From positions 1-59,336 of the forward strand of contig DASYKU010000020.1 of the NCBI GenBank assembly GCA_035995165.1: 59,336 nucleotides of DNA. Reading direction: 5' to 3'. Of the stretch, positions 1-59,336 are shown piece by piece. Below the pieces are notes generated by a model, which was not told the origin of the DNA, did not search any database, and saw only the letters and a list, made by a program, of their open reading frames with translations. A program made the position numbers and the translations under genes. Source of the stretch: Mycobacteriales bacterium. Lineage in GTDB: Bacteria; Actinomycetota; Actinomycetes; Mycobacteriales; CADCTP01. Numbering within the stretch: position 1 is the first letter of the stretch; each line of letters begins with the position of its first letter.

Positions 1-6
1 GACCTC

Positions 7-948
7 TCAGCCGACCGGGACCTCTTCCTCGCGCGGCTCGGCCGGCCGGGCCCGGTCCGCCGCCCGCATGACGATCAGCCCGGCCAGGATGAAGATGATG
101 CCGAGCACCAGGCCCAGCAGCGGCAGCCACAGGTTGACCAGGTTGATCTTGCCGATGTTGTCGTTGGCCAGCTTGGCCTGGGCCTTCTGGGTGGCGTCGT
201 CGAAGGTCAGGTCGTACTGGATCACCGTGGCCTTGTCCTGGCCGGAACTGTCGCGCAGCGTGGTCTTGTTCTGCTCGGCGCCCTTCACGATCACGCCGGT
301 CTTGGGCTCGACCCAGACCGTCCGCGTGTCGGTGTAGAAGACCGGCGCCTGCACGCTGGCCGCGGTCTCCCCCACCAGCGAGCCCGGGACCTCCTGGGTC
401 TGGACCTGCATGGCCGGGACCGTCTGCACGAACTTGTACGTCGTCAGCCCCTGGACCTTGTCCTCGGAGACGAACCTGGCCGGCAGCGAGGTCTTCGAGT
501 TCGGGTCCCAGAACGGGTAGTCCTGCTTCTGGGTGTTGAACGGGAACTTGTAGCTGACCCCCGCGTGCCGGGTCGGCACCGAGTCGACGGACTCGTTGCA
601 GCAGTTCACGGCCTCGGCGCTGCGCCGGTCGCTGGCGACCCGGTCCAGCGTGGCCCGCACGAACGTGCCGTCGCCCGTACCGAGCACGACCGAGACGTCC
701 CAGACCGCGGTGTTCTTGTCGCTGGCGGCGACGTCGGCCTTCACCGTCCGGACCGCGACCAGGTCGGCCGAGCGCTCCTGCAGCGTGGCCGGGTCGAGGT
801 AGGACCCGGGCCCGGGCGCGACCGTCTGCGCGTACTGGTCGATGGGGGTGATGACGACCCGGTCGGCGACGAAGAACCGCAGCAGTCCGGACAGCACGAG
901 CAGGAAGACACCGAGACCGAGGACTATCGGACCCAGGAACCGCCGCAT
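7..948 (-). CDS. DUF3068 (PorA-family) envelope membrane protein
   Basis: A 313-residue protein with an N-terminal transmembrane helix (about residues 6-27), a long extracytoplasmic domain and a second helix near residues 270-294, followed by a short charged tail. This two-helix layout is typical of the DUF3068 family. The N-terminal pattern (helix, then PIDQ and SYLDPATL) resembles M. tuberculosis Rv0227c as I remember it. The biochemical role is unknown; family members lie in mycobacterial arabinan and envelope loci. It is divergent from the acyltransferase at 1093, as in the Rv0227c/Rv0228 pair. Family assignment is fairly sure; function is not. Confidence 0.85.
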   Translation of the reverse strand: MRRFLGPIVLGLGVFLLVLSGLLRFFVADRVVITPIDQYAQTVAPGPGSYLDPATLQERSADLVAVRTVKADVAASDKNTAVWDVSVVLGTGDGTFVRATLDRVASDRRSAEAVNCCNESVDSVPTRHAGVSYKFPFNTQKQDYPFWDPNSKTSLPARFVSEDKVQGLTTYKFVQTVPAMQVQTQEVPGSLVGETAASVQAPVFYTDTRTVWVEPKTGVIVKGAEQNKTTLRDSSGQDKATVIQYDLTFDDATQKAQAKLANDNIGKINLVNLWLPLLGLVLGIIFILAGLIVMRAADRARPAEPREEEVPVG

Positions 949-971
949 GGACTACCCCTCACGTCCCAGCG

Positions 972-988
972 CTGATCCGCATGATCAG
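972..988. promoter_or_regulatory. short palindrome in divergent intergenic region
   Basis: A perfect inverted repeat (CTGATC, five bases, GATCAG) lies in the 144-bp gap between the DUF3068 gene and the divergent acyltransferase gene. It sits 24-40 bases upstream of the DUF3068 start. It could be an operator, but six-base arms can arise by chance. Confidence 0.2.
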
Positions 989-1092
989 TTGGCGAAGGTT
1001 ACCAGCGAGTGTCGGAGGAACGGGACATCTGGGCCCCGCCTGGCCGGGTGCCTGTAACCGCATCGTGATCTATCCGGCCGTACGGTGTCCGG

Positions 1093-2265
1093 ATGGGTGG
1101 GCGGCGGCCGGTGCCGGCACTGGACGGGCTGCGGGCGGTGGCCGCGGCCGCGGTGCTGCTGACCCACGTCGCGTTCCGGACCGGCGAGACCGGGCGCGGT
1201 GCCGGCGGCGCCCTGCTGGCCCGCTTCGACTCCGGCGTCGCCGTGTTCTTCGTGCTCTCCGGCTTCCTGCTCTACCCGGTCACCCCGCCGCTGCGCCGGT
1301 ACGTGCTGCGCCGCGCGGCCCGGATCCTGCCCGCGTACTGGGTGGTGGTGGCGGTGGTCGCGCTCTACGCCTCGGTGCCGGCGACGCACTGGTGGCTGGG
1401 GCAGACGTACGTGGGCGGGCTGGCCGGGCCGCTGACCCAGACCTGGTCGCTCTGCGCGGAGCTCGCGTTCTACGCGGTGCTACCGGGGCTGACGGCGCTG
1501 GCCCGACGCTGGGAATGGCCGGTGATCGCCGGCTGCGCGATGCTCGGGTACGGCTGGATCGCGGCCGTGCACCTGCTCGGCGCGCCGGACCGGCTGCTGC
1601 TCTGGCTGCCCGGGCACCTGGACTGGTTCGCGGCCGGGATGGCGGTGGCCGTGCTGGCCCGCCGCGGCGTCCCAGCCTGGCTGGACCAGCTCGCGCAGTG
1701 GCCCGGCACCTGCTGGGCCACGGCCGGCGCGCTGCTCTTCCTGCTCGCGACGCCGATCGCCGGCCCGCTCACGCTCGCCCCGATCCCCGGCGGCGCCGCG
1801 CTGATCAAGGAGGCCGGGTACTTGGCGGTGGCGACGCTGCTGCTGGTCCCGAGCGCGCTGGGCCCGCAACGCGGCCCGCTCGTGTCAGAGCCGCTGCGGC
1901 TGCTGGGCCGGATCTCCTACGGGGTCTTCCTCTGGCACCTGGTCGTGCTCGACCTGGTCTACCGGCTGACCGGCTGGGCCGACTTCAGCGGCCGGATGCT
2001 GCCGGTCGCGGTGCTCACCGGGCTCGCCTCGGTCGCGATCGGCGGGCTCTCGTGGGTGCTGGTCGAGCGGCCGGCCCTCCGGCTCGCCGACCGGGTCACC
2101 CGGCGGCCGCCAGCCGGACAGCCCGGCCGTGACCAGGCAGAGCGCGAACGCGGCGAGCCCCTGGTCGGCCGCCCGGACCGAGTCGGACCCGGGGTCGGCG
2201 GCGAGCAGGAGGCCGGCGACGGCGAGCGCACCGCCCGCGCCGACGGGACGCCAGCGGCGCGGTAG
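1093..2265 (+). CDS. Acyltransferase family 3 membrane protein
   Basis: A 390-residue polytopic membrane protein of the acyltransferase 3 (OafA/NodX-type) family. It begins with the family signature PALDGLRAVAAAAVLLTHV and has the VFFVLSGFLL motif, many hydrophobic helices and the usual final helix ending in SWVLVERPALRLADR. Such proteins transfer acyl groups to cell-surface glycans. By position it matches Rv0228 next to Rv0227c in M. tuberculosis. The conserved domain ends near base 2100. The last 54 or so codons are low-complexity and antisense to the convergent AftD gene, so the true end may be near 2100-2130. Confidence 0.88.
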   Translation: MGGRRPVPALDGLRAVAAAAVLLTHVAFRTGETGRGAGGALLARFDSGVAVFFVLSGFLLYPVTPPLRRYVLRRAARILPAYWVVVAVVALYASVPATHWWLGQTYVGGLAGPLTQTWSLCAELAFYAVLPGLTALARRWEWPVIAGCAMLGYGWIAAVHLLGAPDRLLLWLPGHLDWFAAGMAVAVLARRGVPAWLDQLAQWPGTCWATAGALLFLLATPIAGPLTLAPIPGGAALIKEAGYLAVATLLLVPSALGPQRGPLVSEPLRLLGRISYGVFLWHLVVLDLVYRLTGWADFSGRMLPVAVLTGLASVAIGGLSWVLVERPALRLADRVTRRPPAGQPGRDQAERERGEPLVGRPDRVGPGVGGEQEAGDGERTARADGTPAAR

Positions 2266-5200
2266 CAGCAGCGCCGCCGCGGCCGCGGCCAGCCCGATCC
2301 ACCCGATGAGCAGGCCGCCGAGCGCGGCGACCGGGACCGCGGGGACCCAGCGCGGGATCGGGATCCCGCCCTCGACCACCGCCGGGCGCTCCGGCTCGCC
2401 GCGGTCGGGCAGCAGCGCCAGCGCGAGCACCAGCAGCGCCGCGACCAGCCCGGCCAGCAGCAGCCGGTCCTGGGTCCGGCCCGGCGCGAACGTGATCTGG
2501 ACGGTGGTGACGCCGCCGGCCGGGATCTCGAAGCCCTGCTGCCAGCCGTCCATCCGCCTGGCCTCCAGCGGCTGCCCGCCGGCGGTCGCCGTCCAGCCCT
2601 TGTTCCAGCCCTCGGCCAGCGCCAGGTAGCCCTTCTCCCCCGCCCCGATCCGGACCGTACGGTGCTCGTCCGACCAGGCCAGCACGGTCACCGGCCGCGG
2701 GGCCGGCGGGTCCGGCAACGCCGCGCTGGACAGCCCGGCGCCCTGCACCTCCAGGGTCGGGGTCGCGGTCGTGGCCATCCGGTGCGGGCCGGCGACGACG
2801 GTGATCGGGCCACCGCAGACGGTCGCGGGCACCGGGCCCAGCGAGAGCAGGGCGGCCGGCGGCACCGCCATCGACAACGCGCGGGCGGTGCCGTCGAGCG
2901 TGACCCGCGGGCCGTCGGCGCAGCCGACCTCGACCGCGCGGGCGGAGGCGGCGGGCGCGCCGGCGAAGGCCACGTCGCGGACGGCGACCGGCCGCGGGGT
3001 GCCGTCCGGCCCGAGCTGCCGGCGGAAGGTCAGCGTGACCCGATCGGTCCGGACCGGCGCGAACGAACCCGTCCCGCGCACCGTCCGGCGCTGGCCGCCG
3101 GCGGCGGTGAGCTCGACCGAGCCGACGCCGGTCCAGTCCGCCCGGGTCAGCCCGGTCAGCGTGACCGTCGAGCCGAGATCGAGACTCAGTCGTGGGCCCT
3201 GGTCGTCGGTGGCCGGCAGCCAGGCCGTCGCCGCGCTCCCGTCGTACGCCGCCCCGGGCCGGGCCGCGGGGTCGGCGACCAGCCGGGACGAGCCGGTGGC
3301 CTGGTAGCCGGCGGTCCGGTCCAGCAGCGCGTCCAGCGCCGGGCCGGGCCGGGGCCGTACGGTCCCGGAGACCGCCACCGAGCCGGACGGCGCGTCGAAC
3401 CGGCGGACCAGCGGCCCGTCCTCCTCGCCGGCCTGGGCCAGCCCGGGGAGGCAGGTCCAGCCGGCGCCGTCCAGCACGCAGTCGCCGCGCCGGCCGTCGG
3501 GCCGCTCACCCAGCACGCTCCACTGCGGGGCCGAGGCCTCGTCCGGGGGCAGCGCGACCGCCTGCCGGACCCGTACGCCGGGGACGGACAGCTCACGCAC
3601 CCCGACGGCGCCGCTGTCCGTGTCCCCGGCGACGCCGGTGATCGTCACCCGGACCCGGGAGGTCTCGCCCTCCGGCAGCCGCACGCTCGCGACCCCGCCG
3701 GTCACGGTCGCGTGCACGGTGCCGAGGTCGGTGGTGACGTCCACGCCGGTGACCCGCGGGCCGAGCGCGGGGTCGTCGAGCAGCTGCACGGTCGCCGACG
3801 GCAGTACCTGCGGCTCCAGCAGCTCCAGCTGGACCCACTGCCCGACGGTGCCGCCGGCCGACACCCAGGACGTGCCGGCGTCGCCGTCGACCGCGGCGGC
3901 CGGCCGCTTGTCCGGGCCGAGGTAGTCCTGGCCCAGCGTGCCGGCGGTGAACGGGTCGTCCGCGCTGCTGGACGCCGTCACCGCGGCCGCGCCCTCCAGC
4001 ACGGCGACGGTCTGCTCCTCCGCGTCGTACGGGCCGATGTCCGGACGCGGGGTCGGGTCGGCGGCACTGAGCGTGGCCGAGTACCGCCGGCCGGGATCGG
4101 CGCCGGGGTTGAACTCGCGCCGCCGCAGCGTGTCGGTCTGCACGCCCTCGACCGCGTCGGCGTCGTTCGCGCCCATCACCGCCCGGCCGGTGAGCAGGCC
4201 CGCGTCGGCCAGCTGCAGCGTCCCCTCCGGGCCGCCGGACAGCGCGATCCCGCCGTCCTCGGGCAGCGAGAACACCCGCGCGGCCCCGGCGACCTGGAAG
4301 ACCTCCACCGCCGGCGGCGGGGTCACCGGCGCGCCGGCCAGCCGGTCGGTGGACCGGAACGGCACCGGCTGCGGCGGCCCGAACGCGGCCGCGAGCCGGA
4401 TCCCGGGCGAGCCGGCCAGCGCGGCCCGGATCACCCCGGGCCGCTCGGCGCCGGACCGGTCCGGGTCCAGGTCGTTGCGCAGCACCACGTACTTCACCCC
4501 GGCCCGGCCCAGCACCTGCGCGTACGCGGCCGAGGGCTGGCCGGTGGCGAAGCGGGCGTCCAGGCCGTCGAGCATCCGGATGCTGCCGGGAGCGCCGAGC
4601 GGGGCCGCGTCCCGGACCGCCCAGGGCGCGCGGGCCAGCGCCTGCAGCGGCTCGTCCCGCGGCGTCCCCCAGCGGTAGACGGGCTGGTTGGAGGACGGTT
4701 CGAGCAGGCTGCGGTCGCCGTCGGAGTGGCTCGCGAGCCAGCTCGCGGCCTGCGACCAGTACGCCGGCGTCTGCTGGTACGCGCCCGCCGGAGCGAGCCC
4801 GCTCCCCCAGGCCGGCAGCAGCGTGATCGCGATCAGCGCGGCGACGACCGCGTACGCGACCGTCCTGACCTGCGGCACTCGTGCTCGGGTCAGCAGCTGG
4901 GCCAGGCCGAGCGTGAGCGGCAGCCGCAGCACCGGATCGACCTTGTGCACGTTGCGCAGCGGCGCGCCCGGCCCGTCCAGCGCGCCCTGCAGGCCGTGCG
5001 CGAGCGGGCCGGTCAGCATGCCGGTGTGCGCGGCCGTGACCAGCACGGTGCCCAGCAGCACGCCGCCGAGCAGCCAGCGCCGGTCCGGCAGCCCCGGCAT
5101 CAGCAGCCCGGCCAGCCCGGCCGCCGCGATCAGCACGGTCACCACGACCAGGCCGGAGGAGGTGGCCAGGTCCCAGCCCGCGGTGAGCACCGGCTGCCCG

Positions 5201-6030
5201 TGCACGACCAGGTAGCCCAGCCAGTGCTCACCGCCGCGCAGGGTGTCGGTCAGACCGGTGACCGCGGTCGTGACCTTGGCGTTCTCGATCAGGTCGAGGA
5301 ACGGGTAGCCGTACTGGCCGAGCAGCAGCAGCGGCAGCACCCACCAGGCCGCGGCCAGCGCGACGATCGGCAGCCACCAGGCCAGCAGCCGGCCGCGGAC
5401 CGGGCGGGCCCGGGTCAGCAGGTAGAGCAGCGGCAGCGGGAGGACCGCGGCGGTGGCGGCGGCGTTCACGCCACCGAGACAGAGCACGCCGACGCCGGAC
5501 AACGCGGCGGCCCTGCGGGCGGGCAGCCGGCCGGTCGCCCCGGCCACCAGCGGCAGCAGCACCCAGGGCAGGACGGCGGCCGGCCAGGCCTCGACCGAGA
5601 TCGTGCCGAGCACGGTCAGCACCCGCGGGCTCAGCGCGTACGCCAGCGCGGAGACCAGCCGGGTGCTCGGCGTACCGATCCCGAGCGCCCCCGCCAGCTT
5701 GTACGCGCCGAGGAAGCCGACCACGAACAGCAGCGCCCACCAGCCCCGCTGCACCGCCCAGCCGGGCACGCCGAGCGCGTGCCCGAGCCAGAAGAACGGC
5801 CCCATCGGCCAGAGGTAGCCGTAGGACTGGTTGGACAGCTGGCCGAAGCCCTGCTGCGGGTCCCACGCCTCCAGCGCCCGGCGCAGGAACCCGCCCGGGT
5901 CGAGGACCAGGTCGGACTTGGTGTCGCCGACGAGCTTGCCCGGCGCCTGGCTGAAGGCGAGCGCGACCAGGGCCACGGCCGCCGCCGTCACCCGCAGCCG
6001 CCGGATCCCAGCCGGCGTCGTCCCGGTCAT
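1885..6030 (-). CDS. aftD: AftD-like alpha-(1->3)-arabinofuranosyltransferase
   Basis: A giant GT-C membrane glycosyltransferase of about 1381 residues. The first luminal loop carries acidic residues (GDTKSDLVLDPGGFL, about residues 33-47), followed by the AftD-like stretch FGQLSNQSYGYLWPMGPFFW. Many membrane helices follow, then a long extracytoplasmic part with discoidin-like (F5/8 C-type) beta-sandwich modules, then C-terminal helices. AftD adds alpha-(1->3) arabinofuranose branches to arabinogalactan and lipoarabinomannan from decaprenyl-phosphoryl-arabinose. The ATG at 6030 is chosen because it overlaps the stop of the upstream methyltransferase (ATGA); the longer frame upstream is a shadow. 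The last 70 or so residues are low-complexity and antisense to the acyltransferase, so the native end may be near 2096. Confidence 0.87.
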   Translation of the reverse strand: MTGTTPAGIRRLRVTAAAVALVALAFSQAPGKLVGDTKSDLVLDPGGFLRRALEAWDPQQGFGQLSNQSYGYLWPMGPFFWLGHALGVPGWAVQRGWWALLFVVGFLGAYKLAGALGIGTPSTRLVSALAYALSPRVLTVLGTISVEAWPAAVLPWVLLPLVAGATGRLPARRAAALSGVGVLCLGGVNAAATAAVLPLPLLYLLTRARPVRGRLLAWWLPIVALAAAWWVLPLLLLGQYGYPFLDLIENAKVTTAVTGLTDTLRGGEHWLGYLVVHGQPVLTAGWDLATSSGLVVVTVLIAAAGLAGLLMPGLPDRRWLLGGVLLGTVLVTAAHTGMLTGPLAHGLQGALDGPGAPLRNVHKVDPVLRLPLTLGLAQLLTRARVPQVRTVAYAVVAALIAITLLPAWGSGLAPAGAYQQTPAYWSQAASWLASHSDGDRSLLEPSSNQPVYRWGTPRDEPLQALARAPWAVRDAAPLGAPGSIRMLDGLDARFATGQPSAAYAQVLGRAGVKYVVLRNDLDPDRSGAERPGVIRAALAGSPGIRLAAAFGPPQPVPFRSTDRLAGAPVTPPPAVEVFQVAGAARVFSLPEDGGIALSGGPEGTLQLADAGLLTGRAVMGANDADAVEGVQTDTLRRREFNPGADPGRRYSATLSAADPTPRPDIGPYDAEEQTVAVLEGAAAVTASSSADDPFTAGTLGQDYLGPDKRPAAAVDGDAGTSWVSAGGTVGQWVQLELLEPQVLPSATVQLLDDPALGPRVTGVDVTTDLGTVHATVTGGVASVRLPEGETSRVRVTITGVAGDTDSGAVGVRELSVPGVRVRQAVALPPDEASAPQWSVLGERPDGRRGDCVLDGAGWTCLPGLAQAGEEDGPLVRRFDAPSGSVAVSGTVRPRPGPALDALLDRTAGYQATGSSRLVADPAARPGAAYDGSAATAWLPATDDQGPRLSLDLGSTVTLTGLTRADWTGVGSVELTAAGGQRRTVRGTGSFAPVRTDRVTLTFRRQLGPDGTPRPVAVRDVAFAGAPAASARAVEVGCADGPRVTLDGTARALSMAVPPAALLSLGPVPATVCGGPITVVAGPHRMATTATPTLEVQGAGLSSAALPDPPAPRPVTVLAWSDEHRTVRIGAGEKGYLALAEGWNKGWTATAGGQPLEARRMDGWQQGFEIPAGGVTTVQITFAPGRTQDRLLLAGLVAALLVLALALLPDRGEPERPAVVEGGIPIPRWVPAVPVAALGGLLIGWIGLAAAAAALLLPRRWRPVGAGGALAVAGLLLAADPGSDSVRAADQGLAAFALCLVTAGLSGWRPPGDPVGEPEGRPLDQHPREPADRDRGEPGEHRDRQHPAAEVGPAGQPVDQVEHDQVPEEDPVGDPAQQPQRL

Positions 6031-6731
6031 CGGCGCCGCAGCACCAGCCAGAGGTTCCAGGTCGCGACCTCGCGCAGCCCGGGGACGGTCAGCAGCGGCC
6101 GGGCGTACCCGGGCAGGTAACGGGGGCGGGCGTCGATCAGCTCGGCGTCGCCGCGGGACCGGGCCCAGCGCAGGCCGGCGGCCACGGAGACCGGGAACAG
6201 GCCGATGCCGTAGCGGTTCTTGGGCGGGTGGTGGTAGCGGCGGCCGTACCGCTCGGCCGCGGTGTAGCCGCCGAGGTAGTGCCAGGGCGAGGTCTCGTGG
6301 CCGCCCCAGGGCGACAGCCAGTTCGTGTACGCGACCACGACCAGCCCGCCGGGGCGGGTCACGCGGACCAGCTCGTCGGCGAACCGCCACGGTGCCGGCA
6401 CGTGCTCCACCACGTTGGAGGAGAAGCAGACGTCGACCGCGTTGTCGGCGACCGGGAGCCGCTCGCCTCGGCCGGCCACGCCGCCCCTCGTCAGTTGAGT
6501 CGGGTCTGAGTCCAGCGCCGTGTAGGTCGCCCCGGCCCGGTGGAACGCGGCCGCGAACTGCTTCGGGCCGGCGCCGACGTCGAGCACGTGCCGACCGGCC
6601 AGCGCGCCGTGCTCCTCGACCAGCCGGACCGAGTCGCGGGCGAGTAATCCGTAGAAGGCCTCGGGCTCGGTCTGCTCAACCCGAAAAGCACGCAGCAATG
6701 CCATCGAACGTCGCACACCGGCACCGTGCAC
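6027..6731 (-). CDS. SAM-dependent methyltransferase (Rv0224c-like)
   Basis: A 234-residue class I methyltransferase. Motif I is VLDVGAGPKQFA, with the acidic end of strand 2 at ALDSDPTQL and a later motif CFSSNVVEHVPAPWRF. The C-terminal half keeps GGHETSPWHYLGG and PPKNRYG, which match my memory of M. tuberculosis Rv0224c closely. The substrate is unknown; context suggests an envelope glycan or lipid. The GTG at 6731 is preferred because the residues before the internal ATG at 6704 (RRS) also align with Rv0224c. The stop overlaps the AftD start by 4 bp, so the two are translationally coupled. Confidence 0.88.
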   Translation of the reverse strand: MHGAGVRRSMALLRAFRVEQTEPEAFYGLLARDSVRLVEEHGALAGRHVLDVGAGPKQFAAAFHRAGATYTALDSDPTQLTRGGVAGRGERLPVADNAVDVCFSSNVVEHVPAPWRFADELVRVTRPGGLVVVAYTNWLSPWGGHETSPWHYLGGYTAAERYGRRYHHPPKNRYGIGLFPVSVAAGLRWARSRGDAELIDARPRYLPGYARPLLTVPGLREVATWNLWLVLRRR

Positions 6732-6782
6732 GGGGTGAGCGTAGACGGCCTGTCCGGACTGGTGGCGCTGTACGGGGACGGC

Positions 6783-7763
6783 TCACCCGGGACGGTGAGC
6801 GGTCAGCTCCAGGGACGGCCGCAGCCGGGGGTGGGCCAGCCGGGCCGTGACCGTGATCGGGGCGGTGACCAGGGCGGACAGCACGGTGCCGCGTTCCGGC
6901 AGCACGCCCGCGGGTCTGTGCACGGGCTGTGCCCGACGACGCAGGCTCGCGACCTCCATCGACAGGTTGTCCAACGCCAACCGCCGTACGCGGACGCCGT
7001 CGAAGCCGGCTCGCCGCAACGACCTCGTCGCCGAGTCGGGCGAGAAGAAACGGAGGTGGGTCGGGTCCTCCAGCAGCCACCAGGCCGCGCCGAACCAGTC
7101 CGCGCCTGCGGAATCCGCGGTCGGCGTGATCAGCGCCAGCGTCCCGCCCGGCCTGAGCAACCGGTACGCCGCAGCAAGCCCCTTCTCCGGATCCGTGAGG
7201 TGCTCCAGCACGTGCACCCCGACGACGAGGTCGTACTGCCCCCCATCCGCAGCCGCGCCGACCTCCGCGGCGTCCGGGTCGGCGCCGGCGCTCTCGGCGG
7301 CCGCGGCGGCGGCCGGGTCGGTGCCATCGCTCTCGGCGGCCGCGGCGGCGTCCGGGTCGGCGCCGGCGCTGGTCGCCGGGACCATGTCTTCCAGCTGACC
7401 GGAGGTCAGAGCCCCGCGGCGGCGGACCTCGGGGTCGACGTCGACCTCGAGCTGACCGGCGTCGACGCCACCGACCGCCCAGCCCGCGTCGAGGAACCGG
7501 CGCAGCAGGGCGCCCGACCCGTACCCGATCTCGAACACCGAGCGGCCGTGCGGCACCAGCGCGCGCAGCCGGCGCTCGGTGAGCCGGAGCCGCACCGCGT
7601 CCAGACCCGGATCTCCCCCGTACCCGGCGTCGCGCGCATTGGCCGGACAGTCTGTGAAATCCCGCTGCACATGGCGGCAGTCCGGACAGCGCTGTAGGAC
7701 CCCGCCCCCGCGCAGACGCCAGTCCTGCAGGCCAGCGCCGCACACCTCGCACTGCCGCGACAT
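6783..7763 (-). CDS. Zinc-ribbon class I methyltransferase with Ala/Asp-rich insert
   Basis: A 326-residue protein. It opens with a treble-clef or zinc-ribbon pattern (C5-x2-C8, then C26-x2-C29) followed by a Rossmann methyltransferase core with motif I VFEIGYGSGALLRRFL and the typical GVHVLEHLTDPEKGL segment. This architecture resembles sugar C-methyltransferase-like and Methyltransf_23 proteins. The core is interrupted by a low-complexity insert rich in Ala, Asp, Glu and Ser, encoded by a 39-bp tandem repeat. It shares strand with the Rv0224c-like gene 51 bases downstream. The substrate cannot be told. Confidence 0.83.
   Translation of the reverse strand: MSRQCEVCGAGLQDWRLRGGGVLQRCPDCRHVQRDFTDCPANARDAGYGGDPGLDAVRLRLTERRLRALVPHGRSVFEIGYGSGALLRRFLDAGWAVGGVDAGQLEVDVDPEVRRRGALTSGQLEDMVPATSAGADPDAAAAAESDGTDPAAAAAAESAGADPDAAEVGAAADGGQYDLVVGVHVLEHLTDPEKGLAAAYRLLRPGGTLALITPTADSAGADWFGAAWWLLEDPTHLRFFSPDSATRSLRRAGFDGVRVRRLALDNLSMEVASLRRRAQPVHRPAGVLPERGTVLSALVTAPITVTARLAHPRLRPSLELTAHRPG
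7273..7370 (-). repeat. 39-bp tandem repeat inside methyltransferase gene
   Basis: Two and a half copies of a 39-bp unit (7273-7311, 7312-7350, partial 7351-7370) differ at only a few positions. Because 39 is a multiple of three, each copy adds 13 residues of an Ala/Glu/Ser/Asp/Pro-rich linker without breaking the reading frame. Confidence 0.85.
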
Positions 7764-7843
7764 GCCGCAGACCGTACCGGTCGGTAACAGGACGGCTCAC
7801 GATCCACTACGCTCCCGGCTGATCGGAAGGGGCGACGACGCTC

Positions 7844-9004
7844 ATGCGGGACCGTTTGCGGGTATTAGTCCTCAACTGGCGCGACTCGGGGCATCCCGAA
7901 GGCGGCGGAGCCGAGAGCTTCTGCGAGCGGGTGGCCAGCGGGCTGGCCGCGCTCGGGCACGACGTGACCGTCCGGTGCGCCCTGTACCCGGGAGCAGCGC
8001 CCGACGAGACCATCGACGGTGTCGCCTACGAACGCCGGGGCGGCCGCTTCACCGTCTATCCCCGGGCCGCGCTCACCCTCGCCCGGCGGCGGCGCGCCTT
8101 CGACGTGGTCATCGACGTGCAGAACGGGATGCCGTTCTGGGCCCCGCTGTTCACCCGCGCCCGCGTCGTGAACGTGACCCACCACCTGCACCGCGAGCAG
8201 TGGTCCGCGGTCTTCGGCCCGCGGATGGGCCGGGTCGGCTGGTGGCTGGAGTCCCGGGTCGCGCCTCGGGTCTACCGCCGCTGCCGCTACCTGACCGTGT
8301 CCGAGGCGACCCGGGCCGACCTGCTCGCGGTCGGCGTGTCGGCGTCGCGGGTGGGGGTCGTCTACTCCGGGCTGGACGCACCGGTGCTCCCGGTCGACAG
8401 CGCCGCCTGGCCGCGCAGCCCCGCGCCGAGCGTCGTCGTGCTCGGCCGGCTGGTGCCGCACAAGCGGGTCGAGCTGGCGATGGACGCGATCGCCGCGATC
8501 CCCGGCGCGACGCTCACCGTGATCGGGCACGGCTACTGGGAACCCCAGCTGCGCGCGTACGCCGACCGGATCGGGGTCGCCGACGCGGTGACGTTCGCCG
8601 GGTTCGTGGACGACGTGACCAAGCACCGGCTGCTGGCCTCGGCCTGGGTGCACGCCCTGCCGTCGGTCAAGGAGGGCTGGAGCCTGGCGGTCGTGGAGAG
8701 TGCCGCGCACGGAACCCCGACCGTCGCCTTCCGCTCGGCCGGCGGCCCGACCGAGTCGGTCGTCGACGGCGAGACCGGCATCCTGGCCGAGGACGAGCCC
8801 GACTTCACCGCCGCGCTGCGTCAGCTCCTGACCGACGCCCCCGTACGCGAGGGGATGGCCCGGGCCGCCCGCATCCACGCAGCCCGCTTCAGCTGGCCCG
8901 CGACCGCCGCCGTGGTCGAGACCGAGCTCCGTGCGCTGATGGGGCTGCCGGCCCGTACCGAGGACCTGCCGCACATCGACACCACCGTCGAAGCCACCGG
9001 CTAG
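7844..9004 (+). CDS. GT4 family glycosyltransferase (Rv0225-like)
   Basis: A 386-residue GT-B glycosyltransferase. The N-terminal motif NWRDSGHPEGGGAESF binds the acceptor and phosphate side. HHLHREQWSAVFGPRMG lies mid-protein, and the donor half has VVVLGRLVPHKRVELA and the catalytic-region pattern SVKEGWSLAVVESAAHGTP (the EX7E type of GT4). It closely resembles M. tuberculosis Rv0225 as I recall it. The likely role is transfer of a sugar from a nucleotide donor to an envelope glycan or glycolipid precursor in the cytoplasm. The ATG at 7844 follows a GGAAGGGG stretch. It is divergent from the zinc-ribbon methyltransferase across 80 bp. Confidence 0.92.
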   Translation: MRDRLRVLVLNWRDSGHPEGGGAESFCERVASGLAALGHDVTVRCALYPGAAPDETIDGVAYERRGGRFTVYPRAALTLARRRRAFDVVIDVQNGMPFWAPLFTRARVVNVTHHLHREQWSAVFGPRMGRVGWWLESRVAPRVYRRCRYLTVSEATRADLLAVGVSASRVGVVYSGLDAPVLPVDSAAWPRSPAPSVVVLGRLVPHKRVELAMDAIAAIPGATLTVIGHGYWEPQLRAYADRIGVADAVTFAGFVDDVTKHRLLASAWVHALPSVKEGWSLAVVESAAHGTPTVAFRSAGGPTESVVDGETGILAEDEPDFTAALRQLLTDAPVREGMARAARIHAARFSWPATAAVVETELRALMGLPARTEDLPHIDTTVEATG

Positions 9005-9111
9005 AACGGCACCGGCTGGATGCACCAGCTGGGTCGTCACGGGCCAGGTCGTCGCCGGCTTCCTGGGTCGGCGCGGACCTCAGAACGGCAGTTCGGGCGA
9101 AGGACTGCGCG

Positions 9112-9300
9112 TCAGCGCTGGTCGTAGCTGATCAGCGGCCGGTTGACCGGCGGCGCGTCACTGTCGGACGCCGAGGAGACCAGTACGAGCGAAGCCCCGA
9201 TGGCGAGCAGACCACCGATGACGGCCGCGACCACGGCCGAGATGAGGATGGCGCCCCGGTCCTTGGGGCTGGTCCGCTCTGCACTGAGCACGTCGGCCAC
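9112..9300 (-). CDS. DUF2613 small single-pass membrane protein
   Basis: A 62-residue protein with one membrane helix (about residues 19-42, rich in Ala, Val, Ile and Gly) and a short polar C-terminus. The opening MADVL and the single helix fit the actinobacterial DUF2613 family of small secreted or membrane proteins. Its mycobacterial member (Rv0236A) lies directly beside aftD. The start lies 9 bases after the stop of the large membrane protein upstream, so the two are co-transcribed. A GTG start at 9300 is used; an in-frame GTG at 9291 is an alternative. It may be an accessory subunit of a GT-C enzyme. Confidence 0.72.
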   Translation of the reverse strand: MADVLSAERTSPKDRGAILISAVVAAVIGGLLAIGASLVLVSSASDSDAPPVNRPLISYDQR

Positions 9301-9309
9301 GCTCCCGTT

Positions 9310-10971
9310 TCAGTCGTTGGCTGCGGGCGAGCCTAGCAGCCGCGATGCACGGCTGACGATCACCGCGCCGGTGGCGAGCCCCGCCACCCCGAGCCCGAGG
9401 ATCGCCCGCCACGGCTCGTTCTCCGGGGTCGGCTCCACCTCGCCCGGCAGCTCGACGAGCAGCAGATCCGGGCTCCGGTAGAGCACCGGCAGACCGGCGA
9501 GCGCCCGCTCGGTGGCGGCCGAGTCCGGCTGGGTCCGGTGCACCACCGCGTACCGGATCCCGTTGGCCCGCAGCAGGTCCGGCAACCGCTGCCCGGCGGC
9601 GATCCCGGCCGAGATGGCCGCGGACCGGGCGTCCTCCCCTCGCACGGTCACCGCAGACAACGGCAGGTCGTCGTCGGTCAGCACCCTCCGATCGAGCAAC
9701 CGAGGCAGCGGGTCGAGCACCACTCGGTTCCCGTCCCAGTCCAACCGCCGGTACGTCCCCCACGGCAACGCGGCGACCTCCCCCGCCGGCGCCACGCTCA
9801 CCGCCGCCCGCAACTGCAACCAGTCCGCGGGGTATTCGGCGGCCGCCAAACGGCCTCCCACCCCCCAGACCAGCGTCGGCAACGCCAGCACGGGCAGCAC
9901 CCCGAGCAGCACCGCGTACGGAACGGTCGTCCGGATCGCGGCCAGCCTCGCCACCGCGTACCCGGCGGCCACCGCGACCACCAGCGCCGTCGGCGCCAGC
10001 AGCTTCTGCCCGTCCCGCAACAGCCCCCCGCCCGGCACGTGCACCACCACCAGGCGCAGCACGGCGTCCAGCCCAGGCACCGCCCCGGCCGCCGCCAGCA
10101 CCAGCCCGACCAGCCCGGCCACCACCAGCCCGGCACTCTCGTCCCACACCCGGCGGACGCCGAGCCCGAGCGCCGCCAGCACCGCCACCAGGGCAACCAG
10201 GGCCAGCGGCGAGTCCCGGCCGTCCGGAACCGTCGCCGGGTTCCAGATCCCGCCCAGCGTCAGCAGGCTCCCGGCCAACCCGAGCGGCGTGTCCGACCGG
10301 GCCGCGAACGCCGCCACGCCCGCCGGATCCGCCGGTAACCCGCCCGGCCGGACCAGCGCCGGCACCAGCCACGGCAGGTTCACCGCGACCGCGAACCCCA
10401 CCACGCCGGCCAGCCGCCCGATCCCACCCGGCCGGAGCCCGATCACCAGGACGGCCGTCCCGGTCGCGATGAGCGCCGACGTCGATCCCGCTGCCGCAGC
10501 CGCAGCCAACCAGAGCAACAGCGGACGGATCGAGTCACCGCGCCGGGCGCCCAGCGCGGCACTCACCACCCAGGGCAGAAGCGCGTACCCCAGCAGGAAA
10601 GTCCAGTGCCCGATGACCAGTCGCTCGGCCACGTACGGCGTCCAGACGTAGGCGATCGCCGCCGCAGCTGCTCCGGGAAGGGTCGGCGCCAACCGCGCCG
10701 CGCCTGCGCCCGCGAGCACGAACGCCGCCAGCAAGAGCCCGTCCTGCACGAGGACGACCGGCAGGATGTGGGCCAGCAGATCCGCCAGCAACTCCGTCGG
10801 CACGGCCCTTGGCACCGAGCCGTCGGTGCCGAGCACCGAACCCGTGATCGGCGGATCCGGCACGAAGACCATGTCGTAGGAGAGGACAACTCCTCGGCCC
10901 AGGACCGGCGCCAGCACGAGCAGGCCTATGACCAGCCCGGTCGCCGCGCCCAGCGGGCCGCGTCGGGTCAT
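9310..10971 (-). CDS. Polytopic GT-C-like membrane protein (Rv0226c-like)
   Basis: A 553-residue membrane protein with about a dozen hydrophobic helices and an acidic motif in the first outer loop (SYDMVFVPDPPITG, about residues 30-43), followed by a C-terminal extracytoplasmic part and a last helix. This resembles the membrane half of AftD-type GT-C glycosyltransferases. Size and neighbours match the conserved transmembrane protein Rv0226c. The ATG at 10971 overlaps the stop of the GT4 gene (ATGA); the longer frame upstream is a shadow. Glycosyltransferase activity is inferred from fold and context only. Confidence 0.8.
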   Translation of the reverse strand: MTRRGPLGAATGLVIGLLVLAPVLGRGVVLSYDMVFVPDPPITGSVLGTDGSVPRAVPTELLADLLAHILPVVLVQDGLLLAAFVLAGAGAARLAPTLPGAAAAAIAYVWTPYVAERLVIGHWTFLLGYALLPWVVSAALGARRGDSIRPLLLWLAAAAAAGSTSALIATGTAVLVIGLRPGGIGRLAGVVGFAVAVNLPWLVPALVRPGGLPADPAGVAAFAARSDTPLGLAGSLLTLGGIWNPATVPDGRDSPLALVALVAVLAALGLGVRRVWDESAGLVVAGLVGLVLAAAGAVPGLDAVLRLVVVHVPGGGLLRDGQKLLAPTALVVAVAAGYAVARLAAIRTTVPYAVLLGVLPVLALPTLVWGVGGRLAAAEYPADWLQLRAAVSVAPAGEVAALPWGTYRRLDWDGNRVVLDPLPRLLDRRVLTDDDLPLSAVTVRGEDARSAAISAGIAAGQRLPDLLRANGIRYAVVHRTQPDSAATERALAGLPVLYRSPDLLLVELPGEVEPTPENEPWRAILGLGVAGLATGAVIVSRASRLLGSPAAND

Positions 10972-12017
10972 CGCTCGACCGACGCCAGCGCCGCACCCAT
11001 GCGGGCGCACTGCGCGCCCAGCTCGTGATGCTCCTCCACGTACCTCCGGTTGCTCGCTCCCACCGCCGCCCGCCGCGTCGGATCGGAGAGGAACCCGATC
11101 AGCGCGTCGGCCAGCGCCTCCGCCTCGTCCACCACTCGCTCGTTCGGCGGCACCACGATCTCGTGGTTGGTGCCGCAGACCGTCGTGACCACCGGCAGCC
11201 CGCAGGCCATCGCCTCCAGGTAGGCGAGCCCGAACTGCTCCGACCACTTCCACGTCGACCGCGGCGCCGTCACGAACACCGCGGCTTCTTGCAGGACCGA
11301 AGCTACCCGGGCGGCGTCCCCGCGGCCCATGTGCTCAACACCTTGTCCTCGCACCATGGAAACCAGCGGCCCGTCCCCCAAGACTCGCAGTCGCGCGTCC
11401 GGGATCTTCGCCCGGACGAGCGCGAACGCGTCGAGCACGCGGTCGATGCCCTTGTTGGCGGCGACCGGCGACACGAAGGCGATCACCGGTTCGGCCACAA
11501 GGGCCGGCGCCGGTCGGAAGAAGGAGGTGTCGATGCCGGGCCGGACCACCCGCAGGCGGTCGTCGTCCACGCCGAGCACGCGCAGATGGTCGGCCGCGGA
11601 CTCGACCAGGCAGAGAAAGAGGTCGGCGTTGTCGAGGGACCGCCGCAACGCCGTGCGGTACGGCGGAAGTGAGTACAGCGGCTGGCGCGGGTCGTTCTCC
11701 CACGTCACCACGACCTGCCGCAGCCGGTGCCGCCGGGCGTACGCGGAGGCCTGCCCGGTGACGAGCGAGCAGAGCTCCAGCGAGCCGACCCAGTCGTACT
11801 CGGGGGTCAGGCCGTCGAGCTCCCGCACCCAGGCCAGCGCACCGGCCTCGACGAACCGCCGCACGGGCCGGCGGTACGTGGCCGGGATCCAGTCGGCCGG
11901 CGGCAGCGGCTCGGCGCCGGCGAGCGCGGTCAGCCGGGTGTCCGGCAACAGGGACAGCCAGCGCTGTTCGCGACCGGGGCGCTGGTCGGCCAGCGACGCC
12001 CAGAGCAGCCGTCTCAC
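10968..12017 (-). CDS. GT4-type glycosyltransferase
   Basis: A 349-residue GT-B glycosyltransferase with a somewhat degenerate N-terminal half and a clear donor-binding half: RVVRPGIDTSFFRP, FVSPVAANKGIDRVLDAF, RLRVLGDGPLV and EQFGLAYLEAMACGLPVV, the E-x7-E segment of GT4 enzymes. It is the middle gene of a run of four overlapping genes (AftD-like, GT2, GT4, membrane protein), each overlapping the next by 4 bp, so they are very likely one operon making one glycan. Sugar specificity is unknown. Confidence 0.88.
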   Translation of the reverse strand: MRRLLWASLADQRPGREQRWLSLLPDTRLTALAGAEPLPPADWIPATYRRPVRRFVEAGALAWVRELDGLTPEYDWVGSLELCSLVTGQASAYARRHRLRQVVVTWENDPRQPLYSLPPYRTALRRSLDNADLFLCLVESAADHLRVLGVDDDRLRVVRPGIDTSFFRPAPALVAEPVIAFVSPVAANKGIDRVLDAFALVRAKIPDARLRVLGDGPLVSMVRGQGVEHMGRGDAARVASVLQEAAVFVTAPRSTWKWSEQFGLAYLEAMACGLPVVTTVCGTNHEIVVPPNERVVDEAEALADALIGFLSDPTRRAAVGASNRRYVEEHHELGAQCARMGAALASVER

Positions 12018-12814
12018 CGGCGGCGGCCGAGCTGGTAGCCGACGACGTAGGCAGCCGCCTCGAGCGCCCGCATCAGCAGCATTCCACCTGTCCGGACAGG
12101 ATGCCGGGCGAGCATGCGGCGATGGCGGATCAGCGCCTGCAGCGTGCCGGCTCCCTGGCCGGCCAATGCGCCCGGGTTCTTCGCCGCGAACGCCGGCAGG
12201 CTGCGGCCGTAGTAGACGCGCTTGGTCAGGACCGAGCGCAACGTCAGGCGGCCTTCGTCATGCACGATGAAGACGTCCGGGCACAGCGCGGTGCGGGTGC
12301 CGGACCTCCGCAGCCGCAGCCGCAGGTCGGTGTCTTCGGGTCCCGCCATCGCCGGGTCGAACTCCGCGTCCCCCAGCAGCAACTCCCGGCGCAGCAGGCG
12401 CGGGTTGTGCAGCGACGGATCGTCGACGTAGCAGGCCCGTTCGAGCGCGCGACAGGCCGTCCAGAATCCGGGACCGACGCTCACCTCCGGAATCGCGACG
12501 GCATCGGCCTGCTCGAACCGGGCGGTCGCCAGCGCGGCGGACACGGTCTCCGGCGGCAGGACCATGTCGGAGTCGATCCACAGCACCCAGTCGGTCGCCG
12601 TGAGCCGGACACCGATGTTGCGCTGGGCGCTGCGTTCCGGACCGCCACGCACGGCCATGTCGGCCAGTCGCCCGGCCAGCTCGTACGTGCCGTCAGTGCT
12701 GTCGTTATCGACCACGACCAGCTCGACCGGGACGTCCTGGGCACGGATGGACTCGAGGCAGGCGGCCAGCGTCCGCATCGAGTCACGGGTCGGCACCACC
12801 ACCGTGACACTCAC
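12014..12814 (-). CDS. GT2 family glycosyltransferase
   Basis: A 266-residue GT-A glycosyltransferase. It starts VSVTVVVPTRDSMRTLAACL and has the nucleotide-binding VVVDNDSTDGTYELA, the metal-binding WIDSDMVLPPE (DxD-type) and the acceptor-side GPEDTDLRLRLRRSG. The GTG at 12814 is chosen because it overlaps the TGA of the upstream AftD-like gene and places the first beta strand right at the N-terminus; the ATG of the longer frame lies deep inside that gene. A soluble or membrane-associated cytoplasmic enzyme acting with its operon partners is likely. Confidence 0.9.
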   Translation of the reverse strand: MSVTVVVPTRDSMRTLAACLESIRAQDVPVELVVVDNDSTDGTYELAGRLADMAVRGGPERSAQRNIGVRLTATDWVLWIDSDMVLPPETVSAALATARFEQADAVAIPEVSVGPGFWTACRALERACYVDDPSLHNPRLLRRELLLGDAEFDPAMAGPEDTDLRLRLRRSGTRTALCPDVFIVHDEGRLTLRSVLTKRVYYGRSLPAFAAKNPGALAGQGAGTLQALIRHRRMLARHPVRTGGMLLMRALEAAAYVVGYQLGRRR

Positions 12815-15800
12815 CGGTTCCGCCCGCCCCGGTCCGCGCGATCGGCCCGGAGCACGCCGACGAGGAGAAGAAGCAGACCGAGCGCCGCCAGCCGTCCGGG
12901 CCAGGGGTCGCCGAGCACGATCGTGGCCGTGATCCGGCCGCCGGTGTCGGGCCGGAGGACGAGCCAGACCACTGGCACCGCGAGCAGGACCACGACCGCG
13001 GCGGCGATCAGCGACTGCGGCCGGGCCGGCCGGACCAGCTGCCAGAACGCCAGCAGCAGCGCCGGGACTGCCAGCCAGATCCCGCCCACGGCCCATGCCA
13101 GCAGCACTGCTCCGGCCCATAGTGCGAGTGATCGCCACCGGGCCCATCGGGCGCTGCGGGGCCGGCCCCAGGAGCCCGGCCTCCACCGCGACCGGCCGCG
13201 CGCCTCCGCGGTCTCCGCCTCGCGGCCGGGCACGGGCACCCCGCCGCCACCGGAGCCCGGAGGACCGACCGGGCGCAACGCGACGAGTAGTGCGCTGCCC
13301 AGCGCCACCACCCCCGACCCGACGACCGCGGCGTCGGTCGCGGTCTGCCCGGTGTACCGCACCGAGATCGCGTGGTCGCCCGGGGCGTCCACCCGCCAGC
13401 CGGCGGAATATCCGTCCAGCGCGATCGGCGGTCCCAGATCATGACCGTCCAGGGTGGCCCGCCAGTGCGGGTCCAGGGCCTGCCCGGTGACGAGGAAGTA
13501 CGGCTGGGTCGCACCGCTGACGTGCGCGGTGAACCGCGGTCCCCGGCCCTCGGAGACCTGGACCGCAGGGCCGGCGGGGGCCGGCGCGGCCGCGCCGAGC
13601 GGATCGCGCAGCACCAGCTCGTCCGCGGTCCAGCCCGGCACCGGCAGGAGCCGGTGCTGACCCGCGCTGACCGGCAACCGGCCGCAGCCGACCCATCGCA
13701 CCGGGTCGGCGGACAGGATCGGGTGCGGCGGCCGCATCAGCACCGGCGTGCCGTCGAGGGTGGCGACCGGAACGCAGGCCCGTGCCGACCGGCCGCCGGA
13801 GAACGGCATGCTCGCTCCACCGAAGCCGACCTCCGCGATGCGCACGGCACCGGCCGGGTTGCCGGTCAGCGTGGCCAGCACGGTGACCCGCACCCGGGAG
13901 GCGACCTGGGCCGGCACCGGGATCCGCGTCGTCCGCGGACCCAGGTCGGCCACGATCTGAGGACCACCGTCCAGGCTGATCCCGACCCGGGTGATCCGGT
14001 CGAGCGACTCGGGACGCCCCGGCCCGGTCAGCGTCAGGCTGACCGAATTGACCCGGCGGGCCGGCGCGCTGATCGTCAGCGACTGGCCGACGACCGGACC
14101 GGCCGGCGCCCAGGCCGTGTCGGTGCGACCGTCGACCGCCTGCGAGGCCCGGACGGTGGGCAACCCGAAGGCGCGCGAGCTCGAAGTCGCCCGCACCGGG
14201 CCGTAGGCACCGGCGAGCACGTCCAGGTCCCGCTCGGACAGCTGCGGGCCGACCCGGATGGTTCCGGAGAGCCGGTAGTCCCGCGCCACCGGGGCGGCGA
14301 TGTCCCGGCTCAGCCCGGTCTCCTCGTCGTCGGCGGCCGGCGTGGTCCCGCGGACCCGGGTCAGGACCATGTCGATCGGCGTCCGGTCCAGCGCCGCCCG
14401 TCCGGCCGGGTCCAGGCCCGCGACAAGGCCGTCCATCGTTCGCGGCGTCCGGGCCACCCGCGTGAGCTGGACGCCGGGGATCTGCACCTCTTGCACGCCG
14501 ACCAGGTTGAAGCCGGTCCCGGTCACCCCGAGCACGGTGATCTTGACCGAGTCCGCGATCGTGCGCCGAGGCAACGTCAGCTCGGCCGCGCCGGATGCAT
14601 CGACTGCACGATCCGCACTGACCCCGCCGACCTCGATGCGGACCTTCGCTATCCGCTGGGCGTCGGCCGTCCGAACCCGGACGGTCACCTTCGGCACCAG
14701 CCGGCTCTGGTCGAAGTGGACCGAGAGGGACTGGCCGACGGCCCGGCCGAAGTCGCCGAACAGCCAGCCGGTGTCCGGGTCGCCGTCCACCGCGTTCTCC
14801 GGCGCGCCGGAGGCGACCGGACCGAACACCGAGCCGACGTCGGTCGCGGTGACCGAGCCGCCGGCGACCTCCAAGACGGTCTGCCGGTCCGGGTCGAACA
14901 ACGTACGGGTGCCGCCCGGGTCCGTGTCGGCCGGCAGCAGCGGACCCTGGCTGCCGCCGAGCCGGCCGGCCGCGGTGCTGCGCCGCCGGTTGGTGTCGGT
15001 CAGCACCACCCGTCCGACCTCGCCGCGATCCAGCATCGCGGCCAGGTCGCCACTGCTCAGATCGCCCAAGTAGCGGAACGGGCGGGTCCCGTTCAGCAGC
15101 CCGGCTCCCGCCAGCGGGGCGACGGCGAACCCGTCGCCGTCGACGAGCACGGTCCCCGCGGCGGCTTCGGTACGCACCACCGGTTGGGGCCCGGCGACCG
15201 CGTAGTGCTGCAGCGGCGGCAGCGAGGCCTCGGCGAAGGACAACGAGGGGTAGGTCGGGGACACCGTGTTCTCGCCCGGCGCTCCGTAGTTCCCGCGCGG
15301 CACCAGCCCTCGGTCGGCATTGACCTGGCCCTGCAGGACCTCCGGGCGGGCGCCGCCGACGTCCTCCCAGACCGTGTCGTTGCGTACGAGCAGGTCGCGG
15401 ACCCCGAGGTAGCGGGCGGTGGCCGACAACGCCCCCGGCGGCAGCGAGCCCTCCTGCAACTGCACGTCGGTGGCCGCGAGCAGGTTCGCGGCCTCTGGGG
15501 TGGTGACGGGGATGACCGTGCGCAGCAGGGCAGGACGGGACAGCACCGACGGGGCCAGGTCGTCCGGCCGCGACTGCGACCAGCGGTACTGGGAGAGCAC
15601 CTCCCCGGGGACGAACCAGACCCGCTGGTCGGAGGGCCCGCGGTCGAGGTCGGCCGCGGCCGACTTCCAGTAGTCCGGCAGATCGACCGTGCTGGTGTAG
15701 AGACCGCCCGTCCAGGCCGGCACCGTCGCACCGGCCAGCACCACGGTCAGGGCCAGGACCACGAGGGTGCGCCGCTCCGGGTCGCGCCATCGACGCAGCG

Positions 15801-17073
15801 CCGCCGCCGTGCCGGCGGCGAGCAGCAGCGCCGTGCCCAGCACCAGCAGAGAACCGATCTTGTTGGTGGTACGGAATGCGCCAGCGCCCGGAACGGTGTC
15901 GAAGGTCCAGCGCAGCGCGCGGCCGAACGCGGTCGGCGCGGCCGGCGGGTGCACCCCGACCATGACCGGCACCGCGACCACGACGAGCAGCAGGCCGAGC
16001 CTGCGTACGGTGCCGCGAGCCAGCAGAGCCGCGGCCGCTCCCAGCGCCGGCAGGGCGAAGCTGAGCAGCACCACGACCGGGTCGTTGAGATAGCCGGTCC
16101 ACTGCGGCACCCAGGCGCCGTCCGGGCCGGAGCCGTAGAGCGGCCAGAGGCCGAGCCCCCGCAGCACCTCGGCCGCGGACGACGGGCCGGAGATCCCCTC
16201 CAGCGTCTCGGAGTTCTGCACGACCACGGCCCCGGCGTGCAGCGCCAGCACCGACGGGACGACCCAGTACGCCGACAGCGCCGCCACGAGCACCGCGCAC
16301 CGGCCCAGCACCGCGAGCACCGGTCGCCAGGACAGCCCGTCCGCGCGCCGGACCACCAGCGCGACCACCGGCACCGCGACCAACTGCAACAGCGGCACGA
16401 CGCCGGCGTTCATCCCGCTCGCGGCGGCGAACGCCAGCGCGAACGCGGCCGGCCAGCGCCAGCGCGCTGCCCGGGCCCGCCAGCCCCGCCCCGGTATCGG
16501 CGACCGCAGCGCGCGGACGAGGAACACCAGCTGCCAGGGCAACACGGCCCAGGGCAGCAGGATGGCCTGGGTGCCGCCGGCCACCACCACGTAGGGGTTG
16601 GCCACGAACGTCGTCCCGGCGACCAGCGGGCCGGCCGCCTCCGCGTCGGGCTCGACGGTGTCCGCGACCGGCCGCAACGCCCGGTAGAGCCGGGCCGCGC
16701 CCCAGGCCCCGACCACGACGAGCAGGAACCGCAGCACCCGTACGGACAGGGCGGGCGAGATCCCGACCGACTGGATCAGTCCGATCGCGACGGCGACCGG
16801 GACCAGGCCCACGTTGAAGCTGGGGAAGCCGAGCTGCGGATTCTCCTGCCAGGCCGACAGGTACGCCGCAGCGGTGCGCCAGGGCGCGAAGTAGAGCTCC
16901 GGCTTGGCGTCCGCGGCGAACGACCCGGCGCTGCTGCCGAAGGTCACGGCGATCAGCAGCAGCCACAACCCGGCCGCGACGTACACCGGCCAGCCGACGC
17001 GACGACGCGGACGGGCCCCTGGCTCGTCGCCGCCCGCCGCGGCGGCCCGGTCGGCCATGTCCACCGCGCTCAC
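12811..17073 (-). CDS. Second AftD-like (DUF3367) GT-C arabinosyltransferase paralog
   Basis: A giant protein of 1420 residues with the AftD plan: an N-terminal GT-C membrane region (first outer loop with FAADAKPELYFAPW), a long extracytoplasmic part with repeated discoidin-like modules (around GAPENAVDGDPDTGWLFGD and RASQAVDGRTDTAWAPAGP), and two or more C-terminal helices. It is clearly a paralog of the AftD protein at 1885-6030 but diverged, with a different first loop. It heads an operon with GT2, GT4 and a membrane protein, and is divergent from a flippase across 200 bp. It probably transfers a lipid-linked pentose or other sugar outside the membrane; the exact sugar is inferred. Confidence 0.85.
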   Translation of the reverse strand: MSAVDMADRAAAAGGDEPGARPRRRVGWPVYVAAGLWLLLIAVTFGSSAGSFAADAKPELYFAPWRTAAAYLSAWQENPQLGFPSFNVGLVPVAVAIGLIQSVGISPALSVRVLRFLLVVVGAWGAARLYRALRPVADTVEPDAEAAGPLVAGTTFVANPYVVVAGGTQAILLPWAVLPWQLVFLVRALRSPIPGRGWRARAARWRWPAAFALAFAAASGMNAGVVPLLQLVAVPVVALVVRRADGLSWRPVLAVLGRCAVLVAALSAYWVVPSVLALHAGAVVVQNSETLEGISGPSSAAEVLRGLGLWPLYGSGPDGAWVPQWTGYLNDPVVVLLSFALPALGAAAALLARGTVRRLGLLLVVVAVPVMVGVHPPAAPTAFGRALRWTFDTVPGAGAFRTTNKIGSLLVLGTALLLAAGTAAALRRWRDPERRTLVVLALTVVLAGATVPAWTGGLYTSTVDLPDYWKSAAADLDRGPSDQRVWFVPGEVLSQYRWSQSRPDDLAPSVLSRPALLRTVIPVTTPEAANLLAATDVQLQEGSLPPGALSATARYLGVRDLLVRNDTVWEDVGGARPEVLQGQVNADRGLVPRGNYGAPGENTVSPTYPSLSFAEASLPPLQHYAVAGPQPVVRTEAAAGTVLVDGDGFAVAPLAGAGLLNGTRPFRYLGDLSSGDLAAMLDRGEVGRVVLTDTNRRRSTAAGRLGGSQGPLLPADTDPGGTRTLFDPDRQTVLEVAGGSVTATDVGSVFGPVASGAPENAVDGDPDTGWLFGDFGRAVGQSLSVHFDQSRLVPKVTVRVRTADAQRIAKVRIEVGGVSADRAVDASGAAELTLPRRTIADSVKITVLGVTGTGFNLVGVQEVQIPGVQLTRVARTPRTMDGLVAGLDPAGRAALDRTPIDMVLTRVRGTTPAADDEETGLSRDIAAPVARDYRLSGTIRVGPQLSERDLDVLAGAYGPVRATSSSRAFGLPTVRASQAVDGRTDTAWAPAGPVVGQSLTISAPARRVNSVSLTLTGPGRPESLDRITRVGISLDGGPQIVADLGPRTTRIPVPAQVASRVRVTVLATLTGNPAGAVRIAEVGFGGASMPFSGGRSARACVPVATLDGTPVLMRPPHPILSADPVRWVGCGRLPVSAGQHRLLPVPGWTADELVLRDPLGAAAPAPAGPAVQVSEGRGPRFTAHVSGATQPYFLVTGQALDPHWRATLDGHDLGPPIALDGYSAGWRVDAPGDHAISVRYTGQTATDAAVVGSGVVALGSALLVALRPVGPPGSGGGGVPVPGREAETAEARGRSRWRPGSWGRPRSARWARWRSLALWAGAVLLAWAVGGIWLAVPALLLAFWQLVRPARPQSLIAAAVVVLLAVPVVWLVLRPDTGGRITATIVLGDPWPGRLAALGLLLLLVGVLRADRADRGGRNR

Positions 17074-17275
17074 GACACCTCCGCCGGGCGCACCCGATCG
17101 CGGACCTCACGACAGGCCCTCTGGACTGGGCTCGGACAGCGTAGACGGGCGGCCGGATCCACGAGAGAGGCACCGTCCGGGCCGACTCCGTCCCGGAACG
17201 GGCGGACCGGGACGGAGCGGTCGGTAGCCTCGGCAGACGCCGACCCGACCGGGGCGGCGACGGACGGAGGTGCGG

Positions 17276-18688
17276 ATGGGTACCGGCCGCGCCGTCCGCC
17301 ACCGGTCCGGCGGCCTGACCAGCGGCGTGATCCTCGGCGTGGCCAGCGGGATCGCCACCGCGCTCGGCTACCTGTTCACCGCCGTCCTGGCCCGGTCGTT
17401 CACGGCCTCGGACTACGGCGCCCTGGTCGCGCTGCTCGGTGCCGGCTTGATCGGCACGATCCCCGCCGCCGGGTTCCAGTACGTGGTGGCCCGCCGTACG
17501 GTCGCGCTCGGCCTCCCGCCGGGTCGCAACGACGGGTCGTCGCTACGGCTGTCCGGCTTCGCCGGGATCGGCCTGCTGGCGATCGGGGCCGCGGTGACCG
17601 TGCCGGCCCGGTCCTGGCTGCACCTCGACGGAGCGCAGCCGATGCTCGCGCTGGCGGTGTCGCTCGTCCCGCTCACGCTGGCCGGCGCGTTCCAGGGCGC
17701 GCTGCTCGGGCACCGGCGGTTCGCCGCCCTCGGCGCGATGTACGTGGCCAGCGCGCTGACCCGGCTCGCTGCCGGGGTGGCCACCGCGCTGGCCGGCTGG
17801 GGCGTGACCGGCGCATTCTGGGCGCTGGCCGGCGCGGCGGTGTTGAGCACCGGCTTCGGCTGGCTGCTGACCGGGATGCGGTCCTGGGCTCCGGCCGGCA
17901 CCGGCACGGCGACGCTGGCCCGGGAGATCCTGCAGGCCTGCTCGACGGTGGCCGGCATCCTCGTGCTGACGAACACGGATGTCCTGCTGGCCCGGCACTA
18001 CCTCGACGCCGAGACCTCCGGGGCGTACGGCGTGGCCTCGCTGTTCGCAAAGGCGATGCTGTGGGGATCGCAGTTCGTCGTGCAGGCGGCGTACCCGGCG
18101 CTGGCCGCGATGCAGGGACGCCGCCGGCTGCTCGTACGCACGCTGGCCGCGACCGCCGGGCTCGGCCTGCTCGGCATCGCCGGCACGGCACTGGCCGGCC
18201 GCCCGCTGGTGCGGCTGGCCACGGGCAGCGGCTACGGCCTCGGGACGGGGACGCTGGTCGCGTTCGCGGTCCTCGGGGTCGTGTGGGCGCTGACGCAGGT
18301 GCTGCTGCTGGCCGCGGTGGCGGTCGGCGACCGCCGGCCGAGCCGGCTGCTGTGGGGGCTGATCGTGGCCGAGGCCGCGGTGGTCGCCGCGGGGCCGCAC
18401 AACTCCCCCGGCGAGATCCTGGCGGTCTGTACGGTCGGCGTCCTGCTGTTCGGCGGGCTGATCGCGGCGCTCGAGTGGTCCGCCCGCGGTGCCGGCCCGC
18501 CGGCACCGGTTCCGGTCTCAGCAGCCGACCCGACCCCGCCCGCCGCCCCGCTGTCCGCCGCCCCGTCCGACCACCCGGAGGAAGACGAGGGGAACGGGCC
18601 CGCCGCCACGGCGAGCGGGCCGGCGGTGGGCGGTGCGGCGGTGGCTCGGGGTGGGACGGCGGATCGACCCGAGCCGTCGTCCCGGTAG
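17276..18688 (+). CDS. Wzx-type polysaccharide flippase
   Basis: A polytopic protein of about 470 residues of the MOP/Wzx (polysaccharide biosynthesis) superfamily. It has about 12 hydrophobic helices, and its start (GVILGVASGIATALGYLFTA, then VLARSFTASDYGALVAL) is typical. The C-terminal 80 or so residues are a disordered Pro/Ala-rich cytoplasmic tail. It should move lipid-linked oligosaccharides across the membrane for the enzymes encoded beside it. The ATG at 17276 sits five bases after GGAGG; a GTG at 17270 is the alternative. It is divergent from the AftD paralog and followed by a methyltransferase gene. Confidence 0.88.
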   Translation: MGTGRAVRHRSGGLTSGVILGVASGIATALGYLFTAVLARSFTASDYGALVALLGAGLIGTIPAAGFQYVVARRTVALGLPPGRNDGSSLRLSGFAGIGLLAIGAAVTVPARSWLHLDGAQPMLALAVSLVPLTLAGAFQGALLGHRRFAALGAMYVASALTRLAAGVATALAGWGVTGAFWALAGAAVLSTGFGWLLTGMRSWAPAGTGTATLAREILQACSTVAGILVLTNTDVLLARHYLDAETSGAYGVASLFAKAMLWGSQFVVQAAYPALAAMQGRRRLLVRTLAATAGLGLLGIAGTALAGRPLVRLATGSGYGLGTGTLVAFAVLGVVWALTQVLLLAAVAVGDRRPSRLLWGLIVAEAAVVAAGPHNSPGEILAVCTVGVLLFGGLIAALEWSARGAGPPAPVPVSAADPTPPAAPLSAAPSDHPEEDEGNGPAATASGPAVGGAAVARGGTADRPEPSSR

Positions 18689-18699
18689 GGTCCGCCGCC

Positions 18700-19539
18700 G
18701 TGGACACCGCCGCGTTCGCCGCCCGGTTGCCGGCCTGCTTCGCGGCCGCCGATCTGTACGCGGACACGCCGCTCGATCGCCGCTTCGCCAAGGTCGTCGA
18801 GACCGTCGACGGGATGTCGACCGAGCACACGCTGACGCTGCTCAACCTGGCCGCGTCGATGCTGCCGGCCGGCGAGAGCTACCTGGAAGTGGGCTCGTAC
18901 CGGGGTCGTTCGGCGGTCGGTGCCGCGCTCGGCCACCCGGATGGGACGTTCACCGCGATCGAGAACTTCCGGGAGTTCGGGCTGGACCCGGCCGAGAGCG
19001 AGCGGTTGCTCCGGGCCGCACTGCGGGACTGGGACGTCGCCGAGCAGGTCCGGCTGCTGCCTGGCGATGCCTTCCGGCTGCTTCGCGGCGCGGTGCCCGG
19101 CCCGGCCGGCGTCTACTTCTACGACGGCGCGCACTCCCGGCTGGCCCAGCACCTCGGCCTCGGCCTGGCCGAGCCGGTGCTGGCCGACGAGGCCCTGGTC
19201 GTCGTCGACGACGCCTCCTGGCCTCAGGTCGAACGGTCCACGGCTCGCTACGTCGCCCGGCATCCCGGCTATCGCCTGCTGTTCGACCTGCGGGCCGAGC
19301 AGGCCGAGGACCCCCGCTGGTGCAACGGAGTCAAGGTGTACGCGTGGCATCGCCCCGCCGGCGCCCGAGGGCCACGCCTCGACCTGGCCTGGCGCCGGCT
19401 GGCGCACCTCTCCCTGCACGAACCGGCGCTCGCCGCGGCCTGGCGGGTGCTGCCCCGCTACCCACGACTGTCCGCCGCGCTCAAACGCGTCTACCTGCAC
19501 GGCGGGAGCGACGTCCCGCCCCCGGCCGAGAGGTGCTGA
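18700..19539 (+). CDS. Class I methyltransferase (Methyltransf_24 type), copy 1
   Basis: A 279-residue protein with the SAM-binding motif SYLEVGSYRGRSAVGAAL, the acidic TAIENFREFG after strand 2, VYFYDGAHSRLAQHL and the DEALVVVDDASWPQV segment seen in Methyltransf_24 proteins of glycan clusters. The GTG at 18700 is chosen because the paralog at 19541-20401 starts at the equivalent position with ATG (MDT..FAA). It starts 11 bases after the flippase stop. Its stop is one base away from the stop of the convergent paralog. A sugar O-methyltransferase role is inferred from context. Confidence 0.86.
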   Translation: MDTAAFAARLPACFAAADLYADTPLDRRFAKVVETVDGMSTEHTLTLLNLAASMLPAGESYLEVGSYRGRSAVGAALGHPDGTFTAIENFREFGLDPAESERLLRAALRDWDVAEQVRLLPGDAFRLLRGAVPGPAGVYFYDGAHSRLAQHLGLGLAEPVLADEALVVVDDASWPQVERSTARYVARHPGYRLLFDLRAEQAEDPRWCNGVKVYAWHRPAGARGPRLDLAWRRLAHLSLHEPALAAAWRVLPRYPRLSAALKRVYLHGGSDVPPPAERC

Positions 19540-19540
19540 T

Positions 19541-20401
19541 CTAGTCCGTCCCGCCGGGCCGCACCGGGTCCGGCTGCGCGACGGTCCGGGACCGCTTCGG
19601 CACCAGCCGGGTCGCCGCCGGCACCAGCCCGGGCCAGCGGTTCAGCGCGCGCCAGACCAGCGAGGTGGCCGGACCGCGGGCGTACACCTGCACCAGCCGC
19701 CGCCACCGCACGTCCACGCTCACGCGGCGCGGCGCCCCGGCGGGCCGTCGCCAGGCGAGCACGAGCAGGCCGTTCGCCCAGCGCGGGTCGTGGTCTCCCG
19801 CGGCCCGGATGTCCCGCAGCACGGTCCAGCCCGGGTGCCGGTCCAGGTAGCGGCGGGTCGCCGCCTCGACCATCGGGTACGACGAGTCGTCCACCAGCAC
19901 CAGGGCCTCGTCGGCCAGCAGCGGCTCGACCACGCCCAGAGCCAGGTAATGGGCCAGGCCGGTGTGCGCGCCGTCGTAGAAGTAGACCCCTACCGGCTCC
20001 GGCACCGCACCGGGCCGGGCCAGCACGGCGAAGCAGTCGCCGTCCCGCAGGACCAGCCGGTGCCCGGCGCCGTGCCGGGCCAGGTTGGCCAGCAGCTCGA
20101 CCCGGGACGCCTCGGCCAGCATGCCGAACTCGCGGAAGCTCTCCACCGCCACGTACGTACGATCCGGCGCGTCCAGCAGCGCCCCCGCCATCGACCGGCC
20201 CTTGAGCGTGCCGACCTCGAGGTACGCCTCCCCCGGCGGCAGCAGCCGGGCGGCCAGGTTGAGCGCCGCGAGCTCCGCCGCCGTGGAGTGCCCGGCGACC
20301 TCGGCCGTGATCGCGGTGAAGCGCGGGTCGGCCGGGACGCCGTCGGCCAGCGGGCCGTCGAACAGCCCGTCGAGGGCGGCCGCGAACGCCGAGGTGTCCA
20401 C
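19541..20401 (-). CDS. Class I methyltransferase (Methyltransf_24 type), copy 2
   Basis: A 286-residue paralog of the convergent gene. It has motif I AYLEVGTLKGRSMAGALL, the acidic VAVESFREFG, VYFYDGAHTGLAHYLALG and ADEALVLVDDSSYPMVE, all aligned with copy 1. It diverges mostly in the N-terminal 50 residues. The two genes lie tail to tail, so this looks like an old inverted duplication. It is divergent from the OafA-type acyltransferase across 57 bp. The substrate is probably a surface sugar. Confidence 0.86.
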   Translation of the reverse strand: MDTSAFAAALDGLFDGPLADGVPADPRFTAITAEVAGHSTAAELAALNLAARLLPPGEAYLEVGTLKGRSMAGALLDAPDRTYVAVESFREFGMLAEASRVELLANLARHGAGHRLVLRDGDCFAVLARPGAVPEPVGVYFYDGAHTGLAHYLALGVVEPLLADEALVLVDDSSYPMVEAATRRYLDRHPGWTVLRDIRAAGDHDPRWANGLLVLAWRRPAGAPRRVSVDVRWRRLVQVYARGPATSLVWRALNRWPGLVPAATRLVPKRSRTVAQPDPVRPGGTD

Positions 20402-20458
20402 TGCTGCTCCGTTTCGCAGGAGGAAAGGAGTCGGAGGCTAGCCCACTAAGCTGCCCGC

Positions 20459-22384
20459 GTGACGTCGGCGACGGGGCTGCGCTACCGGCCCGGGCTCGAC
20501 GGCATCCGGGCGGTCGCGGTGCTGGCCGTGCTGCTCTACCACGGTCAGGTCGGCTGGGCCCGCGGCGGATTCCTCGGCGTGGACGTGTTCTTCGTGCTCA
20601 GCGGCTACCTCATCACGGGGCTGTTGCTGACCGAGTGGCGGCGGTGGGGATCGATCGACCTGCGCCGGTTCTGGTTGCGGCGCGCCCGAAGGCTGCTGCC
20701 GGCGCTGTTCCTGCTCCTGACCGTGGTCTCGGTCGGCGCGGCGGCGCTGGCCTCGCCCGCGCAACGGGGGGCGCTGCGCGGCGACGCGCTCGCCACCCTC
20801 GGCTACGTCGCCAACTGGCGGTTCGTCCTGGCCGGCCGGTCCTACTTCGCGCAGTACGACGATCCGTCGCCGCTGCGGCACATGTGGTCGCTGGGCATCG
20901 AGGAGCAGTTCTATCTGCTCTACCCGCTGCTGCTGATCGGGCTGCTGAGCCTGGGCCTGCGCCGACGTGGGCTCGCCGCCGTACTCGGGCTCGGCGCGCT
21001 CGCGTCGGCCGGACTGGCCGCGCTGCTCTACCAGCCGGGCGCCGACCCGTCCCGGGTCTACTACGGCACCGACACCCGCCTGCAGGCGCTGCTGGTCGGC
21101 GCCGTCGCCGCCGTGCTGGCGGGCGAGGTGAGCACCCGCAACCGGCGTCCGGCGGCGTACGTGTCGATGGCCGGGCGGGAGGTCCCGCTGCCCGGTCGCG
21201 GGTCGAGCGGGCTGTTCGCGCTCGCCGGGCTGGGCGTCCTGCTGGTCGCGGCCCGGGACACCGCGGGCTGGCTCTATCAGGGCGGCTTCCTGCTCGTCGC
21301 CGCGCTGGCCGTGGTCGTCGTGCTGAGCGCGGCGGACGACCGGTCGACCACGGCCCGGCTGCTGTCCTGGGAGCCGCTGCGTCGCATCGGCCTGGTCTCC
21401 TATGGGCTCTACCTCTGGCACTGGCCGGTCTACGTCGTGCTCACCCCCGACCGGGTCGGCGCCCACGGCCCCGCGTTGCTGGTCCTCCGGCTCGCGGTCA
21501 CCGGACTGCTCGCCACCGCGTCGTACGTGCTGGTCGAACGGCCGGTCCGGGCCGGCGCGCTCGGCCGGCGCTGGCCCGCGCGGCGGCTGCGCCCGCTGAT
21601 CGCCGGCGTCCTGGTCGCCGTCGTCGCGGTCGTTCTCGGCGGTACCGCCGGGGCCGGGCCGCCCGCCGGGGCGCCGACCGCTCCGGCCGCGGCCCAGCAG
21701 CGCGGGTCGGACGACGTCGCCGCCTACCTGCTGGGTGACTCGGTGCCGTACAGCCTGCGGATCGGGTTCCGGCCCGAGACCGTGCCGGGGCTGTTCGTGG
21801 CCGGCAGTACCCAGCTCGGGTGCGGGTTGATCCCGGTGCCGCTGGCGGTGGACGGCCAGCCCAAGACGATCGACGCGCGATGCCGGCCGTGGGACGCCGC
21901 CTGGCCGGCCGACGTGACCGCGGTGAACCCGGACGTCGCCGTGCTCTTCCCCGGCATCGGCGAGCAGTTCGACCAGGTCGTGGGCGGCCGGATCGTCACG
22001 TTCGGCACTCCCGCGTACGAGCAGCACCTGGTCCGGGTGCTCGACTCCGACACCCGCCGGCTCGGCGTCGGCCGGCGGCCGGTCGCGCTGGTCACGGTCG
22101 GCTGCCACCAGGTGCCCGACAGCGGGCTCAGCCCCGACCCCGCGATCATCAACGACGAGTCCCGGGTGCGCTGGCTCAACGGGGTGCTGACCCGGTACGC
22201 CGCCCGCCAGGGCGGCCGGGTCACACTGCTGGACCTGCACGGCTTCCTCTGCGCCGACGGCTACGCCGCGACCCGCGACGGTGTCACGCTGCGCTCGGAC
22301 GGCCTGCACTTCAGCGGGGCCGGAGCGGCCGTGGTCTGGCGCTGGCTGGGCCCGCAGCTGATCCAGCTGGCCGGCCGGAACTAG
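20459..22384 (+). CDS. OafA/YrhL-type acyltransferase with C-terminal SGNH domain
   Basis: A 641-residue protein. The membrane half (to about residue 390) has the acyltransferase 3 hallmarks RPGLDGIRAVAVLAVLLYH, GVDVFFVLSGYLITG, RRARRLLPAL and MWSLGIEEQFYLLYPLLL. The extracytoplasmic C-terminal half is an SGNH hydrolase-like domain with the block I motif AYLLGDSVPYSL and the block V motif DGLHFSGAGA. Such fusions O-acetylate surface polysaccharides, the membrane part bringing the acetyl group across and the SGNH part transferring it. The start is GTG at 20459. It differs from the acyltransferase at 1093, which has no SGNH domain. Confidence 0.92.
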   Translation: MTSATGLRYRPGLDGIRAVAVLAVLLYHGQVGWARGGFLGVDVFFVLSGYLITGLLLTEWRRWGSIDLRRFWLRRARRLLPALFLLLTVVSVGAAALASPAQRGALRGDALATLGYVANWRFVLAGRSYFAQYDDPSPLRHMWSLGIEEQFYLLYPLLLIGLLSLGLRRRGLAAVLGLGALASAGLAALLYQPGADPSRVYYGTDTRLQALLVGAVAAVLAGEVSTRNRRPAAYVSMAGREVPLPGRGSSGLFALAGLGVLLVAARDTAGWLYQGGFLLVAALAVVVVLSAADDRSTTARLLSWEPLRRIGLVSYGLYLWHWPVYVVLTPDRVGAHGPALLVLRLAVTGLLATASYVLVERPVRAGALGRRWPARRLRPLIAGVLVAVVAVVLGGTAGAGPPAGAPTAPAAAQQRGSDDVAAYLLGDSVPYSLRIGFRPETVPGLFVAGSTQLGCGLIPVPLAVDGQPKTIDARCRPWDAAWPADVTAVNPDVAVLFPGIGEQFDQVVGGRIVTFGTPAYEQHLVRVLDSDTRRLGVGRRPVALVTVGCHQVPDSGLSPDPAIINDESRVRWLNGVLTRYAARQGGRVTLLDLHGFLCADGYAATRDGVTLRSDGLHFSGAGAAVVWRWLGPQLIQLAGRN

Positions 22385-22456
22385 CCGCAACCGGCGGGCC
22401 GAGCGACTGCGACGAGTCGGACGGCCGGCCAGGTCGAGGCGGTCCGGCGGGACGCG

Positions 22457-22813
22457 CTAGTCCCGGTAGATCGGGGACTCGCCGTCGTCGCTGCGGGTCC
22501 GCTCCTCCCGCCGGGACGAGCCGAAGACGAGCAGGCCGCCGACCGCGACGATCACGGCACCGCCCGCCAGGAAGCCCGCGTCCAGCTGGCGGCGCTCGCT
22601 GAGCCGGCCGCAGACGTTCTTCTGGAACTGGTCGGTAGGCGGCCGCAGCCCTGACCCGCAGGCGAACACGGGTCCCTGCGGACTCTGGATGTCGATCGGC
22701 GCGACCATCCGGTACGCCGCCAGGACCAGCACCAGCAGTCCCAGCAGCAGGAAGGCACGCGCTCCGCGGGTGAGCACGAAGACCGTCCGGCCGACCGGCC
22801 GCTGATCCGACAT
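22457..22813 (-). CDS. Two-helix small membrane protein, unknown function
   Basis: A 118-residue protein with two membrane helices (about residues 19-38 and 79-99). The loop between them contains two cysteines (VFACGSGLRPPT and KNVCGRL), which could form a disulfide outside the cell. The C-terminus is polar and charged. The ATG at 22813 is preferred over the GTG at 22870 because the longer form would run into the leader of the divergent kinase gene. I do not recognise a named family. Confidence 0.7.
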   Translation of the reverse strand: MSDQRPVGRTVFVLTRGARAFLLLGLLVLVLAAYRMVAPIDIQSPQGPVFACGSGLRPPTDQFQKNVCGRLSERRQLDAGFLAGGAVIVAVGGLLVFGSSRREERTRSDDGESPIYRD

Positions 22814-22890
22814 GCGCGGGAGCCTACGACACCAGCCGGTAACGCCCGGACCGGGTCGGTAGGGTGCCATGTCCGGTGAGGAGGCCTGCC

Positions 22891-23895
22891 GTGGTGGTCA
22901 GAGCTCGAGCGCCGTTGCGGCTCAGCTTCGCGGGTGGCGGGACCGACGTGGCGCCGTTCCCGGAGACCGAGGGCGGCGTCGTCCTGTCCGCCACCATCAA
23001 CCGGTACGCGTACGGCTCGCTGACGCCCCGCCAGGACGCCCGGATCTCCGTGCACTCGCTCGACCTCGGCGTCTCGCTCGACTTCGACGCGCGCGACGAG
23101 CCGACGTTCGACGGCCGGCTGGACCTGGTCAAGGCGGCGGTCCGGCGGCTCGGCGGCGACACGGCCGGCTTCGACCTGCTGCTGCAGTCCAACGCGCCGC
23201 CCGGGTCCGGGCTGGGCTCGTCCTCGACGATGCTCGTCGCGCTGGTCGGCCTGCTGCGCGAGCACCACCGGCTGCCGCTGACCGACTACGAGGTGGCCGA
23301 TCTCGCGTACCAGGCCGAGCGGGTCGACCTCCGGATCCGCGGCGGGCACCAGGACCACTACGCGGCCACGTTCGGCGGCTTCAACTTCATCGAGTTCGGC
23401 GAGCGGGTGATCGTCAACCCGCTGCGGGTGCGGGACGCGGTCGTCGACGAGCTCCAGCTGAACCTGCTGCTCTGCTACACCGGCACCACCCGGCAGTCCT
23501 CGAAGATCATCGAGGACCAGAGCGCGCGGCTGGCCGGCGGCGAGCTCGAGACGCTGGAGGGACTGCGGGCGCAGAAGGAGCTCGCGGTCGCGATGAAATC
23601 GGCGCTGCTGCGGGGTGAGCTGCCCGAGTTCGGCTCGCTGCTGGGCGAGGCCTGGAAGCAGAAGAAGCGGATGTCGCCGCTCATCGCCACCGACTTCATC
23701 GAGGAGGCGTACGACGTGGCGATGCGGGCCGGCGCGCTCGGCGGCAAGGTCACCGGGGCCGGGGGCGGCGGTTACATCCTCTTCTACTGCGACTTCGCCA
23801 GGAAGCACCGGCTGGCGGCGGCGCTGACCCGGATGGGTGGCGTCGTCACCGACTTCGCGTTCGAGCCCAAGGGGCTGACCACCTGGCGCGCGTGA
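22891..23895 (+). CDS. GHMP kinase, D-glycero-D-manno-heptose-7-phosphate kinase-like
   Basis: A sugar kinase of about 334 residues in the GHMP superfamily. The N-terminal RAPLRLSFAGGGTDVAPF is typical of HddA-type heptose-7-phosphate 1-kinases. The ATP loop is PPGSGLGSSSTMLVAL, and the C-terminal GHMP motif is GGKVTGAGGGGYILFYC. It should phosphorylate the anomeric carbon of a sugar 7-phosphate on the way to a GDP-activated sugar. The GTG at 22891 is chosen because AGGAGG lies six bases upstream; a longer GTG start at 22864 lacks a good ribosome site. No partner epimerase, isomerase or nucleotidyltransferase is in the window. Fucokinase-like activity is an alternative. Confidence 0.85.
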   Translation: MVVRARAPLRLSFAGGGTDVAPFPETEGGVVLSATINRYAYGSLTPRQDARISVHSLDLGVSLDFDARDEPTFDGRLDLVKAAVRRLGGDTAGFDLLLQSNAPPGSGLGSSSTMLVALVGLLREHHRLPLTDYEVADLAYQAERVDLRIRGGHQDHYAATFGGFNFIEFGERVIVNPLRVRDAVVDELQLNLLLCYTGTTRQSSKIIEDQSARLAGGELETLEGLRAQKELAVAMKSALLRGELPEFGSLLGEAWKQKKRMSPLIATDFIEEAYDVAMRAGALGGKVTGAGGGGYILFYCDFARKHRLAAALTRMGGVVTDFAFEPKGLTTWRA

Positions 23896-23973
23896 GCCGC
23901 CCCGTCATCCCACGCCGGTAAGCCCGTCCGTGATACCAAGTGCGCGCGGCCGTCGATCCCGGGAGAATTCGCT

Positions 23974-25221
23974 CTGACCACCACCACCTCACCGCTGCCC
24001 GGCGCGCCGGTCGAGCGGACGGCGACCTCGGGCGGCATCGCCGCTGCGGTCGGCACCACCGCGGCCAACGTCCTGTCGTACGGGTTGAGCCTGGCCGGGG
24101 CCCGGCTGCTCGTGCCGTCCGAGTACGGCGTGCTGGTCGCGTTGCTCGCGGTCACCCTGGTCGCCTCCGTGCCCGCGCTGGCGCTGCAAGCGGTGGTCGC
24201 GGTCCGGGTCGTCCGGGCGCCGGTGGCCGACCGCGGCCGGGTGGTGGCCGAGTCGCTGGGCCTCGGGCTCGCCGCCGGGGCCGCGATGGTCCTGGTCGGG
24301 CTGGCCGCCACGCCGGTGCTGGACCGGTTCCTCGCCCTCGGCGGACCCGGGCCGACGATCTGGGTCGCGATCGCGGTCGGCGCGACCACCGTGCTCGCGG
24401 TGCCGCAGGGCGTCGCCCAGGGCCGGCAGGACTTCCACCGGCTCGCGCTGATCCTGGTCGTGTACGCGGCGGTCCGGCTGGTCGGTGGGCTCGCCGGGCT
24501 GATCCTCTTCGACTCCGTGACCGGCGCGCTGGCCGGGGTGGCCGCCGGGGTGGCGGCGTCGCTCGTCGTCGCCTGGGTGCTGACCGGGCGGCCGCGGCCG
24601 GCCCGCGGCGGCTGGCGGGTACGGGAGCTGCTGGTCGCCGGGCAGGCGCTGGCCGGGCTCTACCTGCTGACCAACCTCGACCCGGTGCTGGCGCGGCACT
24701 ATCTGCCCGCGGCCGAGGCCGGGCTGTACGGCGCGGGCGCGGTGCTGGCCAAGGCCGCGTTCTTCCTGCCGCAGGCGGTCGTGCTGGTGCTGTTCCCGCG
24801 GCTGGCGTCGGCGCCCCGGCCGGGCCGGACGCTCTGGGCCGGGCTGGCCGCGCTGGCCGGGCTCGGGCTGCTGATGACGGTGGTGACGCGGCTGGCCGGC
24901 GGGCTCGCGGTCACCGCGGTCGGCGGCGACGCGTACCGGGAGCTGGCCGGGCCGGCCTGGTTGTTCGTGGCGGTCGGGTCGGCGCTCGGCGTGGTCCAGT
25001 TGCTGCTCTACGCGCAGCTCACCGCGGCCCGGGCGACCGCGACGATCGCGGTCTGGGCCGTGGTCGCGGTCGAAGCGGTCGTGGTCGCGACGATCTCGCA
25101 CGGCAGCCTGGTCGAGGTCGTCAGTGCCGCGCTCGGGACCGCGCTCGTCGCGGCCGTGCTCGGCCTCGCCTGGACCGCCCGCTCCCACCGCCCGACCCCC
25201 ACCCCCACCCCCGCCGCCTGA
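23974..25221 (+). CDS. Second Wzx-type flippase, probable CTG start
   Basis: A polytopic MOP-superfamily flippase of about 415 residues. The first helix (GGIAAAVGTTAANVLSYGLS) and SLAGARLLVPSEYGVLVALL are typical. The frame is open back to the stop of the kinase gene at 23895, but it has no ATG, GTG or TTG until a TTG at 24085 that would cut the first helix in half. A CTG at 23974, eight bases after GGGAG, gives a full N-terminus, so this start is proposed. If TTG 24085 is used the protein has 378 residues. It lies 78 bp after the kinase gene on the same strand. Confidence 0.82.
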   Translation: MTTTTSPLPGAPVERTATSGGIAAAVGTTAANVLSYGLSLAGARLLVPSEYGVLVALLAVTLVASVPALALQAVVAVRVVRAPVADRGRVVAESLGLGLAAGAAMVLVGLAATPVLDRFLALGGPGPTIWVAIAVGATTVLAVPQGVAQGRQDFHRLALILVVYAAVRLVGGLAGLILFDSVTGALAGVAAGVAASLVVAWVLTGRPRPARGGWRVRELLVAGQALAGLYLLTNLDPVLARHYLPAAEAGLYGAGAVLAKAAFFLPQAVVLVLFPRLASAPRPGRTLWAGLAALAGLGLLMTVVTRLAGGLAVTAVGGDAYRELAGPAWLFVAVGSALGVVQLLLYAQLTAARATATIAVWAVVAVEAVVVATISHGSLVEVVSAALGTALVAAVLGLAWTARSHRPTPTPTPAA

Positions 25222-25280
25222 CCACCGCCAGACGCGGGCGCGCGCCCCGCGCCCGCGCGCCGAAGGCCCACGGGCCGGGC

Positions 25281-25349
25281 GGGCCGAGGGCGTGGGCCGG
25301 GCCGGGCCGAGGGCGTGGGCCGGGCCGGGCCGAGGGCGTGGGCCGGGCC
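25281..25349. repeat. Three perfect 23-bp tandem repeats
   Basis: Three identical 23-bp units run at 25281-25303, 25304-25326 and 25327-25349 in the 331-bp gap between the flippase and the convergent hydrolase gene. They are made almost wholly of G and C. Open frames cross them on both strands but show no protein-like features. Confidence 0.93.
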
Positions 25350-25365
25350 GGGCCGGGGTCGACGG

Positions 25366-25533
25366 CCCGTGGGCCGACTGCCCGGGGGCCGTGGCCCGTG
25401 GTCGTCGCCCGTGGTCGACGCCCGTGGTCGACGCCCGTGGTCGACGGCCCGGGGGTCGACTGCCCGGGGGTCGACTGCCCGGGCGGACCGCCCGGGCCGA
25501 CCGCCCGGGGCCGACTGCCCGGGGGGCGGGGGC
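25366..25533. repeat. Degenerate 13-15-bp tandem array
   Basis: About a dozen units of 13-15 bases, each beginning CCCG and most ending in (T/C)CGAC(T/C)G, follow the 23-bp repeats with few other bases between. Units at 25408, 25421 and 25434 are identical over 13 bases; those at 25448 and 25463 are identical over 15. Later units turn into CCCGGG variants. The array ends about 20 bases before the hydrolase stop codon. Confidence 0.85.
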
Positions 25534-25552
25534 CGACGAGCCGGCGGGCGCG

Positions 25553-26974
25553 TCAGCTGGTTGCGGCGGGCCAGGGGGCGGGACGGTAGGTGAGGTCCAG
25601 CCCGGTGTCGGACCCGAACGCCTTCGTCACCGTCTGCCCGACCGGATAGACGCCACTGCGCACCCAGCCGTCCAGCAGCGTGACCGTCCCGGTCAGCTCG
25701 TCGGTGGTGAAGTTGCAGTGCCCGGCCCCGTACGGCGCGGGCTTCGGGTACGTCGCCGGCGCCTTCGTGAACAGCTGCACCAGGTCCGCCGTCTTCGCCG
25801 TCGACTTGGCGACCTTGTCGGCGAACACGCCCTCGTTCTGCACCAGCACCAGCGGGTCGGCCTCGGTGTGCACGGTCAGCGTCGGAACCTTGATGTCGCC
25901 GGTCGGCGTGCCGAGGCCGGCGAAGGAGGACCGGGCCGCGGCGTCCGGGCTGATCCGCGCCCCGCGGTCGAGCAGGGCCAGGTTGGCGGCGGTCGAGCGG
26001 GGCGCGACGGTCTCGATGAGCGACTTCTCCGCCGGCGAGACCCGCGGCGCGTAGTCCGCGTCGGTGTTGCCGGACGGGTTGCCGTCGACCCGCTGCTCGA
26101 TCTCCTGCCGGACGGTCGTGCTGAACACGAGCCCGGTGACGATGCCCTCGACCAGCGCCGCCCCGCGCGACTGCAACGTGGAACCGTCGTAGTCGACGGT
26201 CTGCGTGGGCGCGTCCACCAGAGCCGCGATGAGCAGCAGCTTGGCGATACCGGCCGGCGTGTTGGCCGCCGCCAGCACGGCCTTGTAGGCGACATCGAAG
26301 TTCGCCGACGCGTCCTGGAACGAGGTGTAGCCGTCGATCTTGAACGAGGGCGCCAGCAGGGTCTTCACCGCGTACCCGAGGTCGAGCGCGACGTCGAAGT
26401 TGAGGTTGGAGCCGCCGATCACGCCGCACATCGGCGCCGCGCCGGCGATCCAGTCCGGGTGCTTCTCGGCCAGCAGCTCGGTGATCAGGCCGCCCAGCGA
26501 CTCGCCCCAGACGTACGTCCGGTTCGGCGTGCCGATCTTCGAGGTGAAGAAGTCGTGCACCTGCTCGCCGGCCGCGACCCCGTCCGCGACGGCCCAGCCG
26601 TTGGTCTTGTAGGACGAGCCGGCCAGCGCGTAGCCCGCCGCCAGCAGCGCGGTCGCGGCCTCGTCGCTGGGCGCGGACTGCGCGTCGGTCGTCACCGGCG
26701 CGAAGTCCGGCGGCGACGACTCGGCCTGCCGGTAGCCGTGCGAGAACAGCAGCAGCGTGCCGTTCCACTTCGCCGGCATCTTCACCTCGTACTTGGCGCC
26801 GGCGAGGGTGCCGGCGCAGGCCACCTTGTCGCAGCCGGTGAACGCGACGTCGGTCGCGGTCGACCGGACGGAGTCCTCCCGGCTCCGTGCGGCCGGCTGG
26901 GAGCCGCAGGCGGACAGCAGCAACACCACCGCGGCGGCCACCAGGGCCCGGCCGCGCCACGACACCGTGACCAT
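25553..26974 (-). CDS. Secreted alpha/beta-hydrolase lipoprotein
   Basis: A 473-residue protein with a lipoprotein signal (helix, then LLLSACGS, acylated Cys23). It is followed by an alpha/beta-hydrolase domain with nucleophile elbow GESLGG (Ser159), a preceding LLLFSHGYRQ segment that fits the oxyanion region, and late candidates for the acid and base (HTEADPLV and GAGHCNF). It should be an extracellular membrane-anchored esterase, lipase or peptidase; the substrate is unknown. It lies 67 bases after polA on the same strand. The gene's 3' end borders the GC-rich repeat arrays. Confidence 0.86.
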   Translation of the reverse strand: MVTVSWRGRALVAAAVVLLLSACGSQPAARSREDSVRSTATDVAFTGCDKVACAGTLAGAKYEVKMPAKWNGTLLLFSHGYRQAESSPPDFAPVTTDAQSAPSDEAATALLAAGYALAGSSYKTNGWAVADGVAAGEQVHDFFTSKIGTPNRTYVWGESLGGLITELLAEKHPDWIAGAAPMCGVIGGSNLNFDVALDLGYAVKTLLAPSFKIDGYTSFQDASANFDVAYKAVLAAANTPAGIAKLLLIAALVDAPTQTVDYDGSTLQSRGAALVEGIVTGLVFSTTVRQEIEQRVDGNPSGNTDADYAPRVSPAEKSLIETVAPRSTAANLALLDRGARISPDAAARSSFAGLGTPTGDIKVPTLTVHTEADPLVLVQNEGVFADKVAKSTAKTADLVQLFTKAPATYPKPAPYGAGHCNFTTDELTGTVTLLDGWVRSGVYPVGQTVTKAFGSDTGLDLTYRPAPWPAATS

Positions 26975-27041
26975 GGGCCGCAGTCTGGCAGACCCCCCGG
27001 TGACCCCCGCGTGAACCCGCCCGGCAGCCGGTCCCGACGGC

Positions 27042-29744
27042 TCAGTGGCCGGCGTCGTCCCAGGTGCGGCCGACCCCGACCGACACGGACAGCTCGACCG
27101 AGAGCTCGTACGCCCCGCCCATCTGGGCCCGGACCAGCGCCTCGACCGCGGTCCGCTCCCCCGGCGCGACCTCGAGCACGAGCTCGTCGTGCACCTGCAG
27201 CAGCAGCCGGGATTTCAGCCCCGCCTCCCGCAGCCCCTGGTCGACGCCGAGCATGGCGACCTTGATGATGTCCGCGGCCGAGCCCTGGATCGGCGCGTTG
27301 AGCGCCATCCGCTCGGCCATCTCCCGGCGCTGCCGGTTGTCGCTGGTGAGGTCGGGCAGGTAGCGGCGGCGGCCGAGGATCGTCTCGGTGTAGCCGTCCC
27401 GGCGGGCGGCGTCGACCACGTGCCGCAGGTATTCCCGCACCCCGCCGAACCGCTCGAAATACGCCTCCATCTGCTCGCGGGCCTCGTCGGGGTGGATGCG
27501 CAGCTGCTGCGCCAGCCCGTAGGCCGAGAGCCCGTAGGCCAGCCCGTACGACATCGCCTTGATGCGGCGGCGCAGCTCCGGGTCCACCGACTCCGGCGGC
27601 AGGTTGTACGCCTTGGACGCGACGAACGTGTGCAGGTCCTCGCCGGACTGGAACGCCTCGATCAGCCCGGCGTCCTCGGACAGCGTCGCCATGATCCGCA
27701 TCTCGATCTGGCTGTAGTCCGCGGTCAGCAGCGACTCGTAGCCGGCGCCGACCACGAACGCGCGCCGGATCCGGCGGCCCTCCGCGGTCCGGATCGGGAT
27801 GTTCTGCAGGTTGGGGTCCTGCGAGGACAGCCGGCCGGTGGCCGCGATGACCTGGTTGAACGTGGTGTGGATGCGGCCGTGGTCGTCGACCATCGGGATC
27901 AGCGAGTCGACCACGGTCTTGAGCCGGGACACGTCCCGGTGCCGCAGCAGCGCGCCCAGCAGCGGCACGTCCGGGGCCTGCTCGGACAGCCAGACCAGCG
28001 CGTCGGCGTCGGTCGTGTAGCCGGACTTGATCCGCTTGGTCTTGGGCAGCCTCAGCTCGTCGAACAGGATCGCCTGCAGCTGCTTGGGCGAGCCGAGGTT
28101 GAACTCCCGCCCGACCGACGCGTACGCCTCCTGCTCGACGGCCTTGACCTGGCCCGCGAACTCCGACTGCAGGTCGATCAGGTAGTCCAGGTCGGCGCCG
28201 ATGCCGGTGCGCTCCATGTCGGCCAGCACCCGCGAGAGCGGCAGCTCGACGTCGCGCAGCAGCACGGTCGCGCCGCGGGTGTCCAGGTCGTCGTCCAGCG
28301 CCCGGGCCAGGTCGGCGACCGCGCGCGCCCGCACCGCCTGCTCCTGCGCGACCGCCGCGTCGGCCTCCTCCGCACCGCCGTCGAGCGTCAGCTGGCCCTC
28401 GCCGGCCGGCTCGGCGCCGCCGCTCAGCTCCAGCCGCAGGTAGCGCAGCACCAGGTCGGCCAGGTCGAACGTGCGCTGCCCGGGCAGGGCCAGGTACGCC
28501 GCCAGCGCGGTGTCGCTGGTGACCCCGACGACGTCCCAGCCGCGCGCGTAGAACGCGAGCAGGGTGCCCTTGAGGTCGTGCACGGTCTTGGGCACCGAGG
28601 TGTCGGCCAGCCACTCGACCAGCGCGCGCTCGTCGACGTCGGAGAGCGTCTCGGCGTCCACGTACGCCGCCTCGTCGGGCTCGCCGCCCTCGACCGCCAG
28701 GCCCAGGCCCTGCACGATGCCGGTGCCGCGACCCCAGCTGCCGCGCAGGCTGATGCCGATCCGCTTCCCGGAGCGCGCGTGTTCGGCCAGCCAGCCCGGC
28801 AGGTCGTCGGGACCGAGGACCGTGCCGGTGACCTCGAAGCCGCCCTCGGCCTCCGGCCCGACCGCGGTCAGCGTCGCGAACAGCCGCTCCCGCAGCACCC
28901 GGAACTGCAGGTTGTCGAAGAGCTTGTGCACCTCGTCGCGGTCCCACTGGCCCAGCACCAGGTCCGCCGGGCCGAGCGGCACCGGCACGTCCCGGACCAG
29001 CTCGGTCAGCTGCCGGTTGCGCAGCACGTTGGCCAGGTGCGCCCGCAGCGCGTCGCCGGCCTTGCCCTTGACCTCGTCCACCCGCTCGACCAGCGTGGCC
29101 AGCGAGCCGAACTCGCGGACCCACTTGGCCGCGGTCTTCTCCCCCACGCCCGGGATGTTGGGCAGGTTGTCCGACGGGTCGCCGCGCAGCGCGGCGAAGT
29201 CCGGGTACTGCACGGGGGTCAGGCCGTACTTGGCCTCGACCTCCCCGGGGGTGAAGCGGGTCAGCTCGGAGACGCCGCGCTTCGGGTAGAGCAGCGTGAC
29301 GTGCTCGTTGACCAGCTGGATCGCGTCCCGGTCGCCGGAGCCGATGAGCACGTCCATGCCCTGCGCGACGGCCTGCGTGGTCAGCGTGGCGATGACGTCG
29401 TCGGCCTCGAAGCCCTCGACCCCGAACCACGGGATCCGCAGCGCCTGCAGGACCTCCTGGATGAGGCTGACCTGGCCCTTGAAGTCGCTCGGCGACTCCG
29501 ACCGGCCGGCCTTGTATTCCGCGTAGGTCTCGTTGCGGAAGGTCTTGCGGGAGACGTCGAAGGCCACGCCGACGTGGGTCGGCTGCTCGTCCCGGAGCTG
29601 GTTGATCAGCATCGAGGTGAACCCGTAGACCGCGTTGGTCGGGATGCCCATCGTGGTCTGGAAGTTCTCCACCGGCAGCGCGAAGAACGCCCGGTACGCC
29701 AGCGAATGGCCGTCGAGCAGGAGCAGTCGGGGAGCCTCGGTCAC
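27042..29744 (-). CDS. polA: DNA polymerase I
   Basis: A 900-residue family A polymerase. The 5' nuclease domain (residues 1-310 or so) has LLLLDGHSLAYRAFF, VEGFEADDVIATL, IGSGDRDAIQLV and NIPGVGEKTAAKW. The middle domain is a degenerate 3'-5' exonuclease that lacks the DxE motif. The polymerase domain has motif A DYSQIEMRIMATL, motif B RRIKAMSYGLAYGLSAYGL and motif C LLQVHDELVLEV. The enzyme removes RNA primers and fills gaps in replication and excision repair. GTG at 29744 is the start, just before TEAPRLLLLDGHS; the longer upstream frame is a shadow. It sits in the conserved polA-pdtaR chromosomal neighbourhood. Confidence 0.97.
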   Translation of the reverse strand: MTEAPRLLLLDGHSLAYRAFFALPVENFQTTMGIPTNAVYGFTSMLINQLRDEQPTHVGVAFDVSRKTFRNETYAEYKAGRSESPSDFKGQVSLIQEVLQALRIPWFGVEGFEADDVIATLTTQAVAQGMDVLIGSGDRDAIQLVNEHVTLLYPKRGVSELTRFTPGEVEAKYGLTPVQYPDFAALRGDPSDNLPNIPGVGEKTAAKWVREFGSLATLVERVDEVKGKAGDALRAHLANVLRNRQLTELVRDVPVPLGPADLVLGQWDRDEVHKLFDNLQFRVLRERLFATLTAVGPEAEGGFEVTGTVLGPDDLPGWLAEHARSGKRIGISLRGSWGRGTGIVQGLGLAVEGGEPDEAAYVDAETLSDVDERALVEWLADTSVPKTVHDLKGTLLAFYARGWDVVGVTSDTALAAYLALPGQRTFDLADLVLRYLRLELSGGAEPAGEGQLTLDGGAEEADAAVAQEQAVRARAVADLARALDDDLDTRGATVLLRDVELPLSRVLADMERTGIGADLDYLIDLQSEFAGQVKAVEQEAYASVGREFNLGSPKQLQAILFDELRLPKTKRIKSGYTTDADALVWLSEQAPDVPLLGALLRHRDVSRLKTVVDSLIPMVDDHGRIHTTFNQVIAATGRLSSQDPNLQNIPIRTAEGRRIRRAFVVGAGYESLLTADYSQIEMRIMATLSEDAGLIEAFQSGEDLHTFVASKAYNLPPESVDPELRRRIKAMSYGLAYGLSAYGLAQQLRIHPDEAREQMEAYFERFGGVREYLRHVVDAARRDGYTETILGRRRYLPDLTSDNRQRREMAERMALNAPIQGSAADIIKVAMLGVDQGLREAGLKSRLLLQVHDELVLEVAPGERTAVEALVRAQMGGAYELSVELSVSVGVGRTWDDAGH

Positions 29745-29809
29745 GGGTCGGAGTCTAGGACCGCCCACCGACAATCCCGGCTTCCGGCCAAGGCTGGGGA
29801 GCAGAAAGC

Positions 29810-30403
29810 TCAGCCGGTGCGGCGCAACCGGGACCGGGACGAGCGCGGCAACGCCCGGGCCAGCCCCGTACGGCCGGGCAGTGTGGCCTCGCCGGCCGGG
29901 TCGGCGCTGGCCAGCGCCCGCCGCAGCGCCGCGACCGGCGCGATCCGCCGCATCACCAGCGGCGCGAACCCGAGCCGGGCGAAGAACCGGTTGGCGTCCC
30001 GGCCGGTCGGCGCGACCCCGACGACGACCGAGTCGACCCCGATCTCGTCGGCGTAGCCGGCGGCCGCGGCGACGAGGGCCCGGCCCGCGCCGCGCTTGCG
30101 GTGCTCGGAGTCGACCAGCAGGTGGCTGACGTAGACCGAGGGCGGGTCGAGCAGGCCGCCGGCCGTCTCGGCGCCGAACACGGCCGCGCCGATCACCTCG
30201 TCCCGCTCGTCCAGGGCGACGACCACCCGGTGCGCGGGGTCGGACAGGAGGCGCTCGGCCTGGGCCTTGAAGGCATCCGGGCCGCGGCGGGCGACCGCGC
30301 GGCCGCGGACCGGACCGAGGTCGCTGACCCGCCCGACCAGCGCGACGAGCGCGTCCACGTCGTCCGCGCCCGCCGTACGCACCCGCACCCGGATCCGGGA
30401 CAC
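29810..30403 (-). CDS. GNAT family N-acetyltransferase
   Basis: A 197-residue protein with a GNAT fold. The acetyl-CoA binding motif is HLLVDSEHRKRGAGRALVAAA (R-x-x-G-x-G/A type, about residues 95-115), followed by an aromatic segment ANRFFARLGFAPLV that is usual for motif B. The last 30 or so residues are basic and Arg-rich. The substrate is unknown. The start is GTG at 30403. It is transcribed toward polA with 65 bp between them and may form an operon. Confidence 0.87.
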   Translation of the reverse strand: MSRIRVRVRTAGADDVDALVALVGRVSDLGPVRGRAVARRGPDAFKAQAERLLSDPAHRVVVALDERDEVIGAAVFGAETAGGLLDPPSVYVSHLLVDSEHRKRGAGRALVAAAAGYADEIGVDSVVVGVAPTGRDANRFFARLGFAPLVMRRIAPVAALRRALASADPAGEATLPGRTGLARALPRSSRSRLRRTG

Positions 30404-30531
30404 TCCGCCTCCACCAGGAACATCTGCCGGCTCCAGCGGGAGGACGTCCCGGGCTCCGTCGGCAGGACGCCACCCTACCGGCCCGTGGATCTCCGTCGGC
30501 AGCGGCCGAACGGCCGAGCCGACATCGGAGT

Positions 30532-30560
30532 TTGACGCAGCCCCGCGACTGACCTACTCT
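30532..30560 (+). promoter_or_regulatory. Possible sigma-70-type promoter for the lipoprotein gene
   Basis: TTGACG at 30532-30537 is followed, after exactly 17 bases, by TACTCT at 30555-30560. The -35 box is nearly consensus; the -10 box matches at three of six positions. It points toward the lipoprotein gene and would leave a leader of about 140 bases. Only sequence resemblance supports it. Confidence 0.3.
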
Positions 30561-30707
30561 CTGCCACGACCCGGGCACGCTGAGTAGAGAACGTCTCGTG
30601 GCGCGGGGCATGGGACGGCGCCAAAGGCGGCCCGGGTCACCCTCTGCCCGGCGCCGGATCGGGATCCCCAGGTTTGCAGAGCTGTGACAACCGGGAGATA
30701 CCGTCGT

Positions 30708-31244
30708 ATGGTGCGCCGCCTCGTGATCGGGTCCTTACTGGCCGTCCTCGCCGGAGCAGCCGCCACCGGCTGCTCCTCCCACTCGGACGCGGCCGGCGCG
30801 CCCGCCCCGAGCGCGAGCCCGACCTACCTGCAGGCCCCGCGCACGGCGCGGCCGTTCGAGACCCCGCTGGCGACCGCGACCGCGACCGGCCCGCAGGTGA
30901 CGGTCAGCGTCGTCGGACTGCGGACGCACCTGCTCTCGATCATCGGCACGCACGCCGAATGGCTGCCCAAGGGCGAGTACGAGCGGGTCCGGATCGCCCT
31001 GGACAACGGCATGTCGACGTTCCGGAGCTTCTCGACCGACCGGCTGCTGCTGGTCGACGCCACCGGCAAGACGTACAAGCCGGACTACGACGCGATGAAC
31101 ATCGCCCGGCAGCCGAAGGTCGCCGTCGTCCCGGCCGAGGGGCGGCTGGAGATGGATCTCTGGTTCGACCTGCCGGTGAAGTCGATCGTCCGCGCGCTGC
31201 GGGTGCAGGACCTCGGCAAGGACGTGGCGCTGCCGGGGACCTAG
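30708..31244 (+). CDS. DUF4352-like secreted lipoprotein
   Basis: A lipoprotein of 178 residues. A basic start and hydrophobic helix (VRRLVIGSLLAVLAGAA) lead to the lipobox ATGC with an acylated Cys, then a Ser/Pro/Ala linker and a beta-rich domain. That domain has VTVSVVGLRTH at the start, a central Tyr/Lys segment TGKTYKPDYD, and the ending LEMDLWFDLP, which fits DUF4352 (telomeric-repeat-binding-factor-like immunoglobulin fold) proteins. A GTG at 30684 would add eight residues. It converges on livF with 24 bp between stops. The role is unknown. Confidence 0.78.
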   Translation: MVRRLVIGSLLAVLAGAAATGCSSHSDAAGAPAPSASPTYLQAPRTARPFETPLATATATGPQVTVSVVGLRTHLLSIIGTHAEWLPKGEYERVRIALDNGMSTFRSFSTDRLLLVDATGKTYKPDYDAMNIARQPKVAVVPAEGRLEMDLWFDLPVKSIVRALRVQDLGKDVALPGT

Positions 31245-31268
31245 CGCCCCCGGCAGCACCCCGATGGA

Positions 31269-31985
31269 TCAGTGCGCGGCCGCGCCGCCGAGGTAGGCCT
31301 CGCGGACCGACGGGTCGTCCAGCAGTTCCGACGCCGGCGCCGACTTGACCACCGACCCGGTCTCCAGCACGTACGCGCGGTGCGAGAGCTGCAGGGCCTG
31401 GGTCGCGTTCTGCTCGACCAGCAGGATCGTGGTGCCCTGCTCGTTGATCTCCTTCAGGATCTCGAAGATCTGCTGCACGATCAGCGGCGCCAGGCCCATC
31501 GACGGCTCGTCCAGCAGCAGCAACCGCGGCCGGGCCATCATCGCCCGTCCGATGGCCAGCATCTGCTGCTCACCGCCGGACAGGGTGCCGCCGGCCTGCT
31601 TGCGCCGCTCCCCCAGCCGGGGGAACAACGTGAGCACCCGGTCGAGGTCGGCGGCGTAGTCCGGGGACTTCCGCGCGTACGTCCCCATGTCCAGGTTCTC
31701 CAGCACCGTCATGCCGGGAAAGATCCCGCGGCCCTCGGGCGCCTGGCAGATCCCGGTGAGCACCCGCTTGTGCCCCGGCATGTTCGTGATGTCGTCCCCG
31801 GCGAACCGGATCCGGCCCGAGGTGACCCGGCGCAACCCGGACAGCGTCTTCAGCGTGGTCGTCTTGCCGGCGCCGTTGGCCCCGATGAGGGTGACGATCT
31901 CGCCCTCGTCGACCTCGACGGAGATCCCGCGGATCGCCTCGATCTTGCCGTAGTGGACCCGCAGATCCTCGACTTCAAGAAGCAT
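31269..31985 (-). CDS. livF: Branched-chain amino acid ABC transporter ATP-binding protein LivF
   Basis: A 238-residue ABC ATPase. Walker A is GANGAGKTTTLKTL, the signature is LSGGEQQMLAIGRAMM, and Walker B is PRLLLLDEPSMGLAP with a switch histidine replaced by the LivF-typical QNA (LLVEQNATQALQL). With LivG it powers uptake of branched-chain amino acids or related amides and urea. It is the last gene of the livKHMGF operon and overlaps the end of livG by 11 bp. Confidence 0.96.
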   Translation of the reverse strand: MLLEVEDLRVHYGKIEAIRGISVEVDEGEIVTLIGANGAGKTTTLKTLSGLRRVTSGRIRFAGDDITNMPGHKRVLTGICQAPEGRGIFPGMTVLENLDMGTYARKSPDYAADLDRVLTLFPRLGERRKQAGGTLSGGEQQMLAIGRAMMARPRLLLLDEPSMGLAPLIVQQIFEILKEINEQGTTILLVEQNATQALQLSHRAYVLETGSVVKSAPASELLDDPSVREAYLGGAAAH

Positions 31986-32748
31986 CGGCGGGCGCTCCCA
32001 GGTAGGCGGCGATGACCTTGGGGTCGTTCTGGACCTCGGCCGGGACGCCCTCGGAGATCTTCTGCCCGAAGTCCAGCACCGCGACCCGGTCGCTGATCTG
32101 CATGACCATGCCCATGTCGTGCTCGATGAGGAAGACGGTCCGGCCGCTGTCGCGGATGCTCCGGATCAGGTCGGACAGCGCCAGCTTCTCCGAGGCGTTC
32201 AACCCGGCCGCCGGTTCGTCCAGCAGCAGGAGCTTCGGCTCGGTGGCCAGCGCCCGGGCGATCTCCAGCCGGCGCTGGTCGCCGTAGGAGAGGTTCTTCG
32301 CGGTCTCCTGCGCGACCCCGGCCACGCCCACGAACTCCAGCAGCTCCAGGCCGCGGGCCTTGCCCTGCTTCTCCTCCCGGCGGTGCCGGGGCAACCCGAG
32401 GGCCGCGCCGCCGACGCTGGTCTTGTGCCGGGCGTCGGCACCGACCATGACGTTCTCCAGCGCCGACATGTTGTCGAAGAGCCGGATGTTCTGGAACGTC
32501 CGGGCGACCCCGGAGGCGGTCACCAGGTGCGGCCGGCGACCGGAGATCCGCTCGCCGTTGAACCGCACCTCCCCCTCGGTCGGCGTGTAGACGCCGGTGA
32601 TGAGGTTGAAGATCGTCGTCTTGCCGGCCCCGTTCGGGCCGATCAACGCGAAGATCGCCCCCTCCGGTACGGACAGGTCGACGCTGGAGAGCGCGACCAC
32701 GCCGCCGAAGCGCTGGGTCACGCCGGCCAGCTCGAGCAGCGCGGTCAC
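31975..32748 (-). CDS. livG: Branched-chain amino acid ABC transporter ATP-binding protein LivG
   Basis: A 257-residue ABC ATPase. Walker A is GPNGAGKTTIFNLI, the signature is LSYGDQRRLEIARALA (SYGxQR is typical of LivG), Walker B is LLLLDEPAAGLNASE and the switch segment is FLIEHDMGMVM. It contains the LivG-specific insertion around ARTFQNIRLFDNM. It pairs with LivF on the cytoplasmic face of the LivHM permease and overlaps livM by 4 bp. Confidence 0.96.
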   Translation of the reverse strand: MTALLELAGVTQRFGGVVALSSVDLSVPEGAIFALIGPNGAGKTTIFNLITGVYTPTEGEVRFNGERISGRRPHLVTASGVARTFQNIRLFDNMSALENVMVGADARHKTSVGGAALGLPRHRREEKQGKARGLELLEFVGVAGVAQETAKNLSYGDQRRLEIARALATEPKLLLLDEPAAGLNASEKLALSDLIRSIRDSGRTVFLIEHDMGMVMQISDRVAVLDFGQKISEGVPAEVQNDPKVIAAYLGAPADAS

Positions 32749-33938
32749 GCCCCGGCCTCCCGGTCGTCGGAGCCGGCCAGCACGCCGGCCCGGCCGTTGA
32801 CAGACCCGTCCAGCTCGACGTTCTGGGCGCTGACCGCGCCCACCTCGCCGCCCAGCGAGCCCATCCCGCCGGTGCCCTCGGCCAGCTCGGCCCGCCGCTG
32901 GCGGGACGGGAGCAGGCCCTCGGGCCGGATGATCATCATGATGACGAGCGCCGCGCCGAAGGTGAGCACCCGGTACTCCTCGAACCCGCGGAACCGCTCC
33001 GGCAGCCAGGCCACCACGAACGCGCCCAGGACGACGCCGAGCAGGTTGCCGGAGCCGCCGAGCACGACCGCGCAGAGGATCAGCGCGGACAGGATGAACG
33101 GGAAGTTCACCGGGGTGATCGAGGTCGTCTGGGCGGCGAACAGCACGCCGGCCGACCCGCCGATCGCGGCGCCGATGACGAACGCGACGATCTTGAACTT
33201 GAGCGTCGGCACGCCCATCAGCTCGGCCGCGTCCTCGTCCTCCCGGATCGCGGCCCAGGACCGGCCGACCCGGCTGTGCTCCAGCCGCTTCACCACGATG
33301 ATCACCACGATGATGACCACCAGGAGGAGGTAGTAGTACGGCCGGGCGTCGATGACGCCGTAGCGCAGGATCTTGACGTCGCCGATGTGCGCGTCCGGCA
33401 CCGACGGCGGGTGCGGGATCGGCGAGATGCCGCGCGGGCCACCGGTGAAGTCCAGGTTGTTGGCAGTGATCCGGATGATCTCACCGAACCCGAGCGTGAC
33501 GATGGCCAGATAGTCGCCCCGCAGGCGCAGCGTCGGCGTGCCCAGGATCGCCCCGGCCGCGGCGGCGATGATGATGCCGACCGGCAGGCTCTCCCAGAAG
33601 TTCCAGCCGTGGTTCGTCGCGAAGATCGCCAGCGCGTACGACCCGATGGCGAAGAAGGCGACGTAACCCAGGTCGAGCAGGCCGGCCTGGCCGACCACGA
33701 CGTTCAGCCCGATGGCGAGCAGCACGTACACGCCGATCGGGTAGAACAGCACGCTCGGCCAGTCCGACTCCGGGGTCATGAACGACCCGATCGAGCCGGA
33801 CGGCAGCAGGAACGCGCCGATGATCAGCACCACATAGATGAGGTAGCGGCCGTACTGAGGGACGCGGTCCCACCAGGCGCCCATGGCGCCCAGCACGTCC
33901 GGCATCCGGCGCTTCATGCCGGCGAACGACCCGCTCAT
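32745..33938 (-). CDS. livM: Branched-chain amino acid ABC transporter permease LivM
   Basis: A 397-residue permease with about ten helices. Family motifs include LNVVVGQAGLLDLGYVAFFAIGSY, GDYLAIVTLGFGEIIRI and the ATPase-contacting segment SRVGRSWAAIREDEDAAELMG. The C-terminal 40 or so residues are a hydrophilic extension. The ATG at 33938 is chosen because it overlaps the livH stop (ATGA); the longer frame upstream is a shadow of livH. Confidence 0.95.
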   Translation of the reverse strand: MSGSFAGMKRRMPDVLGAMGAWWDRVPQYGRYLIYVVLIIGAFLLPSGSIGSFMTPESDWPSVLFYPIGVYVLLAIGLNVVVGQAGLLDLGYVAFFAIGSYALAIFATNHGWNFWESLPVGIIIAAAAGAILGTPTLRLRGDYLAIVTLGFGEIIRITANNLDFTGGPRGISPIPHPPSVPDAHIGDVKILRYGVIDARPYYYLLLVVIIVVIIVVKRLEHSRVGRSWAAIREDEDAAELMGVPTLKFKIVAFVIGAAIGGSAGVLFAAQTTSITPVNFPFILSALILCAVVLGGSGNLLGVVLGAFVVAWLPERFRGFEEYRVLTFGAALVIMMIIRPEGLLPSRQRRAELAEGTGGMGSLGGEVGAVSAQNVELDGSVNGRAGVLAGSDDREAGA

Positions 33939-34873
33939 ACGCGTGCCCGCTGCAGGTTCTCGCCGAGGATCCCCGTCGGCCGGAACATCAGCACGAGCAC
34001 CAGGACCGAGAAGGCCACCACGTCCAGCCACTCGGTGCCGAAGAAGCTCGCCCCGTAGTTCTCGATGAGTCCGAGCACCAGGCCTCCGATCAGGGCTCCC
34101 CGGATGTTGCCGATGCCGCCGAGGACGGCGGCGGTGAACGCCTTGATGCCCAGCAGGAACCCGACGTTGTACTGGGTCAGCTCGAAGAACACCCCGTACA
34201 GCGCGGCGGCCGCCCCCGCCAGCATGCCACCGAGCAGGAAGGTCACCATCACCACGCGGTCGATGTTCACGCCCATCAGGACGGCCGTGTCCGGGTCCTG
34301 GGCGGTGGCCCGGATGCCCCGGCCGAGCCGGCTGGTGTTCACGAACCGCTCGAGAATGATCATCATGACGATCGCCGCGACGAAGACCAGGACCTTGTCG
34401 TTGCGGACCTGACCCGAGCCGATGTTGAACCAGGTCTCCTTGTTCATCACCCGCGGGAGACGCACCTGGTCGCGGCCCTGCCAGATCGCGAACAGCTCCT
34501 GCAGGAAGAACGAGGCGCCGATGGCCGAGATCAACGCGGCCAGCCGGGACGCGCCGCGTTTGCGCAGCGGCCGGTAGGCGATCCGTTCCAGCAGCACCGC
34601 GGTCCCGCCCGAGACCGCCATTCCCACCGCCAGCATCATCAGCAGCACGCCGGCGAGCGCGAGCCCGCTCTGCGGGCTGTCGATGTGGAACAGGTTCAGC
34701 GCGCCGAGCGCCCCGAACGTACCGACCATGAAGATCTCGGAGTGCGCGAAGTTGATCAGTCGCAGTACGCCGTAGACGAGCGTGTAGCCGAGCGCGATCA
34801 GCGCGTAGATCGAACCATTCGTCAGGCCGTCCACGGTGGACGACCAGAACTGCGTGACGAAGTCATGCACCAT
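33935..34873 (-). CDS. livH: Branched-chain amino acid ABC transporter permease LivH
   Basis: A 312-residue permease with about eight helices. It opens with the LivH pattern LTNGSIYALIALGYTLVYGVLRLINFAHSE and has the coupling segment TSRLGRGIRATAQDPDTAVLMG, then GGIGNIRGALIGGLVLGLIEN. It forms the membrane channel with LivM. It is separated from the binding-protein gene livK by 90 bp that hold a strong stem-loop. Confidence 0.96.
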   Translation of the reverse strand: MVHDFVTQFWSSTVDGLTNGSIYALIALGYTLVYGVLRLINFAHSEIFMVGTFGALGALNLFHIDSPQSGLALAGVLLMMLAVGMAVSGGTAVLLERIAYRPLRKRGASRLAALISAIGASFFLQELFAIWQGRDQVRLPRVMNKETWFNIGSGQVRNDKVLVFVAAIVMMIILERFVNTSRLGRGIRATAQDPDTAVLMGVNIDRVVMVTFLLGGMLAGAAAALYGVFFELTQYNVGFLLGIKAFTAAVLGGIGNIRGALIGGLVLGLIENYGASFFGTEWLDVVAFSVLVLVLMFRPTGILGENLQRARV

Positions 34874-34910
34874 GTGGGACCGCTCCGCGGGTGGTGTGGG
34901 AACGCACCGG

Positions 34911-34944
34911 GGCGGGAGCCGGGATCAGAATCCCGGCTCCCGCC
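34911..34944 (-). terminator. Intra-operon stem-loop between livK and livH
   Basis: A perfect 15-bp inverted repeat (34911-34925 and 34930-34944) with a four-base loop lies in the 90-bp gap between livK and livH. No T-run follows on the transcribed strand. Such stem-loops after binding-protein genes usually stop part of the transcription or protect the upstream mRNA, giving more binding protein than permease. Confidence 0.75.
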
Positions 34945-34963
34945 CGCGGTGGCGTTGGAACGG

Positions 34964-36151
34964 TCAGGCGGTGGGCTTGGCCGTAGCGGTGTCGCCCAGG
35001 AACGAGAGCTTCCCGTCCTTGACCTCGGTGATGAAGAGCAGGTTGCCCGACAGCTCACCGGAGTCGGTGAACTTGATCTGCTTGGACACACCCTTGAAGT
35101 CGATCTTCGTCACGAAGTCGTTGATGTCGCTCGTGCTGGTCTTGCCGGCGTCGATCGCCTGCAGGAAGGCGTTCGTCGCGTCGAAGCCCTCGGCCGAGTA
35201 GGTCGCCGGGTCGACGTTGTACTTGGCCTTGTAGTCGGTCGCGAACTTCTGCACCGCCGGGTCGGTGGAGCCGACCGCGGAGGAGCAGGTGCAGCTGAGC
35301 AGCACGCCGTCGGCGGCGGTGCCGCCGGCCGCGCTGATCACCTGGGCGTCCAGGCTGCCGTCACCCGACATGAACGAGCCCTGCACACCGCCGTCGCGCA
35401 GCTGCTTGATCAGCTTGCCGGCGGCCGAGTAGTAGCCGCCGAAGAAGATCGCGTCGACGTTGGCCGGCTTGACCTTGTTGACGGTCGAGGAGTAGCTCGA
35501 CGCGTTCGGGTCGATCGAGTCGTTCACGGCGACCTTGACGCTGTCCGTCGCGAGCTGCTTGCGCACCGCGTCGGCCAGGCCCTTGCCGTACTCGCTCTGG
35601 TCGTCGATGACCGCGACGTTCTTGGCGCCCAGCGTCTTCGCCATGAAGTCGGCGTCGCCGGGGCCCTGCACGTCGTCGTTCGCCAGCACGCGGTGCCAGG
35701 TCTTCCAGCCGCTCGCGGCCAGCGAGACCGCGGTGGCCGACGGCGAGACGTTCGGGATGCCGGCCTCGTCGAGGATCGGCACCGCCGTCTTCGACTCACC
35801 GGAGAACGCCGGGCCGACGACGCCGACGACCTTGTCGGTGATCGCCTTCTTGGCCTGGTTGGTGGCCTGCGTGGGGTCGCCCTGGGTGTCGTACTTGATC
35901 AGCTTGACCTGGGTGACACCGGACTTGGCGTTGTGCTGCGCGAGCGCGAGCTCGACACCGTTGGAGATGTTGATGCCCAGCTGCGCGTTCGGGCCGGTCT
36001 GCGCGCCCATGAAACCGAGGGTGACAGAACCGCCGCCGCCGCCGCTGGAGCCGCTGTCGCTGCTGGAGCTGTCGTCACCGCCACAGGCGGAAAGGAACAG
36101 GGCCGAGGCAGCCGCAGCGGCCATCAGACCCCGGGAGTACGCACGCCGCAC
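34964..36151 (-). CDS. livK: Branched-chain amino acid ABC transporter substrate-binding lipoprotein
   Basis: A 395-residue lipoprotein. The signal helix ends in LFLSACGG (Cys23), followed by a Ser/Gly-rich linker and a periplasmic-binding-protein type I domain of the Leu/Ile/Val family (VTLGFMGAQTGPNAQLG, then GVVGPAFSGESKTAVPIL). The GTG at 36151 has a near-perfect GGAGGT five bases upstream, so translation should be strong. It heads the liv operon. Exact ligand specificity cannot be read from sequence. Confidence 0.95.
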   Translation of the reverse strand: MRRAYSRGLMAAAAASALFLSACGGDDSSSSDSGSSGGGGGSVTLGFMGAQTGPNAQLGINISNGVELALAQHNAKSGVTQVKLIKYDTQGDPTQATNQAKKAITDKVVGVVGPAFSGESKTAVPILDEAGIPNVSPSATAVSLAASGWKTWHRVLANDDVQGPGDADFMAKTLGAKNVAVIDDQSEYGKGLADAVRKQLATDSVKVAVNDSIDPNASSYSSTVNKVKPANVDAIFFGGYYSAAGKLIKQLRDGGVQGSFMSGDGSLDAQVISAAGGTAADGVLLSCTCSSAVGSTDPAVQKFATDYKAKYNVDPATYSAEGFDATNAFLQAIDAGKTSTSDINDFVTKIDFKGVSKQIKFTDSGELSGNLLFITEVKDGKLSFLGDTATAKPTA

Positions 36152-36325
36152 GAGTTACCTCCGTGAGAACCGGGTATGACACGCCAACAGCCGGTCCGCG
36201 AGGGCCGGGTGACGATGCGCGCCAACCTAGCGCACGCTTCCGGTCGCCCGGCCGCAAGGCACGAAGTCGTAACTGAACCGCGACGCGCCGAATGTTTCAG
36301 ACACGCCGATTCGATACCAGGAGGC

Positions 36326-36931
36326 TCAGCGGCCGGAGTCGGCGGTGAGGTCGAACCCGGCCGCGAGCACGGCCTCCGCGACCGCGCGCATCGTCGTACG
36401 CCGGTCCATCGCGGTGCGCTGTATCCAGCGGAACGCCTCGGGCTCGGTCATCCCATGCTCGGTCATCAGCACGCCCTTGGCCCGCTCGACCGTCTTGCGC
36501 GCCTCCAGCCGCTCCTGCAGGCCGCCGACCTCCTGCTCGAGCGCGACGATCTCGGCGAACCGGGACGTCGCCATCTCGATGGTCGGCACCAGGTCCTTCT
36601 TCTGGAACGGCTTCACCAGGTATGCCATCGCGCCGGCCTCGCGGGCCCGCTCGACCAGATCGCGCTGCCCGAACGCGGTGAGGATCACCACCGGAGCCAC
36701 CCGCTCCCCCGCGATCCGCTCCGCCGCCGCGATCCCGTCCAGCTTGGGCATCTTCACGTCCAGGATGACCAGGTCCGGACGCAGCGAGTCCGCCATCGTG
36801 ATGGCCTCCTCACCGTCGCCGGCCTCGCCGACCACCGCGTAGCCCTCCTCCTCGAGCATCTCCTTGAGATCGAGGCGGATCAGCGCTTCGTCCTCGGCGA
36901 TGAGAACTCGGCGGGGCGGGGCGTCGGACAC
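36326..36931 (-). CDS. pdtaR: ANTAR-domain response regulator PdtaR
   Basis: A response regulator of about 201 residues. The receiver domain has the acidic pair in LIAEDEALIRLDL, the phosphoacceptor Asp in LVILDVKMP (about residue 58), LTAFGQRDLVERA and the conserved lysine in YLVKPFQKKDL. The C-terminal ANTAR domain (about residues 130-190) has ERAKGVLMTEHGMTEPEAF and WIQRTAMDRRTTM. It is very similar to M. tuberculosis Rv1626. PdtaR binds RNA stem-loops to control termination or translation when phosphorylated by PdtaS. GTG at 36931 is preferred because GGAG lies five bases upstream; GTG at 36958 has none. Confidence 0.95.
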   Translation of the reverse strand: MSDAPPRRVLIAEDEALIRLDLKEMLEEEGYAVVGEAGDGEEAITMADSLRPDLVILDVKMPKLDGIAAAERIAGERVAPVVILTAFGQRDLVERAREAGAMAYLVKPFQKKDLVPTIEMATSRFAEIVALEQEVGGLQERLEARKTVERAKGVLMTEHGMTEPEAFRWIQRTAMDRRTTMRAVAEAVLAAGFDLTADSGR

Positions 36932-37015
36932 GGGCACTCCAAGGCGTGGGGCGGACACGCGACGTCGCGGGCCGGAGACCGCAGCGTACCTGTCTAGACT
37001 TCTGGGGCGCGCCGA

Positions 37016-37099
37016 GCCGGGATGGTGGAATCGGCATACACGGGTGCCTCAAAAGCATCTGCCCGAAAGGGCTTGCGGGTTCGAGTCCCGCTCCCGGCA
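37016..37099 (+). tRNA. tRNA-Leu (CAA)
   Basis: An 84-base class II tRNA. The acceptor stem GCCGGGA pairs with TCCCGGC, the anticodon stem GGTGC/GCATC encloses the loop CTCAAAA with anticodon CAA, a long variable arm TGCCCGAAAGGGC follows, and the T-arm contains GGTTCGAGTCC. It reads UUG leucine codons, which are rare in this genome. The CCA end is not encoded. It lies between pdtaR and the decarboxylase gene, divergent from pdtaR. Confidence 0.96.
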
Positions 37100-37118
37100 C
37101 GCGCGGCGTGCCGGGAGC
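37090..37118 (+). terminator. Inverted repeat covering the 3' end of tRNA-Leu
   Basis: A perfect 13-bp inverted repeat (37090-37102 and 37106-37118) with a three-base spacer starts ten bases inside the tRNA. The left arm is the 3' half of the acceptor stem and the discriminator base; the right arm mirrors it downstream. It may end transcription, but it would compete with folding of the tRNA itself. No T-run follows at once. Confidence 0.6.
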
Positions 37119-37145
37119 GTTTCGCTGCTCCCTGGCCGGTCAGTG

Positions 37146-37396
37146 GGCCGGTCGCCATGCTTTCCGGGGGGCCGAGCCCCCCGCCCCCGCGTTCCGGAAC
37201 GTCACCTTTCCGCGGCGCCAGTCGCCATGCTTCCGGGCGCCGGGCCCCCGCGCCGCGCGTTGCGGGACGTCACCTCTCCGCGTGGCCGGTCGCCATGCTT
37301 TCCGGGCCGAGCCCCGCGCGCCCCCGCGTGGCGCGACGTCATCTTTCCCGCGTTCCGGGACGTCGCCTTCTCCGGGTGGCGGGGACGTCGCCGGAG
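37146..37396. repeat. About 70-bp imperfect tandem repeats
   Basis: Between tRNA-Leu and the decarboxylase gene (about 440 bp without a convincing gene), the motif GTCGCCATGCTTTCCGGG and variants recurs at 37151, 37221, 37289 and 37362, with spacing 70, 68 and 73 bases. Between these lies a second motif ACGTCACCTTTCCGCG and variants near 37199, 37267 and 37336. Open frames across it code only for repetitive Arg/Gly/Pro-rich peptides with no recognisable domain. Confidence 0.82.
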
Positions 37397-37544
37397 CGGG
37401 CGCGGGCACGGTCGGTGCGGGCGGCGGGGTCGTAGCCGACCGAGGCGCCTCGCCGCCGTCCGGTAGGACGGTCCCGCGAAACGTCCAGCTGGGCATGGGG
37501 CCAACCTGCCATGGGCGCGGGAACCGTATTTTGGGGCCGTGCAC

Positions 37545-38939
37545 ATGACTCCCGAACAATTCCGGCGGTACGGGCGCGAGGTCGTCGACTGGGTCGCCGA
37601 CTACTGGGAGCGGGCCGAGTCGCTGCCGGTGGGGGCGCGGGTGAAGCCGGGCGAGATCGCCGCGTCGATGCCGCCGGCCCCGCCGGAGGCCGGGGAGCCG
37701 TTCTCGGCGTTCCTCGGTGACCTCGACCGGGTCGTGCTGCCCGGGATCACGCACTGGCAGCACCCCTCGTTCTTCGCCTACTTCCCGGCGAACGCGTCCG
37801 GGCCGGCCGTGCTGGCAGACCTGGTGTCCTCGGGGCTCGGCGTGCAGGGCATGTTGTGGGCCACCTCGCCCGCGGCGACCGAGGTCGAGACCGTCGTCAT
37901 GGACTGGCTCGCGCAGGCGCTGGGCCTGCCCGAGCGCTTCCGCGGAAACGGCGTCATCCAGGACACCGCGTCCAGCTCCGTGCTGTGCGCGGTGATCGCG
38001 GCGCTGCACCGGGCCTCGGGCGGATCGGTGCGCACCGACGGCGTCCGCGACCGGTACGCGGTGTACCTCTCCCCCGAGACGCACTCCGCCGGCGAGAAGG
38101 CGGTCCGGATCGCCGGGCTCGGCGACGCCGCGATCCGGGTGCTCGACGTCGACCCGGACTCGCTGTCGATCACCGCGGACTCGCTGCGGGAAGCGACCGC
38201 CGCGGACCGCGCCGCCGGGGTCACGCCGCTGCTGATGCTCGCCACCGTCGGCACCACCTCGACCACCGCGATCGACCCGGTGCGGGCCCTCGGCCAGGTC
38301 TGCCGGGCCGAGGACGTCTGGCTGCACGTCGACGCCGCGTACGCCGGGGTCGCCGCGGTCTGCCCCGAGTTCCGCTGGCTCGGCGACGGCCTCGAGCTCG
38401 CCGACTCCTACGCGACGAACCCGCACAAGTGGCTGCTCACCAACTTCGACTGCGACGCGTTCTGGGTCGCCGACCCGGACACGCTGGTCGGCGCGCTGTC
38501 GGTGCTGCCGGAGTTCCTCCGCAACGCGCAGACCGAGTCCGGCGCGGTGATCGACTACCGGGACTGGCAGGTGCCGCTGGGCCGCCGGTTCCGCGCGCTC
38601 AAGCTCTGGGCCGTCCTGCGCTGGTACGGCCTGGAGGGGCTGCGCGAGCACATCCGGACCGGCGTCGGGCTGGCCCAGGAGCTCGCGGCCTGGGCCCGCG
38701 CGGACAGCCGGTTCGAGGTCGTCGCGCCGCACCCGCTGAGCCTGGTCTGCCTGCGCCTGGTGGCCGGCGACGAGGCGACCGAGGCGCTGCTGCGGGCCGT
38801 CAACGAGTCCGGGCAGGCGTACCTGTCGCACACCAAGGTGCACGGCCGGTACGTGCTGCGGGTGGCGATCGGCGCCACCCGCACCGAACGCCGCCACGTC
38901 GAAGCCCTGTGGGCCCTCCTCCAACGCCTGGCCGGCTAG
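37545..38939 (+). CDS. PLP-dependent aromatic-L-amino-acid-type decarboxylase
   Basis: A 464-residue group II decarboxylase. PLP-binding landmarks are THSAGEKA (stacking His, about residue 180), HVDAAYAG (Asp, about residue 263) and NPHKWLLTNFDCDAFWV with the Schiff-base lysine (about residue 295). The N-terminal MTPEQFRRYGREVVDWVADYW and ITHWQHPSFFAYFPAN are typical of DOPA, tryptophan and phenylalanine decarboxylases. It would turn an aromatic amino acid into an amine plus CO2; the exact substrate is unknown. ATG at 37545 is preferred over GTG at 37539 for spacing from GGGG. It is tail to tail with the MarR gene. Confidence 0.92.
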   Translation: MTPEQFRRYGREVVDWVADYWERAESLPVGARVKPGEIAASMPPAPPEAGEPFSAFLGDLDRVVLPGITHWQHPSFFAYFPANASGPAVLADLVSSGLGVQGMLWATSPAATEVETVVMDWLAQALGLPERFRGNGVIQDTASSSVLCAVIAALHRASGGSVRTDGVRDRYAVYLSPETHSAGEKAVRIAGLGDAAIRVLDVDPDSLSITADSLREATAADRAAGVTPLLMLATVGTTSTTAIDPVRALGQVCRAEDVWLHVDAAYAGVAAVCPEFRWLGDGLELADSYATNPHKWLLTNFDCDAFWVADPDTLVGALSVLPEFLRNAQTESGAVIDYRDWQVPLGRRFRALKLWAVLRWYGLEGLREHIRTGVGLAQELAAWARADSRFEVVAPHPLSLVCLRLVAGDEATEALLRAVNESGQAYLSHTKVHGRYVLRVAIGATRTERRHVEALWALLQRLAG

Positions 38940-39395
38940 TCACCAGGGCGGGCGCAGGCCGCGCCAGGGGCCGGGCTCGGGGCCGGCGGCGGCGAGCCCG
39001 GCCTTCAGCTGGGCCAGCCGGTCCGCGCCGAGCCGGTCGGTCAGCCGGGCGTCGATCGCGGCCAAGGCCGCCCCGGCGGCCCGCACGCAGGCCCAGCCCC
39101 GGTCGGTGAGCACGAGCAGCTTCCCGCGCCGGTCGGTCGGGTGCGGCTCGCGCCGGACGTACCCGGCCCGTTCCAGCTCGTCGACCAGCTGGCCGGCGGA
39201 CTGCTTGGTGATGCCGAGGTGCTCGGCGACCTGCACCGAGGTGGCGCCGCCGAACGACAGCCGGGACAGCGCGTACCCGTGCGCGGGGCGCAGCCCGCCG
39301 AACCCGGCCGCGTCCAGGTCCGCGCCGAGCTCGTCCTGGAGCTGCCGCAGCGCCAGGCTCAGCAGCACCACGAGATCGGGAGTTGACGCGGTCAC
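38940..39395 (-). CDS. MarR family transcriptional regulator
   Basis: A 151-residue winged-helix protein. The recognition region is SVQVAEHLGITKQSAGQLVDELERAGYVRREPHPTDRRGKLLVLTDRG, the classical MarR wing with the conserved Asp-Arg-Arg. It probably represses itself and the divergent cupin gene by binding repeats in the 55-bp gap between them. The effector ligand is unknown. The gene ends directly against the stop of the convergent decarboxylase gene. Confidence 0.92.
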   Translation of the reverse strand: MTASTPDLVVLLSLALRQLQDELGADLDAAGFGGLRPAHGYALSRLSFGGATSVQVAEHLGITKQSAGQLVDELERAGYVRREPHPTDRRGKLLVLTDRGWACVRAAGAALAAIDARLTDRLGADRLAQLKAGLAAAGPEPGPWRGLRPPW

Positions 39396-39397
39396 GA

Positions 39398-39440
39398 TAG
39401 TCAGCCTAACTTACCTTCTAGTCAGTCAGCCTTACTACTG
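39398..39440. promoter_or_regulatory. Probable MarR operator with direct repeats
   Basis: In the 55-bp gap between the MarR and cupin genes, AGTCAGCCTAACTTAC (39399-39414) and AGTCAGCCTTACTACT (39424-39439) are near-copies spaced 25 bp apart, and TAGTCAG also occurs at 39419. The gap is unusually AT-rich for this genome. This is where a MarR dimer would control both promoters. Confidence 0.6.
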
Positions 39441-39450
39441 GGGAGAGTCC

Positions 39451-39822
39451 ATGCTCGTCGTACGACACGGCTCCGCGGACACCGTCGAACTGCACGGCGC
39501 CCGCTTCACCTCCTGCAGCGCACCCAGCAAGGGTGGCACCGAGCTCGCGATGTGGACCGTCGACGTGCCGGCGGGCGCGCCGGCCGCGCCACACCGGCTG
39601 GACCGCGAGGAGGTCCTGCACGTGCTGGCCGGGCGGCTCACGGTCGCCGTCGACGGCGAGCCGGCCGAGCTGGCGGCCGGCGACACGCTCGCGGCCCCGG
39701 CCGGGTCGCTGCTCTCGGTCGGCGCCGTCGACGCCCCGGCCCGCCTCCTCGCCTGCACCCGCGCCGGCCTCACCGCCACCATGGCCGACGGCACCGTCGT
39801 CAACCCGCCCTGGGCGCAGTAG
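39451..39822 (+). CDS. Small cupin-domain protein
   Basis: A 123-residue single-domain cupin. Cupin motif 1 is PHRLDREEVLHVLAGRLTV with His and Glu metal ligands partly kept, and the second half is GDTLAAPAGSLLSVGA. The second motif lacks a clear histidine, so metal binding is uncertain. The ATG at 39451 follows GGGGAG; the much longer upstream frame runs antisense to the MarR gene and is a shadow. It is probably the main target of the divergent MarR regulator. It may be a ligand-binding or small-molecule-modifying enzyme. Confidence 0.86.
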   Translation: MLVVRHGSADTVELHGARFTSCSAPSKGGTELAMWTVDVPAGAPAAPHRLDREEVLHVLAGRLTVAVDGEPAELAAGDTLAAPAGSLLSVGAVDAPARLLACTRAGLTATMADGTVVNPPWAQ

Positions 39823-39825
39823 GGA

Positions 39826-41250
<1,425 letters not shown>

Positions 41251-41260
41251 CCGCGCGACC

Positions 41261-45823
<4,563 letters not shown>

Positions 45824-45920
45824 GGGCTGCTCCCGTCATCTGCAACACAAGCTCGGCAGGGACGGCGTCGGCCCACGTTCGATCAATTCTACCCGGGATG
45901 GTGCGGCGGGGACCCCGGGG

Positions 45921-45945
45921 ATGACAACGGCGTTACGTGTGTGAC
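45921..45945 (-). promoter_or_regulatory. GTnAC-like repeats upstream of gltB
   Basis: On the gltB strand, GTCAC, GTAAC and GTCAT lie within 25 bases, about 100 bases upstream of the gltB start, with spacings of four and six bases. GlnR boxes of actinobacteria contain GTnAC half-sites with six-base spacers, and gltB is a classic nitrogen-regulated gene. The match is partial. Confidence 0.28.
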
Positions 45946-45952
45946 GAGGGCC

Positions 45953-46777
45953 TCACCCGCGGCGCCGGCGGAGCACCACGAACAGCAGCACCAGCACGGC
46001 GGCCGCGGCGGCGGCCGGGATGGCGCGCTTGGCCACGGCGCCGCCGGCCGCCTCGAACAGGTCGATCGGCTCGGCCTCGGCCCGCGGGGCCGGGCGCGGC
46101 GCGCTGGTCACGGCCGGGGTGGGGGCGGCGGCCGGGGTGGGGGCGGCGGCCGGGGCGGCGAGGGGCTCGGCGGCCGGGGCGGCGCTGCCGGCGGCCGCGG
46201 TCGTCGCGGCGGCCTCGGCGGCGACCTCGGCGCCGGCCGGGCCGCTGCCGTTCTGGCTCTCGGCCGACACGCCCGACTCGGCCGAGGCCGGCTCGGCGCC
46301 CGCGGGGGCCGCGGCCGGGGTGGCCAGCGCCTGGCTGTTGCCGAGCTCGCCGGCCAGGCAGTCGGCGAACCGGCCGAGCAGCTTGTTGCCCACGTCGTTC
46401 ATCACGCCGCGGCCGAACTGGGCCGGCTTGCCGGTGATCGACAGGTCGGTGGTCACCGCGACCCGGGAGGTCGCACCCTCGTCGAAGAGCTGGGCGGTCA
46501 CCCGCGCGGTCGCCGTGCCGCTGCCGCGGGTCTCCTTGCCGCGGGCCTCGAGCACCGCGATCCGCTGCGTCTCGTCCTTCTCCACGAAGCTCGCGGTCCC
46601 GCCGTAGGTGACCGTGATGGGGCCGACCTTGACCTTGACCGTGCCCTCGAAGTCGTCCCCGTCGACCTTGGTGATCGTGGCGCCGGGCATGCACGGCGCG
46701 ATCCGGTCGATGTCCAGCAGGACGGGCCAGGCCTGGGCGGCCGGCACCGGCACCGAGAACTCGTGGTCGAGCCGCAT
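45953..46777 (-). CDS. coxG: CoxG-like SRPBCC protein with C-terminal membrane anchor
   Basis: A 274-residue protein. The N-terminal 150 residues are a CoxG (SRPBCC) domain (EFSVPVPAAQAWPVLLDIDRIAPCMPGA, then DFEGTVKVKVGPITVTY). This is followed by a 90-residue Ala/Pro/Glu-rich linker with PAAAPTP repeats, a final membrane helix (AAAAVLVLLFVVL) and a basic end. CoxG proteins tether molybdenum hydroxylases of this family to the membrane. It is the last gene of the cox-type operon. Its ribosome site GGAGGAG overlaps the end of the mobA gene. Confidence 0.88.
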   Translation of the reverse strand: MRLDHEFSVPVPAAQAWPVLLDIDRIAPCMPGATITKVDGDDFEGTVKVKVGPITVTYGGTASFVEKDETQRIAVLEARGKETRGSGTATARVTAQLFDEGATSRVAVTTDLSITGKPAQFGRGVMNDVGNKLLGRFADCLAGELGNSQALATPAAAPAGAEPASAESGVSAESQNGSGPAGAEVAAEAAATTAAAGSAAPAAEPLAAPAAAPTPAAAPTPAVTSAPRPAPRAEAEPIDLFEAAGGAVAKRAIPAAAAAAVLVLLFVVLRRRRG

Positions 46778-46780
46778 CGC

Positions 46781-47353
46781 TCACTCCTCCCCCGCCGCCA
46801 GCGCGGCGAGATCATCCGGGACATCCACATCATGCGGGTCGCCGGTCCCGTCACACGGAACCAGCCGTACCCGGTCGAGGTTCGCCGCCAACCACGGTCC
46901 GGCGCCCCGGTCGCCGGTCGCCGCGGCCGCGACCTCACCCAGAACCGTACGACCGAGCAGCACCGGGTGTCCGCGCCGCCCCCCGTACGTGGCCTGGGCG
47001 GCAGCGCCGCCGGCCGCGATCAGCCGCCGGACGGACTCCGGCCCCAGCCCGGGCGTGTCGACCAGCGTGACCACGACCGCCTCGGCCCCGGCCGGCAGCG
47101 CGGCCAGCCCGGCCCGCAGCGACGAGCCCATCCCCGTCCGCCAGTCCGGGTTGACCACCACCGCGGGCAGCGACACCGCCGCGCGGACCTCGTCGGCGGC
47201 CGCGCCGAGCACCACGGTCACCGGGTCGCAGCCGCCGGCGGCCAGCAGCTCGACCGCGCGCTCGACCAGCAGCCGGCCGTGCAGCCGGACCAGCGCCTTG
47301 GGCGAGCCGTAGCGGCTGCCGCCCCCGGCCGCGAGCACCAGCCCCGCGATCAC
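46781..47353 (-). CDS. MobA-like nucleotidyltransferase
   Basis: A 190-residue protein. It starts IAGLVLAAGGGSRYGSPKALV, the nucleotide-binding loop of the MobA/MocA family, with VVTLVDTPGLGPESVRRL carrying the metal-binding Asp and RRGHPVLLGR later. In molybdenum hydroxylase operons such proteins (MocA type) attach CMP or GMP to the molybdopterin cofactor; CoxL-type enzymes use the cytosine form. GTG at 47353 overlaps the xdhC stop (GTGA); the longer frame is a shadow. Confidence 0.9.
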   Translation of the reverse strand: MIAGLVLAAGGGSRYGSPKALVRLHGRLLVERAVELLAAGGCDPVTVVLGAAADEVRAAVSLPAVVVNPDWRTGMGSSLRAGLAALPAGAEAVVVTLVDTPGLGPESVRRLIAAGGAAAQATYGGRRGHPVLLGRTVLGEVAAAATGDRGAGPWLAANLDRVRLVPCDGTGDPHDVDVPDDLAALAAGEE

Positions 47354-48462
47354 GCCGACCGCACCACCGAGCGGTGGATGGCGCCCTCGGTCTCGCCCAG
47401 CGGCACCCCGGACCCGCCCCAGCGGCCGGCCACGATCTCGGCTGCGACCGCGACCGCGGTCTCCTCCGGGGTACGGGCGCCGAGGTCCAGCCCGATCGGC
47501 GAGCGCAGCCGGGCCAGCTCGCCCTCGGTCAGCCCGACCTCGCGCAGCCGCTCGATCCGGTCCTCGTGGGTGCGCCGGGAGCCCATCGCCCCGACGTACC
47601 AGGCCGGGGTGCGCAGTGCGACCTCCAGCAGCGGTACGTCGAACTTCGGGTCGTGGGTCAGCACGCAGATCACCGTGCGCTCGTCGACGTGCTGCCGGGC
47701 CAGGTAGCGGTGCGGCCACTCGACGACGACCTCGTCGGCGTCCGGGAACCGGCGCGCGGTCGCGAACACCGCGCGGGCGTCGCAGACGGTCACCCGGTAG
47801 CCGAGGAACGAGCCGATCCGGGCGACCGCGGCGGCGAAGTCGATCGCGCCGAAGACCAGCATCCGCGGCGGCGGCGCGTACGCCTCGACGAACACCGTCA
47901 CGTCGTCCATCCGGCGCTCGCCGTCGGACCCGTAGTGCCGCTGCCCGGTCGCGCCCTGGGCCAGCATCCCGCGGGCGTCGTCGGTCACGGCCGCGTCCAG
48001 GCCCTCGACGCCGAGGGTGCCGCTGACCCGGTCCGGCCACACCGCCATCCGGGCGCCGACCTCACCGAGCCCGGAGATGACCGTCGCCAGCGCGACCGGC
48101 TGGTCGGACTCGATCGAGGTGAGCACCTCGCCGACCTGCGGGTTGTCCGTGGCCGAGACCGCCTGTACGAACACCGACACCGACCCGCCGCAGGTCAGCC
48201 CGACCGCGAACGCGTCCGAGTCGGAGTAGCCGTACTGCTGCAGGACCGGCGGCTCGCCGCCGAGGACGTCCTGGGCCAGCTCGTACACGGCGCCCTCGAC
48301 GCAGCCGCCGGAGACGCTGCCGGCGACCTCGCCGCCGGGCTCGACCGCCATCGCCGCGCCCGGCGCCCGGGGTGCGCTCTTCGAGGTGCCGACCACGGTC
48401 GCCAGCGCGAACGGCTGCCCGGAGTCGTACCAGGACCTCAACGAGCCGAGGACGTCACGCAC
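47350..48462 (-). CDS. XdhC/CoxI family molybdenum hydroxylase maturation protein
   Basis: A 370-residue protein. The N-terminal XdhC_CoxI domain has VGTSKSAPRAPGAAMAV and GSVSGGCVEGAVYE; the C-terminal Rossmann domain has MLVFGAIDFAAAVARIGSFL and YVGAMGSRRTHEDR. XdhC proteins bind the molybdenum cofactor, help insert its terminal sulfido ligand and deliver it to the hydroxylase. It overlaps the VWA gene upstream by 8 bp and mobA downstream by 4 bp, so the three are tightly coupled. Confidence 0.93.
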   Translation of the reverse strand: MRDVLGSLRSWYDSGQPFALATVVGTSKSAPRAPGAAMAVEPGGEVAGSVSGGCVEGAVYELAQDVLGGEPPVLQQYGYSDSDAFAVGLTCGGSVSVFVQAVSATDNPQVGEVLTSIESDQPVALATVISGLGEVGARMAVWPDRVSGTLGVEGLDAAVTDDARGMLAQGATGQRHYGSDGERRMDDVTVFVEAYAPPPRMLVFGAIDFAAAVARIGSFLGYRVTVCDARAVFATARRFPDADEVVVEWPHRYLARQHVDERTVICVLTHDPKFDVPLLEVALRTPAWYVGAMGSRRTHEDRIERLREVGLTEGELARLRSPIGLDLGARTPEETAVAVAAEIVAGRWGGSGVPLGETEGAIHRSVVRSA

Positions 48463-49587
48463 CGCCGACCTTCTTTCCGGCCACGATCATGGCCAGCTGC
48501 TCCAACGCTTCCAGGCTGTGGCCGGCCACGAAGTCGTCCACGTGGGGCAGCGCGGCGGCGAGCCCGGCGGCCAGCGGGGCGAACCCCGGCCGGGCCTTGC
48601 GCGGGTTGCACCACACCACCCTCCGGGCCAACAACGACAGCCGCCGCATTTGTGCCCCGAGCAGCGCCGGGTCGTCCCGTTCCCAGCCGTCGGACAGGAT
48701 CACCACGACCGCGCCGCGGGCCGCGCCGCGCTGGCCCCAGCGGTCCAGGAACTCCCGCAGCAGCACGCCGAGCCGGGTGCCGCCGGACCAGTCCGGGACC
48801 GCGGCCGCGACCGCCGCCATCGCCCGGTCCGGGTCCGGGGTCGCCATCTCCCGGGTCACCCGGGTCAGCCGGGTGCCGAGGGTGAAGACCTCGGTCCGGG
48901 CGCCGCGGCGGCGGGTGGCCGCGTGCGCGAACCGCAGCAGCACGTCGGCGTACCCGCTCATGGACCCGCTCACGTCGACCAGCAGCACCACCGGCCGGGG
49001 CCGCACCGAGCGGCGCCTCCAGCGCGGCCGGACCGGCTCGCCCCCGGACCGCAGCAACGCCCGGACCGTACGGCCGGGGTCGACCGCGCCCGGGTGCGGC
49101 GAGGGCCGGCGGCGCCGGGACGGGCGGGACTCCCCCGGCAGCGAGAGCGCCGCCAGCGCCCGGTCCAGCAGGGCCCGCTCGGCCGCCCCGAGCGTGGTGA
49201 CGTCCTTGTGCCGCAGGGTCTCCACCCGGCTCGCGGCGGCCTGCAGGACGCTGTCCTCGGTCCCGTCCAGCTCGTCCTCGACCCCGTCCGGGTCCGGGAC
49301 GGCCAGCGTGATCGGCACCGCCCGGACCAGGTGTTGGGTCCGCGGCTGCAGTCGCGGCAGGTCGCCGGTGACCAGCGCGTCGAAGATCGCGTCGTACTTG
49401 CGCAGGTCGCCGGGGTTGGCGCAGAAGGTGACCCGGCCGGCCCAGTAGAGGTCGGCGCGGCGGGTCGGGTCCAGCGCGACCGCGGCCCGGACCGCCTCGG
49501 CCACCCGGTCCGGCCCGGCCGGCACCCCGGCCGAGTCGAGCGCGCGTCCGAGCCCGACGAACACCCGCACCGGGTCGTCGAGCGCGG

Positions 49588-49591
<4 letters not shown>
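48455..49591 (-). CDS. coxE: VWA-domain protein, CoxE type
   Basis: A 378-residue protein. The C-terminal von Willebrand A domain has the MIDAS motif DVSGSMSG (Asp206, Ser208, Ser210) and a later VVVILSDGWERDD. The N-terminal half is the helical region typical of CoxE. CoxE works with the MoxR-type ATPase CoxD to mature the molybdenum-copper or molybdenum active site. ATG at 49591 overlaps the ATPase stop (ATGA); the longer frame upstream is antiparallel junk inside the ATPase gene. Confidence 0.93.
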
Positions 49592-50499
<908 letters not shown>

Positions 50500-50572
50500 T
50501 CGCCCTCCCGTACCCCAGGTTTCCTGGTCGTCCCGCCGGTCAGCCGGCTCGTTGATCCCTGTCCATAGTGCG

Positions 50573-50606
50573 CCCGTGGCCGCCTCGGCATCGAGGCGGC
50601 CACGGG
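50573..50606 (-). terminator. Stem-loop between coxM and coxD
   Basis: A perfect 15-bp inverted repeat (50573-50587 and 50592-50606) with the loop GCAT starts 18 bases after the coxM stop. No T-run follows. It has the same form as the liv stem-loop (15-bp stem, four-base loop) and should reduce transcription of the maturation genes relative to the structural genes or stabilise the coxSLM mRNA end. Confidence 0.75.
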
Positions 50607-50623
50607 TGTGAGTCCGGGAGGGA

Positions 50624-51484
50624 TCAGGTCGCGGCGACCGCCTTCTGCACCGCCCGCCTGGTCAGCACCCGGGCCAGGTGCTGCCGGTAGTCGGGCTGGG
50701 CCGAGAGGTCCGCGGCCGGCTCGGTGCCCTCCGCGGCCGCCTCCGCGGCCCGGGCGATGCCACCGTTGCGGGCCGACGTGCCGGCCAGCAGCTGCTCCGT
50801 CGCGCTCGCCCGTATCGGGGTCGTGCCCATGTTGGTCAGGCCGACCCGGGCCTCGGCGATCGTGTCGCCCTCGGTCCGGACCAGCGCGGCCACCCCGACG
50901 ATCGCCCAGGCCTGCGCGACCCGGTTGAACTTCTCGTACGCGCTGGACCAGCCGGCACCGAGCACCGGCACCCGGACCTCGACCAGGATCTCCCCCGGCC
51001 GGACCGCGGTCTCCAGGTAGTCGGAGAAGAACTGGCCGGCCGGGACCGTACGGCGGCCGTCCGGTCCCTCGATGACGAACGCCGCGTCCAGCGCCAGCGC
51101 CACCGCCGGCAGGTCGCCGGCCGGGTCCGCGTGCGAGAGCGCGCCGCCGAAGGTGCCCCGGTGCCGCACCGCCGGGTCGGCGACCGTGCCGGTCGCCTGG
51201 GCCAGCAGCGGGCAGTGCTCGGCGATCAGCGGGTCGTGCAGCACGTCGTAGTGGGTCGTCATCGAGCCGATCACCAGCTCGTCGCCGTCCCGCCGGACGC
51301 CCCGCAGCTCGCCGAGACCGCCGAGGTCGATCAGCGTGCTCGGGTACGCCAGCCGCAGCCGCAGCAACGGCAGCAGGCTCTGCCCGCCGGCCAGCACCTT
51401 GGCGTCGTCGCCGGCCCGGCCGAGCTCCGTGACCGCCTCGTCGACCGAGTGCGGCCGCAGGTAGTCGAACTCCGGGGGGATCAC
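50624..51484 (-). CDS. coxM: Molybdenum hydroxylase FAD-binding (medium) subunit
   Basis: A 286-residue flavoprotein. It starts [17 protein letters not shown], with FAD motif 1 AGGQSLLPLLRLRLA and motif 2 RHRGTFGGALSHADPAGDL, which is the CoxM pattern. It passes electrons from the iron-sulfur subunit to the quinone pool or another acceptor. GTG at 51484 overlaps the coxL stop (GTGA). It ends the structural part of the operon. Confidence 0.94.
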   Translation of the reverse strand: MIPPEFDYLRPHSVDEAVTELGRAGDDAKVLAGGQSLLPLLRLRLAYPSTLIDLGGLGELRGVRRDGDELVIGSMTTHYDVLHDPLIAEHCPLLAQATGTVADPAVRHRGTFGGALSHADPAGDLPAVALALDAAFVIEGPDGRRTVPAGQFFSDYLETAVRPGEILVEVRVPVLGAGWSSAYEKFNRVAQAWAIVGVAALVRTEGDTIAEARVGLTNMGTTPIRASATEQLLAGTSARNGGIARAAEAAAEGTEPAADLSAQPDYRQHLARVLTRRAVQKAVAAT

Positions 51485-53988
51485 TCGGCACCTCCGGCCG
51501 TCGTCGCGGTCTGGGAGCCGCCGTAGGCGACGGTGCCCTCGGCGGCCCGGTCGCCGCCGTCGGACCCGTGTTCGTTGATCGCCCGCCAGACCCGTTCCGG
51601 CGTGCAGGGCATCCGGAGATCGGTCACGCCGAGGTGCCGGACCGCGTCCACGACCGCGGCCACGACGGCCGGGGTCGAGGCGATCGTGCCGGCCTCGCCG
51701 ACGCCCTTGACCCCGAGCGGGTTGGACGTCGCCGGGGTCTCGGTCCGGTCGGTGATGAAGTCGGGCAGGTCCGGCGCGGCCGGGACCAGGTAGTCGACCA
51801 TCGTGCCGGTGGTGAGGTTGCCGTCGGTGTCGTAGACGGCCTCCTCGTACAGGGCCTGGGCGATGCCCTGGGCCAGGCCGCCGTGCACCTGGCCCTCGAC
51901 GATCAGCGGGTTGATGACCTTGCCGATGTCGTCCACCGCGACGTACTTGCGGATGGTCGGCTTGCCGGTCTCGGTGTCCACCTCCATCGCGCAGAGGTGG
52001 GTGCCGTGCGGGTAGGAGAAGTTCTCCGGGTCGAGCACGGCCTCCGCGTTGATCGTCGGCTCCATGCCCTCGGGCAGGTTGTGCGCCGCGAACGTGGCCA
52101 GCGCGACGTCCTGGATCGTGGTCTTCGCGTCCGGCGAGCCCTTCACCGAGAACGTGCCGCCGCTGAACTCGACGTCGCCCTCGGCCGCCTCCAGCAGGTG
52201 GGCGGCGACCCGGCGGGCCTTCTCGACCACCTTCTGCGCGGCCAGGTGCACCGCGACGCCACCGACGACCAGCGAGCGCGACCCGTACGTGTCCATGCCC
52301 TGGGGCGAGGACCGGGTGTCGCCGTAGATCACGCTGACGTCCTCGAACGGCACGCCGAGCGCGTCGCCGGCGATCTGGCTCCAGCTCGTCACGTGGCCCT
52401 GGCCGTGCGGCGTGGTGCCGGTGACGACCTCGACCTTGCCGGTCGGCAGCACCCGGATGGACGCCGCCTCCCAGCCGCCGGCGCCGTAGGACAGCGAGCC
52501 GAGCACCCGGGACGGGGCCAGCCCGCACATCTCGGTGAACGTCGAGATGCCGATGCCCAGCTGGATCGGGTCGTTGCGGTCGCGGCGCTCCTGCTGCTCA
52601 CGGCGCAGCTCGTCGTACCCGAACAGCTCCATCGCCCTGGCCGTCGCGGCCTCGTAGTTGCCGCTGTCGTAGGTGAGGCCCGCGATCGTCGTGTACGGGA
52701 ACTCCTCGTGCTTGATCCAGTTCCGCCGGCGCAGCTCCATCGGCTCGATGTCGAGCTCGTTCGCGAGCTCGGTCATGATCCGCTCGATCGCGTACGTCGC
52801 CTCGGGACGGCCGGCGCCGCGGTAGGCGTCCGTCGGCGTCTTGGTCGTGAACACGCCCGTGCAGCGGAACTTCAGCGCGTCCATCTTGTAGATCGAGTTG
52901 TACATGAACGCGCCCAGCACCGGCACGCCCGGCGTGACCAGCTGCAGGTACGCACCCATGTCGGCCTTGAGGTCGACGGACAGGCCGAGGATCTTGCCGT
53001 CCTTCGTGGCCGCGATCTCGATGTCCTGGATCTGGTCCCGGCCGTGGATCGTGGCCTGGAAGCCCTCGCTGCGCGACTCGGTCCACTTCACCGGGCGGCC
53101 CAGCTTGCGGGCGACGACCAGCGCGATGACCTCTTCCGCGTACACGTTGAGCTTGGAGCCGAAGCCGCCGCCGACGTCCGGGGCCACCACGCGCAGCTGC
53201 TGCTCGGGGATGTTGCAGGTCAGCGCCAGCATCAGCCGCAGGATGTGCGGGATCTGGGTGGCCGAGTAGACCGTGTACTCGTCGCCCTCGGTCAGCGGCT
53301 CGACCACGACCGCGCGCGGCTCCATCGCGGCCGGGATCAGCCGCTGCTGGATGTAGCGGCGCTTGACGACGATGCCACCCTCGGCCTCGGCCCGGGCCCG
53401 TGCGGCGTCGTAGTCGCCGGAGTCGAACGGCCAGAGGAAACACTTGTTGGTGCCCTTGTCCGAGTGGACCAGCACCTCGTCCTTCAGCGCCTCGGTCATG
53501 TCGGTGACCGCGGGCAGCGGCTCGTAGTCGACCTCGACGGCCTCGATCGCGTCGGCGGCCGCGTACCGGTCGCGGGCGACGATGACCGCGACGGCCTCGC
53601 CCACGTGCCGGACCTCGTCGGTGGCCAGCGGGTGGTGGTCGGGGTGGACCATGTCCGGCGTCACCGGCCAGGCGCAGGGCAGCACGCCGAGCGCGTCGCC
53701 GAGGTCGGCCGCGCTGAACGCGGCGATCACGCCGGGACGCTCCAGCGCCGGGCTCACGTCGATGCGGGTGATCCGCGCGTGCGCCATCGGGCTGCGCACG
53801 ATCGCCAGGTGCAGCAGGCCCGGCAGCTGGATGTTGTCGGTCCAACGGGTCCGGCCGGTGATGAGCCGGCGGTCCTCCTTGCGCTTCAGCGGCTTGCCGA
53901 TGTGCCGGGTCGCGTCCGGGGCGTCCAGCGCCTCCGGGTGCTCCTCGATCTGCTCGGCGATCATGCCGGCGTCGATCTGCTCGGTCAT
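51481..53988 (-). CDS. coxL: Form II CO-dehydrogenase-like molybdenum hydroxylase large subunit
   Basis: An 835-residue molybdopterin subunit. Cofactor-binding motifs include VGGGFGSK (272-279) and [13 protein letters not shown]. The active-site loop is AYRGAGR (388-394), which defines form II enzymes; true form I CO dehydrogenases have AYRCSFR with the copper-binding Cys. The catalytic Glu lies in [10 protein letters not shown] (about residue 765). The substrate is therefore uncertain: form II enzymes may oxidise CO poorly or act on other small carbonyl or heterocyclic compounds. ATG at 53988 overlaps the coxS stop. The fold and family are certain; the reaction is not. Confidence 0.95.
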
Positions 53989-54488
53989 GCGGTCACCTCC
54001 GCGGGCTGCTCCGCCGCGGCCGGCTCGGCCGACTTCTCCGCGGCCTGGCGGACCGCCCGGACGATGTTCTGGTAGCCGGTGCAGCGGCAGAGGTTGCCCT
54101 CCAGGCCGTGCCGGATCTCGTCGTCGCTCGGGTGCGGGTTCTCCTTCAGCAGGTCGACCGAGGCCATGATCATCCCCGGCGTGCAGAAGCCGCACTGCAA
54201 CGCGTGGTTGTCGTGGAAGGCCTGCTGCACGGGGTGCAGCTCGCCCGGCGGCGACAGGCCTTCGATCGTGGTGATCGTGGTGCCGTCGGCCTGCACGGCC
54301 AGCACCGAGCAGGACTTCATGCTCTGCCCGTCGACGTCCACGGTGCAGGCCCCGCAGTTCGAGGTGTCGCACCCGATGGGGGTGCCGACCTTGCCCAGCC
54401 GGTCGCGCAGGTAGTGCACGAGCAGCAACCTCGGCTCCACCTCGTCCCGGTACAGGACGCCGTCGACGGTGACTTCAATCCTTGCCAT
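53985..54488 (-). CDS. coxS: Molybdenum hydroxylase iron-sulfur (small) subunit
   Basis: A 167-residue protein with two 2Fe-2S clusters. The N-terminal plant-ferredoxin-type cluster uses Cys40, 45, 48 and 60 ([17 protein letters not shown]). The C-terminal helical cluster uses Cys99, 102, 134 and 136 ([11 protein letters not shown] and [10 protein letters not shown]). It carries electrons from molybdenum to FAD. It has an extra Ala/Glu-rich tail of about 20 residues. It is the first gene of the operon, with GGGGGAG upstream of its ATG. Confidence 0.96.
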
Positions 54489-54745
54489 GGGCTGTCTCCC
54501 CCATCGCCTTCTCCGGTAATGCCGATCACCCTAGGTCGGGGGTGGGGCGGCCGAAAGCTGGCCGAACGGAGAGCACTCTCGCGCGTACGGCGGGGGTGCG
54601 CCTCGGGTCTCCGCAGGTGCGGATCTTTCTCCGTCTCAGCTCCGCAGAATCGAATGTAAGGCGCGGTTGGGACCGCGCGTCGGAGGTACGGCGCCCGCGC
54701 GGGCGCCGTATCCGCGGAACTGCTCGTTCGTCCGGTGCGAGGGGG

Positions 54746-56185
54746 TCAGCGGCGCCGGGTCAGCGAGCGCCAGCCGCGACCGGACCCAGCCGTCTCGGGC
54801 GCGTCGTCACCGTCCGCCGACCCACCCTTCGCCACCGTCTCGGCCTCGACCGGCTCCGCCTCGACCGGCTCCGTCCCATCCGGCTCGGCCTCGACCGGCT
54901 CCGCCTCGACCGGCCCCGTCCCAGCCGGCTCGGCCTCGACCGGCCCCGTCCCGGCCGGCCCCGTCCCGGCCACGGCCACGGCCGGCTCGGCATCGGGCTC
55001 GGCGTCCTTCACCGGCACCGGCTCGTCTTCCGGGACCGACTTCGGCTCGGTCGCGGTGACCGGCGCGGGCTCGTCGTCGGAGACCGGCGTCGGCCCGTCG
55101 TCGGTGACCGAGTCGGCCTCGTCGTCCGTGACGGACTCCGGGTCGTCGTCCCCGGCGACCACAGCGCCGGCCGGCGCGTCGTCGTCCTCGGCCTCGGCGT
55201 CGCCGGCGGTGGGGTCAGCGGCGGCGGAGTCCGTCGGGGTGGTGGACCTGGCATCGGTCGCGGGCCTGGATCTCGTCGTACCGGCGTCCCCGGCCGCGGA
55301 GGTGGCGACCGTGGCGGACTCCGCGGCTGCGGAATCGTCGTCGATCGGCTCGCCGTCGGAGCCGACCGGCACCATGCCCGGCTCGACCACGGTCTCGCGC
55401 GGCCCCGGGTGCAGCAGGAAGTAGATGAGCCCGCCGATGAAGACCAGGATGCTGGTCCAGACGTTCAGCCGGAGCCCGAGGATGTGGTTGGCCGTGTCGA
55501 TCCGGAGCATCTCGATCCAGACCCGGCCCGCCGTGTAGCCCATCACGTACAGGGCGAGGACGCGGCCGCGGCCCATCCGGAACCGGCGGTCGGCCCAGAT
55601 CAGCACGCCCGCGAGCGCCAGGTCCCAGATCGACTCGTAGAGGAACGTCGGCTGGTACGTCGTGACGCCCGGCACCGTGCTCGGCCGGTCGGGATCGATC
55701 TGGACCGCCCACGGCAGCGACGTCGGCCGCCCGAACAACTCCTGGTTGAAGTAGTTGCCCCAGCGCCCGAGCGCCTGCGCCACCGCGACGCCGGGCACGA
55801 CCGCGTCCGCGAACGGCGGCAGCTTGATCCCGCGCCGGCGGCAGCCGATCCAGGCGCCGACCCCGCCCAGGGCGATCGCGCCCCAGATGCCGAGCCCGCC
55901 CTCCCAGACGTAGAACGCCCGCCAGGGGTCCCGGCCGGCCCGGAAGTAGAGCTCGTTGTCGGTGATGACGTGGTAGAGCCGGCCGCCGACGAGACCGAAG
56001 ATGACGGCCCAGACGGCGATGTCGGAGACGGTGCCGTTCTTCCCGCCGCGGGCGACCCAGCGTCGCTCCCCGATCCAGATGGCGGCGATGATGCCGACGA
56101 TGATGCACAGCGCGTACGCCCGGATCGGGATCGGTCCGAGGTCCCAGACGCTGCGGCTGGGACTCGGGAACGACGCAAGAATCAC
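54746..56185 (-). CDS. lgt: Prolipoprotein diacylglyceryl transferase with long acidic tail
   Basis: A 479-residue protein. Residues 1-265 are a complete Lgt: multiple helices, VGGRLYHVITD, GGLGIWGAIALGG and the signature GRWGNYFNQELFG (140-152). Lgt moves a diacylglyceryl group from phosphatidylglycerol to the lipobox cysteine of lipoproteins such as those in this window. Residues from about 270 on form an extra 210-residue cytoplasmic tail rich in Asp, Glu, Pro and Ala, with repeats such as GTGPVEAEP. The tail is far longer than in E. coli Lgt but similar disordered tails occur in actinobacteria. Confidence 0.95.
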   Translation of the reverse strand: MILASFPSPSRSVWDLGPIPIRAYALCIIVGIIAAIWIGERRWVARGGKNGTVSDIAVWAVIFGLVGGRLYHVITDNELYFRAGRDPWRAFYVWEGGLGIWGAIALGGVGAWIGCRRRGIKLPPFADAVVPGVAVAQALGRWGNYFNQELFGRPTSLPWAVQIDPDRPSTVPGVTTYQPTFLYESIWDLALAGVLIWADRRFRMGRGRVLALYVMGYTAGRVWIEMLRIDTANHILGLRLNVWTSILVFIGGLIYFLLHPGPRETVVEPGMVPVGSDGEPIDDDSAAAESATVATSAAGDAGTTRSRPATDARSTTPTDSAAADPTAGDAEAEDDDAPAGAVVAGDDDPESVTDDEADSVTDDGPTPVSDDEPAPVTATEPKSVPEDEPVPVKDAEPDAEPAVAVAGTGPAGTGPVEAEPAGTGPVEAEPVEAEPDGTEPVEAEPVEAETVAKGGSADGDDAPETAGSGRGWRSLTRRR

Positions 56186-56237
56186 CCGCCGAGTCTAGGG
56201 CGACGGGTATACGCCCGGTTCAGCCCACCCGCACGGG

Positions 56238-56509
56238 TCAGTGCCGGCCGCCGTCGGTGCTGGTCCAGTCGTCCGGGCTCGGCGGCGCGGGCAGCGCGAG
56301 CAACCCGGCGGGACCGGTCGCGGTCAGCTCGACCCAGGTCCCCGCGGACCCGGCCGGCGCGCTGCCGGTCCAGGTGCGGCCGCCGGCCCCCGGAGCGCCG
56401 GTCCGCCGCCGCCGGCCGCCGTCACCCGGGCGCCGCAGCCGCTCGGCACCAGCCGGACGAGCAGCAGTGCCAGCGCCCACGGACGCCGCCGGAAGATCAC
56501 CGCGGGCAC
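56238..56509 (-). pseudogene. Possible frameshifted small lipoprotein gene
   Basis: Upstream of lgt on its strand, a frame starting at GTG 56509 encodes a lipoprotein-like signal (FRRRPWALALLLVRLVPSGCG) and then degenerates. A second frame, ending at 56238, encodes a protein-like piece (RTWTGSAPAGSAGTWVELTA then LLALPAPPSPDDWTS). The two would join if one base were gained or two lost in the GGC-rich stretch near 56400-56425; the total of 272 bases is not a multiple of three. It may be a decayed gene, a sequencing error or chance. Confidence 0.35.
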
Positions 56510-56547
56510 CGTGTCACAGGCGGCTGACCGCGACTAAGGTTCGACAC

Positions 56548-57003
56548 ATGGGCGACGTGACTCGGGCCGCCGCGGCGGTTCTGTGCGACGGTGAGGGTCG
56601 GGTGCTCCTGGTCCGGAGGGCCAGTGCGCAGCACCGCTGGGGTCTGCCGGGCGGCCACATCGGCCCGTCGGACCTGCCCGCGGACGCGGCGCTGCGCGAA
56701 CTGCGGCGGGAGACCGGCATCGAGGCCGAGGTCGTCGACCTGCTCGGGCTCTACCACCTCTGCGGGCACCTCCCCGGCGACGAGGAGGACCTGCCCGACC
56801 TCCTGACCTACGCGTTCCGCTGCGAGCTGGTCACCGGCGAGCCGGTGCTCAACGGCCGCGGCCGGATCGACCACCTGGGCTGGTACGGCGCGGACTGCGA
56901 GCCGGGCACGGTGACCGCGACCGCGCACGCCGCGCTGCAGGACAGCGCGAACAAACTGTCCGGTGCGGTGCGCCGGCTGACGCGGGACCTGGAGTCGGCC
57001 TGA
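56548..57003 (+). CDS. NUDIX hydrolase
   Basis: A 151-residue NUDIX protein. It begins RAAAAVLCDGEGRVLLVRRAS and has the Nudix box in GGHIGPSDLPADAALRELRR plus ETGI; the REL-RRETG core is intact but the first Glu of the box is replaced by a Ser/Asp segment. It hydrolyses a nucleoside diphosphate linked to another group; the substrate is unknown. The ATG at 56548 is the first good start after the gap; a longer upstream frame is a shadow. Its stop overlaps the next start (TGATG). Confidence 0.9.
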   Translation: MGDVTRAAAAVLCDGEGRVLLVRRASAQHRWGLPGGHIGPSDLPADAALRELRRETGIEAEVVDLLGLYHLCGHLPGDEEDLPDLLTYAFRCELVTGEPVLNGRGRIDHLGWYGADCEPGTVTATAHAALQDSANKLSGAVRRLTRDLESA

Positions 57004-57977
57004 TGCGGGCAGCACTGATCCGGGAGCACGGCGGTCCGGAGGCGATCGAGGTCGCCGAGCTGCCCGACCCCACGCCCGGACCGGGGCAGCTCCTGGTCGA
57101 CGTGGCCGCGGCCGGGGTGAACTTCGTCGACGTCTACTTCCGGACCGGGGCCTATCCGGGCGAGCTGCCGCTGCAGCTCGGCACCGAGGCCGCCGGCACC
57201 GTCGCCGCCGTCGGCGAAGGCGTGACCGGGGTGTCGCCCGGGGACCGGATCGCCTGGGCCATGCGCCCGGGTGCGTACGCGACACGGGCCCTGGTCGACG
57301 CCGCCGTGGCCGTGCCGATTCCGGCCGGGGTGAGTGACGAGGTCGCCGCCGCGGTGCTGCTGCAGGGCATGACCGCGCACTACCTGACCACCGACACGTA
57401 TCCGGTGCAGCCCGGGGACACGGTCCTCGTACATGCGGGCGCCGGCGGCACCGGCGCGCTCATCACGCAGTTCGCGGTCCGGCGCGGCGGCACCGTGCTC
57501 GCGACGACCTCCACCGAGGAGAAGGCCAAGCTGGCCCGGGAGGCCGGCGCGGCCGAGGTGATCCGGTACGACCAGGCCGACGTGGCCGAGGAGGTCGCCC
57601 GGCTCACCGGCGGTGCCGGGGTCGCGGCCGTGTACGACGGGGTCGGCGCGTCGACGTTCGACGCCAGCCTGGCCAGCCTGCGCCCGCGCGGATACCTGGT
57701 CCTCTTCGGCGCCTCCAGCGGCCCGGTGCCGCCGGTGGACCCGCGGCGGCTGCAGGCCGGGGGGTCGCTGTTCCTCACCCGGCCCACGCTGGCGCACTAC
57801 ATGGCCAGCCGGGAGGAGCTGCTGGCGCGGTCGGCCGCGGTGTTCGACGCAGTCGCGTCCGGGGAGCTGGCCGTCCGGATCGGCGGGCGCTACCCGCTGG
57901 ACGAGGTCGGCCGGGCGCACGCGGACCTGGAGAGCCGCCGCACCACCGGCAAACTGATCATCGACTGCGCGGGCTAG
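57003..57977 (+). CDS. NADPH:quinone oxidoreductase, zinc-less MDR family
   Basis: A 324-residue member of the quinone oxidoreductase branch of the medium-chain dehydrogenases. It has AAGVNFVDVYFRTGAYP and LPLQLGTEAAGTVAAVG at the N-terminal catalytic domain, and the Rossmann loop HAGAGGTGALITQFA for NADPH. The cysteines that bind zinc in alcohol dehydrogenases are absent. It reduces quinones or alkenals with NADPH. It is translationally coupled to the NUDIX gene and ends against the trpA side of the next region. Confidence 0.93.
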   Translation: MRAALIREHGGPEAIEVAELPDPTPGPGQLLVDVAAAGVNFVDVYFRTGAYPGELPLQLGTEAAGTVAAVGEGVTGVSPGDRIAWAMRPGAYATRALVDAAVAVPIPAGVSDEVAAAVLLQGMTAHYLTTDTYPVQPGDTVLVHAGAGGTGALITQFAVRRGGTVLATTSTEEKAKLAREAGAAEVIRYDQADVAEEVARLTGGAGVAAVYDGVGASTFDASLASLRPRGYLVLFGASSGPVPPVDPRRLQAGGSLFLTRPTLAHYMASREELLARSAAVFDAVASGELAVRIGGRYPLDEVGRAHADLESRRTTGKLIIDCAG

Positions 57978-58030
57978 CGAGAGAGCCCGGCCGCGATCTG
58001 CGCCCAGGACCAGCCGAGACCCCGGGCCCG
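57977..58030 (-). other. Short helix-turn-helix-like coding remnant after trpA
   Basis: Downstream of trpA on its strand, the peptide RARGLGWSWAQIAAGLSR is encoded just before a TAG at 57974-57976. It looks like the helix-turn-helix core of Clp-N-type or sigma-like DNA-binding proteins (GWSWAQIA-GLS). No start codon or ribosome site lies nearby, and the rest of the frame runs through trpA in another frame. It may be the tail of a lost gene, or chance. Confidence 0.2.
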
Positions 58031-58098
58031 GTCGCCCGTCCGGCGGGCCGGCGAGACGGCCGGTCCGGCGGGTCGCGGATCCAGCCGGTCCGGTGGGT

Positions 58099-58884
58099 TC
58101 AGCGGCGGCGGCGGACGCCGTCGGCGAGCTCGGCCGCGAGCGTCGCCACCGCCTGCGCCGCCTGCGCGTCCGACCCGGCGTCGAGCACGGCCCGGACGAA
58201 CGCGGACCCGACGATGACGCCGTCGGCGTACCCGGCGACCTCGGCGGCCTGGTCGCCGTTGGACACGCCCAGCCCGACGCCGACCGGCAGCTCCGACACG
58301 GCCCGGACCCGGGCGACCAGCCCGGGCGCGGCCGCGGAGGTCTGCTCCCGGGCCCCGGTCACGCCCATCACCGAGGTCGCGTAGACGAACCCGCGGCACA
58401 GCGCCGAGATCCGGGCCACCCGCGCGTCCGTCGAGGACGGCGCGACCAGGAAGACCGGGGCGAGATCGTGCTTGTCGGCGGCGGCCAGCCAGGGGCCGGC
58501 CTCCTCCGGGGGCAGGTCCGGGGTGATCATCCCGGCTCCCCCGGCGGCGGCGAGGTCGGCCGCGAACCGGTCCACGCCGTACTGCTCGACGGGGTTCCAG
58601 TAGGTCATCACCAGGACCGGGATGCCGGTGGCGGCGACGGCCTCGACCGTGCGCAGCACGTGCGCCGGAGTGGTCCCGGCGGCCAGCGCCTTGTCCACCG
58701 CCCGCTGGATCACCGGCCCGTCGATGACCGGGTCCGAGTACGGCAGCCCCAGCTCGAAGACGTCGACGCCGGCGGACACCATCGCGGTGAGCGTCGCGTC
58801 CGGGGTCAGGCCGGCCGGCAGGTAGCCGACCAGGGCGGCGCGGTGCTCGGCCTTGGCCGCGGCGAAGGTCTCCGACAACCTCAC
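58099..58884 (-). CDS. trpA: Tryptophan synthase alpha subunit
   Basis: A 261-residue TIM-barrel enzyme that cleaves indole-3-glycerol phosphate to indole and glyceraldehyde 3-phosphate. The catalytic Glu44 lies in DVFELGLPYSDP and Asp55 in VIDGPVIQRA; the phosphate loop is VGVGLGVSNGDQAAE and GVIVGSAFVR. The start is GTG at 58884, with GGAGGAG shortly upstream. It follows trpB after 91 bp, which is unusually far for this pair. Confidence 0.97.
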   Translation of the reverse strand: MRLSETFAAAKAEHRAALVGYLPAGLTPDATLTAMVSAGVDVFELGLPYSDPVIDGPVIQRAVDKALAAGTTPAHVLRTVEAVAATGIPVLVMTYWNPVEQYGVDRFAADLAAAGGAGMITPDLPPEEAGPWLAAADKHDLAPVFLVAPSSTDARVARISALCRGFVYATSVMGVTGAREQTSAAAPGLVARVRAVSELPVGVGLGVSNGDQAAEVAGYADGVIVGSAFVRAVLDAGSDAQAAQAVATLAAELADGVRRRR

Positions 58885-58899
58885 AGCGCGCGCTCCTCC

Positions 58900-58935
58900 G
58901 GCCGATCGCCGGGCGCGAGCGCCAAGCGATCGGCC
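58900..58935. repeat. Inverted repeat in the trpB-trpA spacer
   Basis: GGCCGATCGC (58900-58909) and GCGATCGGCC (58926-58935) form a perfect 10-bp inverted repeat with a 16-base loop. The rest of the 91-bp spacer is made of GCGAG and GAGCG runs that recall short dispersed palindromes of actinobacterial genomes. The trpA ribosome site lies right beside it. Confidence 0.65.
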
Positions 58936-58975
58936 CTCGTCGCTCTCCGCTCGCGCTGCGGGCCCTCGCGCTCGC

Positions 58976-59336
58976 TCACAGCAGGCCGAACCAGCGGCCG
59001 GCGGTGTCCATGTCCTTGTCCCCGCGCCCGGACAGGCAGACCAGCACGACCTTCTCCGGCCCCAGCTCCCGGGCCAGCTCGACCGCGCCGTGGACCGCGT
59101 GCGCCGTCTCGATCGCGCACAGGATGCCCTCGGTGTGGGCGAGCAGCCGCAGCGCCTCCATGGCCTGCTCGTCGGTCACCGACCGGTACGTCGCCCGGCC
59201 CGAGTCGTACAGCCAGGCGTGCTCGGGCCCGACCCCGGGGTAGTCCAGGCCGGCCGAGATCGACGCGGTCGGCAGCGTCTGCCCGTCCGGGTCCTGCAGC
59301 AGGTAGGTGCGCATGCCGTGCAGCACCCCGGGCCGG
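58976..59336 (-). CDS. trpB: Tryptophan synthase beta subunit (partial, C-terminal part)
   Basis: About the last 119 residues of TrpB are present; the gene runs off the right end of the window. Family landmarks include [36 protein letters not shown] and [19 protein letters not shown], the last being the PLP phosphate and C-terminal region. TrpB joins indole and serine to make tryptophan with TrpA. The internal ATG-like start at the edge is not the true start. Confidence 0.96.

Follow-up and report, generated by a model that had tools for sequence, protein, structure and literature searches.

The first 25,221 nt of the 59,336-nt stretch of DNA analysed here (the window), from a bacterium related to mycobacteria, carry a locus which, on balance and with moderate confidence, we take to assemble a surface glycan on a lipid carrier, through two branches that run in parallel outside the membrane and with a sugar donor that does not come from the known DPA route. 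Gene calling and family models resolved a core, corresponding to the tmaT/mmpA/pgfA/mtrP/aftD set of Corynebacterineae (genes 7-10971), and a second module (genes 10968-23895) comprising a GT4, a GT2, a second AftD, a flippase-like protein, a pair of methyltransferases, an AT3-SGNH protein and a sugar kinase. The second module is inserted ahead of the core flippase, a hydrolase and polA; the latter two lie downstream, past position 25221, and belong to the same block. The gene content claimed in an earlier note (core set, second AftD-like giant, flippases and decorating enzymes) was confirmed by this analysis, and the family-model scores together with repeated synteny indicate that it is not a product of chance.

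Within the core (coordinates and strand in brackets), family models and synteny identified PgfA, a TmaT-like AT3 protein, an MtrP-like methyltransferase and MmpA together. PgfA/LmcA (7..948, -), a DUF3068 protein with a CD36-like lipid-binding barrel, scored 283 bits with NF053601 (cut-off 160) and matched PF11271 at E 4e-84. The gene for the TmaT-like AT3 membrane acyltransferase (1093..2265, +; PF01757, 88 bits), which in relatives is represented by a syntenic AT3 adjoining AftD, is convergent with and overlapped by the 3' end of that for AftD1 (1885..6030, -). AftD1 is a giant GT-C protein that carries F5/8-type C carbohydrate-binding modules (PF11847, 717 bits; phmmer against M. abscessus AftD 6w98, E 2e-175) and is joined by an ATGA overlap to a Methyltransf_11 protein in the MtrP position (6027..6704, -; PF08241, 63 bits; 49-60% identity in relatives). 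Further core members are a Methyltransf_23 protein with a Cys-rich N-terminus (6783..7763, -; PF13489, 78 bits; 43% homologue in G594, a genome of another order), the glycosyltransferase GT4a in an Rv0225-like position (7844..9004, +; PF00534/PF13692; about 50% identity across most families of the order), a DUF2613-like small membrane protein (9112..9300, -), which at 19.2 bits stays under the PF11021 cut-off of 22.1 and has a 43% homologue at the equivalent place in locus L038, and MmpA (9310..10971, -; NF053599, 424 bits, cut-off 210). On the right-hand side follow the putative core flippase Wzx2 (24085..25221, +; PF13440, 25.7 bits, just over the cut-off of 23; assigned TTG start, N-terminus uncertain), an alpha/beta hydrolase-like protein in conserved core synteny (25553..26974, -; 44-56% homologues in families f2, f9 and f12 that lie near AftD or are flanked by Wzx and PolA), and DNA polymerase I (27042..29744, -; PF00476, 481 bits), which stands outside the function of the locus and forms its conserved border here as in relatives.

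The second module begins with GT4b (10968..12017, -; PF13692, 82 bits; 53-57% homologues near AftD2 in G594, in G338 of another class and in G123 within the order) and a GT2 (12014..12814, -; PF00535, 68 bits; 50-55% homologues adjoining AftD2 in G594 and in G338, G310 and G325, all three of the other class). The GT2 was also considered as a polyprenyl-phosphate sugar synthase; this was rejected, the protein being without membrane segments and, by eye, showing ordinary chain-elongating GT2 motifs. AftD2 (12811..17073, -) is another GT-C giant of the AftD type, deeply diverged and likewise equipped with a carbohydrate-binding module. It is followed by the flippase-like Wzx1 (17276..18688, +), two paralogous Methyltransf_24 proteins (18700..19539, +, with a 55% homologue in G338, and 19541..20401, -, with a 46% homologue in G594; PF13578, 36 bits each), an OafA-like AT3-SGNH glycan O-acyltransferase (20459..22384, +; PF01757, 96 bits; SGNH PF19040 weak, 19 bits), a small two-TM protein kept in G594 (22457..22813, -; 33% to L087:9174-9737), and a GHMP sugar kinase of the heptose 7-phosphate kinase (HddA) type (22864..23895, +).

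Both AftD proteins exceeded the curated PF11847 cut-off of 26 bits (717 for AftD1, 172 for AftD2), and in both the GT-C domain is followed by PF00754 (F5/8 type C); the CBM_AftD cut-off of 27 bits was passed by AftD2 (27.7) but not by AftD1 (24.9). The AftD tree split into two clades (SH-aLRT 100), the window's AftD2 being sister to that of G594 at 99, and AftD2 shared only 22-25% identity with AftD1 rows over the GT-C domain. As phmmer with AftD2 yielded no match in the PDB, folds were compared instead: the predicted model of AftD2 aligned with AftD 6w98 over 605 residues (Z 29.8, rmsd 4.3; Foldseek E 6e-18), and D55, E289, R305, W310, R357 and R401 are shared with AftD1. In this model AftD2 retains the AftD fold, and it keeps the invariant residues, of which D55 and E289 are presumably catalytic. 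The solved M. abscessus AftD (PF11847; 6w98, 6wbx, 6wby) is thus resembled by AftD1 in sequence and by AftD2 in fold, with the invariant residues kept, but AftD2 sits in a separate deep clade. A paper search on AftD in non-mycolate actinobacteria returned nothing relevant in the literature covered. A scan of genome contigs for AftD2 gave two distant matches only, in a MAG and in Streptomyces monomycini. In family f34, a protein of 131-148 aa lies between AftD2 and GT2; it was considered as a GtrA flippase and rejected, since Pfam models gave nothing above cut-off and the protein, on visual inspection, resembles a split-off C-terminal membrane part of AftD2.

MmpA has been described as partially homologous to AftD and proposed to be a membrane anchor, and no homologues were found outside corynebacteria and mycobacteria (PMC8698533). 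Our analysis predicts glycosyltransferase activity instead. The predicted model (pLDDT 91) matched AftD 6w98 with Z 20.7 over 480 residues and the MmpA and AftD profiles aligned at E 1e-24 (hhalign), suggesting that nearly all of MmpA adopts the fold of a GT-C glycosyltransferase, in which the invariant D33 may be catalytic. Homologues of MmpA were matched in 17 genomes outside the class. The window protein is over the cut-off of NF053599, an NCBIfam model for trehalose lipid delivery, but differs from that system in the predicted extent of its GT-C fold and in residing in a genome without a Pks13 match.

The core order PgfA-AT3-AftD-MT11-GT4a-MmpA-Wzx(-ABH-PolA) recurred in at least 12 loci from families f2, f3, f9, f12 and f16 and from f21 of another order, and partial core sets occurred in f14 and f15. 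The earlier note implied that a core gathered in one cluster is unusual; most relatives examined likewise have a single cluster, and it is in the sampled Mycobacterium (G008) that aftD lies about 12-20 kb away from the other core genes. The corynebacterial locus itself (NCgl2759-2765; Rv0224c-Rv0236c) has been described (PMC8698533, PMC8972800, PMC7775120). Its core genes are homologous to those in the window by family model and synteny, but the present locus additionally contains the AftD2 module and one more putative flippase, and its genome is without matches to Emb, DPA synthesis and Pks13.

It is conceivable, though rather unlikely, that two unrelated systems are neighbours here, the core AftD1 locus having received a horizontally inserted exopolysaccharide or capsule cluster with AftD2, Wzx1, MT24, AT3-SGNH and the kinase. 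AftD2, GT4b, GT2, MT24 and the kinase are indeed all absent from the genome of the same genus (G001), and the only genomes of the order in which AftD2 was found are the source genome (G000) and G123, where it shares a 5.5-kb contig with GT4b. AftD2 and Wzx1 moreover group with lineages of other orders and classes, AftD1 and Wzx2 with Mycobacteriales. Against an insertion, 4-base start/stop overlaps (GTGA, GTGA and ATGA) link AftD2-GT2-GT4b to the core gene MmpA, and the same order is preserved in G594. This genome of another order holds nearly the whole 25-kb combination (PgfA, GHMP, AT3, AftD1, MT11, MT23, GT4a, MmpA, GT4b, GT2, AftD2, Wzx1, MT24, AT3-SGNH and PolA). The fusion of both modules is therefore not unique to the source genome, and the halves, which the earlier note envisaged might be separate in all relatives, stand together. 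In the other class (G338, G310 and G325), AftD2 is the sole AftD and is located with PgfA-MmpA and a Wzx. An insert of unusual base composition was considered and rejected, as the composition of the block equals that of the remainder.

Wzx1 had no Pfam match, and its reading as a flippase derives from homology to the locus flippases of relatives, which also match Wzx2. The Wzx tree repeated the AftD split, with Wzx1 among the G594 and other-class loci and Wzx2 among the core flippases of Mycobacteriales; since both lineages split alike, each AftD appears to have its own flippase. Counterparts of the putative flippases, GT2/GT4 enzymes, methyltransferases and AT3-SGNH are also found in Wzx-dependent capsule or O-antigen-type clusters, but no Wzy was recognised in the present locus, and extension of the glycan by the GT-C giants is more likely than by Wzy.

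The earlier note had proposed an arabinan- or pentose-containing product and suggested looking for emb, aftA-C and DprE genes elsewhere in the genome. In such an arabinan locus, both AftDs would transfer arabinofuranose from decaprenyl-phosphoryl-arabinose onto an arabinan-bearing polymer. Genomes were searched at E <= 1e-15 with DprE1, DprE2, UbiA, partial segments of AftA and GlfT2, and the C-terminal region of Pks13 as the sole mycolate gene. DprE1, DprE2 and UbiA had no match in G000 or G001 under these conditions, nor did the AftA and GlfT2 segments, whereas Mycobacterium yielded all queries and three other families yielded DprE1, DprE2 and UbiA as positive controls. A family-level search for DprE1 was likewise negative in both genomes, and Emb (PF04602), which occurs in f8, most of f14 and part of f16, was absent from both. 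As the known DPA genes were not found in the genome, the donor is probably not arabinose supplied by the DprE route. Among AftD-positive genomes of the order, 49 of 131 are without DprE1, including all 29 in f15. The arabinan reading, which we regard as improbable, draws on the clear homology of AftD1 to the solved mycobacterial AftD, on the conserved invariant residues and on the presence of DprE1 in most AftD genomes of f8, f12, f14 and f16. In addition, genome G052 has dprE1, dprE2 and ubiA homologues inside the core locus, and the link between AftD and arabinose is therefore real where the donor exists. The invariant residues are identical in genomes with and without DprE1, so a changed donor is not evident from sequence, and an unrecognised pathway might supply DPA. 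A trehalose-mycolate-type lipid export locus, like tmaT/mmpA/mtrP of Corynebacterium, is highly improbable: PgfA and MmpA score above the NCBIfam thresholds for mycolate-export proteins, but the Pks13 C-terminal region had no match in the source genome at E <= 1e-15, homologous genes are present in further classes of the phylum, and MmpA has a predicted GT-C fold.

In the favoured assembly line, the glycan would be started on a lipid carrier by the cytoplasmic GT4a, GT4b and GT2, and the intermediates would be flipped by Wzx2 in the core and Wzx1 in the AftD2 module. Outside the membrane, the chain would be held by the carbohydrate-binding modules of the AftDs and extended by AftD1, AftD2 and probably MmpA with sugars taken from polyprenyl-phosphate donors. 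Decoration of the product would fall to AT3, AT3-SGNH and the methyltransferases, and PgfA may handle it in its lipid-linked form.

For mycobacteria, AftD, MmpA/Rv0226c and PgfA/Rv0227c have been reported as essential or predicted to be so (PMC6656915, PMC8698533), and what exactly they do is not settled. An AftD/MmpA/PgfA cluster that keeps the invariant residues in genomes without DPA-gene or Pks13 matches offers a natural background, probably free of arabinan and mycolate, in which to seek the original substrate. The findings suggest that an older Actinomycetota locus for glycan export subsequently acquired the arabinan and mycolate roles known from mycobacteria. More speculatively, AftD, MmpA and PgfA might form an ancient glycan-assembly system of Actinomycetota working on a non-arabinose polyprenyl-phosphate sugar. 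MmpA would then itself be a glycosyltransferase instead of serving as transporter or anchor, the mycobacterial functions in arabinan and trehalose mycolate would have been recruited later, and some lineages would run a pair of AftD systems, each served by a separate flippase.

The family content also supported the earlier proposal of an envelope-glycan locus whose product bears methyl and acetyl groups, and its heptose link gained modest support. The window kinase scored 301 bits with NF049969, missing the equivalog cut-off of 600, and was therefore not filed as an HddA equivalog. It has an 81-85% identical paralogue on contig C124 in an operon of the GmhB-GmhA-kinase-WecG type, and in G594 the kinase adjoins a GmhA-type SIS protein within the equivalent locus, making heptose a candidate component of the product.

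Genes of the window, which has a G+C content of about 74% and is the complete contig C20 of genome G000 (5.37 Mb in 162 contigs), were called with a codon model and assigned to families by Pfam and NCBIfam scans. The inventory proposed in an earlier note was borne out and sharpened: PgfA (7-948; NF053601, 283 bits), the core giant AftD1 (1885-6030; PF11847, 717 bits; phmmer against the M. abscessus AftD structure 6w98, E 2e-175), MmpA (9310-10971; NF053599, 424 bits), a second AftD-like giant, AftD2 (12811-17073; PF11847, 172 bits), and a sugar kinase (22864-23895). A tail-to-tail overlap of about 380 bases (1885-2265) between aftD1 and the convergent acyltransferase gene AT3 was also present, but smaller, in many relatives. 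Ordinary neighbours occupied 31269-45823 (branched-chain amino acid ABC transporter, tRNA-Leu, PLP decarboxylase, pyruvate kinase, glutamate synthase).

The clustering of the core genes, taken earlier as a peculiarity of this DNA, proved to be common. The set PgfA-AT3-AftD-MT11-GT4a-(DUF2613)-MmpA-Wzx (MT, methyltransferase; GT, glycosyltransferase; Wzx, flippase), often followed by an alpha/beta hydrolase (ABH) and polA, was repeatedly syntenic in relatives, e.g., at loci L034, L073 and L074 (family f16), L038 and L078 (f12), L042, L046 and L067 (f2), L033+L065 (f9), L043 and L044 (f3), and L102 of another order. Since this set recurs in so many relatives, the left half of the cluster described in the earlier note, together with Wzx2-ABH-PolA (24085-29744), represents the common form of the locus. 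AftD of G008, the Mycobacterium in the sample, was located about 12-20 kb away from the other core genes. G060 (L036, L037), G136 (L064) and G240 (L075) each had two or three genes of the AftD1 type, some of them in tandem.

The 13 kb separating MmpA from the flippase Wzx2 (24085-25221) were absent from most relatives and contained GT4b, GT2, AftD2, the flippase Wzx1 (17276-18688), MT24a, MT24b, the acyltransferase AT3-SGNH, a small protein and the kinase. Start/stop overlaps of 4 bases link AftD2, GT2, GT4b and MmpA, and therefore the module appears to be coupled to MmpA. AftD2-type proteins were detected in 2 of 298 genomes of the order, G000 and G123; in the latter, AftD2 adjoins a GT4b with 57% identity, the contig being 5.5 kb long. 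AftD2, GT4b, GT2, MT24 and the kinase were not found in G001 of the same genus (96% complete). The combination of core and second operon highlighted in the earlier note is not unique to the window, as G594, from another order, harbors a nearly complete mosaic of both (PgfA, SIS, kinase, AT3, AftD1, MT11, MT23, GT4a, MmpA, GT4b, GT2, AftD2, Wzx1, MT24b, three AT3-SGNH and the small protein, then polA). Identities to the window were 56% for the kinase, 58% for MT11, 43% for MT23, 53% for GT4b, 55% for GT2, 43% for AftD2, 36% for Wzx1, 46% for MT24b and 33% for the small protein. In G338, G310 and G325, from another class, AftD2 (40-42%) was the sole AftD and was placed with GT2, Wzx, PgfA and MmpA, accompanied by GT4b and MT24 in G338 and by GT4a in G338 and G325.

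A quick AftD tree resolved two deep clades (SH-aLRT 100), with the window AftD2 as sister to that of G594 (99) within a clade of eight rows (100), mostly from other-class genomes. A quick flippase tree split likewise, Wzx1 grouping with G594 (99) and other-class loci (89) and Wzx2 with Mycobacteriales core flippases (88). It follows from this matching split that each AftD travels with its own flippase. The long-branched AftD1 of G594 (L086:9083-11317) has Glu at the D55 position and has lost the conserved residues W469, R484 and D566, as though AftD1 were undergoing change or decay in the presence of AftD2.

The modeled GT-C domain of AftD2 (pLDDT 82, pTM 0.85) matched AftD 6w98 with Z 29.8 over 605 residues, followed by oligosaccharyltransferases at about 22. 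D55 in the first outer loop (27 Asp, one Glu and one Gly in a 29-row alignment), E289, R305, W310, R357 and R401 are common to AftD1 and AftD2, so that both enzymes probably have activity; catalytic roles among these residues are putative. The MmpA model (pLDDT 91) matched AftD with Z 20.7 across 480 of 553 residues, the profile match reached E 1e-24, and the invariant Asp33 follows a strand, like D55. Judged by fold and sequence, MmpA therefore appears to be a small glycosyltransferase of the GT-C type, whereas a membrane anchor was proposed when its partial AftD homology was noted (PMC8698533). That study saw no homologues outside corynebacteria and mycobacteria; here, however, MmpA was present in 17 genomes outside the class.

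The arabinan reading of the earlier note found no support in searches for the known route. No Emb (PF04602) was detected in G000 or G001, and in a 61-genome sample the only AftD-carrying genomes with Emb belonged to f8, the mycobacterial family. Mycobacterial DprE1, DprE2, UbiA, AftA (part), GlfT2 (part) and Pks13 (C-terminal part), with source proteins identified by NCBIfam or by position, were joined into one query, which gave no match at E <= 1e-15 in G000, G001, G037, G017, G594 or G325; of the known mycolate route, this query covered the C-terminal part of Pks13. As positive controls, Mycobacterium matched all, and f12, f9 and f16 matched DprE1/DprE2/UbiA at 43-54% identity. The genomes compared were a sample, the DprE1 counts covering the order and the joined query also genomes outside it. 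DprE1 was absent in 49 of 131 AftD-carrying genomes of the order: 29/29 in f15, 5/6 in f2, 2/2 each in f3 and f1, 5/9 in f9, 4/15 in f16, 1/5 in f12, 1/9 in f14 and 0/54 in f8. Where genomes are fragmentary, some of these absences will reflect assembly gaps, but those in f15 cannot all do so. Several f14 genomes showed the opposite pattern to G000, with Emb and DprE1 present and AftD missing. In G052 (f9), ubiA/dprE1/dprE2 homologues lie within the core cluster (L033:739-3672), flanked by mmpA and the AT3-aftD pair.

TmaT, MtrP and MmpA have been assigned to trehalose-corynomycolate export (PMC8698533), PgfA/LmcA to TMM binding and LM/LAM synthesis (PMC9678360, PMC8972800), and PgfA-AftD and PgfA-TmaT interactions have been reported (PMC6656915). 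Alongside the observed gene set, synteny, phylogeny, folds and absences at the stated thresholds, we read these roles as specialisations of a more ancient assembly line for glycans, whose step order, donor and product we infer. Cytoplasmic glycosyltransferases would form its first part, the two flippases would serve it and GT-C enzymes would act outside; acyl and methyl groups would decorate the glycan, with PgfA as putative lipid-glycan carrier.

Heptose is a plausible component of the product. The kinase, described earlier as heptose-type, is HddA-like (301 bits) but stays under the HddA model cut-off of 600. An 81-85% identical copy is located on contig C124 of G000 in an operon with the order HAD (GmhB type) - SIS (GmhA type) - kinase - WecG-type GT, and a SIS-kinase pair occurs within the AftD locus of G594. 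The C124 operon belongs to a second surface-polysaccharide cluster (L154; G000:C124:35000-55000), which also includes a Polysacc_synt_3 flippase, a WsaF-like GT and AT3.

Follow-up and report, generated by a model that had tools for sequence, protein, structure and literature searches.

A putative polysaccharide flippase gene of a Mycobacteriales bacterium that probably starts at a weak CTG codon

Initiation at CTG is rare in bacteria, as the sequence-only reading of the locus described here had stated. In the parts of the published surveys on which we draw, CUG makes up 0.024% of bacterial initiation codons and gives 0.86% of the output of AUG (PMC11497404), and changes to CUG among closely related genomes amount to 2 of 61,358 ancestral AUG, 1 of 5,080 GUG and 1 of 2,468 UUG codons (PMC5622118). 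Rare or flexible start codons are used by fewer than 0.3% of the core genes of Listeria, according to the excerpted report (PMC13068326). For mycobacteria, the portion of the leadered selection study cited here gives CTG at 0.03%, not enriched, as against 28.7% for TTG, and describes CTG as poor in leaderless initiation (PMC4633059), while CTG enrichment is absent from the Ribo-RET results of Mycobacterium tuberculosis in the extract of that paper (PMC9094748). Precedents nevertheless exist. To express the gentamicin gene genQ, a version with a CTG start was amplified, as the relevant section reports (PMC4039129), and in the polyprenyl synthetase gene of Mycolicibacterium smegmatis a CTG lies upstream of the annotated canonical start, as is the case here (PMC9597629, in extract). 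The M. smegmatis start is backed by N-terminal peptides, whereas the one that we describe is backed by computation.

The window, by which we mean the whole stretch of 59,336 nucleotides that was analysed, contains a reading frame that stays open between the TGA at 23893, which ends the upstream kinase gene as well, and a stop codon ending at position 25221 (Table 1). This TGA, CTG 23974 and TTG 24085 all lie in the same frame. It had been claimed that the frame holds no ATG, GTG or TTG from the stop codon to TTG 24085 and that CTG 23974 lies eight bases after GGGAG, and the sequence bears out both statements; the sole other canonical codons of the stretch, GTG 23930 and GTG 23940, are in the other two frames. 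The further claim, that the flippase needs a CTG start, is supported by conservation, predicted structure, coding signal and initiation context, and we conclude, with a probability of roughly 0.7, that the gene starts at a genuine but weak CTG at 23974. The CTG-started protein would have the N-terminus fMet-TTTTSPLP, and the N-terminal peptide expected from it is TTTTSPLPGAPVER. Taking the published frequency of 0.024% and about 5,000 genes, estimated from the 5.37 Mb of the host assembly, about one CTG-started gene is expected per genome, and the flippase CTG fits this expected rarity; it is unusual but has precedents, a rare yet known kind of start.

Table 1. Coordinates of the features discussed, in positions of the window
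Feature	Coordinates	Strand	Basis or remark
Related flippase gene of the same cluster	17276..18688	+	35% identical, E 7.1e-34
GHMP kinase gene, HddA-like, start uncertain	22864..23895	+	TGA 23893-23895, 78 nt before CTG
Weakly structured initiation region	23944..23991	+	MFE -5.6 kcal/mol, z +2.17
GGGAG, Shine-Dalgarno-like	23961..23965	+	Sequence; 8 nt spacer (23966-23973) to CTG
Putative Wzx-type MOP flippase gene	23974..25221	+	Open frame read from CTG 23974, 415 aa
CTG, proposed start codon	23974..23976	+	Initiation-context score
Codons of predicted helix 1, residues 13-45	24010..24108	+	Model; holds conserved Asn32 and Tyr36
TTG, residue 38, first canonical in-frame start	24085..24087	+	Rejected as start

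The coding signal of the flippase sets in at about CTG 23974. The 26 codons before it have a GC3 of 0.73 and codon log-odds of -2.5, and the 37 codons from it onward a GC3 of 0.95 and log-odds of +15.0; read in the other two frames, the same 37 codons give -32.6 and -11.7. The proposal that 60 codons upstream of the TTG encode a first flippase helix therefore stands in part: about 25 codons of helix 1 do precede TTG 24085, but the stretch comprises 63 codons and these are not all coding-like. The signal ahead of the TTG exceeds what chance would give. In 459 kb of the host genome (the window and 20 further stretches), the first canonical start lies 12 or more codons downstream of the best coding start in six of the 361 genes called by codon usage. 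The flippase gene is the strongest of the six, with log-odds of 15.3 over 50 codons, and is followed by a gene with 8.9 over 28; four of the flagged genes, those besides the flippase gene and a CoxD-like AAA gene (49588-50556, minus strand), have signals of 0.5 to 8.9. The CoxD-like gene was considered as a second case in the window and rejected, as its apparent start, TTG 50499, has a good Shine-Dalgarno-like stretch. It adjoins genes for a CO dehydrogenase flavoprotein and a CoxE-like protein.

The flippase matches the Pfam family Polysacc_synt_3 (PF13440) at 1.1e-5, its 25.2 bits lying just above the cut-off of 23; no NCBIfam family was found at 0.001, and a profile search of PDB sequences returned nothing at 0.01. 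An AlphaFold2 model built from 51 aligned sequences has a mean pLDDT of 92.9 and a pTM of 0.90, and its best solved matches in Foldseek are structures of WzxE (PDB 9g9p and 9g9n, TM 0.75 and 0.77), followed by MATE proteins and MurJ, with a probability of 1.00. The predicted fold is that of the MOP superfamily over the full length of the chain. It is shared with the lipid III flippase WzxE from end to end, but the identity of the two proteins is 16%, and the lipid III substrate is that of WzxE. The gene is thus a putative one for a Wzx-type flippase of lipid-linked sugars, belonging to what appears to be a cell-surface polysaccharide cluster.

In the model, helix 1 spans residues 13-45, so that a start at TTG 24085, codon 38, would drop 25 of its 33 residues. 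Two of these, Asn32 and Tyr36, are encoded before the TTG, and in an alignment of 50 homologs with the CTG-started protein they are kept in 46 and 49 sequences, respectively (47 and 50 of 51 with the window protein counted; 49 again on a repeat count for Tyr36). Comparison with homologs had been proposed as a check on the start, and the two conserved residues place it before the TTG. Judging from this alignment and the predicted helix, translation must begin upstream of TTG 24085.

The context of initiation was assessed with a simple start score that combines Shine-Dalgarno energy, local RNA structure and upstream GC and has a cross-validated AUC of 0.81. The positives were 54 genes with a single canonical start near the onset of the coding signal (33 ATG, 20 GTG and 1 TTG), and the negatives 1,500 in-frame internal CTGs sampled from 8,192. 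As its power is modest and the Shine-Dalgarno energies rest on an assumed 16S tail, the score ranks candidates and is no proof of initiation. CTG 23974 scores 2.64, a value reached by 0.13% of internal CTGs and by 11% of the 54 unambiguous starts, and comes top of the seven in-frame codons scored, above ATC 23956, CTG 23995, GTC 24010, ATC 24037, CTG 24073 and TTG 24085. Both a Shine-Dalgarno duplex and low structure are found there: the duplex has an energy of -7.4 kcal/mol (medians -6.2 for the unambiguous starts and -4.4 for internal CTGs), and all 200 shuffles of the RNA surrounding the codon fold at least equally well, so this region is unusually open. Residue 2 would be Thr, as it is in 18 of the 54 unambiguous starts. 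At 23700-24300, nothing resembling a promoter or a terminator was found. ATT, which works as a start codon in mycobacteria according to the part of the study cited (PMC4633059), occurs at 23967 and was rejected because it is out of frame.

The CTG start is so far known only here, since a canonical start is available at all homologous loci of two sets. In the first, derived from genome searches, one of which matched 48 genomes and gave loci for its best 30 matches, all 53 loci have such a codon after the upstream stop codon and ahead of the position of Tyr36, 50 of 50 as judged from the alignment and 3 of 3 from pairwise matches; four partial matches (L033, L034, L036 and L037) and a weak one (L038) were left out. 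In the second, from a contig search, ATG, GTG or TTG is available in all 80 loci, those confirmed and kept out of 266, with the starts placed by offset and gaps ignored. The two counts are not additive, because at least 11 loci are common to both sets, and they concern the availability of a canonical start, with no statement on which one is used. The proteins in both sets are some 30-44% identical to the window flippase; no homolog above about 44% was found among the matches listed, and the named homologs listed are all from Actinomycetota. In each of the 23 Amycolatopsis loci fetched, a TTG preceded by GGAG or GGGAG occupies roughly the equivalent position, and 6 of these loci have no other canonical start, which indicates that weak starts recur in the flippase family. 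These homologs differ from the gene described here in that TTG is a standard start and in that the protein identity is only about 40%.

The uniform availability of canonical starts speaks for the best placed of the alternatives, that the start position is right and the base wrong, a sequencing or assembly error hiding a canonical codon. A single base difference would suffice, and the host assembly is a draft of 162 contigs. Against this, the error would need to hit exactly CTG 23974, and most draft assemblies contain few errors of a single base. Moreover, with about one CTG-started gene expected per 5,000 or so genes at the excerpted frequency (PMC11497404), an error is unnecessary, and we consider one unlikely. 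One contig scan, from which the host's own genome was perhaps excluded, turned up no close relative carrying a canonical codon there, and no second strain was found. Neither the flippase nor the kinase has a match in G001, the one genome of the same genus that was searched. In G001, contig C106 begins next to the counterpart of the gene downstream of the flippase, the first match, at base 35, corresponding to about position 25540 of the window, and the acyltransferase has a candidate counterpart in a 455-bp, 70% match near the start of contig C459; no other match of G001 to window 15000-25250 was found at 1e-20. As contig ends surround the locus, a gap in the assembly could be hiding a G001 flippase. 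Dense GC-rich tandem repeats occupy 25271-25550, just past the flippase stop codon, with a 23-bp unit (98% matches, 3.7 copies) followed by units of 13 and 56 bp; they may break assemblies, since C106 begins about there.

The flippase is encoded among polysaccharide genes, with an HddA-like GHMP kinase, an acyltransferase, an AftD-like arabinofuranosyltransferase and two group 1 glycosyltransferases within 17 kb. The best NCBIfam model for the kinase is the HddA kinase, at 300.9 bits and under the curated cut-off of 600. A second HddA-like GHMP kinase gene of the same genome (contig C124, 51079-52080; L171) encodes a protein 85% identical to the window kinase. The idea that the window flippase travels with this copy was rejected, as the DNA match ends at the end of the kinase; at a distance of about 9 kb, C124 also carries a stronger match to Polysacc_synt_3. 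The related flippase in the window has both GTG 17270 and ATG 17276 available as starts and, by itself, matches no Pfam family at 0.001. Two neighbouring convergent frames of the window, 18673-19539 (plus strand) and 19541-20401 (minus strand), both match Methyltransf_24 with an E-value of 1.6e-8 and are possibly an inverted duplicate.

The presence of this related flippase in the same cluster bears on a second alternative, in which the CTG is no error but a recent start mutation that nearly silences the gene, its role being taken over by the flippase at 17276-18688 or by others. CTG is described as a very weak start in the parts of two studies cited here (PMC4633059, PMC11497404). However, no other damage is seen. 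The gene looks alive, because its frame is intact and it retains 25 of 29 strongly conserved positions (residues 121, 264, 332 and 350 differ), and these features favour a working gene, without power to date the codon change. A good, weakly structured start context has also been retained, yet a very recent event would look alike. We judge silencing to be improbable, a shade more so than an error in the base.

Translation might instead enter the frame elsewhere, at CTG 23995 or ATC 23956, by readthrough of the kinase TGA, or through a frameshift from GTG 23930 or GTG 23940. The kinase TGA does share the flippase frame, and the RNA is weakly folded at CTG 23995 and ATC 23956 as well. The Shine-Dalgarno energies of these two codons are poor, however (-0.9 and -2.4, respectively), and 10% and 5% of internal CTGs match or exceed them in the combined score; the linker does not resemble coding sequence, and neither do the other frames over the 37 codons described above. 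Entry by any of these routes is very improbable. A shorter flippase translated from TTG 24085 can be dismissed, for although this is the first canonical codon in frame, the product would lack most of helix 1, with Asn32 and Tyr36, and the score of the TTG, -2.03, is reached by 86% of internal CTGs and equalled or bettered by all 54 unambiguous starts (fraction 1.00).

If the gene starts at CTG 23974, GGGAG would place the 30S subunit in the unusually weakly structured stretch, and the subunit would then initiate with fMet-tRNA on the CUG, probably with low efficiency. Initiation at this codon in the cell would be expected to give low output, and the CTG would have arisen in this lineage from ATG, GTG or TTG. 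Selection might keep it as a throttle on translation, a weak but well-placed start matching the amount of protein to the flux from kinase to flippase. That the flippase family tolerates or prefers weak starts, to judge from the TTG of the 23 Amycolatopsis loci, lends itself to this idea, which we nevertheless think is probably wrong.

Common gene finders accept only ATG, GTG and TTG as starts. Here they would begin the protein inside helix 1, leaving a flippase hardly able to fold. The general picture of initiation is unchanged, since the published frequency predicts about one CTG-started gene in each genome. Should the CTG be in use, a conserved membrane protein would join the few well-supported CTG starts of high-GC bacteria, and the case would show that conservation, coding signal and start context, taken together, can point to such starts.
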